Assembly: GCA_963575745.1 (NCBI GenBank)
Contig: CAUYUJ010022092.1
Location: 47,963-111,962 of the forward strand
Source of the DNA: Prorocentrum cordatum
Lineage: Eukaryota; Sar; Dinophyceae; Prorocentrales; Prorocentraceae
Length of the DNA stretch: 64,000 nt
Direction: 5' to 3'
Below, piece after piece: positions 1 to 64,000 of the stretch. The notes beneath the pieces were generated by a model. It was given only the letters and a program-made list of their open reading frames with translations, was not told the DNA's origin and did no database searches. Made by a program: the position numbers and the translations under genes. Within the stretch, counting starts at the first letter, position 1, and every line of letters starts with the position of its first letter.

Positions 1-599
1 CGACGAAGGGGAGAGGATTCCCCTTGCACCTTGAAGGTGTAGGTATTACACCAGCGGAGGGCAGGTCAGGGACCTCGAAGTGAGCTGTCTTGGACCGCCG
101 CGTGATGGTGAACCCCGTGACCATGGCAGACGACATGCCTGGTCACGAAATCTGGCTGGTAAGCGCCTAAAGACTGGCGCACCCCTTGACACGGGGAGCT
201 GGCTGGATATTCGGTGCCGACCTGTTTTGCGATGATACGGTCGTATCGTAATTGCAGGTGGTGTTTTTGACGCTCCTTTACTCGTGTAGTGCATGATGTT
301 CGGCAGAGAGGATGCCCTGGGGTTGGCCCCGGTTGGCCGGGCCGAGTGCAAAATCCGTATGTATTCACCTCCTCCTCCTCCTCTTCCTTGTCCTGTTCCT
401 TCCACCTCCTCCTCCTTCTATTCTGTCTCCTCTTCCTGCCGATTCGAATGTCACAGAGCGGTGATCAGCATATTCTTGCCTCTTCGAACGTCTTCTTCGT
501 CTTTCGATCATTTTCTTTATGAGTATTTCCCCCCCTGTAGCACCCCCAAACATGTATCTAGGGCGGGCCAGGCAGTTCGCCTGATATGTCCTCACAAGT
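1..599. other. Intergenic, no gene seen
   Basis: I see no convincing coding signal here. A pyrimidine-rich stretch (about 365-440, TCC-rich) makes short serine/arginine-rich open frames that I treat as composition artefacts. Confidence 0.5.
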
Positions 600-1215
600 T
601 CTGAGGTTTCGAAGTGTGGTTCTCGCATCAGCGCCGCGCAGAATCCTTCTGAAGAAGTGTACAACCGGTTCACGGATGAAGGTTGGGTCGTTTTCAACAT
701 GTGTTTATCGTTTTAGTGCCGCGCACACTCGTTTGAACAAAATGCAGTTGATTAACAGATGGAGGGCGGCTCATTCCCAAAAGGTGTTCTCGCCTCAGCG
801 CCGCGCACATTCGCATTCAAAATTGGCAGCGGTGTTTGGGATAGCTTGGAGATGGTTTTCGAAATGGTGTTTTCGCCCAGCGCCGCGCAACATTCTCAAA
901 TATAGTAGGGGGCGCGTTCCGGGATGGAAGGGGATGGTGTTCAAAATGGTGCCTTGGCCCAGCGTCGCGCACATGCGGTTTTGACAACTTGCGGATAAAA
1001 GGCGTTTCTTGTTTAAAACAGAATTATCGCTGTGGCGCCGTGCGAATATTCGTTTCATAAGCTTGCAACAGTTTCAAGGATTGAGCACTGGTTGTTTTCA
1101 AAATGTGGCTAGCACCCCAGCGCCACGCGCATTCGCTATTGAACGCAACGTAACGCTTAGCAGGATGGTGGACTACTCTTTTTCAAAATCTAGCTATCGC
1201 CTGGCACCTCGCCTG
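600..1215. repeat. Satellite of ~80-90 bp units (family S85), about 8 copies
   Basis: A degenerate tandem repeat. Each unit carries a core like TGGTTCTCGCC, then CAGCGCCGCGCACATTCG, then TTTGA. Cores occur near 615, 705, 785, 865, 943, 1024, 1104 and 1190, a spacing of about 78-90 bp. The same core reappears at 11535-11720 and 39831-40680, so this is a dispersed satellite family. Confidence 0.75.
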
Positions 1216-1627
1216 GTGTAACAAGCATAAAGTCTACCGCACGTAGCGCTGCATGGATGCATGGCGGCTCTGTTGTCAAAACGGATGTGTCGTTTGAGAT
1301 TCCCTCGGAGTCCATGACAGCAAGTGTAGGTTTGTGCAAAGGTTACACGCATCGGGGGGCGGCTGCTTCGAAAGGGAGATATCACTTGACACTTCGCTGA
1401 ATTGGATGATCCTTGTCTTTCGCGTTCCTGCTTACACGCCACTACGACGCAAGGCAGTCACTCTTCCAAGCGGGGCCCTCGCCAAAATGGCAGGCCCAGT
1501 TGTGATGGTCCTTCGAGGGGCTGCTTCTCATAGAGACAAGAGGGAGGGCTTGCATGGGGCGCGTACAAGGAGGGGACCAGAACAGGACGGTGGATTGCAT
1601 CATCGTGTGTGCAGATTTGGTATATTC
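1216..1627. other. Intergenic, no gene seen
   Basis: Between the S85 satellite and the TCN satellite. No recognisable motif or gene; the short open frames have no family resemblance. Confidence 0.45.
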
Positions 1628-2437
1628 TGGCTCCCACTTATCCTACTAGTCCTCGTCGTCGTCATCCTGGTCTTCCCCTCCTCGACCTCCTCATCTGCAT
1701 CCTCCTCCTAGTCTGCCTCGTCGCCGCCATCTTAGGATACCTAGTCCTTCGTCCTCCTAGTCCTCCTCCTCGTCGTCATCCTTGTCCTCCTAGTCCTCCT
1801 CCTCCTCATCGTTCTCCTGGTCCTCGCCGTCGTCATCCTAGTCCTCCGTCCTAGTCCTCATTCCCATCGTCCGCTTAGTCCTCCTCATCGTCACCCCAGT
1901 CCTCCTAGTTCTCATCAGCATCGTCCTCATCGTCCTTCTCGCCGTCGTCATTCTAGACCGCCTGACCCTCCTCATCAGCATCGTCATCCTAGTCCTCGTC
2001 GTCGTCATCCTAGTTCTCCGTCCTAGTCCTCATCCCCATCGTCCGCGTAGTCATCATCGTCGTCGCCCTAGCCATACGAGTCCTCATCGGTATCATCGTC
2101 CGCCTAGTTCTCGTCGTCGTCATCCTGGTCCTCCTCTTCTCATCCTCATCGTCCTCATAGTCCTTCTCGCCGTCGTCATCCTAGACCGCCTAGCCCTCAT
2201 CATCATCGTCACCATAGTCCCCAACGCCGTCGTCATCCTAGCTTCCCTAGCCCTCATCATCAGCAGCAGCCTCATCATCATCAGCATCATCATCAGCATC
2301 ATCAGCATCGTTCGCCTAGTCCTCAGCTCAGCAGCATCGTTTATTAGTCATGATCGTCGGCGTCGTCCTAGTCCTCCTGGCATTCCTCATCCGACTCGTC
2401 CTGCTAGTCCTCGTCGTCATCGTAGTCCGCTGAGTCG

Positions 2438-2498
<61 letters not shown>

Positions 2499-2506
2499 TC
2501 TCAGCA
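1628..2506. repeat. TCN-rich satellite, left part, ending in (ATC)n
   Basis: A degenerate array of blocks such as CCTAGTCCTCGTCGTCGTC and TCATC. The last ~65 bases are almost pure (ATC)n and abut the spliced-leader relict at 2507. The same array resumes at 9358, so the LINE between them most simply interrupts one older satellite. Confidence 0.8.
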
Positions 2507-2528
2507 TCCGTAACCATTTTGGCTCAAG
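2507..2528 (+). other. Dinoflagellate spliced-leader (DinoSL) relict
   Basis: The 22 bases match the canonical DinoSL (DCCGTAGCCATTTTGGCTCAAG family) at 21 of 22 positions; the single change is G to A at leader position 7 (2513). An ATG follows immediately at 2529. In dinoflagellates this leader is added to nuclear mRNAs by trans-splicing, so a genomic copy in front of an element marks reverse transcription of a mature mRNA. It is placed exactly at the 5' boundary of the LINE and directly after (ATC)n. Confidence 0.88.
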
Positions 2529-2701
2529 ATGTCTGGTCCCATGTGGCTGGCTCTAGCCGTCGCGTCACTTCTTGGGTCAGGTTCCAAATCTACCAAGCTT
2601 TCAGAGAGGCCTTCGCGGCCACAGTTCTTTCATATCCATGTTCTCCCCAACACCCGGCCCCAGTTGCCCGATTGGGAGCCCAGCGTCGGCGGGCTCGACC
2701 A

Positions 2702-3019
2702 ATGGCAGAACGTGGTGGCGGTGCTCGGGGAGCCGCGCGTGGCGGCGGCGGCAAAGGCGGCAGAGGCGGACGAGGAGGTAGTCAGCCAGGCGGAGTGGGG
2801 GGCAGCAGCAGCGGTGGAGGCAGCCAGCCCAATGCCTGGGATTGTTCCAAGTGCGGTGCGAAGAAAAACGTGGGCACCAGGCACGTCTGTCGCAGCTGTG
2901 GATTTGATTGGTGGGAGCAAGAATCCGGCGCGAGCTCGTGGTGGAGTGGCATGTCTCATCTGGACGCCAAAGAACGACACGAGCTCAACCAGTTGCGGCG
3001 GAAAGTCAAAAAAGCTTGA
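2702..3019 (+). pseudogene. LINE N-terminal protein: RGG-rich plus RanBP2-like zinc finger
   Basis: The open frame runs from 2519, but the most natural start is the ATG at 2702, which leads into a glycine/arginine-rich stretch (MAERGGGARGAARGGGGKGG). About residues 40-70 carry W-D-C-x2-C, an Asn, then C-x2-C-x3-W, the pattern of a RanBP2-type zinc ribbon with slightly wide spacing. Such fingers usually bind single-stranded RNA, and RGG runs also bind RNA, so a role in packaging the element's RNA is an inference. The ATG right after the leader (2529) is in another frame; if 2702 is the true start, 2529-2701 is 5' UTR. The frame ends at 3019 and the likely continuation (coiled coil) is in the next frame, pointing to a frameshift. 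Confidence 0.6.
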
Positions 3020-3900
3020 AGGACATTCTCTTGCAGCTTCAGGAAGTGATGGGGGCGCAGCAGCTGCAGCCCAGTCCGCCCCGAAGGACGAGAGGGCACG
3101 GCGCCTTGGGAAGTTACGGAGTGAAATCAGAAAGCTCGAAGGAGTTGAGGGCACGGGTGAAATACTGGCTGGCAGGAGGCAGGAGGCGCAACAGCTGGAA
3201 CACGAGCTCGCCGAGGAGAAGCCCACGTCCGTGCAGCATAGCGAGCTCGAGCGCAAGCAGCGGAACCAGCAGAGCACTTCGGAGGTGCTGGCCAGGAAGA
3301 TCGAGGACACCACGCGGGAGATCACGGGCCTCGAGGCGCAGAAGCTCGAGCTGGAGGGCAAACGCGAGCAGAGCAAGGCTGCGGAGAAGGAGCTCCAGGC
3401 GCTCGTCGACAACCTCATGGCCAAGCACAAACGTGAGCGTGAAGGTTCACTCGGAGAAGGAGCGTTGTGGGCGTGCGCCACTGAAGCAGCGCCTCGGTCC
3501 CCGGCAGCCTTGCTCATCGAGGGCGAACGCGCCAAAGCCTTCTCGGAAGCTTTGGACCAGGCTTCTTGCACGCTCAACACAGGGCACGCGCAGCAATGGG
3601 AACGACAAGTATCCCAGTTCGACGGCTGGCGCGCAGCGCGGCATCAGCAGGCGCGGCAGCAGAACGCGACAGCGGCGACGAAGAACTCGAGGAGGCTGAC
3701 CTCAGCAACATCCAGGACAGCATGGAGGAGGAGGTCGAGGTCCCCGCGGAGGAGGGCAGCGCGTCAGCAGGCGCTGGCAGCGGCGACGAAGGGGCTCGAC
3801 GCGGTGACCCAGCAGCCCAGGCACCAGAGAGGCGCAGGCTTCGCGCACAGAAGCTCCTCCAGAGCCTCCGCTCGGCGGGGCTCAAGCGGGGGGGGGGGGG
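3020..3900 (+). pseudogene. LINE coiled-coil / charged linker region
   Basis: In frame 3 (open from 2529) a long helical, heptad-like segment rich in Glu, Lys, Arg and Leu follows the zinc finger (roughly 3090-3480), typical of a coiled coil. After about 3660 the more protein-like text is in frame 2: an acidic stretch with repeated Glu/Asp, then basic RAQKLLQSLRSAGLKR. The frames meet again at the G-run at 3888-3902, which probably changed length. Function unknown; probably a multimerisation and RNA-binding part of the LINE protein. Confidence 0.5.
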
Positions 3901-3902
3901 GG

Positions 3903-4823
3903 GGCGCGGGTTGCAAGCCCACGTTCACGGTGGTCAGCCCCGGCGGCAGCGGTTGGGGACCTTTCGCGACCATCCCCGGAGAGCAACAGGACCCGCAGCA
4001 GCAGGTGGTCACCGACGCGCACATGGGCGATGCGATCTGCTTTCAGGAGCATCACCTCAACGGCTACAGCGTTGTTGAGCAGGGGCAGTGGCGCAGGCAG
4101 GTCGGCTGGGGCGCGGCGCGGACCTCAGGCGTGCATTCCGCATCGCAGCAGCGTGCGGTGAGCGGTGGCGCTGGGGTCGCAGTTCGCTCCGCCCGCGGCA
4201 TGTGCGGCCCAGGCGTGCAGGGTTGCAAGGCGAGCTGCCGCGTCTCTGGCGGTGGGGCCACGGTAGCCCATGTCCATGGAGCGGTACCTGGTGGGTTTCT
4301 GTTGGGCTCCGTATACCTGGGCAACGACGATGTCGGCGAGACCGGCCAGTCTGCACTGCAGGAGGTCGGCCCCTTCCTCAAGCGCACGGGGAAGCCGTGG
4401 GTCATCGCAGGCGACTGGAACGTGGAACCCGAGCGTTTCCTTCAACGCGCGGGGCGCCGGCCGAGCAAAGTTGGCGGACGCGTTGTCGGCGCGGGCGCGG
4501 GCACCTGCCAGTGCCCCCCGACCGAGGAGCTTTCGGAGCTCGACTGGTTCATCGTCAGCTCCGATATGTTCGACCGAATACTTGCCTGCGAGCGCCTGGA
4601 CATGGCCGCGCAGGGGTGCGCCAACCCTTGCCGCCCAGACACGGCAGTGCAGCTCAGCCTTGCCTGCTGTGGCGACATGGGCCACTCGTTCAGGGTCAAG
4701 GGGCCGATGGCTTTCCCCAAGGCCCGCCCTTGCGGGCCAATGCTGGAGAAGCACTGGGACCACAGCTCTGTTCGGGCCCAGATCGACACGGGCGGGGCCC
4801 ACAGGGGCTCTGCGAGAGCGTAG
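3903..4823 (+). pseudogene. LINE endonuclease domain (exonuclease-endonuclease-phosphatase family)
   Basis: Frame 3 shows the ordered motifs of apurinic-type LINE endonucleases: ICFQEHHL with the metal-binding Glu (about 4036-4060), LLGSVYL, GDWNVEPE (4410-4433; the G-D-x-N motif), and ELDWFIVSSDM (about 4535-4570). The final SDH motif is not clearly present; RPDTAVQLSL occupies the place of the usual HRPV block. This domain nicks target DNA to prime reverse transcription. The frame stops at 4823, while the downstream sequence continues in frame 2 (VEEELARAYQIDPDDADFY), so another frameshift lies near 4800. Confidence 0.75.
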
Positions 4824-6835
4824 AGGAGGAGCTCGCGCGGGCTTACCAGATCGACCCCGATGACGCCGACTTCTATCGGGGACGGGGGGGCTCGCTGCAG
4901 TTCGCTTTCTGCCCCCAGGCGAAGGCGCGCCCCATCAAGGGCGCCACGGCCAGCTTCAATGGGGAAGAAGCTCATGCACCTGTGCGACTACTTCACCCAG
5001 GCGAGGCCTCCCACAGGCGGCGCTGAAGCCAATGGCGGGGGACAGGCGTCTGAGGGGCGCTTCCAGCTGGGCCCCGAGCGACGCGAGGCCGAGCGCACGC
5101 AGGCCAGGGCCGCCAAGCGCTACAAGCGCGCGTCGGGGCGTCGAGCGCGCAGCTGGGTCGCCAACCCTAGCAATCCCAACAACTGCGAGGACGGGGCCGA
5201 GTGGATGGATAAGTGCGCGCCCTACATCGTCCGCATGCTAGACTTGCCGACGCACATCGCCACGGACTTGGCGCAGGATTTCGAGAACCGCATGCGCACC
5301 GCGAGAGAGGTCTGCCCTTCGGCGTGGCGGCGCGGGCGCCCTGGCCGGCGAGAACTGGTTCGTGTCCTTCGACAGCTCGGCCACCTACATCCCGAAGGGG
5401 TACCACCGAACGGCCGACAACTACTTGGAATCGAAACGGTGGTTGGACGAGCGCGGCGACTACAACAGGCCCCATCCATGGCGCCCCCATCACCGTCGAT
5501 GTTTCGACCAGGCTTCCTACGGATTGGGAGCCGCACGTGGGTGGCGGCAGTCTGAATGGCGACCCGCGGTCGGCGCCGCAGCCCATCCCGAGTGGTGACC
5601 TATGTGGGGCGCCACAGCCCCCAGTCCCGTGCGCCGTTCTCGATCGAGCGGCAGCCGTCGGCGACTGGAGCGCCATCTAGGTGGGCGTGCGAGGGGGAAT
5701 CGGAGGGCCCTCCAGCGCCTCGCTCAAGGCTGGCTCCCGCACCTGCACGCCCCCGACCCTGAGCTCGACAAGGCAGAGTGGATGGAGCTGTGCACGCACT
5801 ACGCGTTCGCACGCACCAGCCAGTACGAGGGCGATGGCACCGCCGACGCGAACGCCGCGGAGGCCCCAAGCGGCGCAGACGCAAAATCGGGAAGGGGAGC
5901 AGCTTCTGCTCAGGAGGTCAGCTCGATCCCAGTCCAGCCCCCTCCAGGCTCCTTTGCCGCGCTGGCGGCAGCAGGTGGAGGATGCCCAGCAGCCACCAGC
6001 ACGGGGCAGGCGGCATCGGCTTCGACGGCGGCACCCACTGCCAGCGGCAGCACTGGCAGCGATGGCGCGGTCGGCACTTGCACGGAGCAGCCCTTCAAGG
6101 ACCGCGCAGTGGCACGCTGGGGCAGGGCCGCGGATCTGCGCGAGGAGAGCTGGTCAGGCGCGCAGCCTGTGAGGAGCGAGCGCCACCGCAGCATGGCCTT
6201 CCTTGAATCCAGCTCCCCTGGCGCGTGGGCTATCGCGGACGTCGGGCACTACAGCTACACACAGGCCGTCGAGCACTTCATGCGCTACCACGGCGACCTC
6301 CCGTCGGATTCCAGCGACGACGGGGGCAACGGCAGTTGCGGCGGCGGCAGCGCAGACGGCCGAGAGGCACGCGCAGGCGCATCAGCACCGAGGCCCCCGA
6401 CCATGGAGGGCCCCCCGCTGGGGGCGCAGTGGGCGGCACGCGTTGCCTTGGCGGCCAATTGCCCCGGCTTGTCGCCGCTGGCCGAATGGGCTGCCGAGGC
6501 TAGGGCTGCGGCAGAGGCGGACGGCGCCGCCTCTGCCGCCATCCGCGGCCAGGGGTGCAAGGAGTGGATCCGCACCTCCATGACAGCAGGCGCGGGGGCC
6601 CTACACGCCTATCGGCGAGGACCGCGCGGCTGGGCACCTGGTCGCGAGCTGCGCGAAGGTCCAGCGCACGGCCCCGACCGAGCGAAGGTCGCGGCGCAGC
6701 AATGGACCTCCGAGGTCTGGCGGGCTCGGCAGGAAAGCGATCGCTTTCGCCCGCGGCGACCGCCCACAGGCAGAAGCACTACCCAGGCCCTCGGCTGATC
6801 GGGCGCGTCAGGCCGCCAAGACGTTCCGACGCAAC
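4824..6835 (+). pseudogene. LINE linker between endonuclease and RT
   Basis: Open in different frames in turn: frame 2 to 5026, frame 3 about 4860-5555, frame 1 at 5602-6798. The end of the last frame (GPRGWAPGRELREGP, then a Gln-Trp-containing helix) is typical of the segment just before the RT of dinoflagellate LINEs. The middle (about 5840-6550) is Ala/Gly/Ser-rich and low-complexity. No catalytic motif seen. Confidence 0.45.
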
Positions 6836-8164
6836 ACTGGGGTTGGGCGACCGCTTAAACTCCAGAATGGCAGCGGACCTCAGCGGCGCCCTGCTGGAGG
6901 TCATCATCGACTTCGGGATGCGGCGCGAGGAGCTGGGCGGCTGGCCCGACGTCATCACCGACTCTCTCGCGGTGATGCCCCCCAAGCCTCAGGGGGGGCT
7001 TTCGGCCCACAGGCCTGCAGGGCTGGCCCCCACGCCTTTGGAGTCGCGTCCGCCAGCCAGACGCGCGGCGCTGGGGCTCCCAGATTGGCCCAGGCGTCGC
7101 GGGTACATTCTGGGGTGGCCGCGGGCGCGCGGCCGAAGAGGCCGTCTGGTGGCAAGCGCTCCGAGCCGAGGCTTCGCAGGCACGGGGCGAGGGAGTTGCA
7201 GCATCTTTCATCGACTTGTGGAAGGCTTACGAGCCAGTCGACCTGGCGATCGCCCAAGACCGCAGCATTATGGCGGGCTGCCCGAGAGGGCTGCTGGGTA
7301 TGGCGCTGACCTTGCATGTTGGCGCGCGGCGTTTCATGCTCGGCGGCAGCGTCTCTGACCCCATACTTGCTCGACGTGCGCCTCCTCGCTGGTTGCTTGC
7401 ACGCAGGACGGCTCCTGCAGTGCGGCCTGCTCGTGCTGGCCGATGAGCACGCGCGCCTATGGCGGGTGCTGGAGCCTCGGGTCACCCTCGCCATCACGTT
7501 CGACGACTGTTGCGTTGGTTGCCACGGCCCCATGGCGCAGGTCGCGGCGCACGTCGCCCAGGCGACCAAGGCCGTGGTGGCGCAGCTAGCGGCGCTGGGC
7601 TGTAAGGTGTCCGAGTCGAAGAGCGAGTTGCTCGCAAGCTCGCCTGAGCTGGCCTTACTGGCGGCCAAGCAGATGGGGGCAATGCTTTTCCCATCGCCGA
7701 CTCGGTCAATAACCTGGGAGTGGACTATGGCCTAGATGGCCAGGCCTCCGCGGTGCTCGAGGCGCGCCACACCAAGGCGGCAGCGCAGCTGCAGAGCACG
7801 GACTTGCGAGCACTCGGGAGCGCGTTCGCAGGGGCCTCGGCACGGAGGGATGCGGAGGGGCCTGAGGCGCGGGCAGGCAGGGGCCCTGCCTCGGCCTGCG
7901 CGTTGGCATGCCATCGCCTGGGGTGGGAGGCTTTGCGACCAGGCTTTGCCCCCAACGACATGGAGAAGCCCATCGACCTGAAGGCCTTGGGCGCTTCGAC
8001 CCTCTCCAATCACATTGGCGCCAGCCATGGGTGGCTGCTGTGGAGAGACGCGGGCAGGCACCCTGGCTTGGAGCATTTGGCCGCAGGGGGGGGGGGGGGC
8101 TGTCCAGCATCAGGCGCACCCTGCACCGCAAGCGGATGAACCAGCAAGTGGCCAGGCAGATGAG
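6836..8164 (+). pseudogene. LINE reverse transcriptase remnant
   Basis: RT motifs occur in order but in different frames: the segment with LSGALLEVIIDFGMRREELG (from about 6870), the KPQGG fingers motif near 6985, motif A-like FIDLWKAYEPVDLA near 7210, and the catalytic box TFDDCCVG with F-D-D at 7499-7507, followed by the thumb-like block QVAAHVAQATKAVVAQLAAL and CKVSESKS. The next block GVDYGLDG (about 7720) resembles the segment following RT in this family. Frame changes and a stop after 7735 make it non-functional, though both catalytic aspartates of the FDD box remain. Confidence 0.7.
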
Positions 8165-9357
8165 CTAGGCCAAGAACGCGTCGGTCGGCTGTCTCTGGCC
8201 AGTGTCACGCCGTTTCAAAGAGGGGCGGCCGCTGGCGTCGTCGCCCTGGTGCCCGCGCGGGTGCAATGCGCACGGCACGGTGCGCCACCTGTCGTGGCAG
8301 CGCCCCGCCACCGCGCTCGGCCGCGCAGAGTCGGGCGCCCATGACGACGCAGACGAGAGGAGGCCGCCCGACGACATCAATTTCGGGGCCCTCGACGACA
8401 TGGCCAGCGCAGAGGCGCGGAGGACCCGCTATGGTCGGGGGCTCTGGCACCAGAGCATCGGCGCTCACTCCCTCTGCCCGCGGAGGAGCGCCTGGCACGC
8501 AATGACCTTGTGGGCCAACCACTGGCTGGCGACCTCTTCACCGACGGCAGCGTCCTGGACCCCAGCCTGGTCTCCGCAAGGGGTGGATGGGCTGCCGTTG
8601 TCATGAGTCGCGGCGAGGAGGCCCTCCACATCTTCGGCCCGCTACTTTGGCCATGCCCACAGCAGCCGGGGGCCGCGGAGCTTGCTGCGGCAGGGATGCA
8701 GGACTGCCTCCCGCCAGTCAGGATCCACACCGACTGCCAGCTGCTCGTGAACGGCCTCGCAGCGGGCAAGGCGCGGCGCCTCCAGTTGCAGAGGCCCCAC
8801 CGTGAGCTTTGGGTCCGCTTGTGGCGAGCGCTCGAGGACATCGGCATCGACAACGTGACGGTCCACAAGGTGAAGGCCCACGTGACGCTGGCGGACGTAC
8901 AGGCTGAGCGCATCACCGATTGGCAGCGAAGCGGCAACCACAGTGCGGACGCTCGCGCCATCCAGGACGCGGAGATGTATCCCACAGACGAGGTGGTTCG
9001 CGCGCGCAGCCTGCGCCAGAACCGCCCAGTCAGGAAGGTCTTCCGCTGGCTGGGCGCCGCCATGCAGGAGGGCGACGCGGAGCTGACCGCCGCGGGCGGC
9101 CACGATGGGCCAGGCATGGCGGCTGTGCGGTGTGACTGGCAGGGATGCAAGCTGCGCTGGAGAAGCCACTGCAGTTTTCGCGATTGCTCGCGAACGACGT
9201 GCGGCAGACATGGTACATGGCTCGAGTTCGGCAGCGACGCGCTCTGGGCCTGCCAGGGGTGCGCGGGCAAACCGAGCGTTGCCACCGCAGGGCCAAAGGG
9301 AAACGCTTCCGTCCGAGGGGGTGTACGAGCTAGGAGCTCCTTACCCCTTCAGACGCG
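8165..9357 (+). pseudogene. LINE RNase H domain and C-terminal Cys-rich tail
   Basis: A Cys/His segment (CPRGCNAHGTVRHLSW, about 8250-8300) precedes RNase H, which is open in frame 2 from 8510. All catalytic positions of the RNase H fold are visible: D12 (LFTDGS), E57 (GAAELAA), D75 (RIHTDCQ), H124 (KVKAHVTL) and D148 (GNHSADARA), numbered from the Met at 8510. RNase H removes the RNA strand after first-strand synthesis. The tail is Cys-rich (CDWQGC, CSFRDC, CQGC) and runs into serine codons made by the (ATC)n tract. This is the best preserved domain of the element. Confidence 0.78.
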
Positions 9358-11045
9358 GGGATCATCATCATCATCATCATCATCACCACCACCACCACCA
9401 TCATCACCATCCTCACCAGCATCATCATCATCAAACTCATCATCAGAATCGTCCCCCTAGTCCCCCTCGCCGTCGTCGCCCTCGTCCGCCTAGTCCCTCC
9501 CCCTCCTCATCGTCCTCCTAGTCGGCCTCGTCGTCAGCATCCTAGTCCTCCTAGCCAGCCCCTGTCCTCATCGTCCGTCTAGTCCTCCTCGTCGTCGTCA
9601 CCGCAGTCTTCATCGACCTCTTCATCCGCATCGTAGACATAATCCCCCTCGTCGTCGATACCCTAAGTCTCCATACCCTCATCTTACTCATCGTTCGCCA
9701 AGTCATCCCCGTCGTCGTCACCCTGGTCGTCCTAGTCCACCACATCCAGATCGTTTCCTTGGTAGTCCTCGTCGTCGTCACCCTAGTCCTAATCCTCCCC
9801 ATCATCGTCCCCGTAGTCCTCGTCGTCGTCGGCGGCATCCTGGTCATTCTAGTCGTGCCAGCATCGTCATACTAGTCAATCTGGTCGTCGTCATCAACGT
9901 CATATCAGCCCTCCTCATCCCCTATCGCCCTCCTAGTCCTCATCGTCGTCATCATCATAGACATCCTAGACATCCTCACCCTCGTCGTCCTCCTGGTCCT
10001 CCTCGTCGTCATCCTAGTTCCCCAGTCGTCCTCATAATTGTAGTCCGCCTAGTCCTCCTTGTCGTCGTCATCGTAGTCATCATCATCAGCATCACCATCG
10101 CCATCACCGCCCCCATCATCACCAACATCACCATCACCATCAGCACCATCAGCAGCAGTATCAGCATAACCACCATCATCATAAGCAGCATCAGCACCAT
10201 CATCAGCAGCACCATCATCATCAACAGCAGCGCCATCATGGCATCAGCAGCACCATGGTCAACATCTTCAGCATCAGCATCAGCATGGTCAGCATCATCA
10301 TCCTCATCAGCAGCATCCTCGTCCGCTTAGTCATCCTCGGCGTCGTCATCATAGTATTTCTAATCCTCCCCATCTTCATCGGCCTTATCTTCCGCTTAGT
10401 CATCAGCGTCATTGTCATCATAATCATTATAGTCCTCCTCGTCCGTCCGCATCGTCCTCCCAGTCGTCGTCGTCACCCTGGGCCCCCATAGTCCTTCTCA
10501 TCCTCATCGTCCTCCTAGTCCTCCCCGTCGTCGGCATCCTAGTTTTCCTAACGCTCCCAGTTCTCATCCTCATCGTCGTCGGCATCCCAGTCCTCCCAGT
10601 CCTCCCCATCCTCATCGTCCTACTAGTCCTCGTCGTCGGCATCCTAGTGCTCGTAGTCCTCCTCATCCTCATCGTCCTCCTAGTCCCTGTCGTCGCCATA
10701 CTAATGCTCCTAGTCCTCTCCATCCTCGCCGTCCCCCTAGTCCTCGTCGTCGTCATCCATACCTTCCTAGTCCTCCCCATTCACATCGTCCTCCTAGTTT
10801 TTCTCGTCGTCGTCATCCCAGTCATCATAGTCCTTCCCATCCTCATCGTCCTCCTAGTCCTCGTCGTCGTCATCCTAGTCCTCCTAGTCCTCCCTATCCT
10901 CATCGTCCTCCTAGTCCTCGTCGTCGTCATCATCCTAGTCCTCCCAGTTCTCATCCTTCTAGTCCCCCCCGTCGTCGTCATCCTAGTCCTCCTAGTCCTC
11001 GTCATCCTCATCGTCCTCCTAGTCCTCCTCGTCGTCGTCCTCTGG
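9358..11045. repeat. TCN-rich satellite, right part
   Basis: Starts with near-pure (ATC)n and (ACC)n, then returns to the CCTAGTCCTCGTCGTCGTC-type array seen left of the LINE. From about 10470 the units become more regular (about 20-30 bp, ending GTCGTCGTCATCCTAG). Long open frames on both strands here (poly Met/Thr/Arg or Val/Leu/Ile) are artefacts. Confidence 0.8.
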
Positions 11046-12233
11046 GCGGCGGCGACGACGGCGCGGCGCCGCCGACGGCCCTTCCCGGCGCTTTCGTTTC
11101 CCCTCTTTTTGGGCGTTCCCGGAGGCTTCTGGTTGCCACGGCTGGGATCGCCTCGAGAAACAGGTCAGGATTGACCCTTTGGAGGGGTCCAGGGACCGTT
11201 TCGGAGCGAGCATGCGTCGCCGAGGTTCGAAGAAGGAAAAGGGGTGGATGACGAGCAGACGTGTCTGGATGTCATGACCAGAGCAGTGACTTCGTCACCC
11301 CCTCCTCCTCTTTCACTCGCCCCCTGCCCCCCTCCCCTCGTCCGCGCACATGCCTCGGGTCATGATGCAGTCACCCCCCTCGTCCCGACCCCCCTCTTCG
11401 GCGCGCCCGGCCTTTGGGGGGGAGGAGACGGCGACGACGAGGGCCACTCGAGGAAGAAAGATCGGCAGAAACACAAGCGAATTGCCGTGGCTCCTCGCAC
11501 ATTCGTCTGAAAAGCTTTCACAGGTACACGGATTGAAGGCCAGTCGTGTTCAGAATGTGGTTCTCGCCTTTGCACTTGGCACATTCGTTTTGCCAGTTCT
11601 TGAGAGCTTCACGGGTGGGGACTGGCACGTTGTCAGAATGGGACTCTCGGTTGAGACCTCCCAACAAACACCAGGGGTGTCACAGATGTACAATGGCTAC
11701 ACGGGTAAGATGGTGGCTCCTTCTCAAAATTGGGTTTCCCCCATTCACCTGGAGCCCGGCTCCGCGGGGCTCCCGGGGCCGCAAACGGCCAGGGGCACCC
11801 AGCGTCTGTGAACCAGGCGGCGCCCCCCGCCCCAGGAGGAGGCGGGAAGGAAGGAGGCGGAGGCATCGGATCCAAGAGATCCGCGCGGAGCGCCAAGGGT
11901 TTGCGTTCCTGCCGTCCATTCTCTTTCTTTTTTCATCACATTCTTGACAAGAGGCCCATACCCAGGGCATGTGGAAGAGCCGCATCGTCGGAGCTCTGGC
12001 CTGAAGTCGGGCGTGTCCCTCTACAGGGGGGACATTCAGAAATAGTCCAAGAATAGTCTGGGGACGGCTTTAATTCTTCACGCTTCGCGTATCCCCACCA
12101 GCCCATCTCAAAACAGCAACTCTTGCGAAACATGAGGCCTCGTGGTGCCTCCTGGGGACCTCTTGTGGGCCATCTGGGGAACTCTAGGGGCCATCTGGTG
12201 GACCTCTGGGGGCCATCGTGGGGGGCTTGTATG
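11046..12233. other. Intergenic with a few S85 satellite units
   Basis: 11535-11720 contains two or three S85-like units (TGTGGTTCTCGCCTTTGCAC near 11558, a degenerate second unit near 11635). The rest shows no gene or RNA that I recognise. Confidence 0.45.
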
Positions 12234-12236
12234 AGC

Positions 12237-12465
12237 GCTGCCCGTCCTCCTGGTGTGACTCGTTCGGGCTCCTCGTGGTGTGAGTCGTTCGAGGCCCGCG
12301 TCGTGGTGTGAGTCGTTCGGGCTCCTCATGGTGTGAGTCGTTCGGGCGGCTCGTCCTGGTGTGAGTCGTTCGGGCCCCTCCTTGTGGTGTGAGTCGTTCG
12401 GGCTCTTCGTGGTGTGAGTCGTTCGGGCCCCTCGTCCTGGTGTGAGTCGTTCGGGCTCCTCGTGG
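12237..12465. repeat. Minisatellite, 8 units of 25-28 bp
   Basis: Eight copies of a unit built around GGTGTGAGTCGTTCGGGC, followed by short variable spacers (CTCCTC, CCCCTCGTC). On the minus strand it reads as Asn-Asp-Ser-His-His repeats, an artefact of the unit length. Confidence 0.85.
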
Positions 12466-12690
12466 GGCCTCTTGGGGGCCTCTTGGAGCCTCTTGGGGCC
12501 TCTTGGGGGCCTCTTGGGGGCCTCTTGGGGGCCTCTTGGGGGCCTCTTGGGGCCTCTTGGGGCCTCTTGGGGCCTCTTGGGGGCCTCTTGGGGGCCTCTT
12601 GGGGCCTCTTGGGGGCCTCTTGGGGGCCTCTTGGAGGCCTCTTGGGAGCCTCCTGGGGGCCTCTTGGTGCCATCTTGGGGCCTCTTGCGA
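12466..12690. repeat. Minisatellite of GGGGGCCTCTT (11-12 bp units)
   Basis: About 18-20 near-perfect copies of (G)GGGGCCTCTT. Looser forms recur at 19720-20060 in the same orientation and at 17430-17860 and 42850-43560 in the reverse orientation. Confidence 0.85.
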
Positions 12691-13546
12691 CCTCCTCAGA
12701 AGCGCAAAGTAGAGCTGCCCCCTGAGAAGGAGAACATGAGCCCAAAACCTTCGTAAAATCAATGATTTTGCTATGCGGGACGATGAACGCGGCCCCCTCA
12801 GAAGTCCAAAATGGGGCCGAAACCCTAGTAAAATCAATGATTTCTGCTTCGAAGAGGAGTAGAGGCGCCAAACTCCCCCCCCCCCTGGGGGCCAGAATCC
12901 TCGTGAGGGTCGTCGTTTTTTGGCCCTCCCAGGAGTCGAAAAAGACCCCCTTGAGTACACTCGGCCCGCCCTCTCCAGGCCCAGGGGGAGGGGGTAGGGG
13001 GAGGGGTAAACCCCTCCCCGAAGGGGAAGAAGGGGGGTTGAGGACAGAGCGGGCTCTCTAAACCACTCACGCCCAAAGGGCTGGTGGGATTACTCCAGAT
13101 TTCGTAATAAAGGGAGGGGGGTCTCATTTCGGGGGTCTCTTCCAGGCTATCTTGGAGGGCCTGGGGGGGTCTGGGGACGATGTTTTGGAGGGTTCTCCCA
13201 CGGGGGGGGGTCTGAAATGGCTTGTCTTGGAGGGTCCAGACCCCCTCCCTTCTATTACGAGATCTGGAATAGTTGTTTATGAGCATGTCCTAATGACTTT
13301 CTGACTATTTTTTTATATCTTTCGTCCGGAGTCGCCTGTCGGAGGACACGCCCGACCCAAGTCTGGCCGCGGGCACGCCCAGGCCGGCGGCGGTGCCGCA
13401 GCCAGGCCGCGCCGGGCGAGAGCCGTACGCGAAGCGCGCGGCCAGGGCCGAGGCGGAGGTGGCGGCCAGGGACGAGGCGGCGCCGGCTGCCCCGCAGGGG
13501 CACGGGCGGTCGAGGGATCGGGGGGGCAAAGTGGGGGTGAGGGTCT
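12691..13546. other. Intergenic, short internal duplication
   Basis: Two copies of a block ending TAAAATCAATGATTT lie at about 12755-12770 and 12828-12843. The remainder is G-rich (12960-13250) with no gene recognised. The stretch 13320-13540 is GC-rich and open on both strands, without a family match. Confidence 0.4.
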
Positions 13547-13659
13547 CCTCCTCCTCCTCCGCCTCCTCCTCCTCTTCCTCCTCTTCCTCCTCCGCGTCCT
13601 CCTCCTCCTCCTCCTCCTCCTCCTCCTCCTCCTTTTCCTCCTCCTCCTCCTCCTGGCCG
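13547..13659. repeat. (CTC)n microsatellite
   Basis: Interrupted CTC tract that directly precedes the LINE fragment on its right and may mark its truncation point. Confidence 0.85.
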
Positions 13660-15657
13660 CCTCGCCCTGGGCAAAGGTGGTCGGCGCCACTGGTGCCGTG
13701 TTGCTTGCTCTTCGGAGTTTGGGCTGGCGCTCTACTTCTGCTTCTGTACGTCTCACCGATAAAGGCGACAGAGTTGACCTTCGCACGGCAGCACCAGTTA
13801 ATGTGCGAGACCTTGCCCGTGCCGCTGGTGTGTGACGACTTTGGGAAGATTGGGCTAGCAGGAACAACCCAGCGGACCTCACCCTGGATCCCAAGGAGCC
13901 CCATCGGTTATTGGATCGAGCCCATCATAGGCCTTTTTAAAGGTGCCCCAAGTGCTCCCGAAGAAGACACTGATGAGGATCGTCAGGAAGAGGAGGGCAT
14001 ATCTCGGTCGCCGCCCTGGGTTCCTAGTTACGCGGAAGCTACTATGCTTAGCACTATTTTGAGTGGTGTTTTTTGGTCTCCGTCTCGGCTGTACTTGAAT
14101 GGCTACGCCCGCACATCCGAATGCCCACATTGCGAAGAGGACCAATGCAACAGCTACCACATCTCTTGGGACTGCAACGGCAGGGCACACCAGCGACACC
14201 AGGCAATAGGTGGTGTCGACACGCGCGGGTTCCCAGCAGTTTCATCGGGGTGTTTGTTCTGGACGAGAGGTCTAGCTCCGAGGTCGTGTTTCCCGCCGCT
14301 ACCGAGGCGGGACGATGCCCATCGATGGCACATGCAGTACGGTTCGCTCGACATGGTCACGGGGAAAATCTTCACGGATTGTGCATGCCAGAAGGCTTGG
14401 TTCTGGCCAGAAGCTATGAAGGCGGGTTGGGGGTGTGCAAAGTTGCAGGACAGGCCAGGTGGCATTGATCTGCTGGTCTACGGTGCTCTCCCTGGCCCGT
14501 CTCAGAGCTCTCCCCGTCCTGAACGATACGCATTTCTCCAAGTACTTAGCGTATGTATTCCACCCATTCACGTCCATACGGACTTCTTGGGGATCATAGA
14601 TGGGCTTGCTGCAGGCCCTGCTTTTACATGTGGGCCTAGCAGGCCCAATCCAGATCTATTGACCTCCATCTGGGCCAAGATAGATGATCTCGGGGGCCTT
14701 GGAGAGGCCATGCAAGTCACGCGCGCTCGGGGGCACCAGTCGGGGGACTCGTTTAAGGCTCGAGGCAACCGCTGGGCTGACCACGCGGCGTGACAGGGTC
14801 GGGACCTTCACGCGCCTGATAGCTCAGCTCAGAGCGCGATGCGAATAGCTTTGAGGTCTGTCCGACATGTGCTGCACTGGCTTATGTCGGCGCACCTGCA
14901 TCATGCGGGGTCTGGCCGCATCCACGCCGTGCCTCGTCCTAGCAAGAAAGCTAGGCCCACGCGAGCTCCGTCCCCTGATTTGCCGATAGACCCGAACCTG
15001 CGTCACGCCATGATTAAGACCAGATATAATTTTTGGCATTGCACTGTTTGTAGAGTTGAGGCGAAGACCGAATCTTCGGTGAAGCGGAAGGGTGCCAAAA
15101 GGTGTTTGGTCCGTGGTTTTGTTCATGGGGCGTGTAAGGCCGCTTCGGCTCTCCCGAGCGTCGGGGCCCCTGGTTATGCTCAGCCTTCGGAAGAGGTCGG
15201 TAGAGGCGGTGAGCATTGGCCCCCTGCGTCGCCAGGCTCCGACGCAGACGGCCTTGCTGCCACTACCTCGCAGCCTTCCCCTTTCCTAGGCGCCCCTGGG
15301 TTCGCGGACTTCCAAGCGGCTCCTCGGGAAAGGAAGGGCCTGAAGCGCGAGCGAGATGGCGAGCCTCAGGAGGCCCGCCACCAGCGATTGAAACCTACGG
15401 ACATCAGGACGCGCGAGCGCCCCAGGTCTCCTAGAACTCGTGGCGCCAGGAGGCGAGCTGGCTTTAACACCACCGTTGAGTATCACTCCCCTGACGCTAG
15501 CCTGTCTCAAACTGCAAGTGCGAGGGTTTTGGCTCCTGTGGGTGCTAGGTCAGCCTCTACAGTGGCCCCTTCTGCGCCCCGGGCCTGCTGCCGAGCCGAG
15601 TGCCAAGCGTCGCCGCGCTATCCCTGGACGGAACAATCGGCCCACGCGGGCCGATGA
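13660..15657 (+). pseudogene. 5'-truncated LINE fragment: post-RT segment, zinc motif, RNase H, C-terminal tail
   Basis: The frame open 13393-14793 only becomes LINE-like after the CTC tract. In another frame, about 13670-13850 (VVGATGAVLLALRSLGW, then an RLTDKGDRVDLR block) resembles the segment between RT and RNase H of dinoflagellate LINEs. In frame 1, LSTILSGVFWSPSRL and the Cys/His cluster ECPHCEEDQC...H...WDC (about 14040-14180) precede an RNase H with acidic residues at 14377 (FTDCA), 14521 (PERYAF), 14581 (VHTDF) and 14779 (NRWADHA). A TGA at 14791 ends it; the same frame reopens (Met 14839 to 15657) with NFWHCTVC and a basic Arg/Pro-rich tail. It lacks endonuclease and RT, so it is a dead-on-arrival or eroded copy, distinct in sequence from the first LINE. 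Confidence 0.68.
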
Positions 15658-16219
15658 AACCATTCCCGCCGCCCCCGCGCCGCTGCGCGGCGTGGCCCCC
15701 GCGGAATCCGCGAGAGGCCACCGTCTCTGGGTCTCCTCGGGGCAGGCGGTGCTTTGTGCATCGCGCGGCTTCTACAGCGTTGGCACCTCAGGCCACTAAA
15801 TGATAGATTGTCACGCGCATGAAGGGCACATCATGTCAGAGCGTGCCCAGCGAAACCGACGCCTGTTTCTCTCGGGGCGGCGCCCTGCCGACGAGGGAAC
15901 GGCCGATGGTCGGCGTGTCCTTGGTCCGAGGCCGCTCCAGGCCACGGGCCCTGAAACCCTATGGGTTCGACTCCTTGCGGAGCCATGGTTTCCTTTTACT
16001 TCTGGGCGCTGGCGCCCTCGGCCCCCTGTGGGCGCGCTAACTCTTGAATTGGGTGCCTCTGGGTGCCTCTCTAACAAAGTTGGCCCCGTGCGCGGGCGGC
16101 CGCGATCTGTTCGGTGGGCCCGCGCCCGCAGGGCATGGGTGGAGCGTTCATTCGCGGCGCCCCCCCCCTTAGGTGGTCGCCCGCGCAATGCGCGACGCTC
16201 CTGCAGCGCCCTATCCGCG
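15658..16219. other. Intergenic, GC-rich
   Basis: No gene recognised. The T-arm-like string near 15965 was examined as a tRNA and rejected. Confidence 0.4.
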
Positions 16220-16420
16220 GAGGCCAGTCCACAAGAAACCCTCCACAAGAAACCCAGCCCTGAGACCCAAGGACGCCCTTTGGATCTTGGCACGGGGACG
16301 GGGGCGCCACGCTTCCCACGGCAAAGCCATCGAAACCCAAGAAAACCAGCGCACGCTAGGGCAAGTAATTAGCAGGGCGTTCCTTGGCATGGGTCTCCTC
16401 TGTAGGCTCGCGGGGGGGGT
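16220..16420 (+). repeat. Dispersed repeat D, copy 1
   Basis: Shares long matches with 26420-26590: ACAAGAAACCCA, CCTGAGACCC, CGCCACGCTTCCCAC, CATCGAAACCCAAGAAA and GCAGGGCGTT appear in the same order and orientation. Roughly 75-85% similar by eye. No coding sense. Confidence 0.7.
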
Positions 16421-17159
16421 GGGCGCATCGACCCCCAATCACCCGCCGATCGCCGACAGGCGCCCGGAAGCCCACCCCGCCCAGGGGCGGGCGGATTCGC
16501 GATCGACGCGCGGGAACGTCGAAGGCCTGCTTGGGGAGCCCAGTGCCCGAAAAGACGCGACGCCAGAGGTCTGGGCAGTGGGGGGCCAGGACCTCTCCTC
16601 CCGGAGATCGAGGGCCGCGGAGGAGGAGGGTCGAGGAGGTGTTGGACGTTTGCCTGGCGTCTTCGGGAGTCCCGGGGCAGGGTTCTGGGCTGGGCGGCGC
16701 GCGGGGGGGGGGGCAGGAGTTTCTCGGAGGTTTTCGTCAGCCCCTGGAGGCGTTAGGGGCCCAGGGCGTCTTCCAGATATCCAGCGACGGGATATTTTCA
16801 GTCTTGGTTCTTTCTTCGATCTCGACATCGTCGAGGTCGTCGTCGACGATATTCCAGATCTCCGAGGACGCGCGTCGTTCAACCCTGGCACGTCTCCTCG
16901 ACCTCGGCCTCTGGAGCCCGCTGTCGGGCCCCAAGGCCATCAAAGACGGAGCTTGGATGAGAGAATACCCATGGGGAAGGGGTCGGGACCTCCTGGGGCA
17001 GCGCACTGAAAACGCACATCGTCGAACGTCTGGGCCCCATCAGCAGCGCCTCGCCGAATGCGTTTTGGGGTGGCCAGCATCGTCCCGAGCGGCCGTCTGA
17101 TGCCCGAAGTTGCGGGCCGAGAGCCGAAAGGAGTCGGGATGCAGGCGAGGTCGGCGGCG
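16421..17159. other. Intergenic; end part is dispersed repeat G, copy 1
   Basis: About 17040-17130 (with GCATCGTCCCGAGCGGCCG at 17073-17091) matches 22365-22455 in order, and both are followed by a purine/pyrimidine-biased tract. The rest has no recognisable gene. Confidence 0.5.
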
Positions 17160-17345
17160 CGCAGAATAGGAGGAGCAGGCGGAGGAGAAAGCGGCGGGGG
17201 AGAGGAGAGGGGGGCGGCGGAGGAGAGGGCGGAGAGGAACAAGACAAGGGCGGCGGAGGGGAGGAGGAGAAGGGAGTGGAAGGGGGGGAGGGGGGAGAAG
17301 GACGAAGGGAGAAGAAGAAAACCCCCACGCCCCTCCCCGAGCCCA
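17160..17345. repeat. Purine-rich (GGA/GGC)n tract
   Basis: A strand-asymmetric purine run of about 180 bases; no gene. Confidence 0.65.
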
Positions 17346-17429
17346 AGAAGGAAACACATGTGTTTCTCTTGATGTTTGAAGTTCGTTGGCCTTCCAAGCT
17401 TTTTCTGGCTTCCGACACCCCAACACGGC

Positions 17430-17870
17430 CCCATGGTCTTCCCAGATCGCACCGCGAAGGCGCAGTGGGCCCCCCAGAGCGCCCCAAGACGGCCCGAGAG
17501 AGGTCTGGCCCAATAGCGCTTCGGGGCGCCAAAGCAGGGCCCCGCCCAGAAGGGCGCCCCAAGACCGCGCAAGAGGCCCCCAAGACGGCTCAAGAGGGCC
17601 CCGAGACGGCCCCCATCGGCGCCGTGATCGCTCCAGCAATCACCAAATTGCGTCAGAAGCCGTCAAGAGGCCCCGAAACAAATAACAATAGGGCGCCCAA
17701 GATGTTTCCAAGAGCATGTCATGATCCTCCCGACAGCGCCATGTAGCCCCATGGAGACCCGAGGAAGGGAGATCGGAGGCTCCCCCCAGACAATCACGAA
17801 TGCCCCTGCGAGAGTCCCAGAGGCTTCCTCGAGGGGCCCAGGGGCTCCCAAAGAGAGCCTCCAGACAGCC
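17430..17870. repeat. Degenerate GGCCCCAAGA minisatellite
   Basis: Loose repeats of GCCCCAAGACGGCCC-type units, reverse-orientation relatives of the GGGGGCCTCTT array at 12466. Confidence 0.55.
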
Positions 17871-17924
17871 CTACACCGCTTTCGGCGATCGTTGTTTTAT
17901 GACTCGGCGCGAGCCCCAAACCCC

Positions 17925-18027
17925 CCCTCCCCCCATGTAATGAGTAGATGTTGGTTGTTTTTGCTGGCGCCTGTTTCCAGCAGGGGGAGTCCCCGGCAGG
18001 ACGCAGTGCTGCAAACAGTCGCATTCC
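17925..18027 (+). repeat. Dispersed repeat C, copy 1
   Basis: Matches 41605-41712: C-rich start, then GTTGGTTGTTTTTG, CGCCTGTTTC, GGGGGAGTC and GCAAACAGTCGCA in the same order. Confidence 0.7.
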
Positions 18028-19162
18028 TCTACATCCACGTCCCCGGAACATCCCCCCGAAGCACGACGATTTCGACGTCCAGGAGGCCCAAGACGGCTTC
18101 CCGAGGGCACCGCGAGCCTGCCCGACATGCGCAACGATGGTTGCGCACGGCAGATCGAGAAGGCAGAGATTTGTGCCCTGTCAACGCTATGGGAGACCGC
18201 CGCCAGAGCATGGTTGGCACCATCTCTGCCAGGGCCCAGCGATCTCAGTCGCCCTCGCCGAGCTTGGCGGGGCAACTATGTTCGCCGCGCCTGAGAGGGA
18301 TCGCAATGTGCAAGGAACAGTTGCGTGGCAATGAAGCGAGAGCGACGTCGCCCGCTCGGCAGCTTCACCGTCAAAATGTTGAGACAAAGCTTTCTTTGGC
18401 CCCATAAAAGAGAGCCAATGCTTCTCTGGTCCATCAATGGGCTTTCGCATGGCGTTCCTCGCGCATGTGGACGTAATTGAGGCCACAAGGGTGCTTCCTT
18501 CCTACATTACCACCTCCCTTCCCAAGATGTCCCCCATGCCATCTTCCATGCCGCAAGAATGCCCTCAAACACACCCCAAATGACTTCAAGAGCCCCCAGG
18601 AGAACACCCAAAACGACCTCCATGTGCGAGCGGACAACCCTGCACCGATCGGCCTTGCAAGGAGGCGAGAATAATGGGATCGTGGAAGAGCAAATGCGGG
18701 AAAGTGTCGAGGAAATGAGAACGGAGGAGGATGTGGAGAGGAAGGGAAGAAGGAGGGATGAGTAATGGTCGAGGGAGTCGTGTACCCCAAGTATGATACC
18801 TTTCCACAGGAGAATGTGCGACACGCACCCGTTGCATTCTGACGTTGCCGTGTCCCGCGTTCGAATCGAAGCGGGCGCGAAGCGCGCGCGTAGTCCCATG
18901 GAGGAATCATGAGAAGAGGATGGGGAACAGTTGTTGGATGGAGGAGAAACAAAAACAGGAGGAGAAAGTGAAAAGGTAAGCATTCGTCGAGGCTTGCTCC
19001 AGCATCCTTTTCAGGTACTACCTCTCCTCATACCGTCGTCACATCACGTCACGAGGGAGGAGACGAAGAAATGGCATAAAAGATCGTGGAAAGTGCGGAT
19101 GTGGATAAGAACTCCCAGAGCCGAATTTAACCGCGTGGTTATGGTACATTGTTATACACCAC
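18028..19162. other. Intergenic, no gene seen
   Basis: About 1.1 kb without a recognisable domain. Short open frames on both strands are unsupported. Confidence 0.4.
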
Positions 19163-19497
19163 TGTACGTATGTATGTATGTACGTATGTATGTATGTATG
19201 TATGTATGGATGGATGGATGGATGGATGGATGGATGTATGGATGTATGGATGTATGTATGCATGCATGGATGTATGGATGTATGTATGTATGTGTATGGA
19301 TGTATGTATGTGTGTATGTGTGTATGTGTGTATGTGGTTTTGTATGTATGTATGTAAGGTATGTATGTATGTATGCATGTATGCATGTATGCATGTATGC
19401 ATGTATGCATACATGCATGTATGCATGTATGCATGTAGGCATGTATGCATGTATGCATGTATGCATGTATGCATGTATGTATGTATGTATGTATGTG

Positions 19498-19529
<32 letters not shown>

Positions 19530-19544
19530 TGTATGTATGTATGT

Positions 19545-19576
<32 letters not shown>

Positions 19577-19608
19577 ATGGATGGATGGATGGATGGATGT
19601 ATACGCAC
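19163..19608. repeat. (TATG)n / (TGGA)n microsatellite
   Basis: About 440 bases of TATG, GCATG and GGAT tetranucleotides. Open frames of Met-Tyr-Val-Cys or Ile-His-Thr-Tyr type on both strands are artefacts. Confidence 0.95.
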
Positions 19609-19719
19609 CTGCATTTACTGAATGAGTGAGATAAAATCACACATGTGTATTGCGAAGGCCTTACGGCCGGTGCCGCCGACCCTGAATGATGACGACGACG
19701 ACGACGAGCGCTCTCGGGG

Positions 19720-20060
19720 GCTTCTTAGTTTGGGGGCCTCTTGGGAAGCTCTTGGGAGCCGCTTGGGAGCCTCGTGGGGGCCTCTTGGGGCTTCCTGGGG
19801 GTCTCTTGGGGTCCTCTTGGGGGACTTCTTTGGGGCCTCTGGGGGCTTCCTGAGAGCTTCTCAAGCCGAGGTATTGAAATGTCCGTTCGGGTGCCCCGTC
19901 TGGGCTCCCTCTCGGAGCCGTCTTGGGGGCCTCCTCGGCTGTCTTGGAAGCCTCTGGGGCAGTCTTGGGCTCTCGTGGGTCGTTGTGGAGCTCTCTTGGA
20001 GGCCTCTTGAGTTATCTTGGTGCTGTCTTGGAGGCCTCTTGGCCTCTTTGGAGCGTCGGG
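19720..20060. repeat. Degenerate TTGGGGGCCTC minisatellite
   Basis: Diverged copies of the 12466 array family, units about 10-30 bp. Confidence 0.65.
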
Positions 20061-20927
20061 AAGCTGACAAGGCGAGAACGCTGAAATGTTTCGAAACCTA
20101 CAGGGAATCTACTTTTTGTGCCCCTTGGGGCCGTCTTGGAAGTCCTCTTGGAGGACTCTTAAGGCGGTTTGGAAACCTTTTGAGTTGCCTGGAGGTAACT
20201 TTCGCGACTTGGACCGATACTTCGGCGATTCGGGGCCCTCGAAGACCGTCTTGGGGACATCTTGGGGCACTTTTGCTGCGTCTTTGGGCTTTTCTGGGCC
20301 CCCGAACCGCCAGGGGGGGAGTCGTATATGCCCCGGGACCCCCCCGGGAACCCCCCACCCGGCGGGGAAGGGATCAAAGGGAAGGGGCTTCCCTTCCAGT
20401 CAATTGCGACGTTGCTCAATTCGAACGGAACACCCCTTTCCACACGCCGACAGGGTCGGCTGATTTTTCCATGCATACACATGTATGTATGTATATGTAT
20501 GTATATATATATATATATATGTGTGTGTGTGAGCAGACATGTCATACACATGTAAATGTAGATGTACATGTGCATGACATGTCCCCAAACAGTGTTTGCA
20601 CTCGGGGCTTCCTACTTCTCTTTTGAGCAACTGGGCCTGGTGGTCGGCCTGGCCGTCTTGTGACCGCCCGCCGCCGCCGCCGTCGCCGTTGTCAACCGGC
20701 CCGAGTGCCAGTGCGGCCGGCTCGTTGCCGCCCGTCGCCGCCGCCTTCGCCGTTGGTAGCGGAGCCCCAGTGGCGGTCCAGCCCGCTCGTCGCCGCCCGT
20801 CGCCGCCGTCGCCGCCAGATTTTGCTGTGGATTGCAGTCGCGCTGCAGTGCATTTGATCGCATCGGTTTGTTCGATGCTCGTTTCGGGGGCTTTCCTGGA
20901 GCCCTCCTAAAGGATCTGTTCGACCCC
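20061..20927. repeat. Intergenic with microsatellite (20455-20540) and GCCGCC-rich block E, copy 1
   Basis: 20455-20540 is TATG/(TA)n/(TG)n. Block E (about 20630-20830: CTGGCCGTC, CGTCGCCGCC repeats) resembles 30110-30330 in composition and order. No gene recognised. Confidence 0.5.
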
Positions 20928-21033
20928 CCTTCGACTCAAGTTCGACTCAAGTTCGACTCAGGTTCGACTCAGCTTCGACTCAGTTTGGACTCAGGGTCGA
21001 CCCAACTCGACTGACGTTCGACGCAGCTTCGAC
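20928..21033. repeat. Minisatellite of TTCGACTCAAG (11 bp)
   Basis: About eight to nine copies, decaying to the right (TTCGACTCAGC, TTTGGACTCAGG, GTTCGACGCAGC). Confidence 0.85.
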
Positions 21034-21419
21034 GCACGAGTGGAGCGAGTGGCTCCAGGAAGGTCTCCAGAACGAGCATCCAAGGTTTGCATTGTGCTAC
21101 ATCGAGTTGTGTGATTTTGCACTGGCTTGCATCGCAGTGCTTTGCATGGCTTGGCATGGTCTTGTAATCGCAATGCAGTCGCATTGCAATCGCGTTGTTT
21201 TTTGCTTTGCTTGCGTTGCAGTGCTCTGCATCGATTTGTATTGCTTTGCAGAGTCTTGCTTCGCTTGGCAGTGCGTTGCACTGCCTTGCACCACATATAT
21301 TGCAACACATGGACTTCGCCGCCTAGATTACGTCGCATTGATGGTACCGCCCAGGTTGCACGCATATATTGCTGGGAATCACTGTTTGGGGTCCACGCTG
21401 GCGAACGTGCATACATTTT
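21034..21419. repeat. TTGCA-rich quasi-periodic tract
   Basis: About 21090-21310 repeats TTGCATTGC/GCAGTGC-like words every 10-15 bases. A relative in reverse sense (TTGCACCACA-type words) lies at 30340-30540. No gene. Confidence 0.5.
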
Positions 21420-21830
21420 CACACACATGTTTGTGTATATGTATGTTTGTCTGCATGTGTATGTATGCATGAATACATGCATACGTGCATGCATGTATGA
21501 ATGTAGGTATGTATGTGTGTATGTGTGTATGTGCGTGCATGCTTATGTACATATGTGTAGATATGAATGCATGTATGTATGTATGTATGCATGTATGTAT
21601 GTATGTATGTATGTATGTATGTATGTATGTATGGTTGTATGTATGTATGTATGTATGTATGTATGTATGTATGTATGTATGTATGCATGGGTGTATGTAT
21701 GGATGGATGGATGGATGGATTAATTGATGTATGTATGGATTGATGTATGAATGTATGTATGTATGTATGCATGCATGCATGCATGCATGTATGTATGTAT
21801 GTATGTATGTATGTATGTGTGTATGAGTAG
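21420..21830. repeat. (TATG)n microsatellite
   Basis: Second long tetranucleotide array, mixed TATG, GCATG and GGAT. Confidence 0.95.
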
Positions 21831-22118
21831 TAAGAATGGTATGAGCGGTATAAACGTGAACATACACATACACATGGGATAAGACGTGCACCAACGTATT
21901 GCATGCGCACATGCTCGAACATGTTCGTCTGCAGGCGCGACGGCGGTCGCTGTCCGAGCTGCCCGCTGGCGGCGCCGCCGCCCGGGGCGACGCCCCCGCC
22001 GTGACGCCCGTGCGGCGGCTCCCGCCGGGGGCGCGCGCGGCCCTTGCGAGGAGGAGCCTCGGCAGCTGAGAGAGAAAGGGAGGCGCGGCGGCGACGACAA
22101 GGACGAGAGCTTTCGGAG

Positions 22119-22310
22119 GTCACGAACGAGCAACACACACCCATCCCCATAGGGGGGTCGTTTGGAGGAGGACTGGCTATGGGTATGGGTGTGGGTTGTC
22201 GGACCCTGGGGAACGTTCCCGTTCGAGCGGGGACCCCCATCCGACAACACGCACCCATAGCCCTCTCCGACCCCTCTATGGGTATGGGTGTGTGTTGTTG
22301 GTTCGTCAGG
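22119..22310. repeat. Nested foldback element
   Basis: Outer arms: CGAACGAGCAACACACACCC (from about 22121) pairs with its near reverse complement at about 22285-22306. Inner arms: CTATGGGTATGGGTG...TTGTCGGA (22178-22203) pairs with TCCGACAACACGCACCCATAG (about 22240-22260). Four copies of the same word, alternating in orientation, in under 200 bp. No coding sense; MITE-like or a cruciform-forming repeat. Confidence 0.7.
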
Positions 22311-22364
22311 AGGTGTTCGTCGGTTCCCCGAGGGTTTTCCTGCCTCGGCGCGCTCCTCGCCGGC

Positions 22365-22590
22365 TGCGCCGCGCCGAGGGCGTTCGGGGCGTGCCCGCAT
22401 CGTCCCGAGCGGCCGCCGGAGGCCTGAGCTCTGGCCCGAATGCCACTAGGAGTACCGGGTCTCCTCCTCCTCCTCCTCCTCCTCCTCCTCTTCCGCCTCC
22501 GCCTCCGCCTCCTCCTCCTCCTCCTCCTCCTCTTCCTGCTCCTCCTCCTCCTCCGTCTCCGCCTCCTCCTCCCTCCTCCTCCCTCGACGA
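22365..22590. repeat. Dispersed repeat G, copy 2, plus (CTC)n
   Basis: 22365-22455 matches 17040-17130 (shared GCATCGTCCCGAGCGGCCG), then an interrupted CTC tract 22455-22590. Confidence 0.6.
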
Positions 22591-25500
22591 GAGGCCTCGG
22601 CAAGTGCAAGAGAAGGAGCCCCAGATCTCCGAAGTTGCGTGTTCCTGCATGTGCACATACTGTAATGTTTCGGAGGTCCCTGCGGACTTTTCGGATCTGC
22701 GAAAGGCCCCCCTGGCGGCGCCCACCTTGCACTTTCCTTTTGGCATTCCTTTCCTCTCTTCCTTCCTGTCGCTCGTCCTCCGGCTCGTCCTCACCAGATC
22801 TTGACACCTCGCGTGTCCCTGTCGGCCCATCCAAAATCGATCCCCAGTCGGATTGCCTTGATCTGGGAAGTGTATGAACAGGCGCTGGAAAAGTAGAGGC
22901 GGCCGTCGAACCGAAGCGCTCGGGATCAGCCATATCTCGATCTGGGGGGTGCTCGTGGAGGCGTCTTGAGGCTAAGCTCGGGAGAGTCTTGGGGCAATTT
23001 GGGATGCGAGGTGGGTTCCCTTGGTGTTTTGTTGACATCATTAGTCAAAGGCCCAGTCAGAGTGGACAAAAAGTTGAAAGCTCGACTGTGACCCCTTCCC
23101 TATACGGATGGTGTCCTTTGCCGAGCTGCCAACAAGTAGCGCTCCTGTGCGGTCCGACGAGAGGCTCCCACTCATTGCTCAGCTTAGCAAGGCGCTCACC
23201 CGAGGTGTAGCAACCGCAACGCTGGCAAATGCATGCGAACCCGAGCGTCACTGCAATCAGTGAGCACGCAGCGGTGTCCTGGCTCCCTCAAGGATCGAGG
23301 GCTGACCCGACGATGGCGTGTGCACCCTCCCGCGGGCGGCTGCACGGGCGAGCGCGACCACCCGAGGCAGCGTGGGCACTGCCAACAAAGTCCGAGGCGG
23401 GAGACCCGCGAGCGCCCACGAGCGTCCCCAGGACCGGCCTCTCTGTCTGCCCTCGGCTTCGGCACCGGCCGTACCCCGTCCAAGTCGGTGCGAGGCCAGA
23501 GCGGCATCACACGGGCGGCCAATTTGACAGCAGCTCAGGAGGCAGCCACGAGATGCGCAACACGCTCTCGAAGACTGGCCCCCGATTTCGTGGCCCGATC
23601 GGCCCAGTCGTTACGGAGTCGAGGGAGGGGTCTAATTGTCTAATTCAAACTTGTGGGCCCCCACCTTGTCCATGCCAGAGATGGCTCCTTCCGACACGGC
23701 GTCAGCTGGCTGGATTAGCGCTGCGCTTCATTGGCTCGAGTTGTTCGGGGCCTTTGGGCCGTTTCTGATCGTTCTCGCCCCATGTTGGGGTTGTATTGTG
23801 GGTGTTGTTGCCATGTGCTGTAGCCATATTGAGGCATCAGCTGCCAATCGGAAAGGAAAAGGCGACAAGGCTACCAGCATGGAAAACTCATGGGCTTTGA
23901 ACGATACTGCTCTTTGGGGCGCGTTCATGGGTGCCTCTGATGCCACTTTCGCGATCATCGGGAGAGCGCTATGCCACAGCCAGAGGCTTTGATCGATCAT
24001 CAGGAGCTCGCAATTGCACCTGCTAGGCCAGGCGATCAGAGACCCGAAGAAAGCAGAGTTGAGGAAGGTCGCTTCCCATGGCGCCTGCATTATTTTTGAG
24101 GCCGCAGCGTGGGGGTGGCGCCGCGGCAGGCCTCGACCGAGTTGGGTGGAACGGTTGTGTTCGATAATGCGACTGGAAGCCAGGGCATTGGCTGGGTTGG
24201 ACAGAGTCGCCGCCTCGCCGTCTGAGCAGAAGCAGCACGTGAGTAGCCTAGCGTCCCGCATGTAGCCAGTGCATTGCGCAGTGCACGGTAGAGTGAGTGA
24301 GTGAGCGAGCGAGTAATGCCAGTTGGAGCCGTTTGGGGGCCTTTGAGAGGCATGATGGAGGCAATGGTGAGCCATGTGAGCAAATGTTGCGCCGTATCAG
24401 AGACTTCTTAGGGCATCTGAGGCAGTATTGGAGCCACCTTGGCCCAACAGCTCCCCAATGATGCACCCGAACCCCTAACATCAATCGGAAACCTGAGGCT
24501 GTTCAATAATACCGCGCAGGAGAAAAATGAGGATTACCCCTCTGGAGCCCGAGACATTCGCCTGTTTGGGTGGTCTTGGGACATTGTTGTGGCCTTTGGG
24601 GTCGTGTTGGGCCTCTGGGCCCCCCTTGGGGCGCTCGTAGGTGATGCCATAGTCATTTTGAGGCTTCAGAAGCTCATCGGAAGCGAAAAGGCGACCAAGC
24701 AAAGTCATTGAAAAACCGGTTGTGGTGCAAGGATTGTCGCCTCTCCGCAACATCCTTGAGATCTTCGTGTGTCGGTTCGCAGGCGGTTTGAAGGCATGCT
24801 AGAAGATAGCGCAAGCCGATTCAAATTATGTTGCGCCATTTTGGAATCCATCTTGGACTATACGGCAAATGGGTCCTCAAGGAGCCATCCTGGGCTCTCT
24901 CATTGCTCCCGGCCCCTCGCCGTCCACAGCACGAACGAGAGGGTCATTAGGGCTGGAAGATCTGAAGCCCCAATCCGTATACGCCCAGAGAGTTGGTGAG
25001 ATTACATCGATTCCCTTGTCCGTCCCTTCTCTTCCCAATGTCCTGTTCCTCATTATCCGTCCTCCTCCTCTGTCCATCTCCGCCTCCACTACTGTCCGCG
25101 CGGCCCTGGTCGCAAGTCCTCCTATACAAGTTCATGTTCTTCCCCCGTCCTTCCCCCTTCATCTCTCCTGCTCTTCCTCCTTGTCCTCCTCCTCCTCTGT
25201 CTTCTAACCCTCCTTCCTATCTTCCGTCCTTCCATGTACCATACCATCATCCTCTTCTTCATGCTCCGCCACCTGGATTCATATCACTTCATTCCCAGAT
25301 ACATCACCTCGTGTCCCGAATTCTATAGTCTGGCACAGCACATGAGAGTGTGGCCTGCTGAAAGCGTTCCCCTTGCATCCATTCAGCAGTTCGCCACGGT
25401 TGGGCACAAAGCTACACCATTTGACGAGTTGATATTCGCTCTCCGAATTCTGAAAAGGGCAGCATCACATTGATCGAAACCGCGTTCTTTTTCAATGACA

Positions 25501-25822
25501 TATCATTTATTGACGTGTGCTATCGCCTTGCTACATGCAACCGCAGAGAAACTTATGCATATCTTACCCCACCGTGTCACAGTGAGTTGCTCATCCCTTG
25601 TCGATCTATGCAGGTAGTTACCAGTGGTGTGTGTTCAGCGAGCGTGTGCAGTTGAGCGGCGGCGCCACCAGATCTTGGCTCAAACCACAGCCTCGTACGT
25701 GTGATAACTCGGATTTGCATCCCGTGCAGCTTTGCTGTCGGAGCTCGCTTGGCAAGCTCTCGATTGCATTCACTTCAACGTAGCTTTCTCAGGCATAGCC
25801 TGACCACCAGGCAGAGCCAGCA
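22591..25822. other. Long intergenic stretch, no gene recognised
   Basis: Over 3 kb without a recognisable protein domain. Two hydrophobic open frames (23636-23992 and 24439-24711) share a weakly similar stretch (GAGGC, ATCGGAA, AAAGGCGAC in order), which suggests a diverged local duplication, not two genes. 25050-25210 is pyrimidine-rich. A frame at 23233-23643 has an alanine-rich helical end but no family match. Confidence 0.4.
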
Positions 25823-26050
25823 ATGTCTCTGTCAATCGACTCGTTCGCTAACCCCATGGAGATGGCCCAGAGTTTCGCCATGGGCATGTGGGAGGAGTAC
25901 CAGAAGGAGATAACGATGTACTTCGTGTTCATGCTCGGCTTCCTGGGCTGCCGTCTTCTGTCGTCGAAGCGCATACCCATGCGCAAGGAAGCGGCCGCTC
26001 ACGGGAAGTTGGCCCAGGACGACGGAAGTTCCAGCCCGCTTGCTGCCCAG
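25823..26050 (+). CDS. Candidate host first exon with one membrane-type helix
   Basis: The open frame begins MSLSIDSFANPMEMAQSFAM and has a plausible amphipathic start, then a hydrophobic helix (YFVFMLGFLGCRLL, about residues 31-44) followed by basic residues (SSKR). Composition and codon use look more protein-like than the surrounding shadows, in contrast to the low-complexity frames around it. The convincing part ends near residue 75; the rest of the open frame (to 26407) runs into direct repeats. I do not recognise the family. It could be the first exon of a gene whose other exons lie beyond repeat-filled introns, or a chance frame. Confidence 0.35.
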
Positions 26051-26104
26051 TGCGGCCAACATGCAGACGCTCCCAAGGCTCGGGCGAAGTCAGCCAACCA
26101 CCTC

Positions 26105-26340
26105 GCCGAAACCGGCCGGGCCCATCATGGGCACAGGATCGGTGTACAGGCTTTCCTCTTGGCATTGCTCGGACGTGTGAATTTGTTTTTTCGCGAGGAC
26201 CAGCTAGGAGCATCGTGGATCGTCGTGCGAGAAGTAAGCGCAAGAAGCCGCAAATGCACGCGGAGTGGACGTCCGAGCGATGGCGAGACCTCGCCGCATC
26301 TGGCCGGGCCCATCGTGGGCACAGGATCGGTGCACAGTCA
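26105..26340 (+). repeat. Direct repeat of ~40 bp, two copies
   Basis: GGCCGGGCCCATCATGGGCA followed by CAGGATCGGTG at about 26115-26147 recurs at about 26300-26337 with few changes, spaced about 188 bp. Confidence 0.8.
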
Positions 26341-26419
26341 GCAGAGGTTCCGTCCGTACGTAGTAAGTCCATACGGAGTGCTGGGCTTCTGTCTGGACTT
26401 GCAGTAGGGGCTCGACCAC

Positions 26420-26590
26420 AAGGAACCTTGCACAAGAAACCCAACCCTGAGACCCCAGGACGTCCACAGATGTTTGGTGAGGGAACGCCACGCTTCCCAC
26501 AGCAAGACCATCGAAACCCAAGAAACCCAGGGCACCCTGGAGGCAAGCAGGGCGTTTATTGGCGTGGGTCTCCACCTGTACTCCGTCCCC
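26420..26590 (+). repeat. Dispersed repeat D, copy 2
   Basis: Partner of 16220-16420; shares CGCCACGCTTCCCAC and CATCGAAACCCAAGAAA in order and orientation. Confidence 0.7.
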
Positions 26591-26839
26591 ATACCCCCGA
26601 CGTCATGATTTTTTCACTACGTCGACCCCCAGAGGTCTCGACCATTCCCCGGGACCGGTTCCTCATCCTGAGTCGTTTCTTGACGGCCCCGAGGCCCCGC
26701 GAGTGTAGGGCCCCCAGATGCCGAACATGGCGAGAGAAAGTTCCCGTCATGATTTTTCCAGTGCTCGAGGGGGTCTGGGTCTGGACTCCGCCTCTCCTGA
26801 TGCAGACCCTCCCGGCGTGGCCTCCTCCTCGATCCTCGA

Positions 26840-26975
26840 TCTTCGACCCTCTCCGATCCTCCTCGATCCTCCTCGATCCTCCCCGATCCTCCCCGATCCT
26901 CCTCCTCCTCCTCCTCCTCCTCCTCGATCCTCCTCCTCCTCCTCCGCCTCCTCCTTCTCCTCCTCCTCCTCCTCC
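26840..26975. repeat. (TCC)n microsatellite with GATCCTCC units
   Basis: Starts as repeated CGATCCTCCT/CGATCCTCCC units and becomes pure TCC. Confidence 0.9.
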
Positions 26976-27147
26976 TGGGCAGCGCTGCCGCCGATCCTGG
27001 GCTGGCCAGGCTCGGCGAGGTGGTCGGCTGGCGCCCCCCCCGGGAAGAGGCCGCGGGCCGCCGGCGGCTGCGGCCTGCCCCTCTGGCCGTGCCCCCGCCA
27101 GGAGCGCCCGAAGCACGCCGGCTCTGGGGGCGGGACGCGGGTCCTCT

Positions 27148-27358
27148 CGTGTCGCAGGCCCAGAGGTTGACACCAACACCAATATCGGCGGTGTGCCTCC
27201 ACCGAGGAGAGAAGATCCCGATCTCGGTGATGGTGGTCATATTCTGGCTTCCAAGGTGGCCGAAGTATTGCCACCAACACCGAAATCTAGGATCATCTTC
27301 CCCACGTGGAGGCACCCCCCCTGTGTTTGTGTTGGTGCCAATTTCGAGGCCTCCAATC
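27148..27358. mobile_element. MITE-like element M, copy 1
   Basis: About 200 bp with imperfect terminal inverted repeats: left GGTTGACACCAACACC, right GTGTTGGTGCCAATTTCGAG. The body (CCCGATCTCGGTGATGGTGG, CCAAGGTGGCCGAAGTATTG, CCGAAATCTAGGATCATCTT) is about 80-85% identical by eye to 41222-41414. No open frame that makes sense; non-autonomous. Confidence 0.65.
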
Positions 27359-28192
27359 GTGGCTCAAGAGACCAAGAGATCCAGCGCATTGAGAAACAAT
27401 CGGGATGGAGGTTTTTCGCATGTGTCGGCGAGGGGCCATCGCCGGGCCCCGGGTCCGTGCAAGAACGGCGCAGGATGAGAAAAGTTGGTCCCGGGGACGG
27501 GGTCGAGACTTCCAGGGACCCCGTATTGAAAAAAGCACGACGTCGGATCTCTGGGGACGGGGGTCGGTGCAAACGGGGGTCAGTCAGAGCACCGGAGCTT
27601 GCAGGCAGAGTCCTGCAGAATCAGGGGTGCATGGGCCCGGGCTTGCGTGCAGGATCCTGCAGGATCCAGGATCCTGCAAAGCCCGACTGACCCAGGTCTG
27701 GATTGACCCGGGTTCGTAGAAGGGACTGGCTTCCTTTCAAAGCCACCGAAACTCTCCCGACGAAGCCGTCCGAAAACCCTCGGGAGGGGTTCCGGGAGGC
27801 TTTCCGGAGGGTTTTTTGCAAGGGTTTTGGAAGGGTTTGGGGGGGGAACCAGTCTGCAGCGAACCCTGGGTTTTCTAACAGTAGATCCCGGGTCCTCAGT
27901 TTTATCGTCGCTCTGGGCCTTTTGGGGGGCCGTCGTAAAGCGCTTGGGGACGAAGAGCGAACTCCATGGGAGAAGGCCACGGGGTCTGGGACCCGTTGCT
28001 CTCAGGGCCCGCTCCCGCAGAGGTCCCGCCCCCGTCCCCCAGGATCCGATGGAAAAAACACGGATACTGCGAAGAAAAAAGGCACCAGAGGGCTCTCTCT
28101 CCCCAGCGATCCGACGCTCCCACAAACATGGAGCGGCGGATGTTTGGCCAGTGTCGGCCTCTGGGGGCCCTCGCCGGGCCTCGGGACCGTCG
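27359..28192. other. Intergenic, no gene seen
   Basis: Contains short GGATCC/CAGGATCCTGC repeats near 27640-27680. No gene recognised. Confidence 0.4.
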
Positions 28193-28280
28193 TGAGGAGG
28201 AGGAGGAGGAGGACGAGGAGGAGGCGGCGGAGGAGGAGGAGGAGGAGGAGGAGGAGGGGGAGGAGGAGGAGGAGGACGGT
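28193..28280. repeat. (GGA)n microsatellite
   Basis: Interrupted GGA tract, GGC interruptions. Confidence 0.9.
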
Positions 28281-28559
28281 ACGAAAAACCTGTCCTGGCG
28301 AAGTGGCCCAGACCTCCGGAGCCCACGCATCGAAAGAGTTGGGGCGGCAGGATGCCTGGGACTGGCGGCCGCTCGGGGCGATCGGAGCACCCCGGGAACG
28401 CTCTCCACTCGAGGGAGCCTAAGACCCGGGTTTGCCAGGACTCGGGCTCGCCATCTTCTTTTGACGACCGCGCCTCGGATTTTGACGAGGAGGAGTTTCG
28501 TGGGATGTCTGCAGCGAGGCCTCGTCAAAATGTAGGCTCGGCCTCGTCATTTTTTTTGA

Positions 28560-29010
28560 CGACCTCGTCGGGGATTTCCGAGTCCCCTGTACCCAGGTCT
28601 TACGTCCCCCTGATCCACGGCGCGCGGTCGTTGAAAAGCGCCTGGGGGTTGGAGAAAACCTCCAGGAGCCAACGAAGATATCGGAATACCTTCAGCGGTG
28701 CTTCCTCGTGGTAGGCTTCGCGGTTTCCTTCGCGGAGATCTGGGTCCCCTGTCTTGCAGTGCGTTCCGACCAGACGCTCGACAAAATATCGGAAAGCCTT
28801 TAGTGGCGCTTCCTCATGGTAGACTTCACGGTTGGCTTCGCGGAGACCTGGGTCCCCCGTCTTACGGTGCGTTCCGTCCAGGCTATCGAGGCGAAAATAT
28901 CCGAAAAATTGTTCGTGGTGTTTCTTCATGGTAGGCTTCACGGCTTCCTTCGCGGAGGCTTCTTTCGAGGAGATTTGGGTCCCCCGTTTTACCAGTGCGG
29001 TCCGAGCAGA
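28560..29010 (-). repeat. ~110-bp tandem repeat, 3-4 units, open on the minus strand
   Basis: Unit landmarks (ATATCGGAA...GCTTCCTC, GTAGGCTTC, GGGTCCCC, GTGCGTTCC) recur at 28678, 28786 and 28897 (steps of 108 and 111). On the minus strand the unit is in frame and gives a ~36-residue repeat (KTGDPDLREGNREAYHEEAP-like). The minus open frame spans 28600-29841 but its remainder is low-complexity. I cannot tell whether it is coding; the length steps of 108 and 111 are both multiples of three. Confidence 0.6.
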
Positions 29011-29159
29011 CTCTCGGGGCGAACCCAGCAGTGACGACGAGAACACCCCAGGAGGCTCAAAAAGGCCATTGGAGCTCAAAAAGCCCGATCCTCGAAGTTC
29101 GATCCTTTCCTCCTTGTCGTCGGCTTCCTTCACGGCCCAAAGGTCGGAGGAAGGAGAAG

Positions 29160-29215
29160 CGACACCACCACCACCACCACCACCACCACCACCGCCACCA
29201 CCACCACCACCTCCA
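29160..29215. repeat. (CCA)n microsatellite
   Basis: Short CCA/CCG tract. Confidence 0.9.
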
Positions 29216-29379
29216 GCGAGCAGGTCCACGATGCCTCCCCGAGCTGGGCATCGGCGGCGTCTCGAGCGAGACGCGGGGGGGGGGGGGGGGGGCACACCCT
29301 GGCTCCTCGCTCTGGTCGTGGTGGCGTCGCCCTTCCTTTTGCTCCTGAGAGATCTACTCTCGGCCTCCCGAATGGGGTC

Positions 29380-29545
29380 GGAGCACATGGGGTCGGAGGG
29401 TCGCGCCGCATCGCCGACGCATCGCCGATGCGGCTCGAGTTGGAGCCCGAGCTGCTCCGCGTCGACATCGCCGATGCACCGCCGACTCACCGCCGAGGCG
29501 ACGCATCGGCGCATCGACGGTGCATCGCCGAGTTCAGCGGCGAGC
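29380..29545. repeat. GCATCGCCGATGC palindrome cluster, copy 1
   Basis: Many overlapping copies of the palindromic word CATCGCCGATG and variants, after GGTCGCGCCGCATCGCCG. Related cluster at 30600-30780. Confidence 0.7.
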
Positions 29546-30109
29546 CGGCGCGAGGCCTCCCGGCCCCGTCGGCGCGGCCCCCATCGGGGAGGCCTCCCGG
29601 CGAGAGGAGCCGACCTCAGCCCGCGCACCCAGCGGCAGCCGCCCCGCGAGTGCCCGCCGGAGCCGCCCGGGGCCGGCGAGCGGCCGCCGCCGCCGGCGGG
29701 CGCGCCGCCCGCGCCGCCCGCGGGCGTGGCCGATCCGCCGCAGGCGGCCGCGTCCTCCATGCCCTCGTCCTCCTCCCCTCCTCGTCCTCGTCCTCCTCCC
29801 CTCCTCGTCCTCGTCCTCCGCCTCCTCCCCTTCTCGTCCACGCGCTCGCCCGCGTCCGCGTCCTCGTCCCCGCCCTCGTCCTCGTCCTCGTCCTCCCCGC
29901 CCTCGTCCTCCGCGGCTCCTCCTCGTGCAAGGCCTCCTCCTCGCCCTCGTCTTCCTCCTACCGGTCCTCGTCCTCATCCTTCGTGTCATCATTCTTCTGC
30001 TAACGATTACCGATGTGACCTCCTCCTGCTAGTGTGTTGCTGTTGCTGCTCTCGTGACAGATATGACTCTCCATCGTTCTCGTTTCTCCCAGACCGTGCT
30101 TGCACCTGG
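29546..30109. repeat. GC-rich intergenic with CTCGTC tract
   Basis: About 29760-29960 is a CTC/GTC pyrimidine-rich array. No gene recognised; Arg/Pro/Ser-rich frames are composition artefacts. Confidence 0.5.
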
Positions 30110-30540
30110 GGGCTCCTACTTCGCCTCCACCAGCTGGGCTGGAGGGCCGCCCTGGCTGGCCTGTGGTCGCCCCGTCGCCGCTCGTCGTCGCCGCCCGTCG
30201 TTGCCCCGACGTTGGGCTGGCGCGTGGCCCTGGCCGGCTTTTTCCCGTGGGTCCCCCCGTCGCCGCAGCGCATGGCTTCCACTGCACAGCCTGCAGCTCG
30301 CAGACGGCACGACATGGGTTCCGCCAAACAGATCGCATCACATGGATTGCACCACACCCACCGCATCACATAGCCCGTACATGGATCGCACCACATGGAT
30401 TGCACCACGTAGATTGAACTACCTGCTCTCAACCCATAGATCGCACCACATCGACTGCCCCACCTAGAATGACCACAGAGCTTGCAACACATAGCTTTTA
30501 TCACATAACTTGCACCACACAGCTTGCATCATGTAGATTG
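30110..30540. repeat. Block E copy 2 and TTGCACCACA-type periodic tract
   Basis: 30110-30330 is a CGTCGCCGCC-rich block like 20630-20830. 30340-30540 repeats ATGGATTGCACCAC-like words about every 10-20 bases. The same pair of neighbours occurs at 20.6-21.3 kb. Confidence 0.5.
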
Positions 30541-30599
30541 CATCACCTAGTATCCTAAACCTATTGCTTGGAGCCCACGCTGGCTAACATGTCTGAGTT

Positions 30600-30780
30600 G
30601 ATGGGATCGGAGGATCGCGCCGCATCGCCGGTGCATCGGCGACGCGGCTGGATGTGGAGCCCGATCGTCTAAACGCGGACGTCGCCGATGCGTCGCCGAC
30701 GTCGGCGATTCATCGCCGATGCATCGCCGATGCGTCGCCGATGTATCGGCGATGTATCCACGATGCGGCGCGATGCTCCG
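30600..30780. repeat. GCATCGCCGATGC palindrome cluster, copy 2
   Basis: Starts with GGATCGCGCCGCATCGCCG, like copy 1 at 29398, then runs of GATGCATCGCCGATGCGTCG. Confidence 0.7.
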
Positions 30781-31621
30781 ACCACTTCTATTCGGACCCC
30801 ACTTGGGAGGCCTCCCTAGGAGTTCCCCAAACTCGGACACGCTCGCGTCATGAACAGGAATCACGACAGAATGTTTTTGCCGCTTTCGGGTTTCGTGTGC
30901 TCTCGCCGGGCTCGGGGCCGTCAAGAACCTGCGCGGGGTAAAAAACCTGGCCCCGGGGAGTGGGGGAGACCTTCGGGGGCCCCAGCATTGCAAAGATTAA
31001 GAAATCGGGTGTCTGAGAACAACCTTTCGGTAAGGGTTCTGGGGTATACTCGGACGAGGCTAGGACGAGGATAAATCCGTCCAGGGCGGCCCGAAACGCT
31101 CTCAGAGCGTTCCGGAGCGCTCTGAGGAGGCCGCGGCGCCCGAGACATCCTCCAGAGCCGCGGGATCCCAGAGATCCTCGACTCAGCCGCACCCGAGCTC
31201 GTCCTCGCCCTGGCCTCGTCTTCGGCAGCCTGGCATGCGTCAAGGAGCCACGTGCGCGTGATCTGTCTGAGCCCAGGGGCCCCCGAGAGCGGTGCCCCGT
31301 CGTCGCCCCGCCCCCCCCCCCCCCTCGTGGCCGCCCCGGCGTGCCCCCCCCCCCCCGTACTGTGGCCCCCCATGCGTCGGGGGCGGCAGAGAGGGGGGTG
31401 ATGACTGGGGGGGGTGGATATCATGGCGGGGGCCATGATATTTCCCCAGATTTCATGGTGCCCCTTCCTCTTTCATTACGTCCTTGGCCCCCCCCCCGCT
31501 GGGCCGCGCACGTGCCGCCGGTCATGATTTGCACCCCCCCTCTTGGACACCCCCCTCTTGGCCGCTCCCGAATACTGTGGCCACCCATCGCGTAAATAAG
31601 TATTCCCCATGTCGTCAGCAA
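30781..31621. other. Intergenic, C-runs, no gene seen
   Basis: Long C homopolymers at about 31308-31325 and 31348-31357. No gene recognised. Confidence 0.4.
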
Positions 31622-31778
31622 TCAGGAGGGGGGAAAACACACAGACACAATTAGTCGTCGATCCCCAGGAAAATACGGCAAAATAGGGGAAATGGGAGGT
31701 GAAGACAGAAACCAAAAAAATACAGGAAATATGGGGGATCCTGTTATTTGTGTGTATTTACTTGTGTGTCCCAGGGCC
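31622..31778 (+). repeat. Dispersed repeat F, copy 1
   Basis: GAGGGGGGAAAACACACAGA through GTGTGTCCCAGGGCCC; matches 39875-40031 in order with about 80% identity by eye (CGTCGATCCCC, TTGTTAT/CTGTTAT, GTGTGTCCCAGGGCCC). Confidence 0.75.
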
Positions 31779-32849
31779 CTTAAAGAAGCGGGGGAGGTCT
31801 GATTTTTCTGGGGGTCAGATTTGAGCTGTCTTGGAAGGTTCCAGGGGGTCTGGGCAAAAGGCCGCCCTTTCACAGCTGGTTCGGGGGGGGGTCTGAAACA
31901 GCCCGTGCGGCTTTATTACGGAATCGAGAGTGTGTACAGTTGTTCTACCGCCAGGGTGTCAGTCATTCATACTCCCCAGGCAGTGCCCGCCCTCTGGGGT
32001 TCTTGCGTATCTGAGTGATCCACCACGGGCGCGCATCAGAGTAAGGATTGCCACGTCGTCGCCATCTTTGGTATCGCCACGGCCGCGCCATCGCCGACAT
32101 CACCATCAGCGTGTCATCGATCACCACCACACTTTTCATTGAAATGTTCATCAGCATCACCGCCATCATCACTGTTGTCGTTGCCATCGCCGTCATCATG
32201 AGCACAATCGCCATCATCCGCCGCAGCGCCACGTCGCTGGGCACCACCGTCATCATTATGTCATCAGCACCGCCATGTCGCGACCGCCATCATTACCGCT
32301 ATCACTGTCAGCATCCCCATCATCACCGTCATCACCATATCAGTATCATTTCCCAAGTAATTAGTGTCATTTTTAAAACTAAGTCGTTGATCAGGCCAGA
32401 CACTGTCGGATTCGGCGGGTGGCCCACCTCCCGAGAGGCTTCGCGGCGGCAGCCTACGCGGCGTTTCTTCCGGCGCGTCAGGCGTTGCGCGTGGCGCGCC
32501 AGCTGCGCCAGCAGCAAAACCGGCAGCAAAACCAGCAACCAAAGCGCCATCAGCGTCGCCGCCAACGCAGGCGTCTCCGCCAGCTCCGCTGTCAGTCTTC
32601 CGGTCGAAGAAATTGAAAACGGGAGCGCATTCGGCGCACGTTTAGGGATGGATTCACGATGCGAAAAGTTGGGTTGCAGAGCGACATTTGTTTCCATGTG
32701 GCACAGTCTTGTCTCTTGATCCCTCCATGGGAAATCTCCCAAGCTGCCTCTGGCGCTAATTTGGCCGCGCTCCACGCGACGATTCACGACAATCTGACAG
32801 CGTCTCTCAACCGGACCAACCAGTACGAGGCAGCGGGGACGGCGTTCAG
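31779..32849. repeat. Intergenic with (ATC/ACC)n tract
   Basis: About 32050-32350 is an interrupted CATCACCATCATC tract. 32360-32850 is not assigned; it may hold the 5' end of the decayed copia element, but I find no LTR. Confidence 0.45.
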
Positions 32850-34049
32850 GTTATGTTTGCGTGGTTTGGCGAGTCGCACCGCTTCTCTTCCTCGAGGCCG
32901 CAGTCGCGGCGCCCGTTCTTAACGACGGAACCGCTGCCCGCGCTGGCCGGGCGCGCCGGCGGTCGCGCGGCGTGCTGCCGTGGCGGAGGCGTTCCAGGCG
33001 GCCGCAACGACCGCGCGATGCACGTGTTCAACGCCGCCTTATCTGCTCCGATATGGAAGCGGCTTCTACCAGGGGGCGACGACTGCCGCGCGGCGGCGCC
33101 AAGTTTCGCGAAGTCGACGCGCGTTTGGGCAGCTGCCTCCGGCGCCGATCCCTCCTGGGAGTTCGCGGGGAGATTTTGCCGGCCGAGTTGCTCGGCGACG
33201 ACGCTACCGAACGAGGACTCAGGCGCGAAACTGCCGATGGCGATGAAGAACGTTGGCCCCCTGTCCAGGGGGGAAGGGGGGCCGCGACGCCGGCGCTTGC
33301 GGCGGCGCTGCAAGGCGTCTACGCTTGCGCCAACAACGAGGCGACGAGCGACTCGCCCAGGACGCACTGGACACGCGTCGCCGTCTGCGGCGCCCGCACC
33401 TCGCGAACTGCGCTCGCGAGCGCGGCGCCCGATCGGCAGCTTTCCCATCAGTGGCGACCGCAGCCGCGGAGGGCGAGACCAGACGCGCGGCGGCGGCCGA
33501 GCGCGCGCCCTGCATTTGCGAGGCGCGCAAGCGCAACATGCGGGCAGACTCGCCCGCCCACCCAAAGGATCCGGCAACGCGCCGCTACCCCCGCACCGCA
33601 GCGCCCCGATCAACTGGGGGCGCCCTGGCTGCCAGGAGGAGAAGGAACGCGACCGCCCTGCGAGCGCCCACGAGTTCGGCAAGCGCACGTTCGCGGACCC
33701 CCGCGCACGGCCGCGCCCGCGCGCCAGCCAGCGCCCGCGAGCACCAGCACGACATGGAGGACCACGCATTTCCAGCGATGAGCGGCTTCAGCCCCCAGCG
33801 GCGCAGATCTCGGCGCGACAGGCGAGGCCGCTGCATCGCCCGCGCCCGCGCGAGAATCCAGAGCCAGCTTGCCATCTAGAGATGGGCTCAGGGCAGCGGC
33901 TCGGGCGATTCCGCCACTCGGGCAGGGGCGCGAGCCAGTCCGGCGGCGGGCGCAGAGCTCCGACGGCCAGCGCCCCGAGCTGCCGACGCAGCAGCAGGCA
34001 ACCCAACTTCTTCAGACTGGACCTGTTTCGACGCCACCACATCCCTACG

Positions 34050-35187
34050 AGCACTTCGCGGAGACTCGCATGGGGCGCGCGCTCGGGAGCTGCGCAAGCT
34101 GCACCCCTGGCGGCGGCGCGCCACCAAGGAGGAGATGGCACGAGCACTACAAGCAGCCAACATACATACCGCAAGACGTCCTCGACCTCATCCCTCTGCG
34201 GTGAACGACAGTAGGGAGCGCCGCGAGCGGCTGCCGCCCGCGCGCCAGACCACTCCTACACTCCGCCTTCCGACGAGATTCAGCCAGCGCGTCGAGTGCG
34301 AGATACTGCGCTACAAGGATCGCGCCATAATACACTTGATTTGCCGTGCCTCGCGGTGGCACGATGGCCAGAAGATCACGTTCGAGCACCGCTTCACGCT
34401 GGGCGCCGCCATCGACCAGTCGCGGCTTCATTTGTTCGGCGCAGGCGCCCACCATGGATTGCGAGTGCGGGGCGACCTCACCACATCTCGCGGATGGGAT
34501 TAAGCGGCCAGGGTTACACGTAGGCAATTGAGCTCTTTGTCAGAGCGCTGACTTCGCCGAGGGGCGCGGCGCCCCACTACGACGCGCACCTGCGCCTCAA
34601 AAAGGCAACTGGAGCGCGAAGATAACAGCGAACGTCGATTCGATGCTAGCACGCGTCATCTCGGTTAACAACCTGCCTCGCGTGGGCGGCGTTGCACCAT
34701 GCAACGTCGTCTTCGGGCGGCAGCTGCCCGCGCTGCCGCCACTCGAAGCAAACGAGTAGGGCAGGGCCCAGCGCCTGCGGCTCTGGCGCTGCTCGGCCTT
34801 CCGCCGGCGGAAAAGTGCAGGCCGGCCGACTGCCGCGGCGCGTCCGAAAGACCGCTCTGCAACGCATGACCGAAGCCGCCTCGATCTCGCGCGTCAGCCG
34901 CGCCTTTCGGGCCCGCGACACCGAGCCCTGGGAGGGCCGCTTCAACGTCGGCGACACAGTGGATGGAGATCCACAGGCCCCCGAGCGCGAAGGACGCGCC
35001 GGGCTGGGCCGGCCTTGGGGCGGTCATTGTCGCAGACCCGGCTCGAGGAAAGGTAGCGGTCAAGCACCGCCGAGCCGAGGTGGCACGCAGATTGCTAATC
35101 GCCCGGGCCTTGATCGGCGCCGTCTTCGACGACGCGCGCGCCGGCTCAGCGCGAGCAGGCTTGGCCCAGGACCGCGCGGAGGACTAA
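34050..35187 (+). pseudogene. Copia integrase remnant
   Basis: Pieces in different frames: QDVLDLIPL near 34175, the core start RQTTPTLRLPTRFSQRVECE (from about 34240) and RYKDRAIIHLICRASRWHDG (about 34310-34370), TTSRMGLSGQGYT near 34490, and the typical integrase block APCNVVFGRQLPALPPLEANE ending in TAG at 34757. These blocks are characteristic of dinoflagellate copia integrases. The first catalytic region reads CEILRYKD where an intact copy is expected to have an Asp near the Cys. Integrase inserts cDNA into host DNA; this copy cannot act. Confidence 0.68.
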
Positions 35188-35379
35188 CCCCATGCCCGCG
35201 ATAGCAATGCACCCCCCCTTAAGTAGTCAGAGTTTTTATCGTCAAGAAATAAGAGTTTGGTCGGGGGCGCGGGGGCGCGGAGGCCGAACTTCATTATCAC
35301 GGGAAAAATTCGCCATCGAGGTTACTTCCTTCTCATGTTGATATAACAACATCAAGCGAAGCGAACACGCTGTTTCAGG

Positions 35380-35662
<283 letters not shown>

Positions 35663-35869
35663 CCCCCCCCCCCTCCCCCTGGCGCCCTGAACTTGTTCAT
35701 CGCTGGGGTTGATTATCCTGGGGAAGCGAGGCGCGTGAGCTACCCTGCGCGAGCAGAGGAAAATGCTAATTTTCATTAAGCGCTTACGAATTAAATGTAA
35801 TAAGTTTTAAATTGTGGATTTCTGCTATCTCCTTCTCCTCTCCTACTCTTGCTCTGTCTCCTCCTCCTC

Positions 35870-36020
35870 CCTCAGGGATGTCTCAACCGAAATAAGCAAT
35901 AATTTGAAGATGTCTCAAGCGAAACAGACAAATATTTCGAGGATGTCTCAAGCGAACCAAGCAATTCGCTGAGGATGTCTCAACCGAGACAATCCTCAAT
36001 ATATATATATATATATTTGG
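35870..36020 (+). repeat. GATGTCTCAAGCGAA short repeats and (AT)n
   Basis: Four copies of GGATGTCTCAA(G/C)CGA about 31-34 bp apart (35876-35990), a fifth at 35378, then (AT)n at 36000-36015. Spacers contain AAGCAAT. No gene. Confidence 0.8.
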
Positions 36021-36119
36021 CTATTTCCTCTTGATATCTCTTTACGCTGGCTCTGGCGGGCAACTTTTATTATCTCCCCGAAAAACCCGACCTTTACTAT
36101 CCCTGGGGGTTTATTCTCC

Positions 36120-37905
36120 GAGGTATGGGGTTACTTGGAAAACATCGCACTGGGCTCTGGGGCCAGGACCTTCGGCCACTGGGAAGACGCGAAGGGCGCG
36201 CATATCATGGAGCAGACCCGACAGCGCCAGGGCACCCTTGAAGCCTCGCGCCTCCTGGCCCGCAGATGCTTTCAGCCGCCAGACGTTCGCGCCGCGCGTC
36301 TGATACGCGGCCAGATATCCGCGGGCAAGTGGCCCAGCTGCACCCGAAGCTCGGCCATCCGGCGGTTCCTTCGGATGCTGATCGACGCCCAGCAGACCCA
36401 CTCCAAAGCCGTCAAGATCGACGCCCATCAGCCCATCAGCGAGCAGCGGAAAGAAGCTCGCATCGCTCAGAATATCTCGGGTGGCGAGCTACTACTGGTA
36501 GCGGACGCCAGACAGGACTTCGACCAATCGTTCGACGACTGCGTCATCGACATTTCCGAGGATGCCGCCTGCGCCGCCGAGGGCGGTTCACCTTCCGCCC
36601 TGTCGGCTATGCCCGAGGAGACTGACGGCGTCTTCTCGGGCCACATCCAACAGATGACACCGGCAGTTTAGTGCGAAGCCGAGGGTGCAGAAGACCTGGC
36701 CCAAGGAGCTCGAGGAGCTGGAGAGTGCCGACAGTCAGCAGAAGATCTACGCTGCTGTCGAGCACACCTCGGCCGGCCTTGGCCACGGGCCTCACGCGTC
36801 ATCCCAGCGCCTCGAGACGCAGCGCCAGCGCCAGATCCACGCGCAGCGCCACCGCTGCCGGCGCGCGGCCTTCTTGGACAATTACGCCATGCTAGAGGAA
36901 GAAGGAGGGGGGGGGAGGGGGGCGCGTGGAACTGCATTTTGACCCAGGGGTGCTCGAGGTATTCCTTGGCTTCGACGACGAGGCGCCCGGCGACTGCATC
37001 GCCGGCGCTCCCCGACGCCGACATGCTGTCCAACGAAGATGCGTCGAGGCTGTCATTGGGAGTCGCAGCGGCCATCCTCGAAAAGCCCACCACCTGGGCC
37101 AGGTGCGAGTCCTTCGAGAAGCGACCGCTCGCGGGCGCCCGCAACGCAATGGATTTTGAAAACGTCTTCGAAGTGGAAGTACCGGAAGGGGTCAGACGGC
37201 AAGACTGCCCGGATCACCCGGCGCCGCGCGGTGCTGAGGGGCACCCGCGACATGGGCGCTGGAGCCCTGGAAACGTTCGCTGGGACAGCGAAGCGCCGTT
37301 CTCCGAGGCGGCGCGCCGCAGTGGACCTCGAGCAGGCGCTAGTGCAAGGCGTGACTTACGCCGAGATGCATGAACAAATTGAGGCACCCCGCGAGGTGAA
37401 CGCCACCTTGCCACCAGGCAGTGCAGCCATTATCCGGCAGGTGCCCAGATACGAGAGCCACGAAGAGCAGTCCGAGCGCTTACTGCGCATCCAGCAGGGC
37501 ACGGGCTGCAAGGATGCGCCCCGGGCCGCCCCATAAAGCCCGCCCAGGTCACGCGCTCGCCAGAGCGCAGAACAAAACCCACCAGGTGGGACCCAGAGCT
37601 CGAGGTCAAGCACGAGTCGTCGGGCGGCTGCGGCAGCGGCGCCTGGGAGTTAGGGGGCATGCCATCCGAGCACGTTGACGGTCTGAAGATCGCTGGACAA
37701 GAAGCACGTCGAATGGCGAATCAGCTATATCGAGAGCGCATTCGGCAAAATGAAGACGTCGCCAACTGCGGAGCGCACCAGAACCGCCGCGCCCATGGCA
37801 CAGTGACGCCTGACCAGGAGGAAGAGTACATCGGCGCCCTCATACCGATCAGACACGTCAGCCTGGTCAAGGCGAACGCTGACGAGCCGGCCAGAGGTCG
37901 GCTTT
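36120..37905 (+). pseudogene. Copia reverse transcriptase remnant
   Basis: Frames change repeatedly. 36135-36671 holds an acidic connector (DDCVIDISEDAACAAEGGSP). RT proper shows RRRAVLRGTRDMGAGALETF (about 37215), the motif-A block AAVDLEQALVQGVTYAEMHE, then PPGSAAIIRQVP, and GCKDAPRA before a stop at about 37533; in intact relatives this block ends KDAPRAF. The catalytic box in another frame reads EHVDGLKIAG at 37667-37696, so the second catalytic Asp has become Gly. This destroys polymerase activity independently of the frameshifts. Confidence 0.72.
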
Positions 37906-38019
37906 AAGATCTTTTTTGTCTCCCTCCGGGAAGCAGCGGCTACGCCCCGCGCGCCCATCACCGCGTTGCCGCGTGCGTCGTCGCCCTGCAGCGAGCCGAG
38001 GGCAACCTGCTGATCCGAC

Positions 38020-38510
38020 GCGTGACGCAGCTCAAGTCTGTGGTTCTGGCCACGCAGAAGGCAGAGGCACGCGTCGCACGTCCCGCCATGGAGCGCGCTT
38101 GGCGACTCAGCGCGCACAGCGACAGGTCGTTCAAGAGGGAGGATGGGCCGGATACGGCACGAGGGGCCGACATGCGGCTCGGCAAGTGCCGCTGCGCCGT
38201 CAGACTGGAGTGCCACCCGTTAAAAGCAGTGAGCCGATCGCACAAGCTGGTGCGCAGATCCCCGCTCGGCTCTGAGCTGCTCGCAGCATGCGGCGCAGCC
38301 GACGCACTGCCACCGCAGCGCCTCGCGCTGGACAAGACGGTGCACGGCCCCGCCTCTGCCGAGGGGATCATGGGGCTGAGAGAGGAAGGGGGTCGTGAAG
38401 GTGGACTGACCAGCTGGGCAGCAAGCGAATCGAGGACCTATTCTGGTGCCACACTAGAGATACGCGGGCCGACCCAATGACCAAGGGCAGCATGGGCGGC
38501 GAGCTCATCC
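38020..38510 (+). pseudogene. Copia RNase H remnant
   Basis: Frame 3 from 38022 carries LSAHSDRSFKRED (first catalytic Asp region), KLVRRSPLGSELLAACGAAD (the copia S-x-x-E-A-E-like block) and a stop near 38480. A second frame carries WCHTRDTRADPMTKGSMGGE (about 38450-38510), the W-x-x-T...AD-x-x-TKG end signature of copia RNase H. Decayed but unmistakable as a family. Confidence 0.7.
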
Positions 38511-38560
38511 CCAGTGCGATGAACGGCCAGAGCAGCTATGACCACGACACGGTCAAGTTC

Positions 38561-39830
38561 AGCGACGAGAAGAAGAAGGCCGGCCGAGATCCCAGCACAG
38601 TTCTTTCACCCTGGAGACTCGTGTGAATGTGTCACAAGGTCGACCACCATTGCCCCGTTCGCCAGGACACACGTCGACCTATCGAGCAGCCACGAGATCG
38701 TTAATTTCTGCGGGCGTTGACGGGCGAAGACTACGAGGAAGTTGATCATTCGATCGAGTGCTGCTTCAGCTGACTGTGTCAATCTGGCGGCAGCAGGCAT
38801 TGGCACGTGTTCCACCTGTAGCTTCTCAAGCGCACTCAGCAGAACGCTCACTGCAGGCACGCGAAAGTGCGGTCAGCAAAGCACTTTCAGCAGCTGCTTG
38901 GCACTTGCGAGGCCACGAGAGACTTGCTTGAGCACCAGACTCGAGAGGTACTGGTCCATCCTTGCTTGCACGACCCGCTGCCGCTCACGGCCAGTATTTT
39001 GCCCGCGCCCGCCATTCTTAGACTAGTTTCTAGACATGTTGTTACACGCCGTCATTCTCCTCCACAGAAAGCACTCGCTTATCACATTTCCCTTCACATC
39101 CATTTCTTTATTCCCAAGCCGAATAGAGGCCTGGTTGGACGGGTGGAGATTCTGGCCTTGCCCCCACGTCTGTACAGCATTCTGTCTCTGGCACCCTTGC
39201 AGGGACGGGGCTTAGACCTGACGTGTTAACGTGGCTTAGTTCATGTCGGGCTGTCCTGGGAGAATGCGGCGGGGGTCGGTGCATGGGTTCGGGTCCTGGC
39301 TCGTCGTTGGACACGCCAGGGTCGTGTGACCCCTTCTCAAGGCATCTATATGAGCATCCTGATTCGAGCGAGCCGGTTTCTTTTAGCTGAATTGTTCTAG
39401 CCTGGCAGAACTTCCTGCTTCTCTACACGCACTGAGTTAGGTCTTCGTCGCTCTGGCCCGCGGCCCCAGCGCTAGATCCGCTTCCCGTCGGGTACTCACT
39501 CGGGCAAGGCGTGTCGGCCGATGGCCCTGGGCCCGCCACGAGGGGGGCGTTTCTTCCCCCTCCTCCTTTTCCTTTTCCTTCTCCTTCTCCCTCTCCTTCT
39601 GTGTCTCCTTTTTCTCCTCCCTCCCCCCTACCCTCCCCCCATATTTCCCTCCCTCCTTACCTCCCTCTTCCTCCTCCCCCCCATGCACCCATGTTCTTTC
39701 TGCACAATTCCCCTCGTCTGACCACACGACGTGTCGATGGGGCGGGACGGGCCGCGCGTTTCGTTGGAGATTTCCCTCCCGCGGATGGCCTCGACGCTTG
39801 CAGATTCCAAGGGGTGTCAGACGGAGGGGG
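38561..39830. other. Intergenic, pyrimidine tract, no gene seen
   Basis: 39545-39690 is a CT-rich tract. Otherwise nothing recognisable. A 3' LTR of the decayed element was looked for and not found. Confidence 0.4.
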
Positions 39831-40680
39831 GCGTCTTCAAACTATGGCCCTCGCCATAGCGCCGCACACATTCAGGAGGGGAAACACACACACACACACA
39901 CTGCATCGTCGATCCCCCAGAAAATATGGGAACATGTGGGAAGTGGGGGGGGGAGACAAACACCCAGACAATATGGGACATATGGGGAATCTTGTTATGT
40001 GTGTGTATGTATTTGTGTGTCCCAGGGCCCCTTCAGATGTGGTTCTCGCCGCAACGCCGAGCGCATTCGTCTGACGAGTTTCCAACCGCGAAACTGATAT
40101 CCGAGTTCAAAGTATGGTTTTCGTTTCAGTGTTGCGCACGCTCGTCCTATTGTACCCAGCTGTTGCACAGATGGGTGGCTGGATTTGAAAGTATGGCTCT
40201 CGCTCTAGTGTGGCGCACAGTCGTTTGACAAGCGTCTATCTGTTATACGGATGGGCGTTGTTTCTTTTCCACGTGTGGTTATCGTGGTTGTGTCACGCAC
40301 GTTCGCCTTAGTAGCACGCGACATTTACACGAATCGAGGGCGGCTGATTTCAAAACCAGAGTCTTGGATTGCGACGTTCGTAGCGATTTGGTCCATCTGA
40401 AAATGTGCAACAGCGACACGGACGGTGGGCGTTTCTTTTTCAAATCGAAGTTCTCGTCTGAGATGTTTTGAGAGTGCATGGCCAAGCGTTTGAAGTCGGA
40501 CAACATATTCGGATTGAGGGTGGCTCTGTTTCAAAGCAGGGCTATGGTTTGACATTCACGTGGGTTGCATGATCCTACCTCGTCGCCGCTCTTATGGCTT
40601 GAGGCATGTATGGCAGCTGCTCCTCAACACGTGGCTCTCGCTTGAATTGCAGGACCATGGAGCGTTCGTCAGTCAAGGCA
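39831..40680. repeat. Satellite family S85, large array
   Basis: Cores (TATGGCCCTCGCCATAGCGC, TGGTTCTCGCCGCAACGCCG, TATGGCTCTCGCTCTAGTGT and others) recur about every 80-90 bp from 39845 to about 40640. Repeat F copy 2 (39875-40031) is embedded after the first unit, so F was inserted into S85. Confidence 0.7.
39875..40031 (+). repeat. Dispersed repeat F, copy 2
   Basis: Partner of 31622-31778; starts AGGAGGGGAAACACACAC and ends GTGTGTCCCAGGGCCC. Lies between two S85 units. Confidence 0.75.
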
Positions 40681-41198
40681 CTTCCCGCAGTAATGAGAAA
40701 TTCCTGCATGGTGCTTATACGGGGAGAATTTGGGACGTATGGGCGAAGCGCTGCATCGTTAATGCATTATGGGTTTCCTCAAATCCTCCTCTCCCTGCGA
40801 TCTGGCGAACGCCCGCACACGGCGTATACCCCAGGCCGCACGCGCACAGAGTAGCCATCCGCGCACGCGCGCACATTTTCCCCCACCGAATCGGATACGA
40901 AATCTGGAAGAGAAGGAGTGGGGGATGGAAAACCTTGTCCTCGTCCCCCCCCTCCCCCACCTTCCTCCCGTAGATGGATAAAACAATGGAACCCTTGACA
41001 CCGCGCCCCCTCCTCCCCCAGACTTCAAAGTTGGCCCCAAGCTTTCGGCAGCACAGGCATGTGAGGACCAAAAAAGTGAAACCCCCAGGGCCTCCAGGAT
41101 GCCGAAGCCAACTTTGAAACTGGGGGGAGGGGGGAGGGAGAGGCGAACGCGGGGTGAAAGACGAAGGGGTCCACTTGTGCGTTACCTTACCCTCCCTC
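40681..41198. other. Intergenic, no gene seen
   Basis: No recognised gene. Short ORFs overlap on both strands without a family match. Confidence 0.4.
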
Positions 41199-41430
41199 TT
41201 GCAAATACACACACACACACTCGCAGGCCTAGAAGTTGACAATACTGGCGTTGTGGTTCCACCGAGGGAAGAACATCCCGATCTCGGCGATGGTGGTAAT
41301 ATTCTGGCTTCCAAGGTGACCGAAATATTACCACCAACACCGGAATCTAGGATCATCTTCCCCCTGCGGAGGCAAACCCTTTGAGTTGGTGTTGGTGCCC
41401 ATTTCCAGGCCTCCACACACACACACACAC
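41199..41430. mobile_element. MITE-like element M, copy 2, inside (CA)n
   Basis: Left end AGGCCTAGAAGTTGACA, right end GTGTTGGTGCCCATTTCCAG with AGGCCTCC; near-inverse of each other. Body about 80-85% identical to 27148-27358. (CA)n lies directly on both sides (41205-41220 and 41413-41432), as if the element had inserted into a dinucleotide repeat. Confidence 0.7.
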
Positions 41431-41439
41431 ACATTGCAG

Positions 41440-41535
41440 GCGGGCACGCACTACTCGGCCCTCATCCGGGCGGCCGGGCGCGCGGGCGACGCACCCGAGG
41501 CGCTGCGGCTGCTGGGCGAGCTGGAGCCTCGGAGG
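41440..41535 (+). CDS. Candidate PPR-repeat exon
   Basis: Translates to AGTHYSALIRAAGRAGDAPE followed by ALRLLGELEPRR. This fits one pentatricopeptide repeat: a Y-S/T-x-L-I-x-A helix, then a G-R-A-G-D-x-x-x-A-L-x-L second helix. PPR proteins bind organellar RNA and are numerous in dinoflagellates. The segment is flanked by CAG before 41440 (possible acceptor) and a GT after 41535 (possible donor), so it can be a single 32-codon exon of a larger gene whose introns hold the surrounding repeats. No second PPR exon was found in the window, so it may also be an isolated fragment. Confidence 0.42.
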
Positions 41536-41604
41536 GTGATATGATTTGCTCAAACGGAAGAGTGATCGTTTGTCCCTTCATTGTTTTGCCGATCGGCGCG
41601 GGCC

Positions 41605-41712
41605 CCCCTTCCCCCCCCCTCCCCCCCCCTGGAGTGGATCTTGGTTGTTTTTGACGCCTGTTTCGAGCGGGCGGAGTCTGCCCCAGAGGCCGCACTCTTG
41701 CAAGCAGTCGCA
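41605..41712 (+). repeat. Dispersed repeat C, copy 2
   Basis: Partner of 17925-18027; C-rich run, GATCTTGGTTGTTTTTGACG, then GCAAGCAGTCGCA. Confidence 0.7.
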
Positions 41713-42142
41713 CGAAACAGAGGTCTGGAGCCAGACCTCCCCCCCTTGCCGCCCAATGCCGAAATGCCGAATAAAAAGAGCTCACAGATGTGAACAAATC
41801 GCAGTCAGACGTTCTGGGCGGTTCCCAGAGCTTTGCGCGGTCCGAACTGAGCGGTCGGAACGAATCAGTGCGGTCTGATCTGTTCAACCGCTTAGTCCGG
41901 ACGCTCTGAGCGGTTCCCAGGGGCTTTCCAGCCTCGGGAGGCTTTCCAGCAGCTGCGCCTCGTCGAGAACCGTCCAGGGGTGCCCGCCGAGTCGTTGTCC
42001 GAATGATGACCCGAAGACCACAGGGGGGCTGGATTTCCGACGCTGTGATTTTACCAGCAGGGAACATATCCCTATCCCTATGCTGGGCACCTCCTCATCA
42101 CGATGCCAATCTCAGGAATTCCCTCTCTTTTTTTGAGGGCGA
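41713..42142. other. Intergenic, no gene seen
   Basis: Contains several GCGGTC/GAACGAAT-like short repeats (41810-41920, CTGAGCGGTTCCCAG twice). No gene. Confidence 0.4.
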
Positions 42143-42187
42143 ATCCCTAAGATTGTCATCGCCTTTTGGCGTGTCAATCTTAGGGAT
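42143..42187. repeat. Perfect-arm hairpin
   Basis: ATCCCTAAGATTG and its exact reverse complement CAATCTTAGGGAT enclose TCATCGCC-TTT-TGGCGTGT, in which CGCC/GGCG also pair. A 45-base cruciform-capable palindrome. No promoter or terminator role can be shown. Confidence 0.75.
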
Positions 42188-42269
42188 AGGGATACGTTCG
42201 AAGCTGGTAGTGATTGTCTCGATCCTGACGCTTCTCCTCGGTCCCCTCTCGGAGCCCGCGAGGGGGCCC

Positions 42270-42540
42270 CCGCGATGGGTTCAGATCCCAACCGGACACG
42301 TGAGATCCCAACCGGACGGTTCAGATCCCAACCGTCTAAAACACCAGGCACGGTCAGATCCCAACCGAGGAGGAAGCGAATTCGCCGGCCCAACGGGCCA
42401 GGGCGTGCTAAGATCTCCGGTACCTGGTTAACAGTATTTCTAGTTCGCGCGCGCGGGGCGGCCCCTGGGGGTCCCCGGACGAAAAGTACCCCGGCAAGGT
42501 CCCGGCAAGTCCCCGGCAAGGTCCCGGCAAGGTCGGGTCA
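42270..42540. repeat. Short tandem repeats AGATCCCAACCG and CCCGGCAAGGT
   Basis: AGATCCCAACCG occurs four times at 42283-42366; CCCGGCAAGGTC-like units occur four times at 42490-42534. Confidence 0.8.
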
Positions 42541-42625
42541 GAGATGCCGGAGTTCTGTTTCGGAGTCCAAGAGGGCTCCAGATCGGTCCAAGAGGGCCCC
42601 GAGAAGCTTTCTAGACGGTCCAAGT

Positions 42626-42851
42626 CAGAGCCCCGAATCATCAGGGGTAACTCGGGTCAGGGATAACTCGGGTTCGTTTTTCGGGAATCCGAACCCGAGT
42701 TACCCCGGACCCGAGTTACCCCGGATAACTCGGGCGTCCAGAGCCCCGAATCATCAGGGGTAACTCGGGTCAGGGGTAACTCGGGTTCCTTTTTCGGGAA
42801 TCCGAACCCGAGTTACCCCGGACCCGAGTTACCCCGGATAACTCGGGCGCC
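42626..42851. repeat. 113-bp palindrome-rich unit, tandem x2
   Basis: Two units start CAGAGCCCCGAATCATCAGG at 42626 and 42739, only a few differences apart. Each contains GGGGTAACTCGGGT twice and its reverse complement ACCCGAGTTACCCC twice around a CGGGAATCCGAAC centre, so each can fold into a long double hairpin. Confidence 0.88.
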
Positions 42852-43560
42852 CAACCAAGAGAGGCCCGAGACGGCCAAAGATCGCCCGAAGACGCCCCAG
42901 ATGGCCCCAAGACAGCCCAAGAGGCCTCCAAGACGCTCCAAGGGCCTTCCAAGAGGCCTCCGAAGAGGGCCCCAAGTTGCCAAAATCGTTGATTTTCATT
43001 GTTTTTTTCTATGTTTTTTTTGCGTTCTGGCCTTTTCGCTTCCGGACGCTCCAAGAGGGCCCAAGAGGCCTTCAAGACTGCTCCAATACGGCCCACGAGG
43101 CTCCCAAGACGGCCCCGGAGCGGCCCAAGAGCGCCCCCCAGACGGCCCAAGTGCTGCCCAAGGCGGACCAAGAGGCCCCAAGACGGGCCCAAGAGGGGCT
43201 CAAGAAGGGAACCGAGAACTGAAAAATCGAGCCCTCCGCCCCAGAAGGCGCCCAGGACCCCGAAAGAGGCCCCAAGAGACTCTCCAAGACACCCCCAAGA
43301 CGCCCCAATAAGCTCCCGTGAGGCCCCAAGAGGACCAACAACGTCAGGCCCCAGGCCCCAAGAGGACCAACAAATACCGCCAAGAGCCCGCCGAAAGCCC
43401 CCCAAGAGACCGTCACGAGAGCTCAGGAGGCCCCCTGGAGGCCTCCCGAGTTCTCCAAGAGGCCTAAAAAGAGGCGCCAAGAGGCCCCAAACGGCCCCAC
43501 CGAGGCTCCAAGAGGCCACGAACGCGCAAGCAAACGCCTGCGATGGCACAATACGGGCCG
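42852..43560. repeat. GGCCCCAAGA/GAGGCC minisatellite
   Basis: Loose repeats of CCCAAGAGGCC(T/C), reverse orientation of the array at 12466. Long frames on both strands are artefacts. Confidence 0.7.
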
Positions 43561-43714
43561 GCGGAATGAGCGAAGCGATTAAATAAAGAAAACTTTTGAC
43601 ATGTTACCATACTTGTTCACTGCTATCTGAAATTGCGATGAACACCTTACAGGACCAGATTTACGCCTGAGTTACCGCGGTTGGGATCTCGCGCGTCTTT
43701 TGCTGGATCGTAGG
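43561..43714. other. Short unique spacer
   Basis: About 150 bases without a feature, AT-richer than its neighbours. Confidence 0.4.
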
Positions 43715-43763
43715 AATGGTAGAAGTAGTAGTGGTAGTTGTAGTTGTAGTAGTAGTAGTAGTA

Positions 43764-43823
<60 letters not shown>

Positions 43824-43875
43824 ATACTAGTACTACTATCGTAGTAGTAGTAGTAGTAGTAGTAGTACTCGTAGC

Positions 43876-43913
<38 letters not shown>

Positions 43914-44093
43914 GCGTAGTAGTAGTAGTAGTTGTAGTAATAGCAGTAGTAGTAGTAGTAGTAGTACTAGGAGTAGTAGTCGTAGTAGTAGTAGTAGTAG
44001 TAGTAGTAGGAGTAGTAGTGTAGTTAGTAGTAGTAGTAGTAGCAGTAGTAGTAGAAGTAGTAGTAGTAGTAGCAGTAGTAGTAGTGGTGAAAC

Positions 44094-44134
<41 letters not shown>

Positions 44135-44270
44135 TATCGCAGTAGTAGTAGTAGTAGTAGTCGTCGTCTTCGTAGTAGTAGTAGTAGTAGTAGCAGTGAT
44201 AGTAGTAGTAGTAGTCGTAGTCGTAGTAGTAGATGTAGTAGTGGTAGTCGTCGTAGTAGTAGTAGTAGTC

Positions 44271-44309
<39 letters not shown>

Positions 44310-44310
44310 A

Positions 44311-44347
<37 letters not shown>

Positions 44348-44372
44348 CGTATTAGTATGAGTAGGAGTAGTG

Positions 44373-44405
<33 letters not shown>

Positions 44406-44563
44406 GCAGTAGTAGTAGTCGTACTAGCACTAGTACTAGTAATAGTAGTAAGGGTAGTAGTAGTAGTTGTAGTAGTAATAGTAGTAGTAGCAGCAGTATT
44501 CAGTAATAGTAATAGTACTAGGAATACTGGCAGGAATACTAGTAGTAGTAGAAGACATAGTGA

Positions 44564-44612
<49 letters not shown>

Positions 44613-45087
44613 TGTAATATTGGTAAGAGTAGTCGTAGCAGTAGTAGTAGTAGTAGTAATAGTAGTAGTAGTAGTAGCCGTAGTAGTAGTAGTAGTAGTA
44701 GTAGAAGTAGAAGTAGTCGTAGTAGTAGAAGTAGTAGTAGCCGTAGTAGTAATAGTAGGAGGACTTCTGGAGGGTGTAGTAGTATTAGTAGTGGTAGTAG
44801 CAGTACAATTCGTAGTATTCGTAGTAGTAGTTGTGGAGGGTATAGTAGTACAAGCAGTAGTGGTTGTAATAGTAGTGGTAATAGTGCTACTAGGAATAGT
44901 AGATATGGTACGACTAGAAGTCGGAGTATTAGTCGCAGTAGTAAGAGTAGTAGTAGGGGTAGTAGTAGTCGCAGTATTAGTCGCAGTATTAGTAGTAAAA
45001 GCAGTCGCAGTAGTAGTAGTAGGAGTAGTAGGAGTAGTAGTAGTAGTAGTAGTGGTAGTAGTAGTAGTAGGAGTAGTCGTAGTACTC

Positions 45088-45128
<41 letters not shown>
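43715..45128. repeat. (AGT)n array, left part
   Basis: About 1.4 kb of AGT trinucleotides with scattered CGT, AGC and AAT variants. It ends GTAGT directly at the TG of the 5' LTR and resumes at 63037 with GTAGT. Poly-Ser, poly-Val and poly-Thr open frames here are artefacts. Confidence 0.95.
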
Positions 45129-45324
45129 TGTGAATGGAACCCGTGTAATACCCTCATATATACTCCTTATCCTTACCTCTCCTGCGCCTGGCCGTTTGGG
45201 CTCAGGTATTGAGATAGATCGATCAGACCTTGATCGTGCGGGAGGGAAAGATATCCATCGATCCCTCCATCTCTCTACCAACGGATCAGGGGTTCTGTAC
45301 CCTTGCACTTCAACCCCATACACA
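45129..45324 (+). repeat. 5' LTR (196 bp)
   Basis: Starts TGTGAATGGAACCCGTGTAA and ends CAACCCCATACACA. Differs from the 3' LTR at six single bases and no indel. A TATATA-like word lies at 45156-45162; whether it is a promoter element in this host is unknown, as dinoflagellates generally lack canonical TATA boxes. Confidence 0.95.
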
Positions 45325-45336
45325 GGTTATCAGCCC
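45325..45336 (+). promoter_or_regulatory. Possible primer-binding site
   Basis: GGTTATCAGCCC directly follows the LTR. It resembles the usual copia site TGGTATCAG (3' end of initiator tRNA-Met) but is not identical, so priming by that tRNA is only plausible. A half-tRNA primer as in Drosophila copia is an alternative. Confidence 0.35.
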
Positions 45337-45467
45337 TTTAAAGCTCACCCTCACCGACTCGCCCGCGGTGATCTCGCATGCGAGCCTGATGGAGCCACTT
45401 CGGCGCATGCGCCGCAAGGGTTCCATCGGGGCTTCGCGTCCGAGCTCTCCCACGGCCCGACGGCTCG

Positions 45468-45950
45468 GTGACGAGTTGGAGAGCATTAGTGCGGACTGTG
45501 TTGGTGTTCCTGATACCCCCCCCCCCCAGCTCCGAAGGACCCGAGGCGCGACTAGCTGCTGAACTTCACCGCAGCGCCGCCCGCGGGGGGACAGGAGAAG
45601 GAGTAGGAACAGGAAGGAAGGAGTTTCACACGCCGACCTTCGATCCTCCCTCCCCTTCCCCGTCGGGAGCAATCCCAACCGCGTCAGGCGAAAGCCTTAC
45701 TGGTCTCGATACTCCAGGGCGCTTTCGCGCTAACCGCCGATGGACCTCAGGCGCTGGGACCCCCAGCCCTGCGACCGCCCCTGTGGCGGAGCACGTAGCC
45801 ACCTTCGAGGAACTCAGTAGACCAGCGTCGGCGCAGCCGCAGACGCGGTACCCCAAGGTATCATCGGATGAGACACCACACACATGGTCCGAGTCGCAGC
45901 TCGTCCGCGCGCAACCGCCGTGGAGCCCCAGGCCCATACGGCGAAAGTAG
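45468..45950 (+). CDS. Possible leader ORF upstream of Gag (160 aa)
   Basis: Open in frame 3, Pro/Ser/Thr-rich, ending SPRPIRRK. It overlaps the start of ORF1 (45868) by 83 bases in a different frame. Either it is a short leader protein, or the true Gag begins here and shifts +1 into ORF1, or it is an untranslated leader. The text (HVATFEELSRPASAQPQTRY) is protein-like, but there is no family match. Confidence 0.35.
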   Translation: MTSWRALVRTVLVFLIPPPPSSEGPEARLAAELHRSAARGGTGEGVGTGRKEFHTPTFDPPSPSPSGAIPTASGESLTGLDTPGRFRANRRWTSGAGTPSPATAPVAEHVATFEELSRPASAQPQTRYPKVSSDETPHTWSESQLVRAQPPWSPRPIRRK

Positions 45951-48900
45951 GTCGAGCCCGCGCGCTGCCTCTCAGAGGCCATGCACTCCCCGCGACAGGG
46001 GACACAGGGAAGCTGACGCTCCCCACCTCTCCATCTCAGACGACCAGCTGGCGGAGACGTCCGCCGCAGGTGACGTAGCTGAGCTCAGAGACCAGGTTGA
46101 AACCTTCGTGTCCAGTCAATACTCTGGACTGCTACAGAGCGTTCAGACGAACGCCACCGATACTGCAGCCACGCGCCGCGATCTTGACGGCGCCTTAGGG
46201 ATCATCGATTCCAGGATCGCCGAAGATCGACGCATCATAGGAGAACTGCAGTACCAGGTTGATCGTGAGGTGTCACACTCAGGTGAACGAACGGCGATGG
46301 TCGAGAACCTGCGCAACTATCTCGCGCAGATGGAGCAACAGCTTGTGCTCGTACGCGACACAGGCGTTTCCGCAGTCAGGATTTTACATGATGAGATCCA
46401 CGACCAGCTCCGCAACCGACCAACCCCAGCCGAGGCCACAGACCTTGGCGACGTTCAGTCTCAGATCAATGATCTTCGATCTTATCTAGACCACACTACG
46501 GCATCGCTTCGTACCGAAGCACACGCCAACTCGTCGAACCTGATCGACATGTTGCAGCGTACTGAGAGGGTCATCACTCAAAGGCTTGATGCGACCAACG
46601 CTGTCGTGCAGCCACTCGCTAACCGGATCTCTGACATAGAGCAGCGTTTTCCTGGTGTACAGGGCGCCCTGGCAGAGTTGCGTGTCGGACGAGCCCAGAC
46701 TGATCAGCTGGATTCTCCTCCCACGGTTTACGATTTCGCCCGCCTCACTGACAGGTTGCAGGAGGTTCAGAATGCGGCGGACCACGCGCAGTTGGAGCTC
46801 TCCCAGGTTATTCATGAAAGAGGTACTGAGAAGGCACGTGTGGAGAGTTACCTCGCACGTCTGGGAAGCGAGATGGAGGCACAAAGCGCCCGTCTCCGAG
46901 CATGCGAGCATCGACTTGATCGGCATTCACAACGTTCTCGGGATATTGATGAGTATACACGCCAAAAGGTGGGTCAAATACAAGAAGACATGACGAGCTG
47001 GACGAATCAGCTGATCGACCACACGAACGACACCAACCTTCACCTTCGACCTGCAGCCGACCCGCGCAGGCCGACGGCAGCGTCCGCCGAAGCACCACAA
47101 GCTTCCGCAGGACAACAACGACGTACGTCCCCAGGAGCAGCCTCCGCGGCAGCTTCTGCACAGACACGTCATGTGTCTCCTGTGTGCACAGAACCAACCA
47201 CCGACGGTGCGCCGATACCCTCACAACCATTGTCTGCGGTGTCGGTCCACACAACGACTCCTATCAAGGAGTCAGACACCGTCCGAGTGCCTGTCTTGCC
47301 TAAGATCACGCAGCTGCTGGAGTGGCAGCAAAGAGTGCGGAAGAACTTCGGGGCCGCCTCAGGGCGACCATCCAAAGCATACGCCTTCCTATGCGTGGCA
47401 GAACAGCCTGAATGTACATTCGAGGATTTACAAGACAGTGGAGACTTTGAGAGCATCGATTGCAAACTCGCTACCGCTCTGAGCGACATCTTATCCTCAG
47501 ATTTACGCTACCAAATCAGGCTCATCGAGACCAGAGAGCACAAAGCAGGACGCATGCTCAAAGGACGCCAAATCTACTGGCATATCCTACAGTCCTACAA
47601 AGTGACAGAAGTTGACGACGACCTGCACGATTTCGAGCGCCTTAAAGAACTGAGGATGAGAGATGACGATTTGCAACGTTTCATTACCGATTGGGACGCC
47701 TTACTCTTGGAATGCCGAGAAGTACCCGGTCCAAAGATGTTGGAATCGCTATTTCGTACACAGATTCGTCGACATGCATTGATGAAACAAGACGTGTACG
47801 AGTACCAGCGCATGAAGATGAGCGACCCGAATCGTACCTACGGTTGGCTTCGACAGCGTGTCCTGGACATACTGGAGATTAAACAATTGGAGCATAATCA
47901 AAACAAGCTACGGTACGAACATGAGGCACGATCTCAGGTCAACGCGTGTGCCGCATGGAAGAAAGGCAATTGTCGCAACGGTGAACGACGCAAGGCTTTG
48001 CATACGTATTCCAGGGATTGGAAGAAGAACAAATCTTTCAGAACATCAACGGCTGGTGGCAACCCCCGCCGTAGTATGTCCACTCCCGCGAACCACAAGA
48101 AGCCAGCATCGAAACCATTCTGCTTCGATTTCGCCAAGCGCAACACATGTACCAGAGGTGATAAGTGCAACTTCCCACACGTCGCACAGTGCAAAGATTT
48201 CGCACAGAACAAGTGCACAAAAGGCGACAAATGCAAATGCGCTCATCTTGCACCTGGCGCAAAGACTCCTGAACGAAGCCCGAGTCGACCACGGACCTCC
48301 AGCCAGGATAGCCGTGGCCGGTCACCATCCCGCGGATCAGGAAGCCAACGGTCGTCGCAACGCGGGGGGCTTCGCTACGCAAGCGATTCACGACATGGAC
48401 GTGACAACCGACGCCAATACGACCGATCCCGTTCGACATCTAGGAGGTCCCAAGACTCCCGCAGCCAATCGAGAAGTCGTTGCGACAGATCTTCGAGATC
48501 TACCTCCCGAGGACGAGACAATCGCGGCGGCGGACGCGGCAGTCCACGCGGCCGTGACAGATCATATGGTAGTGACAAAGGACGTGGCAAACGTTATCCG
48601 AGCCGCGGGTCGCCCCGTGGTTCTCCCAACACCAGAGCGCGTTCTCCTGCCAACTTTCGACGTTCACGCCGTTCAGACCGCAGTTGCGTCATCCTTGACA
48701 AGACCCCCATGGCCACCACTAAGGCCACAGCGACATCTACCAAGACACGTCGTCGGATACGCTTCGACGTGCGCAACGTGGACTACTACTTCCATACCAT
48801 ATCTGGCAGGGCCAGACTGGATAAATGGAAAGAGCTGCCGAACGAGGGTGACATCGTCAAAGTACCAGATCCATTACCACAACGATGGCGGGATGAAAGT

Positions 48901-51900
48901 GCAGATGCCTTACGAGAATGTCAAAAAGAGGCACAACTATGGTACGACGAACTGTATGACTACCGACACAACAAAGAGTCGGTGGCCACACCAACTGCGA
49001 TCCGAAAGCATGACGACACTGTCAAGCAGTCATCAATGACTGACCAGACGACCACAACGACAAAGCAAGTCGACCCTCCACGTTCGACTGCAGCATTGAC
49101 AAGGTCTTGGGTGCTCGACAGTGTTTCTGCCCATCATATTCAGGGTAAACACGAACTTACGCAGACCGAGTCGGATAGCATATCTATTCGCGAAGAGCAT
49201 ATTCTGGAAACCGCCAATGGTGATCGCACCGTCAATGAGCACTACGACATACGGCTACCCGAGGTTGGACTACATAGTTCAGCCCTTGCTTTGCCAGACT
49301 GCCCATCATTACTATCAGTTGGGAAATTAATTGAGGTTGATGGCTTTCGACAGCTTTGGGATCCTGAGCTGGGCTACCTGCTTCAGGATCCGGGGGGCCA
49401 ATGGTATAAGATTCCAGTCAACAATCGAGTGCCAGAGTTACGACTCGACGACTTAACACTGATACCACCACCACGTTTATGCACTTCGTCAGCACCCCGC
49501 CGTCGTCAGCGCAAGCGTTCATCCGCCCGCTGTAACGACACCTGCTGGTGCTGCAAAACTACAGAGCAACCAACCACTGCAGACGAGCTTCGGCCCCGCA
49601 GAGGGACCTGCCCCAAGAGACCACTTGTCGGAGAGGGAGGAGGAGCACGGACCACCACGGTCGAAGAACCTCCCGACACAAGCACAGACGAGCCCAACGT
49701 GGACACCACCACCGACTCGCCTACGTCTCAGACGCAGTGTTCTCCTCCACAATGCGGGGGGCTAGACATAGCTCAAACAGATAACGACATACCGACAGAG
49801 ACGCCTACACGAACGCATCACGACAACGATCGAGTTCCCCCCAACAGGCAAAAGAAACCGATCGACCCGATGCATTACATGTTTCACAGCCCAAAACACC
49901 CCGATTGTGAGATCTGTTCTCGTACGATGGCACAGAATGCCCCGTGTAGACGACAGCGCAAACCACGTCCACCGGCAGACCCCACCGACGAAGATAACGC
50001 CTACGAGGCTTTTGTCCCGAAGAAGTTCGGTGAGGCTCTAACTGCCGACCATATCGCACTGGCCAAAGACGATGCCGCGGACAAACATGGCGACAAATAT
50101 GCACTCGTTGTCCTCAACAGATACACCGGCATCTTCATGGCCTACCCAGCGCTCCACAAAGACGCAGCTACCACAAAGGCATCCTTTCAACAGTTCATCG
50201 CCGCGAACGATGAGGTAAAGCATATCTATACAGACAACTCTGGAGAGCTTCAGAAAGCTTGCCGCCAACTGGGATGGAGACACGACACGAGTACGCCACA
50301 TCGTCCGCAAACAAATGGATTGATTGAGCGCGTTGTCAAAATTGTCATTCTCGGTGCCAGAGCTGTGTTACATATGTCTGGTCTGGGACACGAATGGTGG
50401 AAAGAGGCCATGCAAGCCTTTTGCTGTGGACACAATTTTGTGCATGCATCCACGGGCGCGGCTGCCCTCAGCGAAGAACACGCAGAAAAGACAGCTCATG
50501 AAATACGATTTGGCGAAAGCTTTCCTGGGCACTGCATACCATTCGGTGCTCGGATCTTTTGGAAATGCCTCAACCCCGAGATTAACAACGAGACTGCAAA
50601 GTTTAAAGAAAATACTCGGGAAGGGTTATTCATGGGATACCACTTACACTCTGGTGGACGATGGTCAGGTGACTACCTTGTCTTGGACGCGGCTACATAC
50701 GCCAAGAATCCTGACGGTGAGCTGTGTCATGTGCACAGAGTCAAAGACATCATCATCCCTGATGGCAAGTTCACCTACCCAGTGATGAATGGTACTCTAC
50801 GACATCATAACCCTGAGGCACACGACGAGGTGAAGGCATCCACTTCTCGACCCTTGGGCGACGAGCCAACGCCGGATCCTCCACTTTCCTACCCTAAAGA
50901 ATGGGATGACCCATCTATGATGACAACGGAGGATAACGCTGTTGATATCCAGACATCGGCCTCTGAAGTCGCTGCGCCAGCGCCGGAGCCAGACTACTGG
51001 GAACAGCGTGGATATTGCGTCATCAGACATATCCGTACTCCAAGAAAGAAACTGTTCATCCCGACGGACGACGTCATGAACATACCTGTACCTGTTGATC
51101 AACTCGATGTGACACGAGATTTCAAAACGACTTCTACCTTTGAGGGAGAAAGTAACTTCCGAGACGTTTGGGATGGTGTTAGCGCCAACGACCACAGGGA
51201 GTTAAGTGAGCCGTGGACAGGCACGATTCAGTTCTATGAGCTTCCAAGAATAACGCCAGACGGCAAGATGGTGGTTCGTGGACGCGAGACACGTGTGCAG
51301 ACTACCACACGTCCTGATCACGTCCTTCCCGAGCATTGGAAAACACTTTCCCGTGGACAGCAAAAGAAAGAGATCGAATACGCCAACGACGTTAAACGAG
51401 CTCGCGAGATTCGTGATCGCGCTGCACTAAGAGTGTGGACAAGACAGGACAAACAGGTCAACAATTTCCGTACTACTACATCCGGCGGACCCACCTGGAA
51501 GACTGTGGAACGACGGATTACATACGACACTGACAATGGCGACGTCATCCGCGACGAAAGCGTCAAAGGCGTGACAAACAAAGAAATACTGTATGCCAAA
51601 TTACCTGGTGGGCCACGTGACATTACTACTGTGCTGTACTACCGTCAACTACCACAACAGCATGATGGAGAAGAACGTGCTTTGGTATTTGTGGATAATG
51701 AGGGAACCGACTTTGGGACTGTGAACCCGCTTATACGCAAGTTCACCCAGTCGGTAGCAATGCCAACCGTGCCACGTGAGACCAACTACACGCCGGCACA
51801 CAGAGATAAAATACCAGATTCAGCATGGTCACGCCCAGCACTAGTTACCAGAAGCCTGAGTGAGAAAGAAGTTGCCGCAGAACCACGTGCACAAGAAGCC

Positions 51901-51912
51901 CTGCGAAAATAA
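45868..51912 (+). CDS. ORF1: Gag, protease and integrase polyprotein (2014 aa)
   Basis: Start at Met 45868; no earlier in-frame Met known. Order: basic N-terminus; coiled coils (about residues 50-395); a Gag capsid-like helical domain (about 474-690); CCCH zinc fingers at 752 (C-x8-C-x5-C-x3-H) and 775 (C-x7-C-x5-C-x3-H), with a degenerate one at 694; an Arg/Ser-rich RS-like region (about 802-942); a copia aspartic protease block WVLDSVSAHHIQG (about 1081, D-S-V in place of the usual D-S/T-G); integrase zinc motif HSPKHPDCEIC (about 1340); catalytic D1394 (TADHIA), D1456 (YTDNSGE) and E1487 (TNGLIERV), 30 residues between the last two. The integrase C-terminal GYHLHSGGRWSGDY block follows. 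TAA at 51910. Complete frame over 6 kb argues for recent function. The altered protease motif is a possible defect. Confidence 0.88.
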   Translation: MRHHTHGPSRSSSARNRRGAPGPYGESRSSPRAASQRPCTPRDRGHREADAPHLSISDDQLAETSAAGDVAELRDQVETFVSSQYSGLLQSVQTNATDTAATRRDLDGALGIIDSRIAEDRRIIGELQYQVDREVSHSGERTAMVENLRNYLAQMEQQLVLVRDTGVSAVRILHDEIHDQLRNRPTPAEATDLGDVQSQINDLRSYLDHTTASLRTEAHANSSNLIDMLQRTERVITQRLDATNAVVQPLANRISDIEQRFPGVQGALAELRVGRAQTDQLDSPPTVYDFARLTDRLQEVQNAADHAQLELSQVIHERGTEKARVESYLARLGSEMEAQSARLRACEHRLDRHSQRSRDIDEYTRQKVGQIQEDMTSWTNQLIDHTNDTNLHLRPAADPRRPTAASAEAPQASAGQQRRTSPGAASAAASAQTRHVSPVCTEPTTDGAPIPSQPLSAVSVHTTTPIKESDTVRVPVLPKITQLLEWQQRVRKNFGAASGRPSKAYAFLCVAEQPECTFEDLQDSGDFESIDCKLATALSDILSSDLRYQIRLIETREHKAGRMLKGRQIYWHILQSYKVTEVDDDLHDFERLKELRMRDDDLQRFITDWDALLLECREVPGPKMLESLFRTQIRRHALMKQDVYEYQRMKMSDPNRTYGWLRQRVLDILEIKQLEHNQNKLRYEHEARSQVNACAAWKKGNCRNGERRKALHTYSRDWKKNKSFRTSTAGGNPRRSMSTPANHKKPASKPFCFDFAKRNTCTRGDKCNFPHVAQCKDFAQNKCTKGDKCKCAHLAPGAKTPERSPSRPRTSSQDSRGRSPSRGSGSQRSSQRGGLRYASDSRHGRDNRRQYDRSRSTSRRSQDSRSQSRSRCDRSSRSTSRGRDNRGGGRGSPRGRDRSYGSDKGRGKRYPSRGSPRGSPNTRARSPANFRRSRRSDRSCVILDKTPMATTKATATSTKTRRRIRFDVRNVDYYFHTISGRARLDKWKELPNEGDIVKVPDPLPQRWRDESADALRECQKEAQLWYDELYDYRHNKESVATPTAIRKHDDTVKQSSMTDQTTTTTKQVDPPRSTAALTRSWVLDSVSAHHIQGKHELTQTESDSISIREEHILETANGDRTVNEHYDIRLPEVGLHSSALALPDCPSLLSVGKLIEVDGFRQLWDPELGYLLQDPGGQWYKIPVNNRVPELRLDDLTLIPPPRLCTSSAPRRRQRKRSSARCNDTCWCCKTTEQPTTADELRPRRGTCPKRPLVGEGGGARTTTVEEPPDTSTDEPNVDTTTDSPTSQTQCSPPQCGGLDIAQTDNDIPTETPTRTHHDNDRVPPNRQKKPIDPMHYMFHSPKHPDCEICSRTMAQNAPCRRQRKPRPPADPTDEDNAYEAFVPKKFGEALTADHIALAKDDAADKHGDKYALVVLNRYTGIFMAYPALHKDAATTKASFQQFIAANDEVKHIYTDNSGELQKACRQLGWRHDTSTPHRPQTNGLIERVVKIVILGARAVLHMSGLGHEWWKEAMQAFCCGHNFVHASTGAAALSEEHAEKTAHEIRFGESFPGHCIPFGARIFWKCLNPEINNETAKFKENTREGLFMGYHLHSGGRWSGDYLVLDAATYAKNPDGELCHVHRVKDIIIPDGKFTYPVMNGTLRHHNPEAHDEVKASTSRPLGDEPTPDPPLSYPKEWDDPSMMTTEDNAVDIQTSASEVAAPAPEPDYWEQRGYCVIRHIRTPRKKLFIPTDDVMNIPVPVDQLDVTRDFKTTSTFEGESNFRDVWDGVSANDHRELSEPWTGTIQFYELPRITPDGKMVVRGRETRVQTTTRPDHVLPEHWKTLSRGQQKKEIEYANDVKRAREIRDRAALRVWTRQDKQVNNFRTTTSGGPTWKTVERRITYDTDNGDVIRDESVKGVTNKEILYAKLPGGPRDITTVLYYRQLPQQHDGEERALVFVDNEGTDFGTVNPLIRKFTQSVAMPTVPRETNYTPAHRDKIPDSAWSRPALVTRSLSEKEVAAEPRAQEALRK

Positions 51913-51942
51913 TACGAGAGATAGGAAAATAAACAAACATGG

Positions 51943-53436
51943 ATGTTGGAGACTGTTGCAGAAAAAGCTGATATCGAGTCACAAACTATACGCAATGGAA
52001 CAAAAGTTCATTTCAATATCTTGGAGCTATCTTCAGTCAAACATGAGGAACTTCCTCCTGATCTACGTAAATTCAAGGGCAGGGTGGTGGTTCAGGGCAA
52101 TACAGGCAAAGATGAAACTGGTTTGGCCGCCATATTCGCCGACGCCGCTTCCAGCGCTTCGCATATAGAAGCTTCCAAACTTTGCGATGCTACTGCGTTA
52201 TTGCCGCAATATGCGGGAGAGCAAAGTGACGCACCTGGAGCCTACGCACAGGCATTATTATACGGCGACGGACGAATTGATCCAGTTGGTACTTGGATTA
52301 CTATACCTAAATGGCGACAACCGACATCATGGTCAAAATATAAGAACCCAGTGTGCCGATTGCGATTGGCACTATACGGACACCCTCTCGCAGGTGTCTT
52401 TTGGGAACGAAAATGCCGCACATGCTTGGAAAGCGTCGGTTTCGAGCCTATTTCAGGATGGGAATGCGTATGGAGACACAACAAACTGGGACTGATACTT
52501 TCAGTATATGTGGACGATTTTAAATTGGCCGGCCCAGCTAATACTTTACAGACTGGCTGGGATTATATTCGCAAGAGCGGTATTGACTTGGATCCACCTG
52601 CTCCATACGCACAATATCTGGGTTGTGGACAACAAGCATATGATGTACCGCAGAGCATCTTCGACAAAAGAATGTCCACAATACGCCCTATGCTACCTGC
52701 ACACAATGAGAAATATTATAATACGGCCAAACACGTTCGTGGTATTCGACATGATATGCTTGGTTTTACAGATCAGCGCATTGAGCGATACCTGGAATGC
52801 GCCTCCAAGCGCGCCCAGGGAACAGGGTCACGCCGGAAACGATCCGACTCGCCGAGGGCTTCGCGATCCAAATCGCCAACATCCTCAGGGTCGGTCGCCA
52901 GACCTACTAGTGTGCTCAACGCACGGTCACGATCATCCAGTCCAGCAAAATCGGTCGACACGACATCTACCACTACCATACCCGTCACATACCATGACCT
53001 ACCCGACGCAGAGACCCCTGGCATCGAGGACACCTCCTTCACTGAGTCCGACTATTCAGACGAGGGCATCCTCGGCCAGGACGCGACAAGTGTACTAATG
53101 AAGATCCTGTATTTGGCACGTTGCTGTCGTTTCGATCTTTTACATCCGGTATGTATGTTGGCCAGAGAAATTTCCAAATGGAATACTACATGTGACAAAC
53201 GTCTACATCGGTTGATATGCTACATCAAAACGACGCGTACACATTGCTTACACGGATGGATAGGCGATTCGTCAGACAAGTTATCCATCATGCTCTTTAC
53301 CGACGCCTCGTTCGCTGATTGCATTACATCATCCAAATCCACTACCGGTGTTTTTGCTGCGCTTGTTGGACCCAATGCGTTCTTTCCAGTCAACGCTGTA
53401 TGTAAGAAACAAACGGTTGTTTCATTCACCTACTGA
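51943..53436 (+). CDS. ORF2: copia reverse transcriptase and start of RNase H (497 aa)
   Basis: Same frame as ORF1 but separated by 30 bases with two in-frame stops (TAA 51910, TAG 51922), so RT is made by re-initiation, readthrough or not at all. Motifs: FKGRVVVQGN; SDAPGAYAQALL (motif A Asp); RLRLALYGHPLAGVFWE; catalytic YVDD at residues 189-192 (52507-52518), intact. An Arg/Ser-rich insertion (about residues 285-340) separates RT and RNase H, again RS-like as in Gag. RNase H starts at LFTDASFADC (D454), and the frame ends TGA at 53434 just after KKQTVVSFTY, before the Glu-containing block, which is in the next frame. Confidence 0.85.
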   Translation: MLETVAEKADIESQTIRNGTKVHFNILELSSVKHEELPPDLRKFKGRVVVQGNTGKDETGLAAIFADAASSASHIEASKLCDATALLPQYAGEQSDAPGAYAQALLYGDGRIDPVGTWITIPKWRQPTSWSKYKNPVCRLRLALYGHPLAGVFWERKCRTCLESVGFEPISGWECVWRHNKLGLILSVYVDDFKLAGPANTLQTGWDYIRKSGIDLDPPAPYAQYLGCGQQAYDVPQSIFDKRMSTIRPMLPAHNEKYYNTAKHVRGIRHDMLGFTDQRIERYLECASKRAQGTGSRRKRSDSPRASRSKSPTSSGSVARPTSVLNARSRSSSPAKSVDTTSTTTIPVTYHDLPDAETPGIEDTSFTESDYSDEGILGQDATSVLMKILYLARCCRFDLLHPVCMLAREISKWNTTCDKRLHRLICYIKTTRTHCLHGWIGDSSDKLSIMLFTDASFADCITSSKSTTGVFAALVGPNAFFPVNAVCKKQTVVSFTY

Positions 53437-56400
53437 ATCTGAGATCGTTGCTCTTGATTCCGCACTACGACTGGAAGGGTTACCACTACTATCATTTTGG
53501 GAAGCCGTGGTGGGAGTTGCCAAAACATGCAAAGAGAAGAATGCATGCCTGAGCTGCCATCGACACGTCGACCCGGAGATGTGTCCTACACTAGCAGCCA
53601 AGAAGAAGCGTAAACCAACGCCTCGCAAGGCACCCCCTACACGGGGATCTTCTCCTAGCCGTAGGCAACTACCGCTAAATACGGATTTACCTACGCCTCC
53701 AAAGAGACGTACAATATCCCACGAAGGTGCAGTACTACACGTGGATCCAGAGCCAGCTCAAGAGATCAGTGCTCCCAAAGTACGTCTTATCGCCCTGGAG
53801 GATAACCAGGCCGTCATCAAAATTGCCCAAAAGGGACGTGCACCAGCACTTCGTCATCTTCATCGTACTCATCGTATCAATCTGGATTGGATATGCGAAA
53901 CATGCCAACTTGAACATATCGAGCTCAAATACGTAGGAACAAAAGAACAGATCGCAGATATGATGACCAAACATTTCGAGACGAAGAAAGCAGACCTTTG
54001 GAAGGATCTCTTGGAACACTCGCTTATCTTTCCCGCTACTCCGATACAATGTCCTCCGGTACGAGGGCCTCGAAGACCCGACGGTTTACCTCATGAAGCG
54101 GAACCTCCTAAACTGAATGGATGCCCATACATATGCAAGATATTGCTGACGGAAAAAGAAAGATGGGGCGAGGTAGGATCAGAATGCGGATTTCAGTGTG
54201 TTGGGCAAGCTAATCACGAGGGACTATGTGCATGCATGTACCACATTGGCGTACCAGCCGCAGATATTGCGTCGCGCACACCTCGTTCACGCGCACGTTC
54301 CCCGCACGGTAGACATCCCCGTCGTCCTCCCTCGCCTCCACGAGATGCAGAGAAAATTAGGACATTGATTATTCGTTCATGCCGCAGCAATTTTACGACT
54401 CGAGCAACAAAGCTTACAAGCATCTTGTTCGCCGCTTGCGAGGCGAATGTAAGTGAGATCGGTTCTAATCCCGACCCCCCCACCCACGAGATGGATCAGG
54501 CACAGCCGCTCCACCTCGTCGGCTGGCCCATCGGCTACGACACGGAGTGCGACCCGAACGCCAGGGACGACGACCGCGCGGGCGTCACGTACCACGCTCA
54601 AACTGGTCGTCCTCGTGATCCGGAAGACGGTTACATATACATACATCAACGGCGTGCTGATCGAAGCGGAGAGTTCGATCTTCGCGTGCCCGACGAATCC
54701 TCTATTCGAGATTTTGCCCGTTTCGCGTCCGTCGAGGCTAAGAGATGGGCCAATACCGGGAGTGGATCCGTCGGCGGCAACGCCAACTACGAGTACAACG
54801 CGTTCACAGCTACGCCGTGGCTATCATTCATGCGTGCTATGTGTATGATTTCCAGTCTTTTCAATCGTAATCCCTCAGTGCAAGAAAGTGTTCGTGGACT
54901 ACATGATCACTTGAACGCGGTGATCCCAGGATCGCACCGCAAGTGTCCACCAGAAGACTTTACGACAATGATACTGAAAACGGAGTGGATGATGATTCGC
55001 AACGATTGGTCCAAACTTGGCAGTGCAGTACTGGGACAATACGCCGAGGACAGCGTTCGGGATACACAAAGATACTACAACAATGGTCTGTGTGCACCAT
55101 CCGATGTATACCAGAATGGATTGGTAACGCCATGCTATGCTCCTAAAATCGATCGTGCAACGGCCAAGTTGCCCACTCGCCCACCTGGCATTGCCAGGAC
55201 ATCGGATACATCTGGACACATCGGCCATATTGTTGAAGATAATTTGGTCACCAACATGAGAGCATTTTCCGACCTTAACCAAACAAACAAATTTCGCCGC
55301 AAGCTTACTACATGGCTAACTGCGCGCGGAGGCTCTGGAAGTATCGGATCAAACTCCAAGACGGTGGCAACACCATCCGACCATGCGAATGGTTGGGTGG
55401 CGATATTGGACGATCCACACGATACAGAACGTACCTATCGTTGGACACCATACAACGAGGGCAACGACTTCTTCGGCGAAGCCGCTGACCAGATCGGTTC
55501 GAATGACCCTGGCCTTACTCCTGGTAATGATGTTGACCCATTTGAGCTGGACCACGCAAAATACAGTGCTTTCTGCGGTGGTCGCTTGGTTTCTACCCTA
55601 CTTTCAGATAATGGGTGGCACTCCATCATACAAGGGGACTTGGGACTACTATTGCATCATGCGTTTGGGCCATCGGGTCACGCGTACAAATGGACCAACT
55701 TGTACACTGACTCAACATGGATCATGCAGCCCAAGAAAGGGGCCAAGAGTGCAAAACACAAGAAGTATCCTACTTTCGGCACCGACGAGCTCAACGCTGC
55801 CCAGAAGAGAATCGACCTCGCCAATGCATCAAATACTGCTCTTGTGCCGCTATTTATGCCGTGCCTCAACCGCGCGGAATACATGGGCGGCGCTACTCTT
55901 GAGCATTTGTCGACCATTATCCGCGACGACATCATGATGTGGGCATTTTCCTTTGGCAATTATAGGGAATGGTTCAGACAGAATGACACGCCGATCGGTC
56001 AAGTTTGCGTGTGCTTGCCTGAAGCTGGTTATGACGACATACGCTATGGTATGGAACAACTACGCAAGCAACGTTTCGAGAAAGAGGATAGCCGTACCGA
56101 CGCTATTCTCAACAACCAGTTTGAGAACACTCTCGAGCAGCGCAATATGATCAGGAAGATCCGCGAAGCCAGAGGCCTCATGTTTCAAAGCGACAACGCT
56201 TCTATCAAGAAGTGGCGCGAGTTAAACGAGACTATCTGGGATTACTGGGCCAACGATTTCCCATCATACGTGAAACAAAAACACGATTGCAGGGGACTTA
56301 ATGTCATGGTGGTATGGAGCGCGAACGACATTGCATGTGCCAATCACGGACAAAACACAGTCGACATGCGCCGACATCAGAATCGTGTTCCTACTAACGT

Positions 56401-56938
56401 ATACGAGCTCCAAAAGATGGAATGTGAGGGCGGCGTCCCGACGCTCATGCCCGTACACGTGCTCGTGGACGTGTCGCGTTTTGTCGACGTGATGCAGTAT
56501 TTCCGCTGCCCCACGGTCATGGGGCCTGGAAAAGCAGCGCAATGGGGCGCACATCCGAACTTTGATCACCACACGAGCGACCTGATCAATATCATGCAGA
56601 ACCGTGGTATCACTGTTCTTCCATCCGACCATTGGGTGGATACGTACGATAGGATTACCCCTCAGGCCTGGCACGCCAAGCAGAACAACCATAACATGGC
56701 AATGTTTACAACGCAGTTCTGCGACGCAGTATGCTATCGCAATTTCTGCGCTTTGATACAGTCTCTACCTTCTCAGCCTTATCCATTCAGGCCGCCATTG
56801 CTGACCGCTATCACAGACGATCAGGCCTACACGCAGGCCAAAAGAAATCATGGCAGCCCTCGATTTCAGAGAAAAGATGACAAACGAATGGAAAAGAGAT
56901 CTCAGCCTCACGACGTTGATGACACAGACGGCAAATGA
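53348..56938 (+). CDS. ORF3: rest of RNase H plus ~950-residue novel domain (1196 aa)
   Basis: Copia homology starts at about residue 29 (PTESEIVALDSALRLEGL, 53432), giving the Glu of RNase H missing in ORF2; the last catalytic Asp is D152 (LEDNQAVIK) and the end signature is KYVGTKEQIADMMTKHF (about residue 200). A basic Cys/Lys/Pro-rich insertion splits RNase H (residues 60-140). After residue 228 copia homology ends. Beyond: a Cys/His cluster (CGFQCVGQANHEGLCAC, about 280), a basic Pro/Arg stretch (about 310-332), and a long folded-looking region (about 370-1170) with well-mixed composition and many Trp/Tyr/Asp. I do not recognise it; VMVVWSANDIAC (about residue 987) faintly resembles the Asn-Asp block of SGNH hydrolases, but no GDS motif is seen. 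Ends 89 bases inside ORF4. Confidence 0.8.
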   Translation: MFLLRLLDPMRSFQSTLYVRNKRLFHSPTESEIVALDSALRLEGLPLLSFWEAVVGVAKTCKEKNACLSCHRHVDPEMCPTLAAKKKRKPTPRKAPPTRGSSPSRRQLPLNTDLPTPPKRRTISHEGAVLHVDPEPAQEISAPKVRLIALEDNQAVIKIAQKGRAPALRHLHRTHRINLDWICETCQLEHIELKYVGTKEQIADMMTKHFETKKADLWKDLLEHSLIFPATPIQCPPVRGPRRPDGLPHEAEPPKLNGCPYICKILLTEKERWGEVGSECGFQCVGQANHEGLCACMYHIGVPAADIASRTPRSRARSPHGRHPRRPPSPPRDAEKIRTLIIRSCRSNFTTRATKLTSILFAACEANVSEIGSNPDPPTHEMDQAQPLHLVGWPIGYDTECDPNARDDDRAGVTYHAQTGRPRDPEDGYIYIHQRRADRSGEFDLRVPDESSIRDFARFASVEAKRWANTGSGSVGGNANYEYNAFTATPWLSFMRAMCMISSLFNRNPSVQESVRGLHDHLNAVIPGSHRKCPPEDFTTMILKTEWMMIRNDWSKLGSAVLGQYAEDSVRDTQRYYNNGLCAPSDVYQNGLVTPCYAPKIDRATAKLPTRPPGIARTSDTSGHIGHIVEDNLVTNMRAFSDLNQTNKFRRKLTTWLTARGGSGSIGSNSKTVATPSDHANGWVAILDDPHDTERTYRWTPYNEGNDFFGEAADQIGSNDPGLTPGNDVDPFELDHAKYSAFCGGRLVSTLLSDNGWHSIIQGDLGLLLHHAFGPSGHAYKWTNLYTDSTWIMQPKKGAKSAKHKKYPTFGTDELNAAQKRIDLANASNTALVPLFMPCLNRAEYMGGATLEHLSTIIRDDIMMWAFSFGNYREWFRQNDTPIGQVCVCLPEAGYDDIRYGMEQLRKQRFEKEDSRTDAILNNQFENTLEQRNMIRKIREARGLMFQSDNASIKKWRELNETIWDYWANDFPSYVKQKHDCRGLNVMVVWSANDIACANHGQNTVDMRRHQNRVPTNVYELQKMECEGGVPTLMPVHVLVDVSRFVDVMQYFRCPTVMGPGKAAQWGAHPNFDHHTSDLINIMQNRGITVLPSDHWVDTYDRITPQAWHAKQNNHNMAMFTTQFCDAVCYRNFCALIQSLPSQPYPFRPPLLTAITDDQAYTQAKRNHGSPRFQRKDDKRMEKRSQPHDVDDTDGK

Positions 56939-59231
56939 GATGGCTCATTGTGCGTGGATGGCATCATGTGCCGATGGTGCATTGCCGGCATCACTGCCTG
57001 CCGAAGCAGGCGACACCATTGAGCCTACTCCTGGAATGTCGACACGTACGCCAGCACCTGATCCTGGCGATCCTGACAAAACCCTTCCTGATAATGATCC
57101 ATGGGTTATTGCATACAACGACTTATTCCAGTACCTGATGCTGTTGATCAAAGACTACCCTGGGGCTTGGGCATCTTGGCATTCTCTTGAGAAAATGGAA
57201 CTCCTACATCCCAAGATTGTCAAAACTGTTGAAGATGCACATGCAGTTACTTGGGTTGTGTTCGAGCAATTCTTACATCAGATCAAAGATTTGGATGGGG
57301 ATGATAATGCGACCAAAGCAAGAATCATTGCAGAAGATAACAGGTTGACTTCTCACTGCATCGGCCCAGCTGCCGCGAACGAGAAGAACATCGAAGCATG
57401 CAAAACATTCTTCAAGCAGAATGCACTGGATCGGGTTGCTTTGGGTCATGACCCCGATGTTCCTACAGCCGTATGGAAGGCAGCTGCTGATACAGCACAG
57501 CCAGCCCCACCAGGCCCATTGCCTGATCCACTGCAACCTGGACCGCAATCGATAAAAGTGTCGCAACCATCGACTCCCGAACCCAAAGCAGAACAGCAGC
57601 CAGCAGATCAGCTCCCCAAGGCTGAGGCGGTACCGGTTCCTGACGACGGCACTGACCTCGAGGCCATGGAGCTGGAGGCAACTCCTGCCGAGGAGGGCCC
57701 GTCTCCACATGAAATGAATATATTATCATGGCAGGACAGCTGTGAGCGTTCCATGCACGAGGACATCAGCAAGATCGGGATATTCGATAACGCATGCACT
57801 ATTCGAGAGTGGAAGCTACAAGCAGGCATCAAAGATGACCATCCGTACATGTGCCCAATGTTACGGGGCACGCGCGCGACCAATGGATTTGCCTGCGTGG
57901 AAGACCATGACTGGTACGATCAACTGTTGCATGATGATAGTGTGATTGCTCATGCGCCTGACATCGCACAGTCTGGTTGCTTCCCAGAGTGGAAATGGAT
58001 ATCATTACCACATTATGACGATGTACGTTATGGTCCCGAGCTAATTGAAGAAGAATGGCTGGGAGCAATCAAATGGATGAGCAAATACATAACGACTATG
58101 TTACGCCATGAGATTCACTATAAAAAGTTTTGGATCAATCAATTTCATGATAGACGTATCAATATCTGGGAGAAAACAACAAAGAATGAATGGAATATTC
58201 CAAGCAATTGGAAATCCTTTAAAGAGATGGTCGAATGGAAATTCAGAGATCGCAAAGACAGACACAATGGACCATCCATGGAAGCGGCAGTGGCACATTT
58301 TAAGAAAGATGGTGAAAATGATGGATATGCCGATTGGAACGACTACTACCCGATATTCATCATTCGTGCGTTCCAGAAACATATTGATTCGCAGAAAAAC
58401 AGAATCGAGATATATGCCAAGCCGATCCCTGAGGGAGGTGACCCCAGTTCTTTTGACTGGAACAGCGTCATCGCTATTCGATGCGTTTCTGGTCACAGTT
58501 GTGTCAATCCATCTTCCAAGCCATGGAATATGGGATGGGAGAGCCTACAATGGACAGATGTTAAATATCTCCATCACGGCACAGCATCCCGCGCTTGGAA
58601 AAACATATTGAAGACAGGGATCATTCCTGGATGCGTCGATCCATCTTCTCAGAGAGACAAACATCATAAACCATCACAGCGCTCTGAGGCATTCTTTAGT
58701 GCTAGCACATATTTGAACAATGTCCAAAATAATCCACACACTTCAGTGGAATCATACAAGTTCAATAACTACAAGAACGAGGTCGAGCTGGTGATCAACA
58801 TGGAGATCGCCACAAAAGCAGGTTGCAGATTTTGGCTGGGTGCTCAGGGCGCTATCATGACAGAGGACGCGGTACCCGCTGCGGCAATTATTGCAATTCG
58901 CCGCCTCAAACCACACCACATGCATGGCCAGCAGTTATGGCCAGATGGCGACCCGTGGGACTACCCGCCATTGGCAGCAAGACAGCCATTGAGCAAGTAC
59001 GAGATTTGCGCCTACCTTCCTGGAGAGCTCATCGACGACCCTCCTGGGATAGCACCTGTCAACCCCGACCAGAACATGGAGCCTCCAAGGACAACGTCAG
59101 CATCAGCACCTTCGGTCCAGCTGGGGGAAACCCCTGCTAGCCGTACATCTGCAGACGACGCCTTGGATGAACAAATAGTCCGCGCTATGGTTCGGGAGAC
59201 CAATCACAAAGCAGATGATAAAGAATGGTGA
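56850..59231 (+). CDS. ORF4: protein with Tpt1/KptA-like RNA 2'-phosphotransferase domain (793 aa)
   Basis: Starts Met 56850, overlapping ORF3 by 89 bases in the next frame. Residues 1-210 helical; 215-285 Pro-rich linker; 290-540 Trp-rich and charged, unrecognised. Residues about 540-690 show the Tpt1/KptA order: IRCVSGHS (R544, H549; family I-R-x-x-x-G-H-S), LHHGT (H576; family L-x-H-G-T), then ILKTGIIPG, a His/Arg-rich loop with SEAFFSAS (family R-x-H-V-H-L-S position, diverged), ELVINMEIATKAG (family beta strand), and GAIMTEDAVP (family G-V-x-L-T...VP). Tpt1 removes the 2'-phosphate left by RNA ligation, transferring it to NAD; the fold is that of ADP-ribosyltransferases, so another NAD-using activity is possible. 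The downstream Arg residues of the classic tetrad are not securely aligned. Confidence 0.65.
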   Translation: MAALDFREKMTNEWKRDLSLTTLMTQTANEMAHCAWMASCADGALPASLPAEAGDTIEPTPGMSTRTPAPDPGDPDKTLPDNDPWVIAYNDLFQYLMLLIKDYPGAWASWHSLEKMELLHPKIVKTVEDAHAVTWVVFEQFLHQIKDLDGDDNATKARIIAEDNRLTSHCIGPAAANEKNIEACKTFFKQNALDRVALGHDPDVPTAVWKAAADTAQPAPPGPLPDPLQPGPQSIKVSQPSTPEPKAEQQPADQLPKAEAVPVPDDGTDLEAMELEATPAEEGPSPHEMNILSWQDSCERSMHEDISKIGIFDNACTIREWKLQAGIKDDHPYMCPMLRGTRATNGFACVEDHDWYDQLLHDDSVIAHAPDIAQSGCFPEWKWISLPHYDDVRYGPELIEEEWLGAIKWMSKYITTMLRHEIHYKKFWINQFHDRRINIWEKTTKNEWNIPSNWKSFKEMVEWKFRDRKDRHNGPSMEAAVAHFKKDGENDGYADWNDYYPIFIIRAFQKHIDSQKNRIEIYAKPIPEGGDPSSFDWNSVIAIRCVSGHSCVNPSSKPWNMGWESLQWTDVKYLHHGTASRAWKNILKTGIIPGCVDPSSQRDKHHKPSQRSEAFFSASTYLNNVQNNPHTSVESYKFNNYKNEVELVINMEIATKAGCRFWLGAQGAIMTEDAVPAAAIIAIRRLKPHHMHGQQLWPDGDPWDYPPLAARQPLSKYEICAYLPGELIDDPPGIAPVNPDQNMEPPRTTSASAPSVQLGETPASRTSADDALDEQIVRAMVRETNHKADDKEW

Positions 59232-59426
59232 ATTGCCTTGTCATACTGTCGCGAAGCTCTTCGACCGATCACATCGAAGATCATGCAAAAAGATTGGGGC
59301 CGTCGCCCTGCATTTAATGATGTTCGAATGGGAGACTTCATTGTCGTCAAGAATCGGGGTTCTACCAAATGCTTTATTACGACAATCACTGGCCCAAGGG
59401 CAATCACAATACCAAAATTGCCTTGA
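59232..59426 (+). CDS. In-frame extension after the ORF4 stop
   Basis: After the TGA at 59229 the same frame stays open to 59426 and reads ALSYCREALRPITSKIMQKD and DFIVVKNRGSTKCFITTITG, which is protein-like. It could be a readthrough extension of ORF4 or a remnant of a longer protein broken by the stop. No family match. Confidence 0.35.
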   Translation: MALSYCREALRPITSKIMQKDWGRRPAFNDVRMGDFIVVKNRGSTKCFITTITGPRAITIPKLP

Positions 59427-59863
59427 CCAAGGGACACATATATGGTCCAATCATCCATTTCGGCATCTTCGACAAGTTCTTCGCGGTACAAGTACCTATT
59501 CTCAACTACGGTTTACGATGGGTAAACCTATGGTATAATGACAAAAGCATGCCCCTCAAGTGCGTTGTCTTTGCATTACCGATTCGTATCGAAGAACACG
59601 CCATTGACCCAACATATATGGACACCGCCTTGAAAAAGGTCCAACATCATGCAGCGAAAAGATACTCCAGCACAAGATTGATGGCAGTTTACCATACCTT
59701 GGTATGCCGAGCATTCATAGACCACGTATTCCGCGTACACCGCCCAGAAGGCCCGCTCCTCGGACACCCGATCCCGACGAGCTGGTGGCCACACCTGCCG
59801 AGGACAACGCTCATGCGGGCGACTCTCCTCGACAGACTGCAGCATCATCGCGTGATCCTTTGA
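59369..59863 (+). CDS. ORF5: unrecognised small protein (164 aa)
   Basis: Frame 2, overlapping the ORF4 extension at its start and ORF6 by 160 bases at its end. The first ~110 residues (MLYYDNHWPKGNHNTKIALT to about AVYHTLVC) look folded, with aromatic and hydrophobic residues spaced regularly; the last 50, over the ORF6 start, look like a frame shadow. No motif recognised. May be the continuation of ORF4 after a frameshift. Confidence 0.4.
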   Translation: MLYYDNHWPKGNHNTKIALTKGHIYGPIIHFGIFDKFFAVQVPILNYGLRWVNLWYNDKSMPLKCVVFALPIRIEEHAIDPTYMDTALKKVQHHAAKRYSSTRLMAVYHTLVCRAFIDHVFRVHRPEGPLLGHPIPTSWWPHLPRTTLMRATLLDRLQHHRVIL

Positions 59864-61623
59864 TCGCCGTAATCGTGGGCATATCGAACATGACGCTCAC
59901 CGCTGATGAGAAAGCTGCGAACGACAACATGAGAGCAGATCTCTCGGCAGACATCCAAGCAGATGAGCAGATTGAGGCAAGCATAATCGGCAACATCATT
60001 GGCCCGTCATCGGACTTCCTTAACCATCCTGATTACGACCCCGACGAGGATTCAAGATGGATTAAACAGTCAGATGACTGCCGTGTATATTGTTGGACAT
60101 CTGAGCTGCTGGTGGGTTCGCCTATGATCAAGATGAAACAGATCATCGAGATACACAGTGGCGCGGACAGAATTGTAATGGACAAAACACAATCGCATTT
60201 ACAATTTGAGATTCGATTTGGATCGACAGCATGGAATGCAGAGTCATACCAATTGAATTACGATCATACCCACAAATGGGCACGTGACTTACCAAATTGC
60301 AGCGCAGATCATTTCTTCAAAAAGTTGGTACATTACCTCGACCCAGAGACTATCGAGGATTCGACCACAGGCATCTTTCAATGGATCTCCAAAGTATACC
60401 AGAACATGTTGAAAGATAGTATTGCGGAGCTTCCAGATTTCACCAAAGAGGCCATCCATGAGAAACATCCTGCACTCCAGGCATTGCGTGACCTATTCAA
60501 AAATTGCACTGAGACATACGGTAATCCAGACTTTCCTGTATGGGAAGAGCTGGTGGAAACACCTGCTGCGCCTCGTGAGCAAGGCGCTGAGCAGGATATT
60601 CCCCAGGATCCAGGCAGCGTTGCGTCTGCAGCTCCCCATCAGGAAACCATGGTACGTATCTTAGCCGAGCAGACGGGACGCAAGCGCGAGGAGGGCGACA
60701 ACGAGGCTACCTTGCAGGAGAAAGCTCGCCGTCTTCGTGAAGAGAACGTATGCCATGGCGGTACCGAGGATACGGACAACACCAAGCTAGAGTACAAAGG
60801 ACTGCCAGGGGAAAGATTGTCTAGGATCGAGATCGAGGGTTTAAGTAGATCAATCGCTTCCCGACCGAACACCGAGACGAATCGTGAGGCGATCAATCAG
60901 ATCGGCCAGAGCCTCGCTCGCGGTCAGGACACCCGCTGGGGATCCCGCGATCACCTCACATCGGAAGGGGCCCCCGAGACGATCTTGCATCCCATACCGC
61001 TGTGTCAGAATTGCGGTCGAGATCTGTCCCTTGGGATTGTCACAGGTGACGGCACACTTTGTGATATCTGCTGGCAGTATACCGTGGCCGTAGGCGCCAC
61101 GGGTAAGAGCACCGCCACACAGAGCGATCTCGCGTACCTCCAGAAGCTGACGAACTGGATCAAGACGACACCCTCTGAGGACCACATCGCGAGATACATG
61201 AAGGACGGTGCGCACGTCATTATGACGGGCGCGCGATCGCACGCAGGCAATGAGAAAGATCAGTTGCGGAGATTGGCCAATGCGTCCAGAAAGAGGCATC
61301 AGAAGTGGGTCGAATCAGGTAGCCCTGCTGCACACGAGTGCAGACTGATGGGCGAATCCGAGGACGACCGACCTCTGTACTACCCATTCGCCAATCTCGT
61401 ACAACGCTTTCTCAACGACCTCAAGTTCCACCACCAAATGACAGGTGCCCGCGCGAACATCGGCAAGAAGCCCTGGACCGTGGAGGACATGCGCGATGCG
61501 TGGGACATCCTCGACGTCAGTATTAGGACAGGACAGGCTGGTCGGAGGAAATGGTGGCTGAACGAGGGGCGCCTCGACAGGCAGACGCGGCAGGCCCGCG
61601 GACTGGTCGCGGTTTCTCCCTAG
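59704..61623 (+). CDS. ORF6: unrecognised protein with zinc ribbon (639 aa)
   Basis: Start at Met 59704 in a Pro/Arg-rich N-terminus (to about residue 50), then an acidic helical part, a folded-looking region (about 100-280, SEIHSG/KKLVHYLDPETIED type), a charged linker (about 290-410), a four-Cys zinc ribbon C434-x2-C437...C453-x2-C456 (CQNCG...CDIC), and a helical, basic C-terminal third ending LVAVSP. No known enzyme motif. The ribbon and basic C-terminus suggest nucleic-acid binding; that is inference. Lies between ORF5 and ORF7 on the same strand and is a clean 1.9 kb frame, so it is probably a real protein of the element. Confidence 0.7.
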   Translation: MPSIHRPRIPRTPPRRPAPRTPDPDELVATPAEDNAHAGDSPRQTAASSRDPLIAVIVGISNMTLTADEKAANDNMRADLSADIQADEQIEASIIGNIIGPSSDFLNHPDYDPDEDSRWIKQSDDCRVYCWTSELLVGSPMIKMKQIIEIHSGADRIVMDKTQSHLQFEIRFGSTAWNAESYQLNYDHTHKWARDLPNCSADHFFKKLVHYLDPETIEDSTTGIFQWISKVYQNMLKDSIAELPDFTKEAIHEKHPALQALRDLFKNCTETYGNPDFPVWEELVETPAAPREQGAEQDIPQDPGSVASAAPHQETMVRILAEQTGRKREEGDNEATLQEKARRLREENVCHGGTEDTDNTKLEYKGLPGERLSRIEIEGLSRSIASRPNTETNREAINQIGQSLARGQDTRWGSRDHLTSEGAPETILHPIPLCQNCGRDLSLGIVTGDGTLCDICWQYTVAVGATGKSTATQSDLAYLQKLTNWIKTTPSEDHIARYMKDGAHVIMTGARSHAGNEKDQLRRLANASRKRHQKWVESGSPAAHECRLMGESEDDRPLYYPFANLVQRFLNDLKFHHQMTGARANIGKKPWTVEDMRDAWDILDVSIRTGQAGRRKWWLNEGRLDRQTRQARGLVAVSP

Positions 61624-61681
61624 AAGGGACGGAACCCGTGAACAGTTCACTCAGCGTAAGCTTGCCGCAATTGCCAATGAG

Positions 61682-62158
61682 TTGTTAGGCTCCCTCGGTC
61701 CGGCACATGCCGACCAGAGGGGGGTTTATGCAGGGATGAGAACCGATCCCGATACACAATCCCACCAGTCCGATGATGCCATGGAGCCGCGCCATCCGCG
61801 GCCGCCGCCGCGCCCTGCCCCTGGCGATGCTGCTGCGTCCAGCGCCTCAGGCGCGACGGACTACACGCCCGCGGGGCCGCGTGCCAAGAGAGCGCGTACA
61901 TCAGATTACGCCGCGTACTGGCGCGACGACCTCGAGGACAGCTACTGGGGTCTCAGGTACTGGAGTTACTACATCAACTGTTGGATCTACATCGCGATCA
62001 ACAACGATGAGTACGTATACATCCAGGACATCACGTGCAATGATTGGTTTCGCAACTGGATCCCGAGAACGGCTTGGGAGACATTCACGACGAGCTACGT
62101 GACGTACAACGGCCAGAGGATGTGGGACCGCAGGTTCTACAAGAACGGCAACACGTAG
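61682..62158 (+). CDS. ORF7: small Tyr/Trp-rich protein (158 aa)
   Basis: Starts Met 61682, 58 bases after ORF6, in frame 2. N-terminal half Pro/Ala-rich with a basic AKRARTS word (possible nuclear signal); C-terminal half very rich in Tyr, Trp, Asp and Asn (WRDDLEDSYWGLRYWSYYIN type), ending KNGNT. Unrecognised. The start could be a later Met (61739 or 61781). A hairpin follows directly. Confidence 0.55.
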   Translation: MLGSLGPAHADQRGVYAGMRTDPDTQSHQSDDAMEPRHPRPPPRPAPGDAAASSASGATDYTPAGPRAKRARTSDYAAYWRDDLEDSYWGLRYWSYYINCWIYIAINNDEYVYIQDITCNDWFRNWIPRTAWETFTTSYVTYNGQRMWDRRFYKNGNT

Positions 62159-62175
62159 TGAGTCGGCCGCAAGGC

Positions 62176-62227
62176 CCACCGCTCAAAGGCGTGAACTTCG
62201 ATAACCAAAGTTCGCCTTGAGCGGTGG
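62176..62227. terminator. Strong stem-loop after ORF7
   Basis: CCACCGCTCAAAGGCG-TGAACTT pairs with AAGTTCGCCTTGAGCGGTGG across a CGATAACC loop: about 20 base pairs with small mismatches. 17 bases after the ORF7 stop. May be a 3'-end, RNA-stability or packaging signal of the element; role inferred. Confidence 0.6.
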
Positions 62228-62243
62228 CTATTACATACTTTTA

Positions 62244-62272
62244 GGCCACTTCATTCTATAACACAAGTGGCC
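62244..62272. repeat. Second small hairpin
   Basis: GGCCACTT (62244-62251) and AAGTGGCC (62265-62272) are exact reverse complements around a 13-base loop, shortly after the larger hairpin. Confidence 0.55.
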
Positions 62273-62829
62273 ACACACACACAAATACCTTTTGCGATGA
62301 CCGAGGCAGCCTCCCAAGGAGCAACGCCAACGGGAGCCGCCAAACAGAATTTATACACATGAGTTTTCGTGTTCATCAACGCGACATTCTGTCTGGCCAG
62401 ACATTTACTTTCACACGAAGATGTGTTCAATTTAAAGATCGTGTTTGTCAACGCGACCTTAGCATGCATATTTTAGCAGTTTAAACCTGATTGCGTCGAG
62501 AATAATCTGATTGTTGGTGGCAACACCTGCCTCGCAGAAGCGAGGCAGTTTGCATGTTGCTTTAACGCTCAGATCTTCTTTCTCCGCCCACCCTTGTCTC
62601 ATTCTTCTCCGCCCTCGAGTGCCGAAGCGTTTTGGGGGGCGCACCGAGGGGGCACCAAAGCGTGCCTGGCGAAGAAAGGGGGGCTCAGGGTGCTCCTTCT
62701 AACTTCACTTTGCAGCTGTGGCTTCGCTGATTTTAAGCCCAGCTGCCTCCTGACTTAAGGACTAAAGGAGTTCAGAGGTTACGGATTCCCTTCCTCTGTT
62801 CCCGAGTCCTGCCTTCACGGGCGGGATTC
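62273..62829 (+). other. 3' untranslated region of the LTR element
   Basis: About 560 bases without a gene. A word (G)TCAACGCGAC occurs at 62375-62384 and 62448-62457. Nothing else recognised. Confidence 0.5.
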
Positions 62830-62840
62830 GGGACGGGGGG
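62830..62840 (+). promoter_or_regulatory. Polypurine tract
   Basis: GGGACGGGGGG directly before the 3' LTR, the usual plus-strand primer position. One C interrupts the purines. Confidence 0.6.
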
Positions 62841-63035
62841 TGTGAATGGAACCCGTGTAATACCCTCATATATACTCCTTATCCTTACCTCTCCTGCGCC
62901 TGGCCGTTTGGGCTCAGGTAGTGAGATAGATCGATCAGACCTTGATCGCGCGGGAGGGAAAGATATCCATCTATCCCTCCTTCTCTCTACCAACGGATCA
63001 GGGGTTCTGTACCCTTGTACTTCAACCCCATAAAC

Positions 63036-63036
<1 letters not shown>
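62841..63036 (+). repeat. 3' LTR (196 bp)
   Basis: Begins TGTGAATGGAACCCGTGTAA and ends CAACCCCATAAACA. Same length as the 5' LTR, six substitutions. Confidence 0.95.
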
Positions 63037-63083
<47 letters not shown>

Positions 63084-63549
63084 CGTGGTAGTAGTAGTAG
63101 TAGTAGTAGTAATAGCAGTAGTAGTAGTAGCATTAGTATTAGTAGTAGTAGCAGCAGTATTAGTAGTAGTAGTAGTCGTCGTAGTGGTCATAGCAGTCGC
63201 ATTATTATTAGTAGTAGTAATAGTAGTAGTAGTAGCAGAAGTAGTAGTGGTAGTGGTAGTAGTATTAGTCGTAGTAAGAGTAATAGTAGTAGCAGTAGTA
63301 GTAGTAGTAGTGGTGAACGTAGTAGACGTAGTAGTAGTAGTAGCACTAATAGTAGTAGTAGTAGTAGTAGTAGTAGTTGTTGCAGTAGTAGTGGTAGTCG
63401 TCGTAGTAGTTGTAGTAGTAGTAGCAGTAGTCGTGGTAGTAGTAGTGGTAGTAGTAGTAGGAGTAGGAGTAGGAGTAGGAGTAGGAGTAGTGGTCGTAGT
63501 AGTAGTGGTAGTAGTAGTACTACTACTACTACTAGTAGTCGTTGTAGTC

Positions 63550-63590
<41 letters not shown>

Positions 63591-64000
63591 TGTAGTCGTA
63601 TTACTAGTCATAGTAACAGCAGTCGTAGTAGTAGTAGTAGCAGTAGTCGTGGTAGTAGTAGTGGTAGTAGTAGTAGTAGTAGGAGTAGGAGTAGGAGTAG
63701 GAGTAGTGGTCGTAGTAGTAGTGGTAGTAGTAGTACTACTACTACTACTACTAGTAGTCGTCGTAGTCGTAGTAGTAGTAGTAGTAGTAGTCGTAGTTGT
63801 AGTCGTATTACTAGTCATAGTAACAGCAGTCGTAGTAGTAGTAGTAGCAGTAGTAGTAGTAGTAGTCGTAGTAGTAGTAGTAGTAGTAGTAGTAGAAGTA
63901 GTACTAGTAGTCGTAGCAGCATGTAGTAATAGTAATAATACTCGGAATAATAGCATTCAGAGTAGCAGTACTAGACATGACTGTAGTGGTAGTAGTCGTA
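63037..64000. repeat. (AGT)n array, right part, with higher-order repeat
   Basis: Continues the array left of 45129. A block with AGCAGTAGTCGTGGTAG and (GGAGTA)n recurs at 63423 and 63639 (about 216 bp), and CGTATTACTAGTCATAG at 63597 and 63804 (about 207 bp). Runs past the window end. Confidence 0.9.

Follow-up and report, generated by a model that had tools for sequence, protein, structure and literature searches.

In plants, LTR retrotransposon lineages without extra open reading frames (ORFs) have average lengths of 4.8–11.5 kb across both superfamilies, according to one survey (PMC6317226). In that survey, 74% of SIRE/Maximus elements carry an extra 3′ ORF; these Sireviruses are Copia elements with coding sequence downstream of RNase H, described as a separate and highly variable ORF. 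Giant polyproteins carrying cellular-type domains have been reported for the Burro elements of planarians, where ORF1 encodes 4873 amino acids (5140 in Dugesia); these are Gypsy elements of more than 30 kb with long LTRs, and some of their extra domains lie before the protease (PMC6431247). A domain of an RNA-modifying type, an m6A demethylase, is described in Gypsy LTR elements of Phalaenopsis with 6.4-kb LTRs, in a separate ORF2 of 565 amino acids, and the accompanying survey reports 15 unusual domains in Gypsy elements only and none in Copia (PMC9289625). In dinoflagellates, captured modifying enzymes under purifying selection are reported for SymbioLINE-Dnmt and SymbioDIRS-Dnmt3, which are LINE and DIRS retrotransposons with DNA methyltransferases (DNMTs); the Copia elements of Symbiodinium are described in the same study as being without any DNMT domain (PMC5890265).

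The element analyzed here lies in a 64,000-nucleotide stretch of the Prorocentrum cordatum genome (the window: assembly GCA_963575745.1, contig CAUYUJ010022092.1, positions 47,963 to 111,962 of the forward strand). Very probably it represents an autonomous family of Copia type, in the form of a copy that has since decayed; the single polyprotein of this family continues in frame for ∼2700 codons past RNase H. Unlike the 3′ ORF of Sireviruses, this extension shares the frame of pol and is under purifying selection. In contrast with Burro, the element is of Copia type, its LTRs are 196 bp long, the extension follows RNase H and the polyprotein has 5591 codons in copy C1598; the Gypsy domain order of Burro-type giants, with integrase after RNase H, is absent. 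Copia membership also sets it apart from the dinoflagellate LINE and DIRS elements. The literature searched contained neither a Copia polyprotein of such length nor a retrotransposon with a Tpt1-like domain.

Ends, classification and genomic copies

The element (45129–63036) is an LTR retrotransposon, and the 196-bp LTRs, their 6 mismatches and the purine tract reported in the first-pass annotation were all confirmed in the window. The two LTRs align with 0 gaps over 196 bp, start with TGTGAATGG and end with ACA, and the purine tract GGGACGGGGGG directly adjoins the 3′ LTR. Coordinates are collected in Table 1.

Table 1. Features of the element in the window copy, in window coordinates.
Feature	Coordinates	Strand	Evidence or remark
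5′ LTR, 196 bp	45129..45324	+	6 mismatches to 3′ LTR; 97–100% identity in 40 scored genome copies
Primer-binding-site region and 5′ leader	45325..45480	+	hairpin around first ATG predicted in copy C1598
ORF1: gag (CCCH zinc fingers), then protease region and integrase	45868..51912	+	Pfam, PDB matches, dN/dS 0.15–0.35
ORF2: reverse transcriptase of Copia type, first part of RNase H	51943..53436	+	RVT_2 match
Remainder of RNase H (start of ORF3)	53348..54030	+	motifs read by eye in translations
Extension A (rest of ORF3), ∼900 codons	54182..56890	+	dN/dS 0.253 (0.203–0.319); 21 EukProt relatives of C-terminal end
ORF4: extension B, proline-rich linker and Tpt1-like domain	56850..59231	+	Pfam, dN/dS
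Tpt1/KptA-like domain, C-terminal lobe	58350..58949	+	PF01885; E. coli KptA match; dN/dS 0.195 (0.125–0.323)
ORF5: first part a further piece of the same polyprotein frame	59369..59863	+	comparison with continuous C16544 frame
ORF6: extension C, CxxC-CxxC zinc-ribbon-like motif	59704..61623	+	dN/dS; sub-threshold Pfam zinc ribbons
ORF7: C-terminal end of polyprotein, aromatic-rich	61682..62158	+	dN/dS 0.273 (0.160–0.473)
3′ non-coding region, purine tract at its end	62159..62840	+	LTR/purine-tract reading, dN/dS regions
3′ LTR, 196 bp	62841..63036	+	6 mismatches to 5′ LTR

The window element belongs to a large family. When the 4.13-Gb dinoflagellate assembly was searched with the window LTR, the best 40 of 1637 candidates were scored and proved 97–100% identical, and same-strand LTR pairs lie 17.3–17.7 kb apart on seven other contigs. 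These seven LTR-to-LTR copies, a sample picked by LTR spacing, all contain the 8.1-kb extension, with 92.8–96.5% identity over the second half. Counts of 30-mers (≤2 mismatches) were 618 for the reverse transcriptase, 541 for extension A and 288 for extension C, with 0 for the reversed controls; the extension C count, less than half that of the reverse transcriptase, may reflect copies without the C-terminal part or faster change there. Furthermore, 55 contigs were common to the scored matches of the reverse transcriptase (98 of 42,761 candidates) and of the Tpt1-like domain (150 of 1461 candidates); the spacing between the two is 6287–6294 bases in 51 of them, as in the window, and 6273, 6277, 6598 and 34,629 bases in the remaining four.

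A GTAGT target-site duplication had also been proposed. The sequence is present at both ends of the window element but, since the insertion is inside a (TAG)n array, it could reflect array periodicity, and the ambiguity is settled by the other copies: six of the seven have perfect 5-bp duplications (TTGTG, TTTGG, AGTCA, CAGAC, CTCAG and TGCAT) and the seventh matches at 4/5 bases, all at unrelated sites. A target preference for (TAG)n was rejected, as none of these seven copies lies within such an array. Copy C16766 sits in a different, GT-rich imperfect repeat.

The features shared with Ty1/copia (Pseudoviridae) are the LTRs with short (5-bp) duplications and a purine tract, an integrase before the reverse transcriptase, and RVT_2 as the only reverse transcriptase family matched in Pfam. 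The domain order given in the first-pass annotation holds, with the integrase core at ∼50.08–50.31 kb, the reverse transcriptase at ∼52.07–52.63 kb (both from Pfam) and RNase H, read by eye, after them. RVT_2 scored 30.0 bits in the window (E 5.2e-7) and 27.2 bits in copy C19770 (E 3.6e-6), in both cases under the cut-off of 31.6. In ORF1, zf-CCCH (5.5e-4) and rve (2.4e-5, residues 1405–1480) were likewise below the Pfam cut-offs, and the integrase also matched retroviral integrases in the PDB (best E 0.0021). RNase H had no Pfam match, and nor did an aspartic protease between gag and integrase; a DSVSAHH stretch read by eye upstream of the integrase is a candidate for the protease active-site motif. 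A coiled-coil-like Baculo_PEP_C match in gag (23.8 bits, cut-off 38) was set aside as composition. The element differs from Ty1/copia in that the usual, though not required, end of the polyprotein after RNase H is absent.

A single frame under purifying selection

The ∼8.1 kb of extra coding sequence described after RNase H is present, but its division into the rest of ORF3 and separate ORFs 4, 5, 6 and 7 does not hold. In copy C16544 the extension is open for 2659 codons in one frame, and five EukProt relatives (P0011, P0014, P0021, P0022 and P0024) cross the ORF3/ORF4 boundary in one frame. ORFs 3–7 are pieces of one frame, split through decay of the window copy, in which the frame is broken at several places; ORF1 is the first part of this same broken polyprotein. 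The seven other copies likewise have frame breaks or deletions: C16544 is without ∼250 bp in the reverse transcriptase region, and C16157 without ∼400 bp before it. In copy C1598, where the frame ends were read, the open frame has 5671 codons (5591 from the first ATG), and frames of at least 5400 codons were found in 10 of the 98 scored reverse transcriptase matches, three of them of exactly 5671. An eleventh, a 7081-codon frame in C489, was dropped, as it runs into 2700 N. The earlier picture, a Copia giant in which ∼8 kb of the coding sequence is accessory, stands in its size and its extension, while its form is one polyprotein and not extra ORFs.

The extension is under purifying selection, as is gag-pol. 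In the coding frame, dN/dS for the extension is 0.257 (0.230–0.288), compared with 1.23 and 1.35 in the two wrong frames, so the coding frame is more than chance. All nine blocks of the extension (≤300 codons each) have dN/dS of 0.15–0.35, and the gag-pol blocks range from 0.14 to 0.40. When the extension was divided into nine sub-regions, every upper bound was below 0.48. Purifying selection was among the checks named in the first-pass annotation; the accessory function suggested there is putative.

Domains of the extension

Judged from sequence comparison, one domain of the extension resembles the C-terminal lobe of the RNA 2′-phosphotransferase Tpt1/KptA. It matched PF01885 at E 5.6e-7 and 30.2 bits (query 58350–58990), and at 28.6 bits in a separate search, both above the cut-off of 26, and the match between the domain and E. 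coli KptA reached 30.4 bits. The motifs IR..GHS, HGTASR, G.I.G and FW...G are common to the domain and E. coli KptA; however, the PF01885 match begins only at position 70 of the 177-position profile, and the N-terminal RNA-binding lobe of Tpt1/KptA with its RH pair, together with the last arginine of the catalytic tetrad, had no aligned counterpart here. An Arg-His-Arg-Arg tetrad is essential in Tpt1 (PMC6582358).

Only one of these four positions aligns, the arginine of IR..GHS, which is kept in 8/8 copies and in both relatives that cover it. For this comparison the tetrad was mapped onto the motifs of E. coli KptA. HGT, the NAD-site motif, is present in seven of eight copies (C16766 has HDT) and in two of the three relatives reaching that site; P0007 breaks off there. 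Other comparisons went against the resemblance: when hhalign was used to compare KptA with the domain alignment, the probability was only 10%, the NCBIfam Tpt1 models scored 11–12 bits against cut-offs above 230, and PDB searches with the single domain or its own KptA-free alignment (A2) found no Tpt1 structure. Tpt1 structures were found with an alignment containing E. coli KptA, which is circular and was not counted as evidence, and a structure model of the region was unusable (mean pLDDT 36.4).

The Tpt1-like part has seven related proteins (61–80% identity), and the end of extension A has 21 EukProt relatives (70–94% identity). These 21 were obtained with a shorter query; a search with full ORF3, returning only proteins of 0.55–1.75 times the query length, gave none. 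Searches of viral contigs yielded no confirmed relative of either domain. Outside the Tpt1-like domain, the extension matches no recognized family: extension A had no significant match in Pfam, other profile or structure searches, and the sole matches in extension C were zinc ribbons below threshold (E 0.1 and 0.25). An SGNH-hydrolase at the end of extension A, suggested by eye from WSANDI ... WH, was dropped for lack of a significant family or structure match.

Possible roles and significance

Different models can be proposed for the extension. Its length equals that of a second element, and in the window it shows up as several ORFs, as might be expected if a separate mobile element or a block of host genes had inserted into an ordinary Copia copy. 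This nested insertion is rejected, and is extremely improbable, because the position and frame of the extension are common to other copies: it recurs in 7/7 LTR-to-LTR copies at unrelated sites, shares one frame with pol, and its A–B join is kept in the five relatives outside the genome. Location after pol and length would also suit an envelope-like region, as proposed for Sirevirus 3′ ORFs, and hence a retrovirus-like agent. This too is improbable: no glycoprotein family was matched, the extension shares the pol frame instead of forming an ORF of its own, and mean hydropathy never exceeds 1.51 over any 19-residue stretch of the C16544 extension, so there is no clear membrane anchor. The usual membrane threshold is ∼1.6.

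Under the preferred reading, a decayed copy of an autonomous family with one continuous polyprotein, the extension would be made within Gag-Pol, then excised by the element's own protease, and would aid replication or persistence of the element. In the favored mechanism, itself well short of an even chance, the Tpt1-like domain would bind NAD and act on RNA, with flanking unrecognized domains supplying RNA or protein binding; it could modify or protect RNA ends belonging to the element itself, to its primer or to host RNA by which the element is limited. A fuller version, somewhat less likely, is that Gag-Pol is a ∼5600-residue multi-enzyme polyprotein containing an NAD-dependent Tpt1-type RNA-end modifier with a diverged active site, which would target the element's own RNA, the tRNA primer or host RNA, together with several more domains that lack known relatives and would be equally required for spread. 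A structural role is an appreciable possibility, if still short of an even chance: the extension might be an enlarged component of the virus-like particle or of the machinery that packages RNA, with the Tpt1-like fold as a non-catalytic RNA-binding scaffold. The alignment of just one tetrad position with KptA, despite the retention of IR..GHS and HGT, the zinc-finger-like motifs and proline-rich linkers, and the large particle that a long RNA would presumably need all point this way, whereas the persistence of HGT in most copies and relatives argues against it. By analogy with the RNA demethylase reported in orchid Gypsy elements (PMC9289625) and the DNMTs reported in dinoflagellate retrotransposons (PMC5890265), the domain might instead neutralize host RNA surveillance, which we regard as rather unlikely.

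The coding capacity of retrotransposons is supposed, as discussed for Burro, to be limited by transcript length, reverse transcriptase processivity and packaging (PMC6431247). The element described here is far longer than a usual Copia because its single protein has an extra conserved half, and a multi-copy Copia family whose one frame exceeds 5500 codons, conserved throughout and unrecognized for half its length, suggests that in dinoflagellates such limits are less strict than has been assumed. Beside the retrotransposon DNMTs and the RNA demethylase, it would provide a testable case of a mobile element recruiting an NAD/RNA enzyme fold, with hundreds of natural copies in which selection can be traced.

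Copies and ends of the element

In the genome searched (4.128 Gb, 21,875 contigs), this LTR element is present in multiple copies and carries a conserved extension in frame, a coding region of about 8.1 kb that follows RNase H. The 196-bp LTRs with six mismatches and the purine tract described in the first-pass annotation were found as stated in the window copy: the LTRs show 0 gaps, start with TGTGAATGG and end with ACA, and the purine tract adjoins the 3' LTR. When the LTR was used as a query and the best 40 of 1637 candidates were scored, same-strand pairs 17.3-17.7 kb apart were located on seven contigs beyond that of the window. These copies were chosen by both LTRs being among the best matches, and are thus LTR-to-LTR by selection. 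The extra region, which the same annotation had proposed to look for in copies with these LTRs, is present in full in 7/7, with a second half 92.8-96.5% identical to the window and with first-half deletions of ~250 bp on contig C16544 and ~400 bp on C16157. The LTRs of the seven differ at 1 to 3 of 196 positions compared with 6 of 196 in the window, so the window copy is an older one.

Features of the element and its surroundings (window positions)
Feature	Position	Further detail
Whole element	45129-63036	17,908 bp
(TAG)n array, 5' part	44059-45128	
(TAG)n array, 3' part	63037-63915	
Stretch directly after the 5' LTR	45325-45336	
5' leader hairpin	45350-45480	L057:230-420 in copy C1598
CCCH stretches of gag	~48.12 kb	ORF1 residues 752-771
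Stop codon in some copies	~49.67 kb	
Equivalent of the open frame of C16544	54182-62156	2659 codons
Tpt1-like domain	58350-58990	
Other ORF	2529-4823	
Other ORF	8510-9460	

The reported GTAGT duplication is present on both sides of the window copy but is weak evidence there, because the element splits a long imperfect (TAG)n array. In six of the seven other copies, which occupy unrelated sites, the 5-bp duplications are perfect; the seventh matches at 4/5 bases, and such an array surrounds none of them (0/7). Directly after the 5' LTR, the window reads GGTTATCAGCCC, a candidate half-tRNA-Met primer site that would contain a single mismatch. Folding of the 5' leader of copy C1598 indicated a strong hairpin around the first ATG (z -5.27, 0/200 shuffles equally stable). 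By eye, one of its pairs is changed on both sides, G-C and A-U, between the window and C1598, and pairs are disrupted in C16544; the hairpin may serve as a signal for packaging or dimerisation. Elsewhere in the window, Exo_endo_phos (5.2e-7) and RNase H (1.1e-5) domains occur in two other ORFs, which are likely to belong to one or more LINE-type elements.

When 30-mers were counted with at most two mismatches allowed, the reverse transcriptase scored 618, extension A (the rest of ORF3) 541 and extension C (ORF6) 288, with 0 for all reversed controls; the lower count for extension C may reflect divergence or loss. On 51 of 55 contigs identified in both match lists, 6287-6294 bases separate the reverse transcriptase from the Tpt1-like domain of extension B (ORF4), the same spacing as in the window; the lists are drawn from the best 98 of 42,761 and the best 150 of 1461 candidates, respectively, and are no census. 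The remaining four have distances of 6273, 6277, 6598, and 34,629. A 21-mer that we take to be the dinoflagellate spliced leader has 14,218 exact occurrences in this genome, compared with 0 for its reversed control. The P. cordatum CCMP1329 genome has been described as 4.15 Gb in 22,724 scaffolds, the largest of 3.56 Mb, and neither 'LTR' nor 'retrotransposon' appears anywhere in the main text of that paper (PMC10666404).

The long reading frame and selection on it

The window copy's frame is interrupted in several places, and its ORFs 3-7 had been read as separate. In C16544 they are all pieces of a single open frame, whose translation contains parts of ORFs 3, 4, 5, 6, and 7. Open frames of at least 5400 codons occur in 10 of the best 98 (of 42,761) reverse-transcriptase matches, with exactly 5671 codons in three. 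In C1598 the frame opens within the 5' LTR and extends for 5591 codons from the first post-LTR ATG to the stop; the ends of this copy were read, and the openness of its mid-part is taken from the open-frame lengths of the reverse-transcriptase matches. An eleventh such frame, of 7081 codons on contig C489 (L056), was dropped, as the 3' end of that copy enters 2700 consecutive N. Between the protease and integrase regions, a stop codon is present in four of eight compared copies (L009, L013, L017, and L019) and a sense codon in the other four, the window included; this could be a subfamily mark or a read-through site.

Purifying selection in the extra coding region, which had been suggested as a check, was observed. 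Across all pairs of eight copies (Nei-Gojobori counts, excluding codons with gaps or stops), dN was 0.0376 and dS 0.1463, giving a dN/dS of 0.257 with a bootstrap interval over codons of 0.230-0.288 that is somewhat too narrow because pairs share ancestry. Nine sub-regions gave 0.195 to 0.321, every upper bound being <0.48, and the other two frames of the same columns gave 1.23 and 1.35. Gag-pol blocks of these copies have values of 0.14-0.40, so selection on the extension matches in strength that on the replication proteins. The 3' non-coding distance of 0.072 is above dN and below dS, and synonymous sites are therefore no plain neutral yardstick in these copies. Thirty further loci, selected by protein similarity to reverse transcriptase, which lowers dN there, gave 0.08-0.22 across a stretch that starts at the integrase end, spans RNase H and covers only ~130 bases of the extension.

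Domains and relatives of the extension

Pfam matched ORF1 to CCCH zinc fingers and to an integrase core, and both ORF2 and copy C19770 to RVT_2, all under their cut-offs. The gag zf-CCCH match comprises two stretches (20.2 bits, cut-off 20.5), unlike the CCHC knuckle that is usual in Copia gag. PDB matches of the integrase region are retroviral integrases.

After RNase H, the sole domain above cut-off is PF01885, the RNA 2'-phosphotransferase Tpt1/KptA (30.2 bits, cut-off 26), with a match beginning at profile position 70 of 177. Aligned directly to E. coli KptA, the domain scored 30.4 bits, from IR..GHS to HGTASR...I..G, and PHROGs returned the same family (E 0.0053). NCBIfam models reached 11-12 bits, hhalign against KptA gave a probability of only 10%, Tpt1 structures were not found in PDB with the domain or its alignment as query, and a structure model of the region was unusable (mean pLDDT 36.4). 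On our assumed placing of the Arg-His-Arg-Arg tetrad, a single arginine is matched; the RH pair and the final arginine are left unaligned. HGT, presumably the NAD-site motif, is kept in 7/8 copies and in two of three relatives reaching that position. On sequence similarity, the domain is Tpt1-like, short of a proven Tpt1. Extension A (~900 codons) and the zinc-ribbon-like extension C have only sub-threshold matches in Pfam, NCBIfam, and PHROGs, and no membrane anchor is apparent in the extension.

Relatives in EukProt are labelled Pyramimonas sp. (P0002-P0008 and P0010-P0030, in a data set with running numbers above 9 million). Seven fragments match the Tpt1-like part at 61-80% identity and 21 proteins the end of extension A at 70-94%, and five fragments cross the A-to-B join in one frame. 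Pyramimonas, a green alga, is an unexpected source, and transfer and the presence of a dinoflagellate in the culture are equally likely explanations.

Known elements and the proposed role

Giant retrotransposons with cellular domains are already known. Examples include Gypsy elements of the Burro type, with polyproteins of 4873 and 5140 aa (PMC6431247), orchid Gypsy elements carrying an RNA demethylase (PMC9289625), and dinoflagellate LINE and DIRS elements carrying DNMTs (PMC5890265). One survey, of 121 angiosperm genomes, reported 15 unusual domains, each of them in Gypsy elements and none in Copia (PMC9289625), and among the green-plant elements of another, the largest, at up to 24 kb, belong to Gypsy (PMC6317226). 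The latter survey describes the additional 3' ORFs of SIRE Copia elements as separate and variable, whereas the extension in this family is in one frame and conserved. Neither a Copia polyprotein this long nor a retrotransposon carrying a Tpt1-like domain was found in the accessible literature searched, which comprised few subscription papers and no bioRxiv preprints.

The extension would be translated as part of one polyprotein and cleaved by the element's own protease. Tpt1 enzymes are described as carrying out 2'-phosphate removal and ADP-ribosylation of 5'-phosphorylated RNA ends, with the tetrad essential (PMC6582358). By analogy with these activities, NAD-dependent modification of RNA ends is our favoured guess for the Tpt1-like domain; a non-catalytic RNA-binding scaffold, for which the degenerate tetrad speaks, is a close rival. 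Since selection works through transposing copies, the extension would serve the element's own spread.
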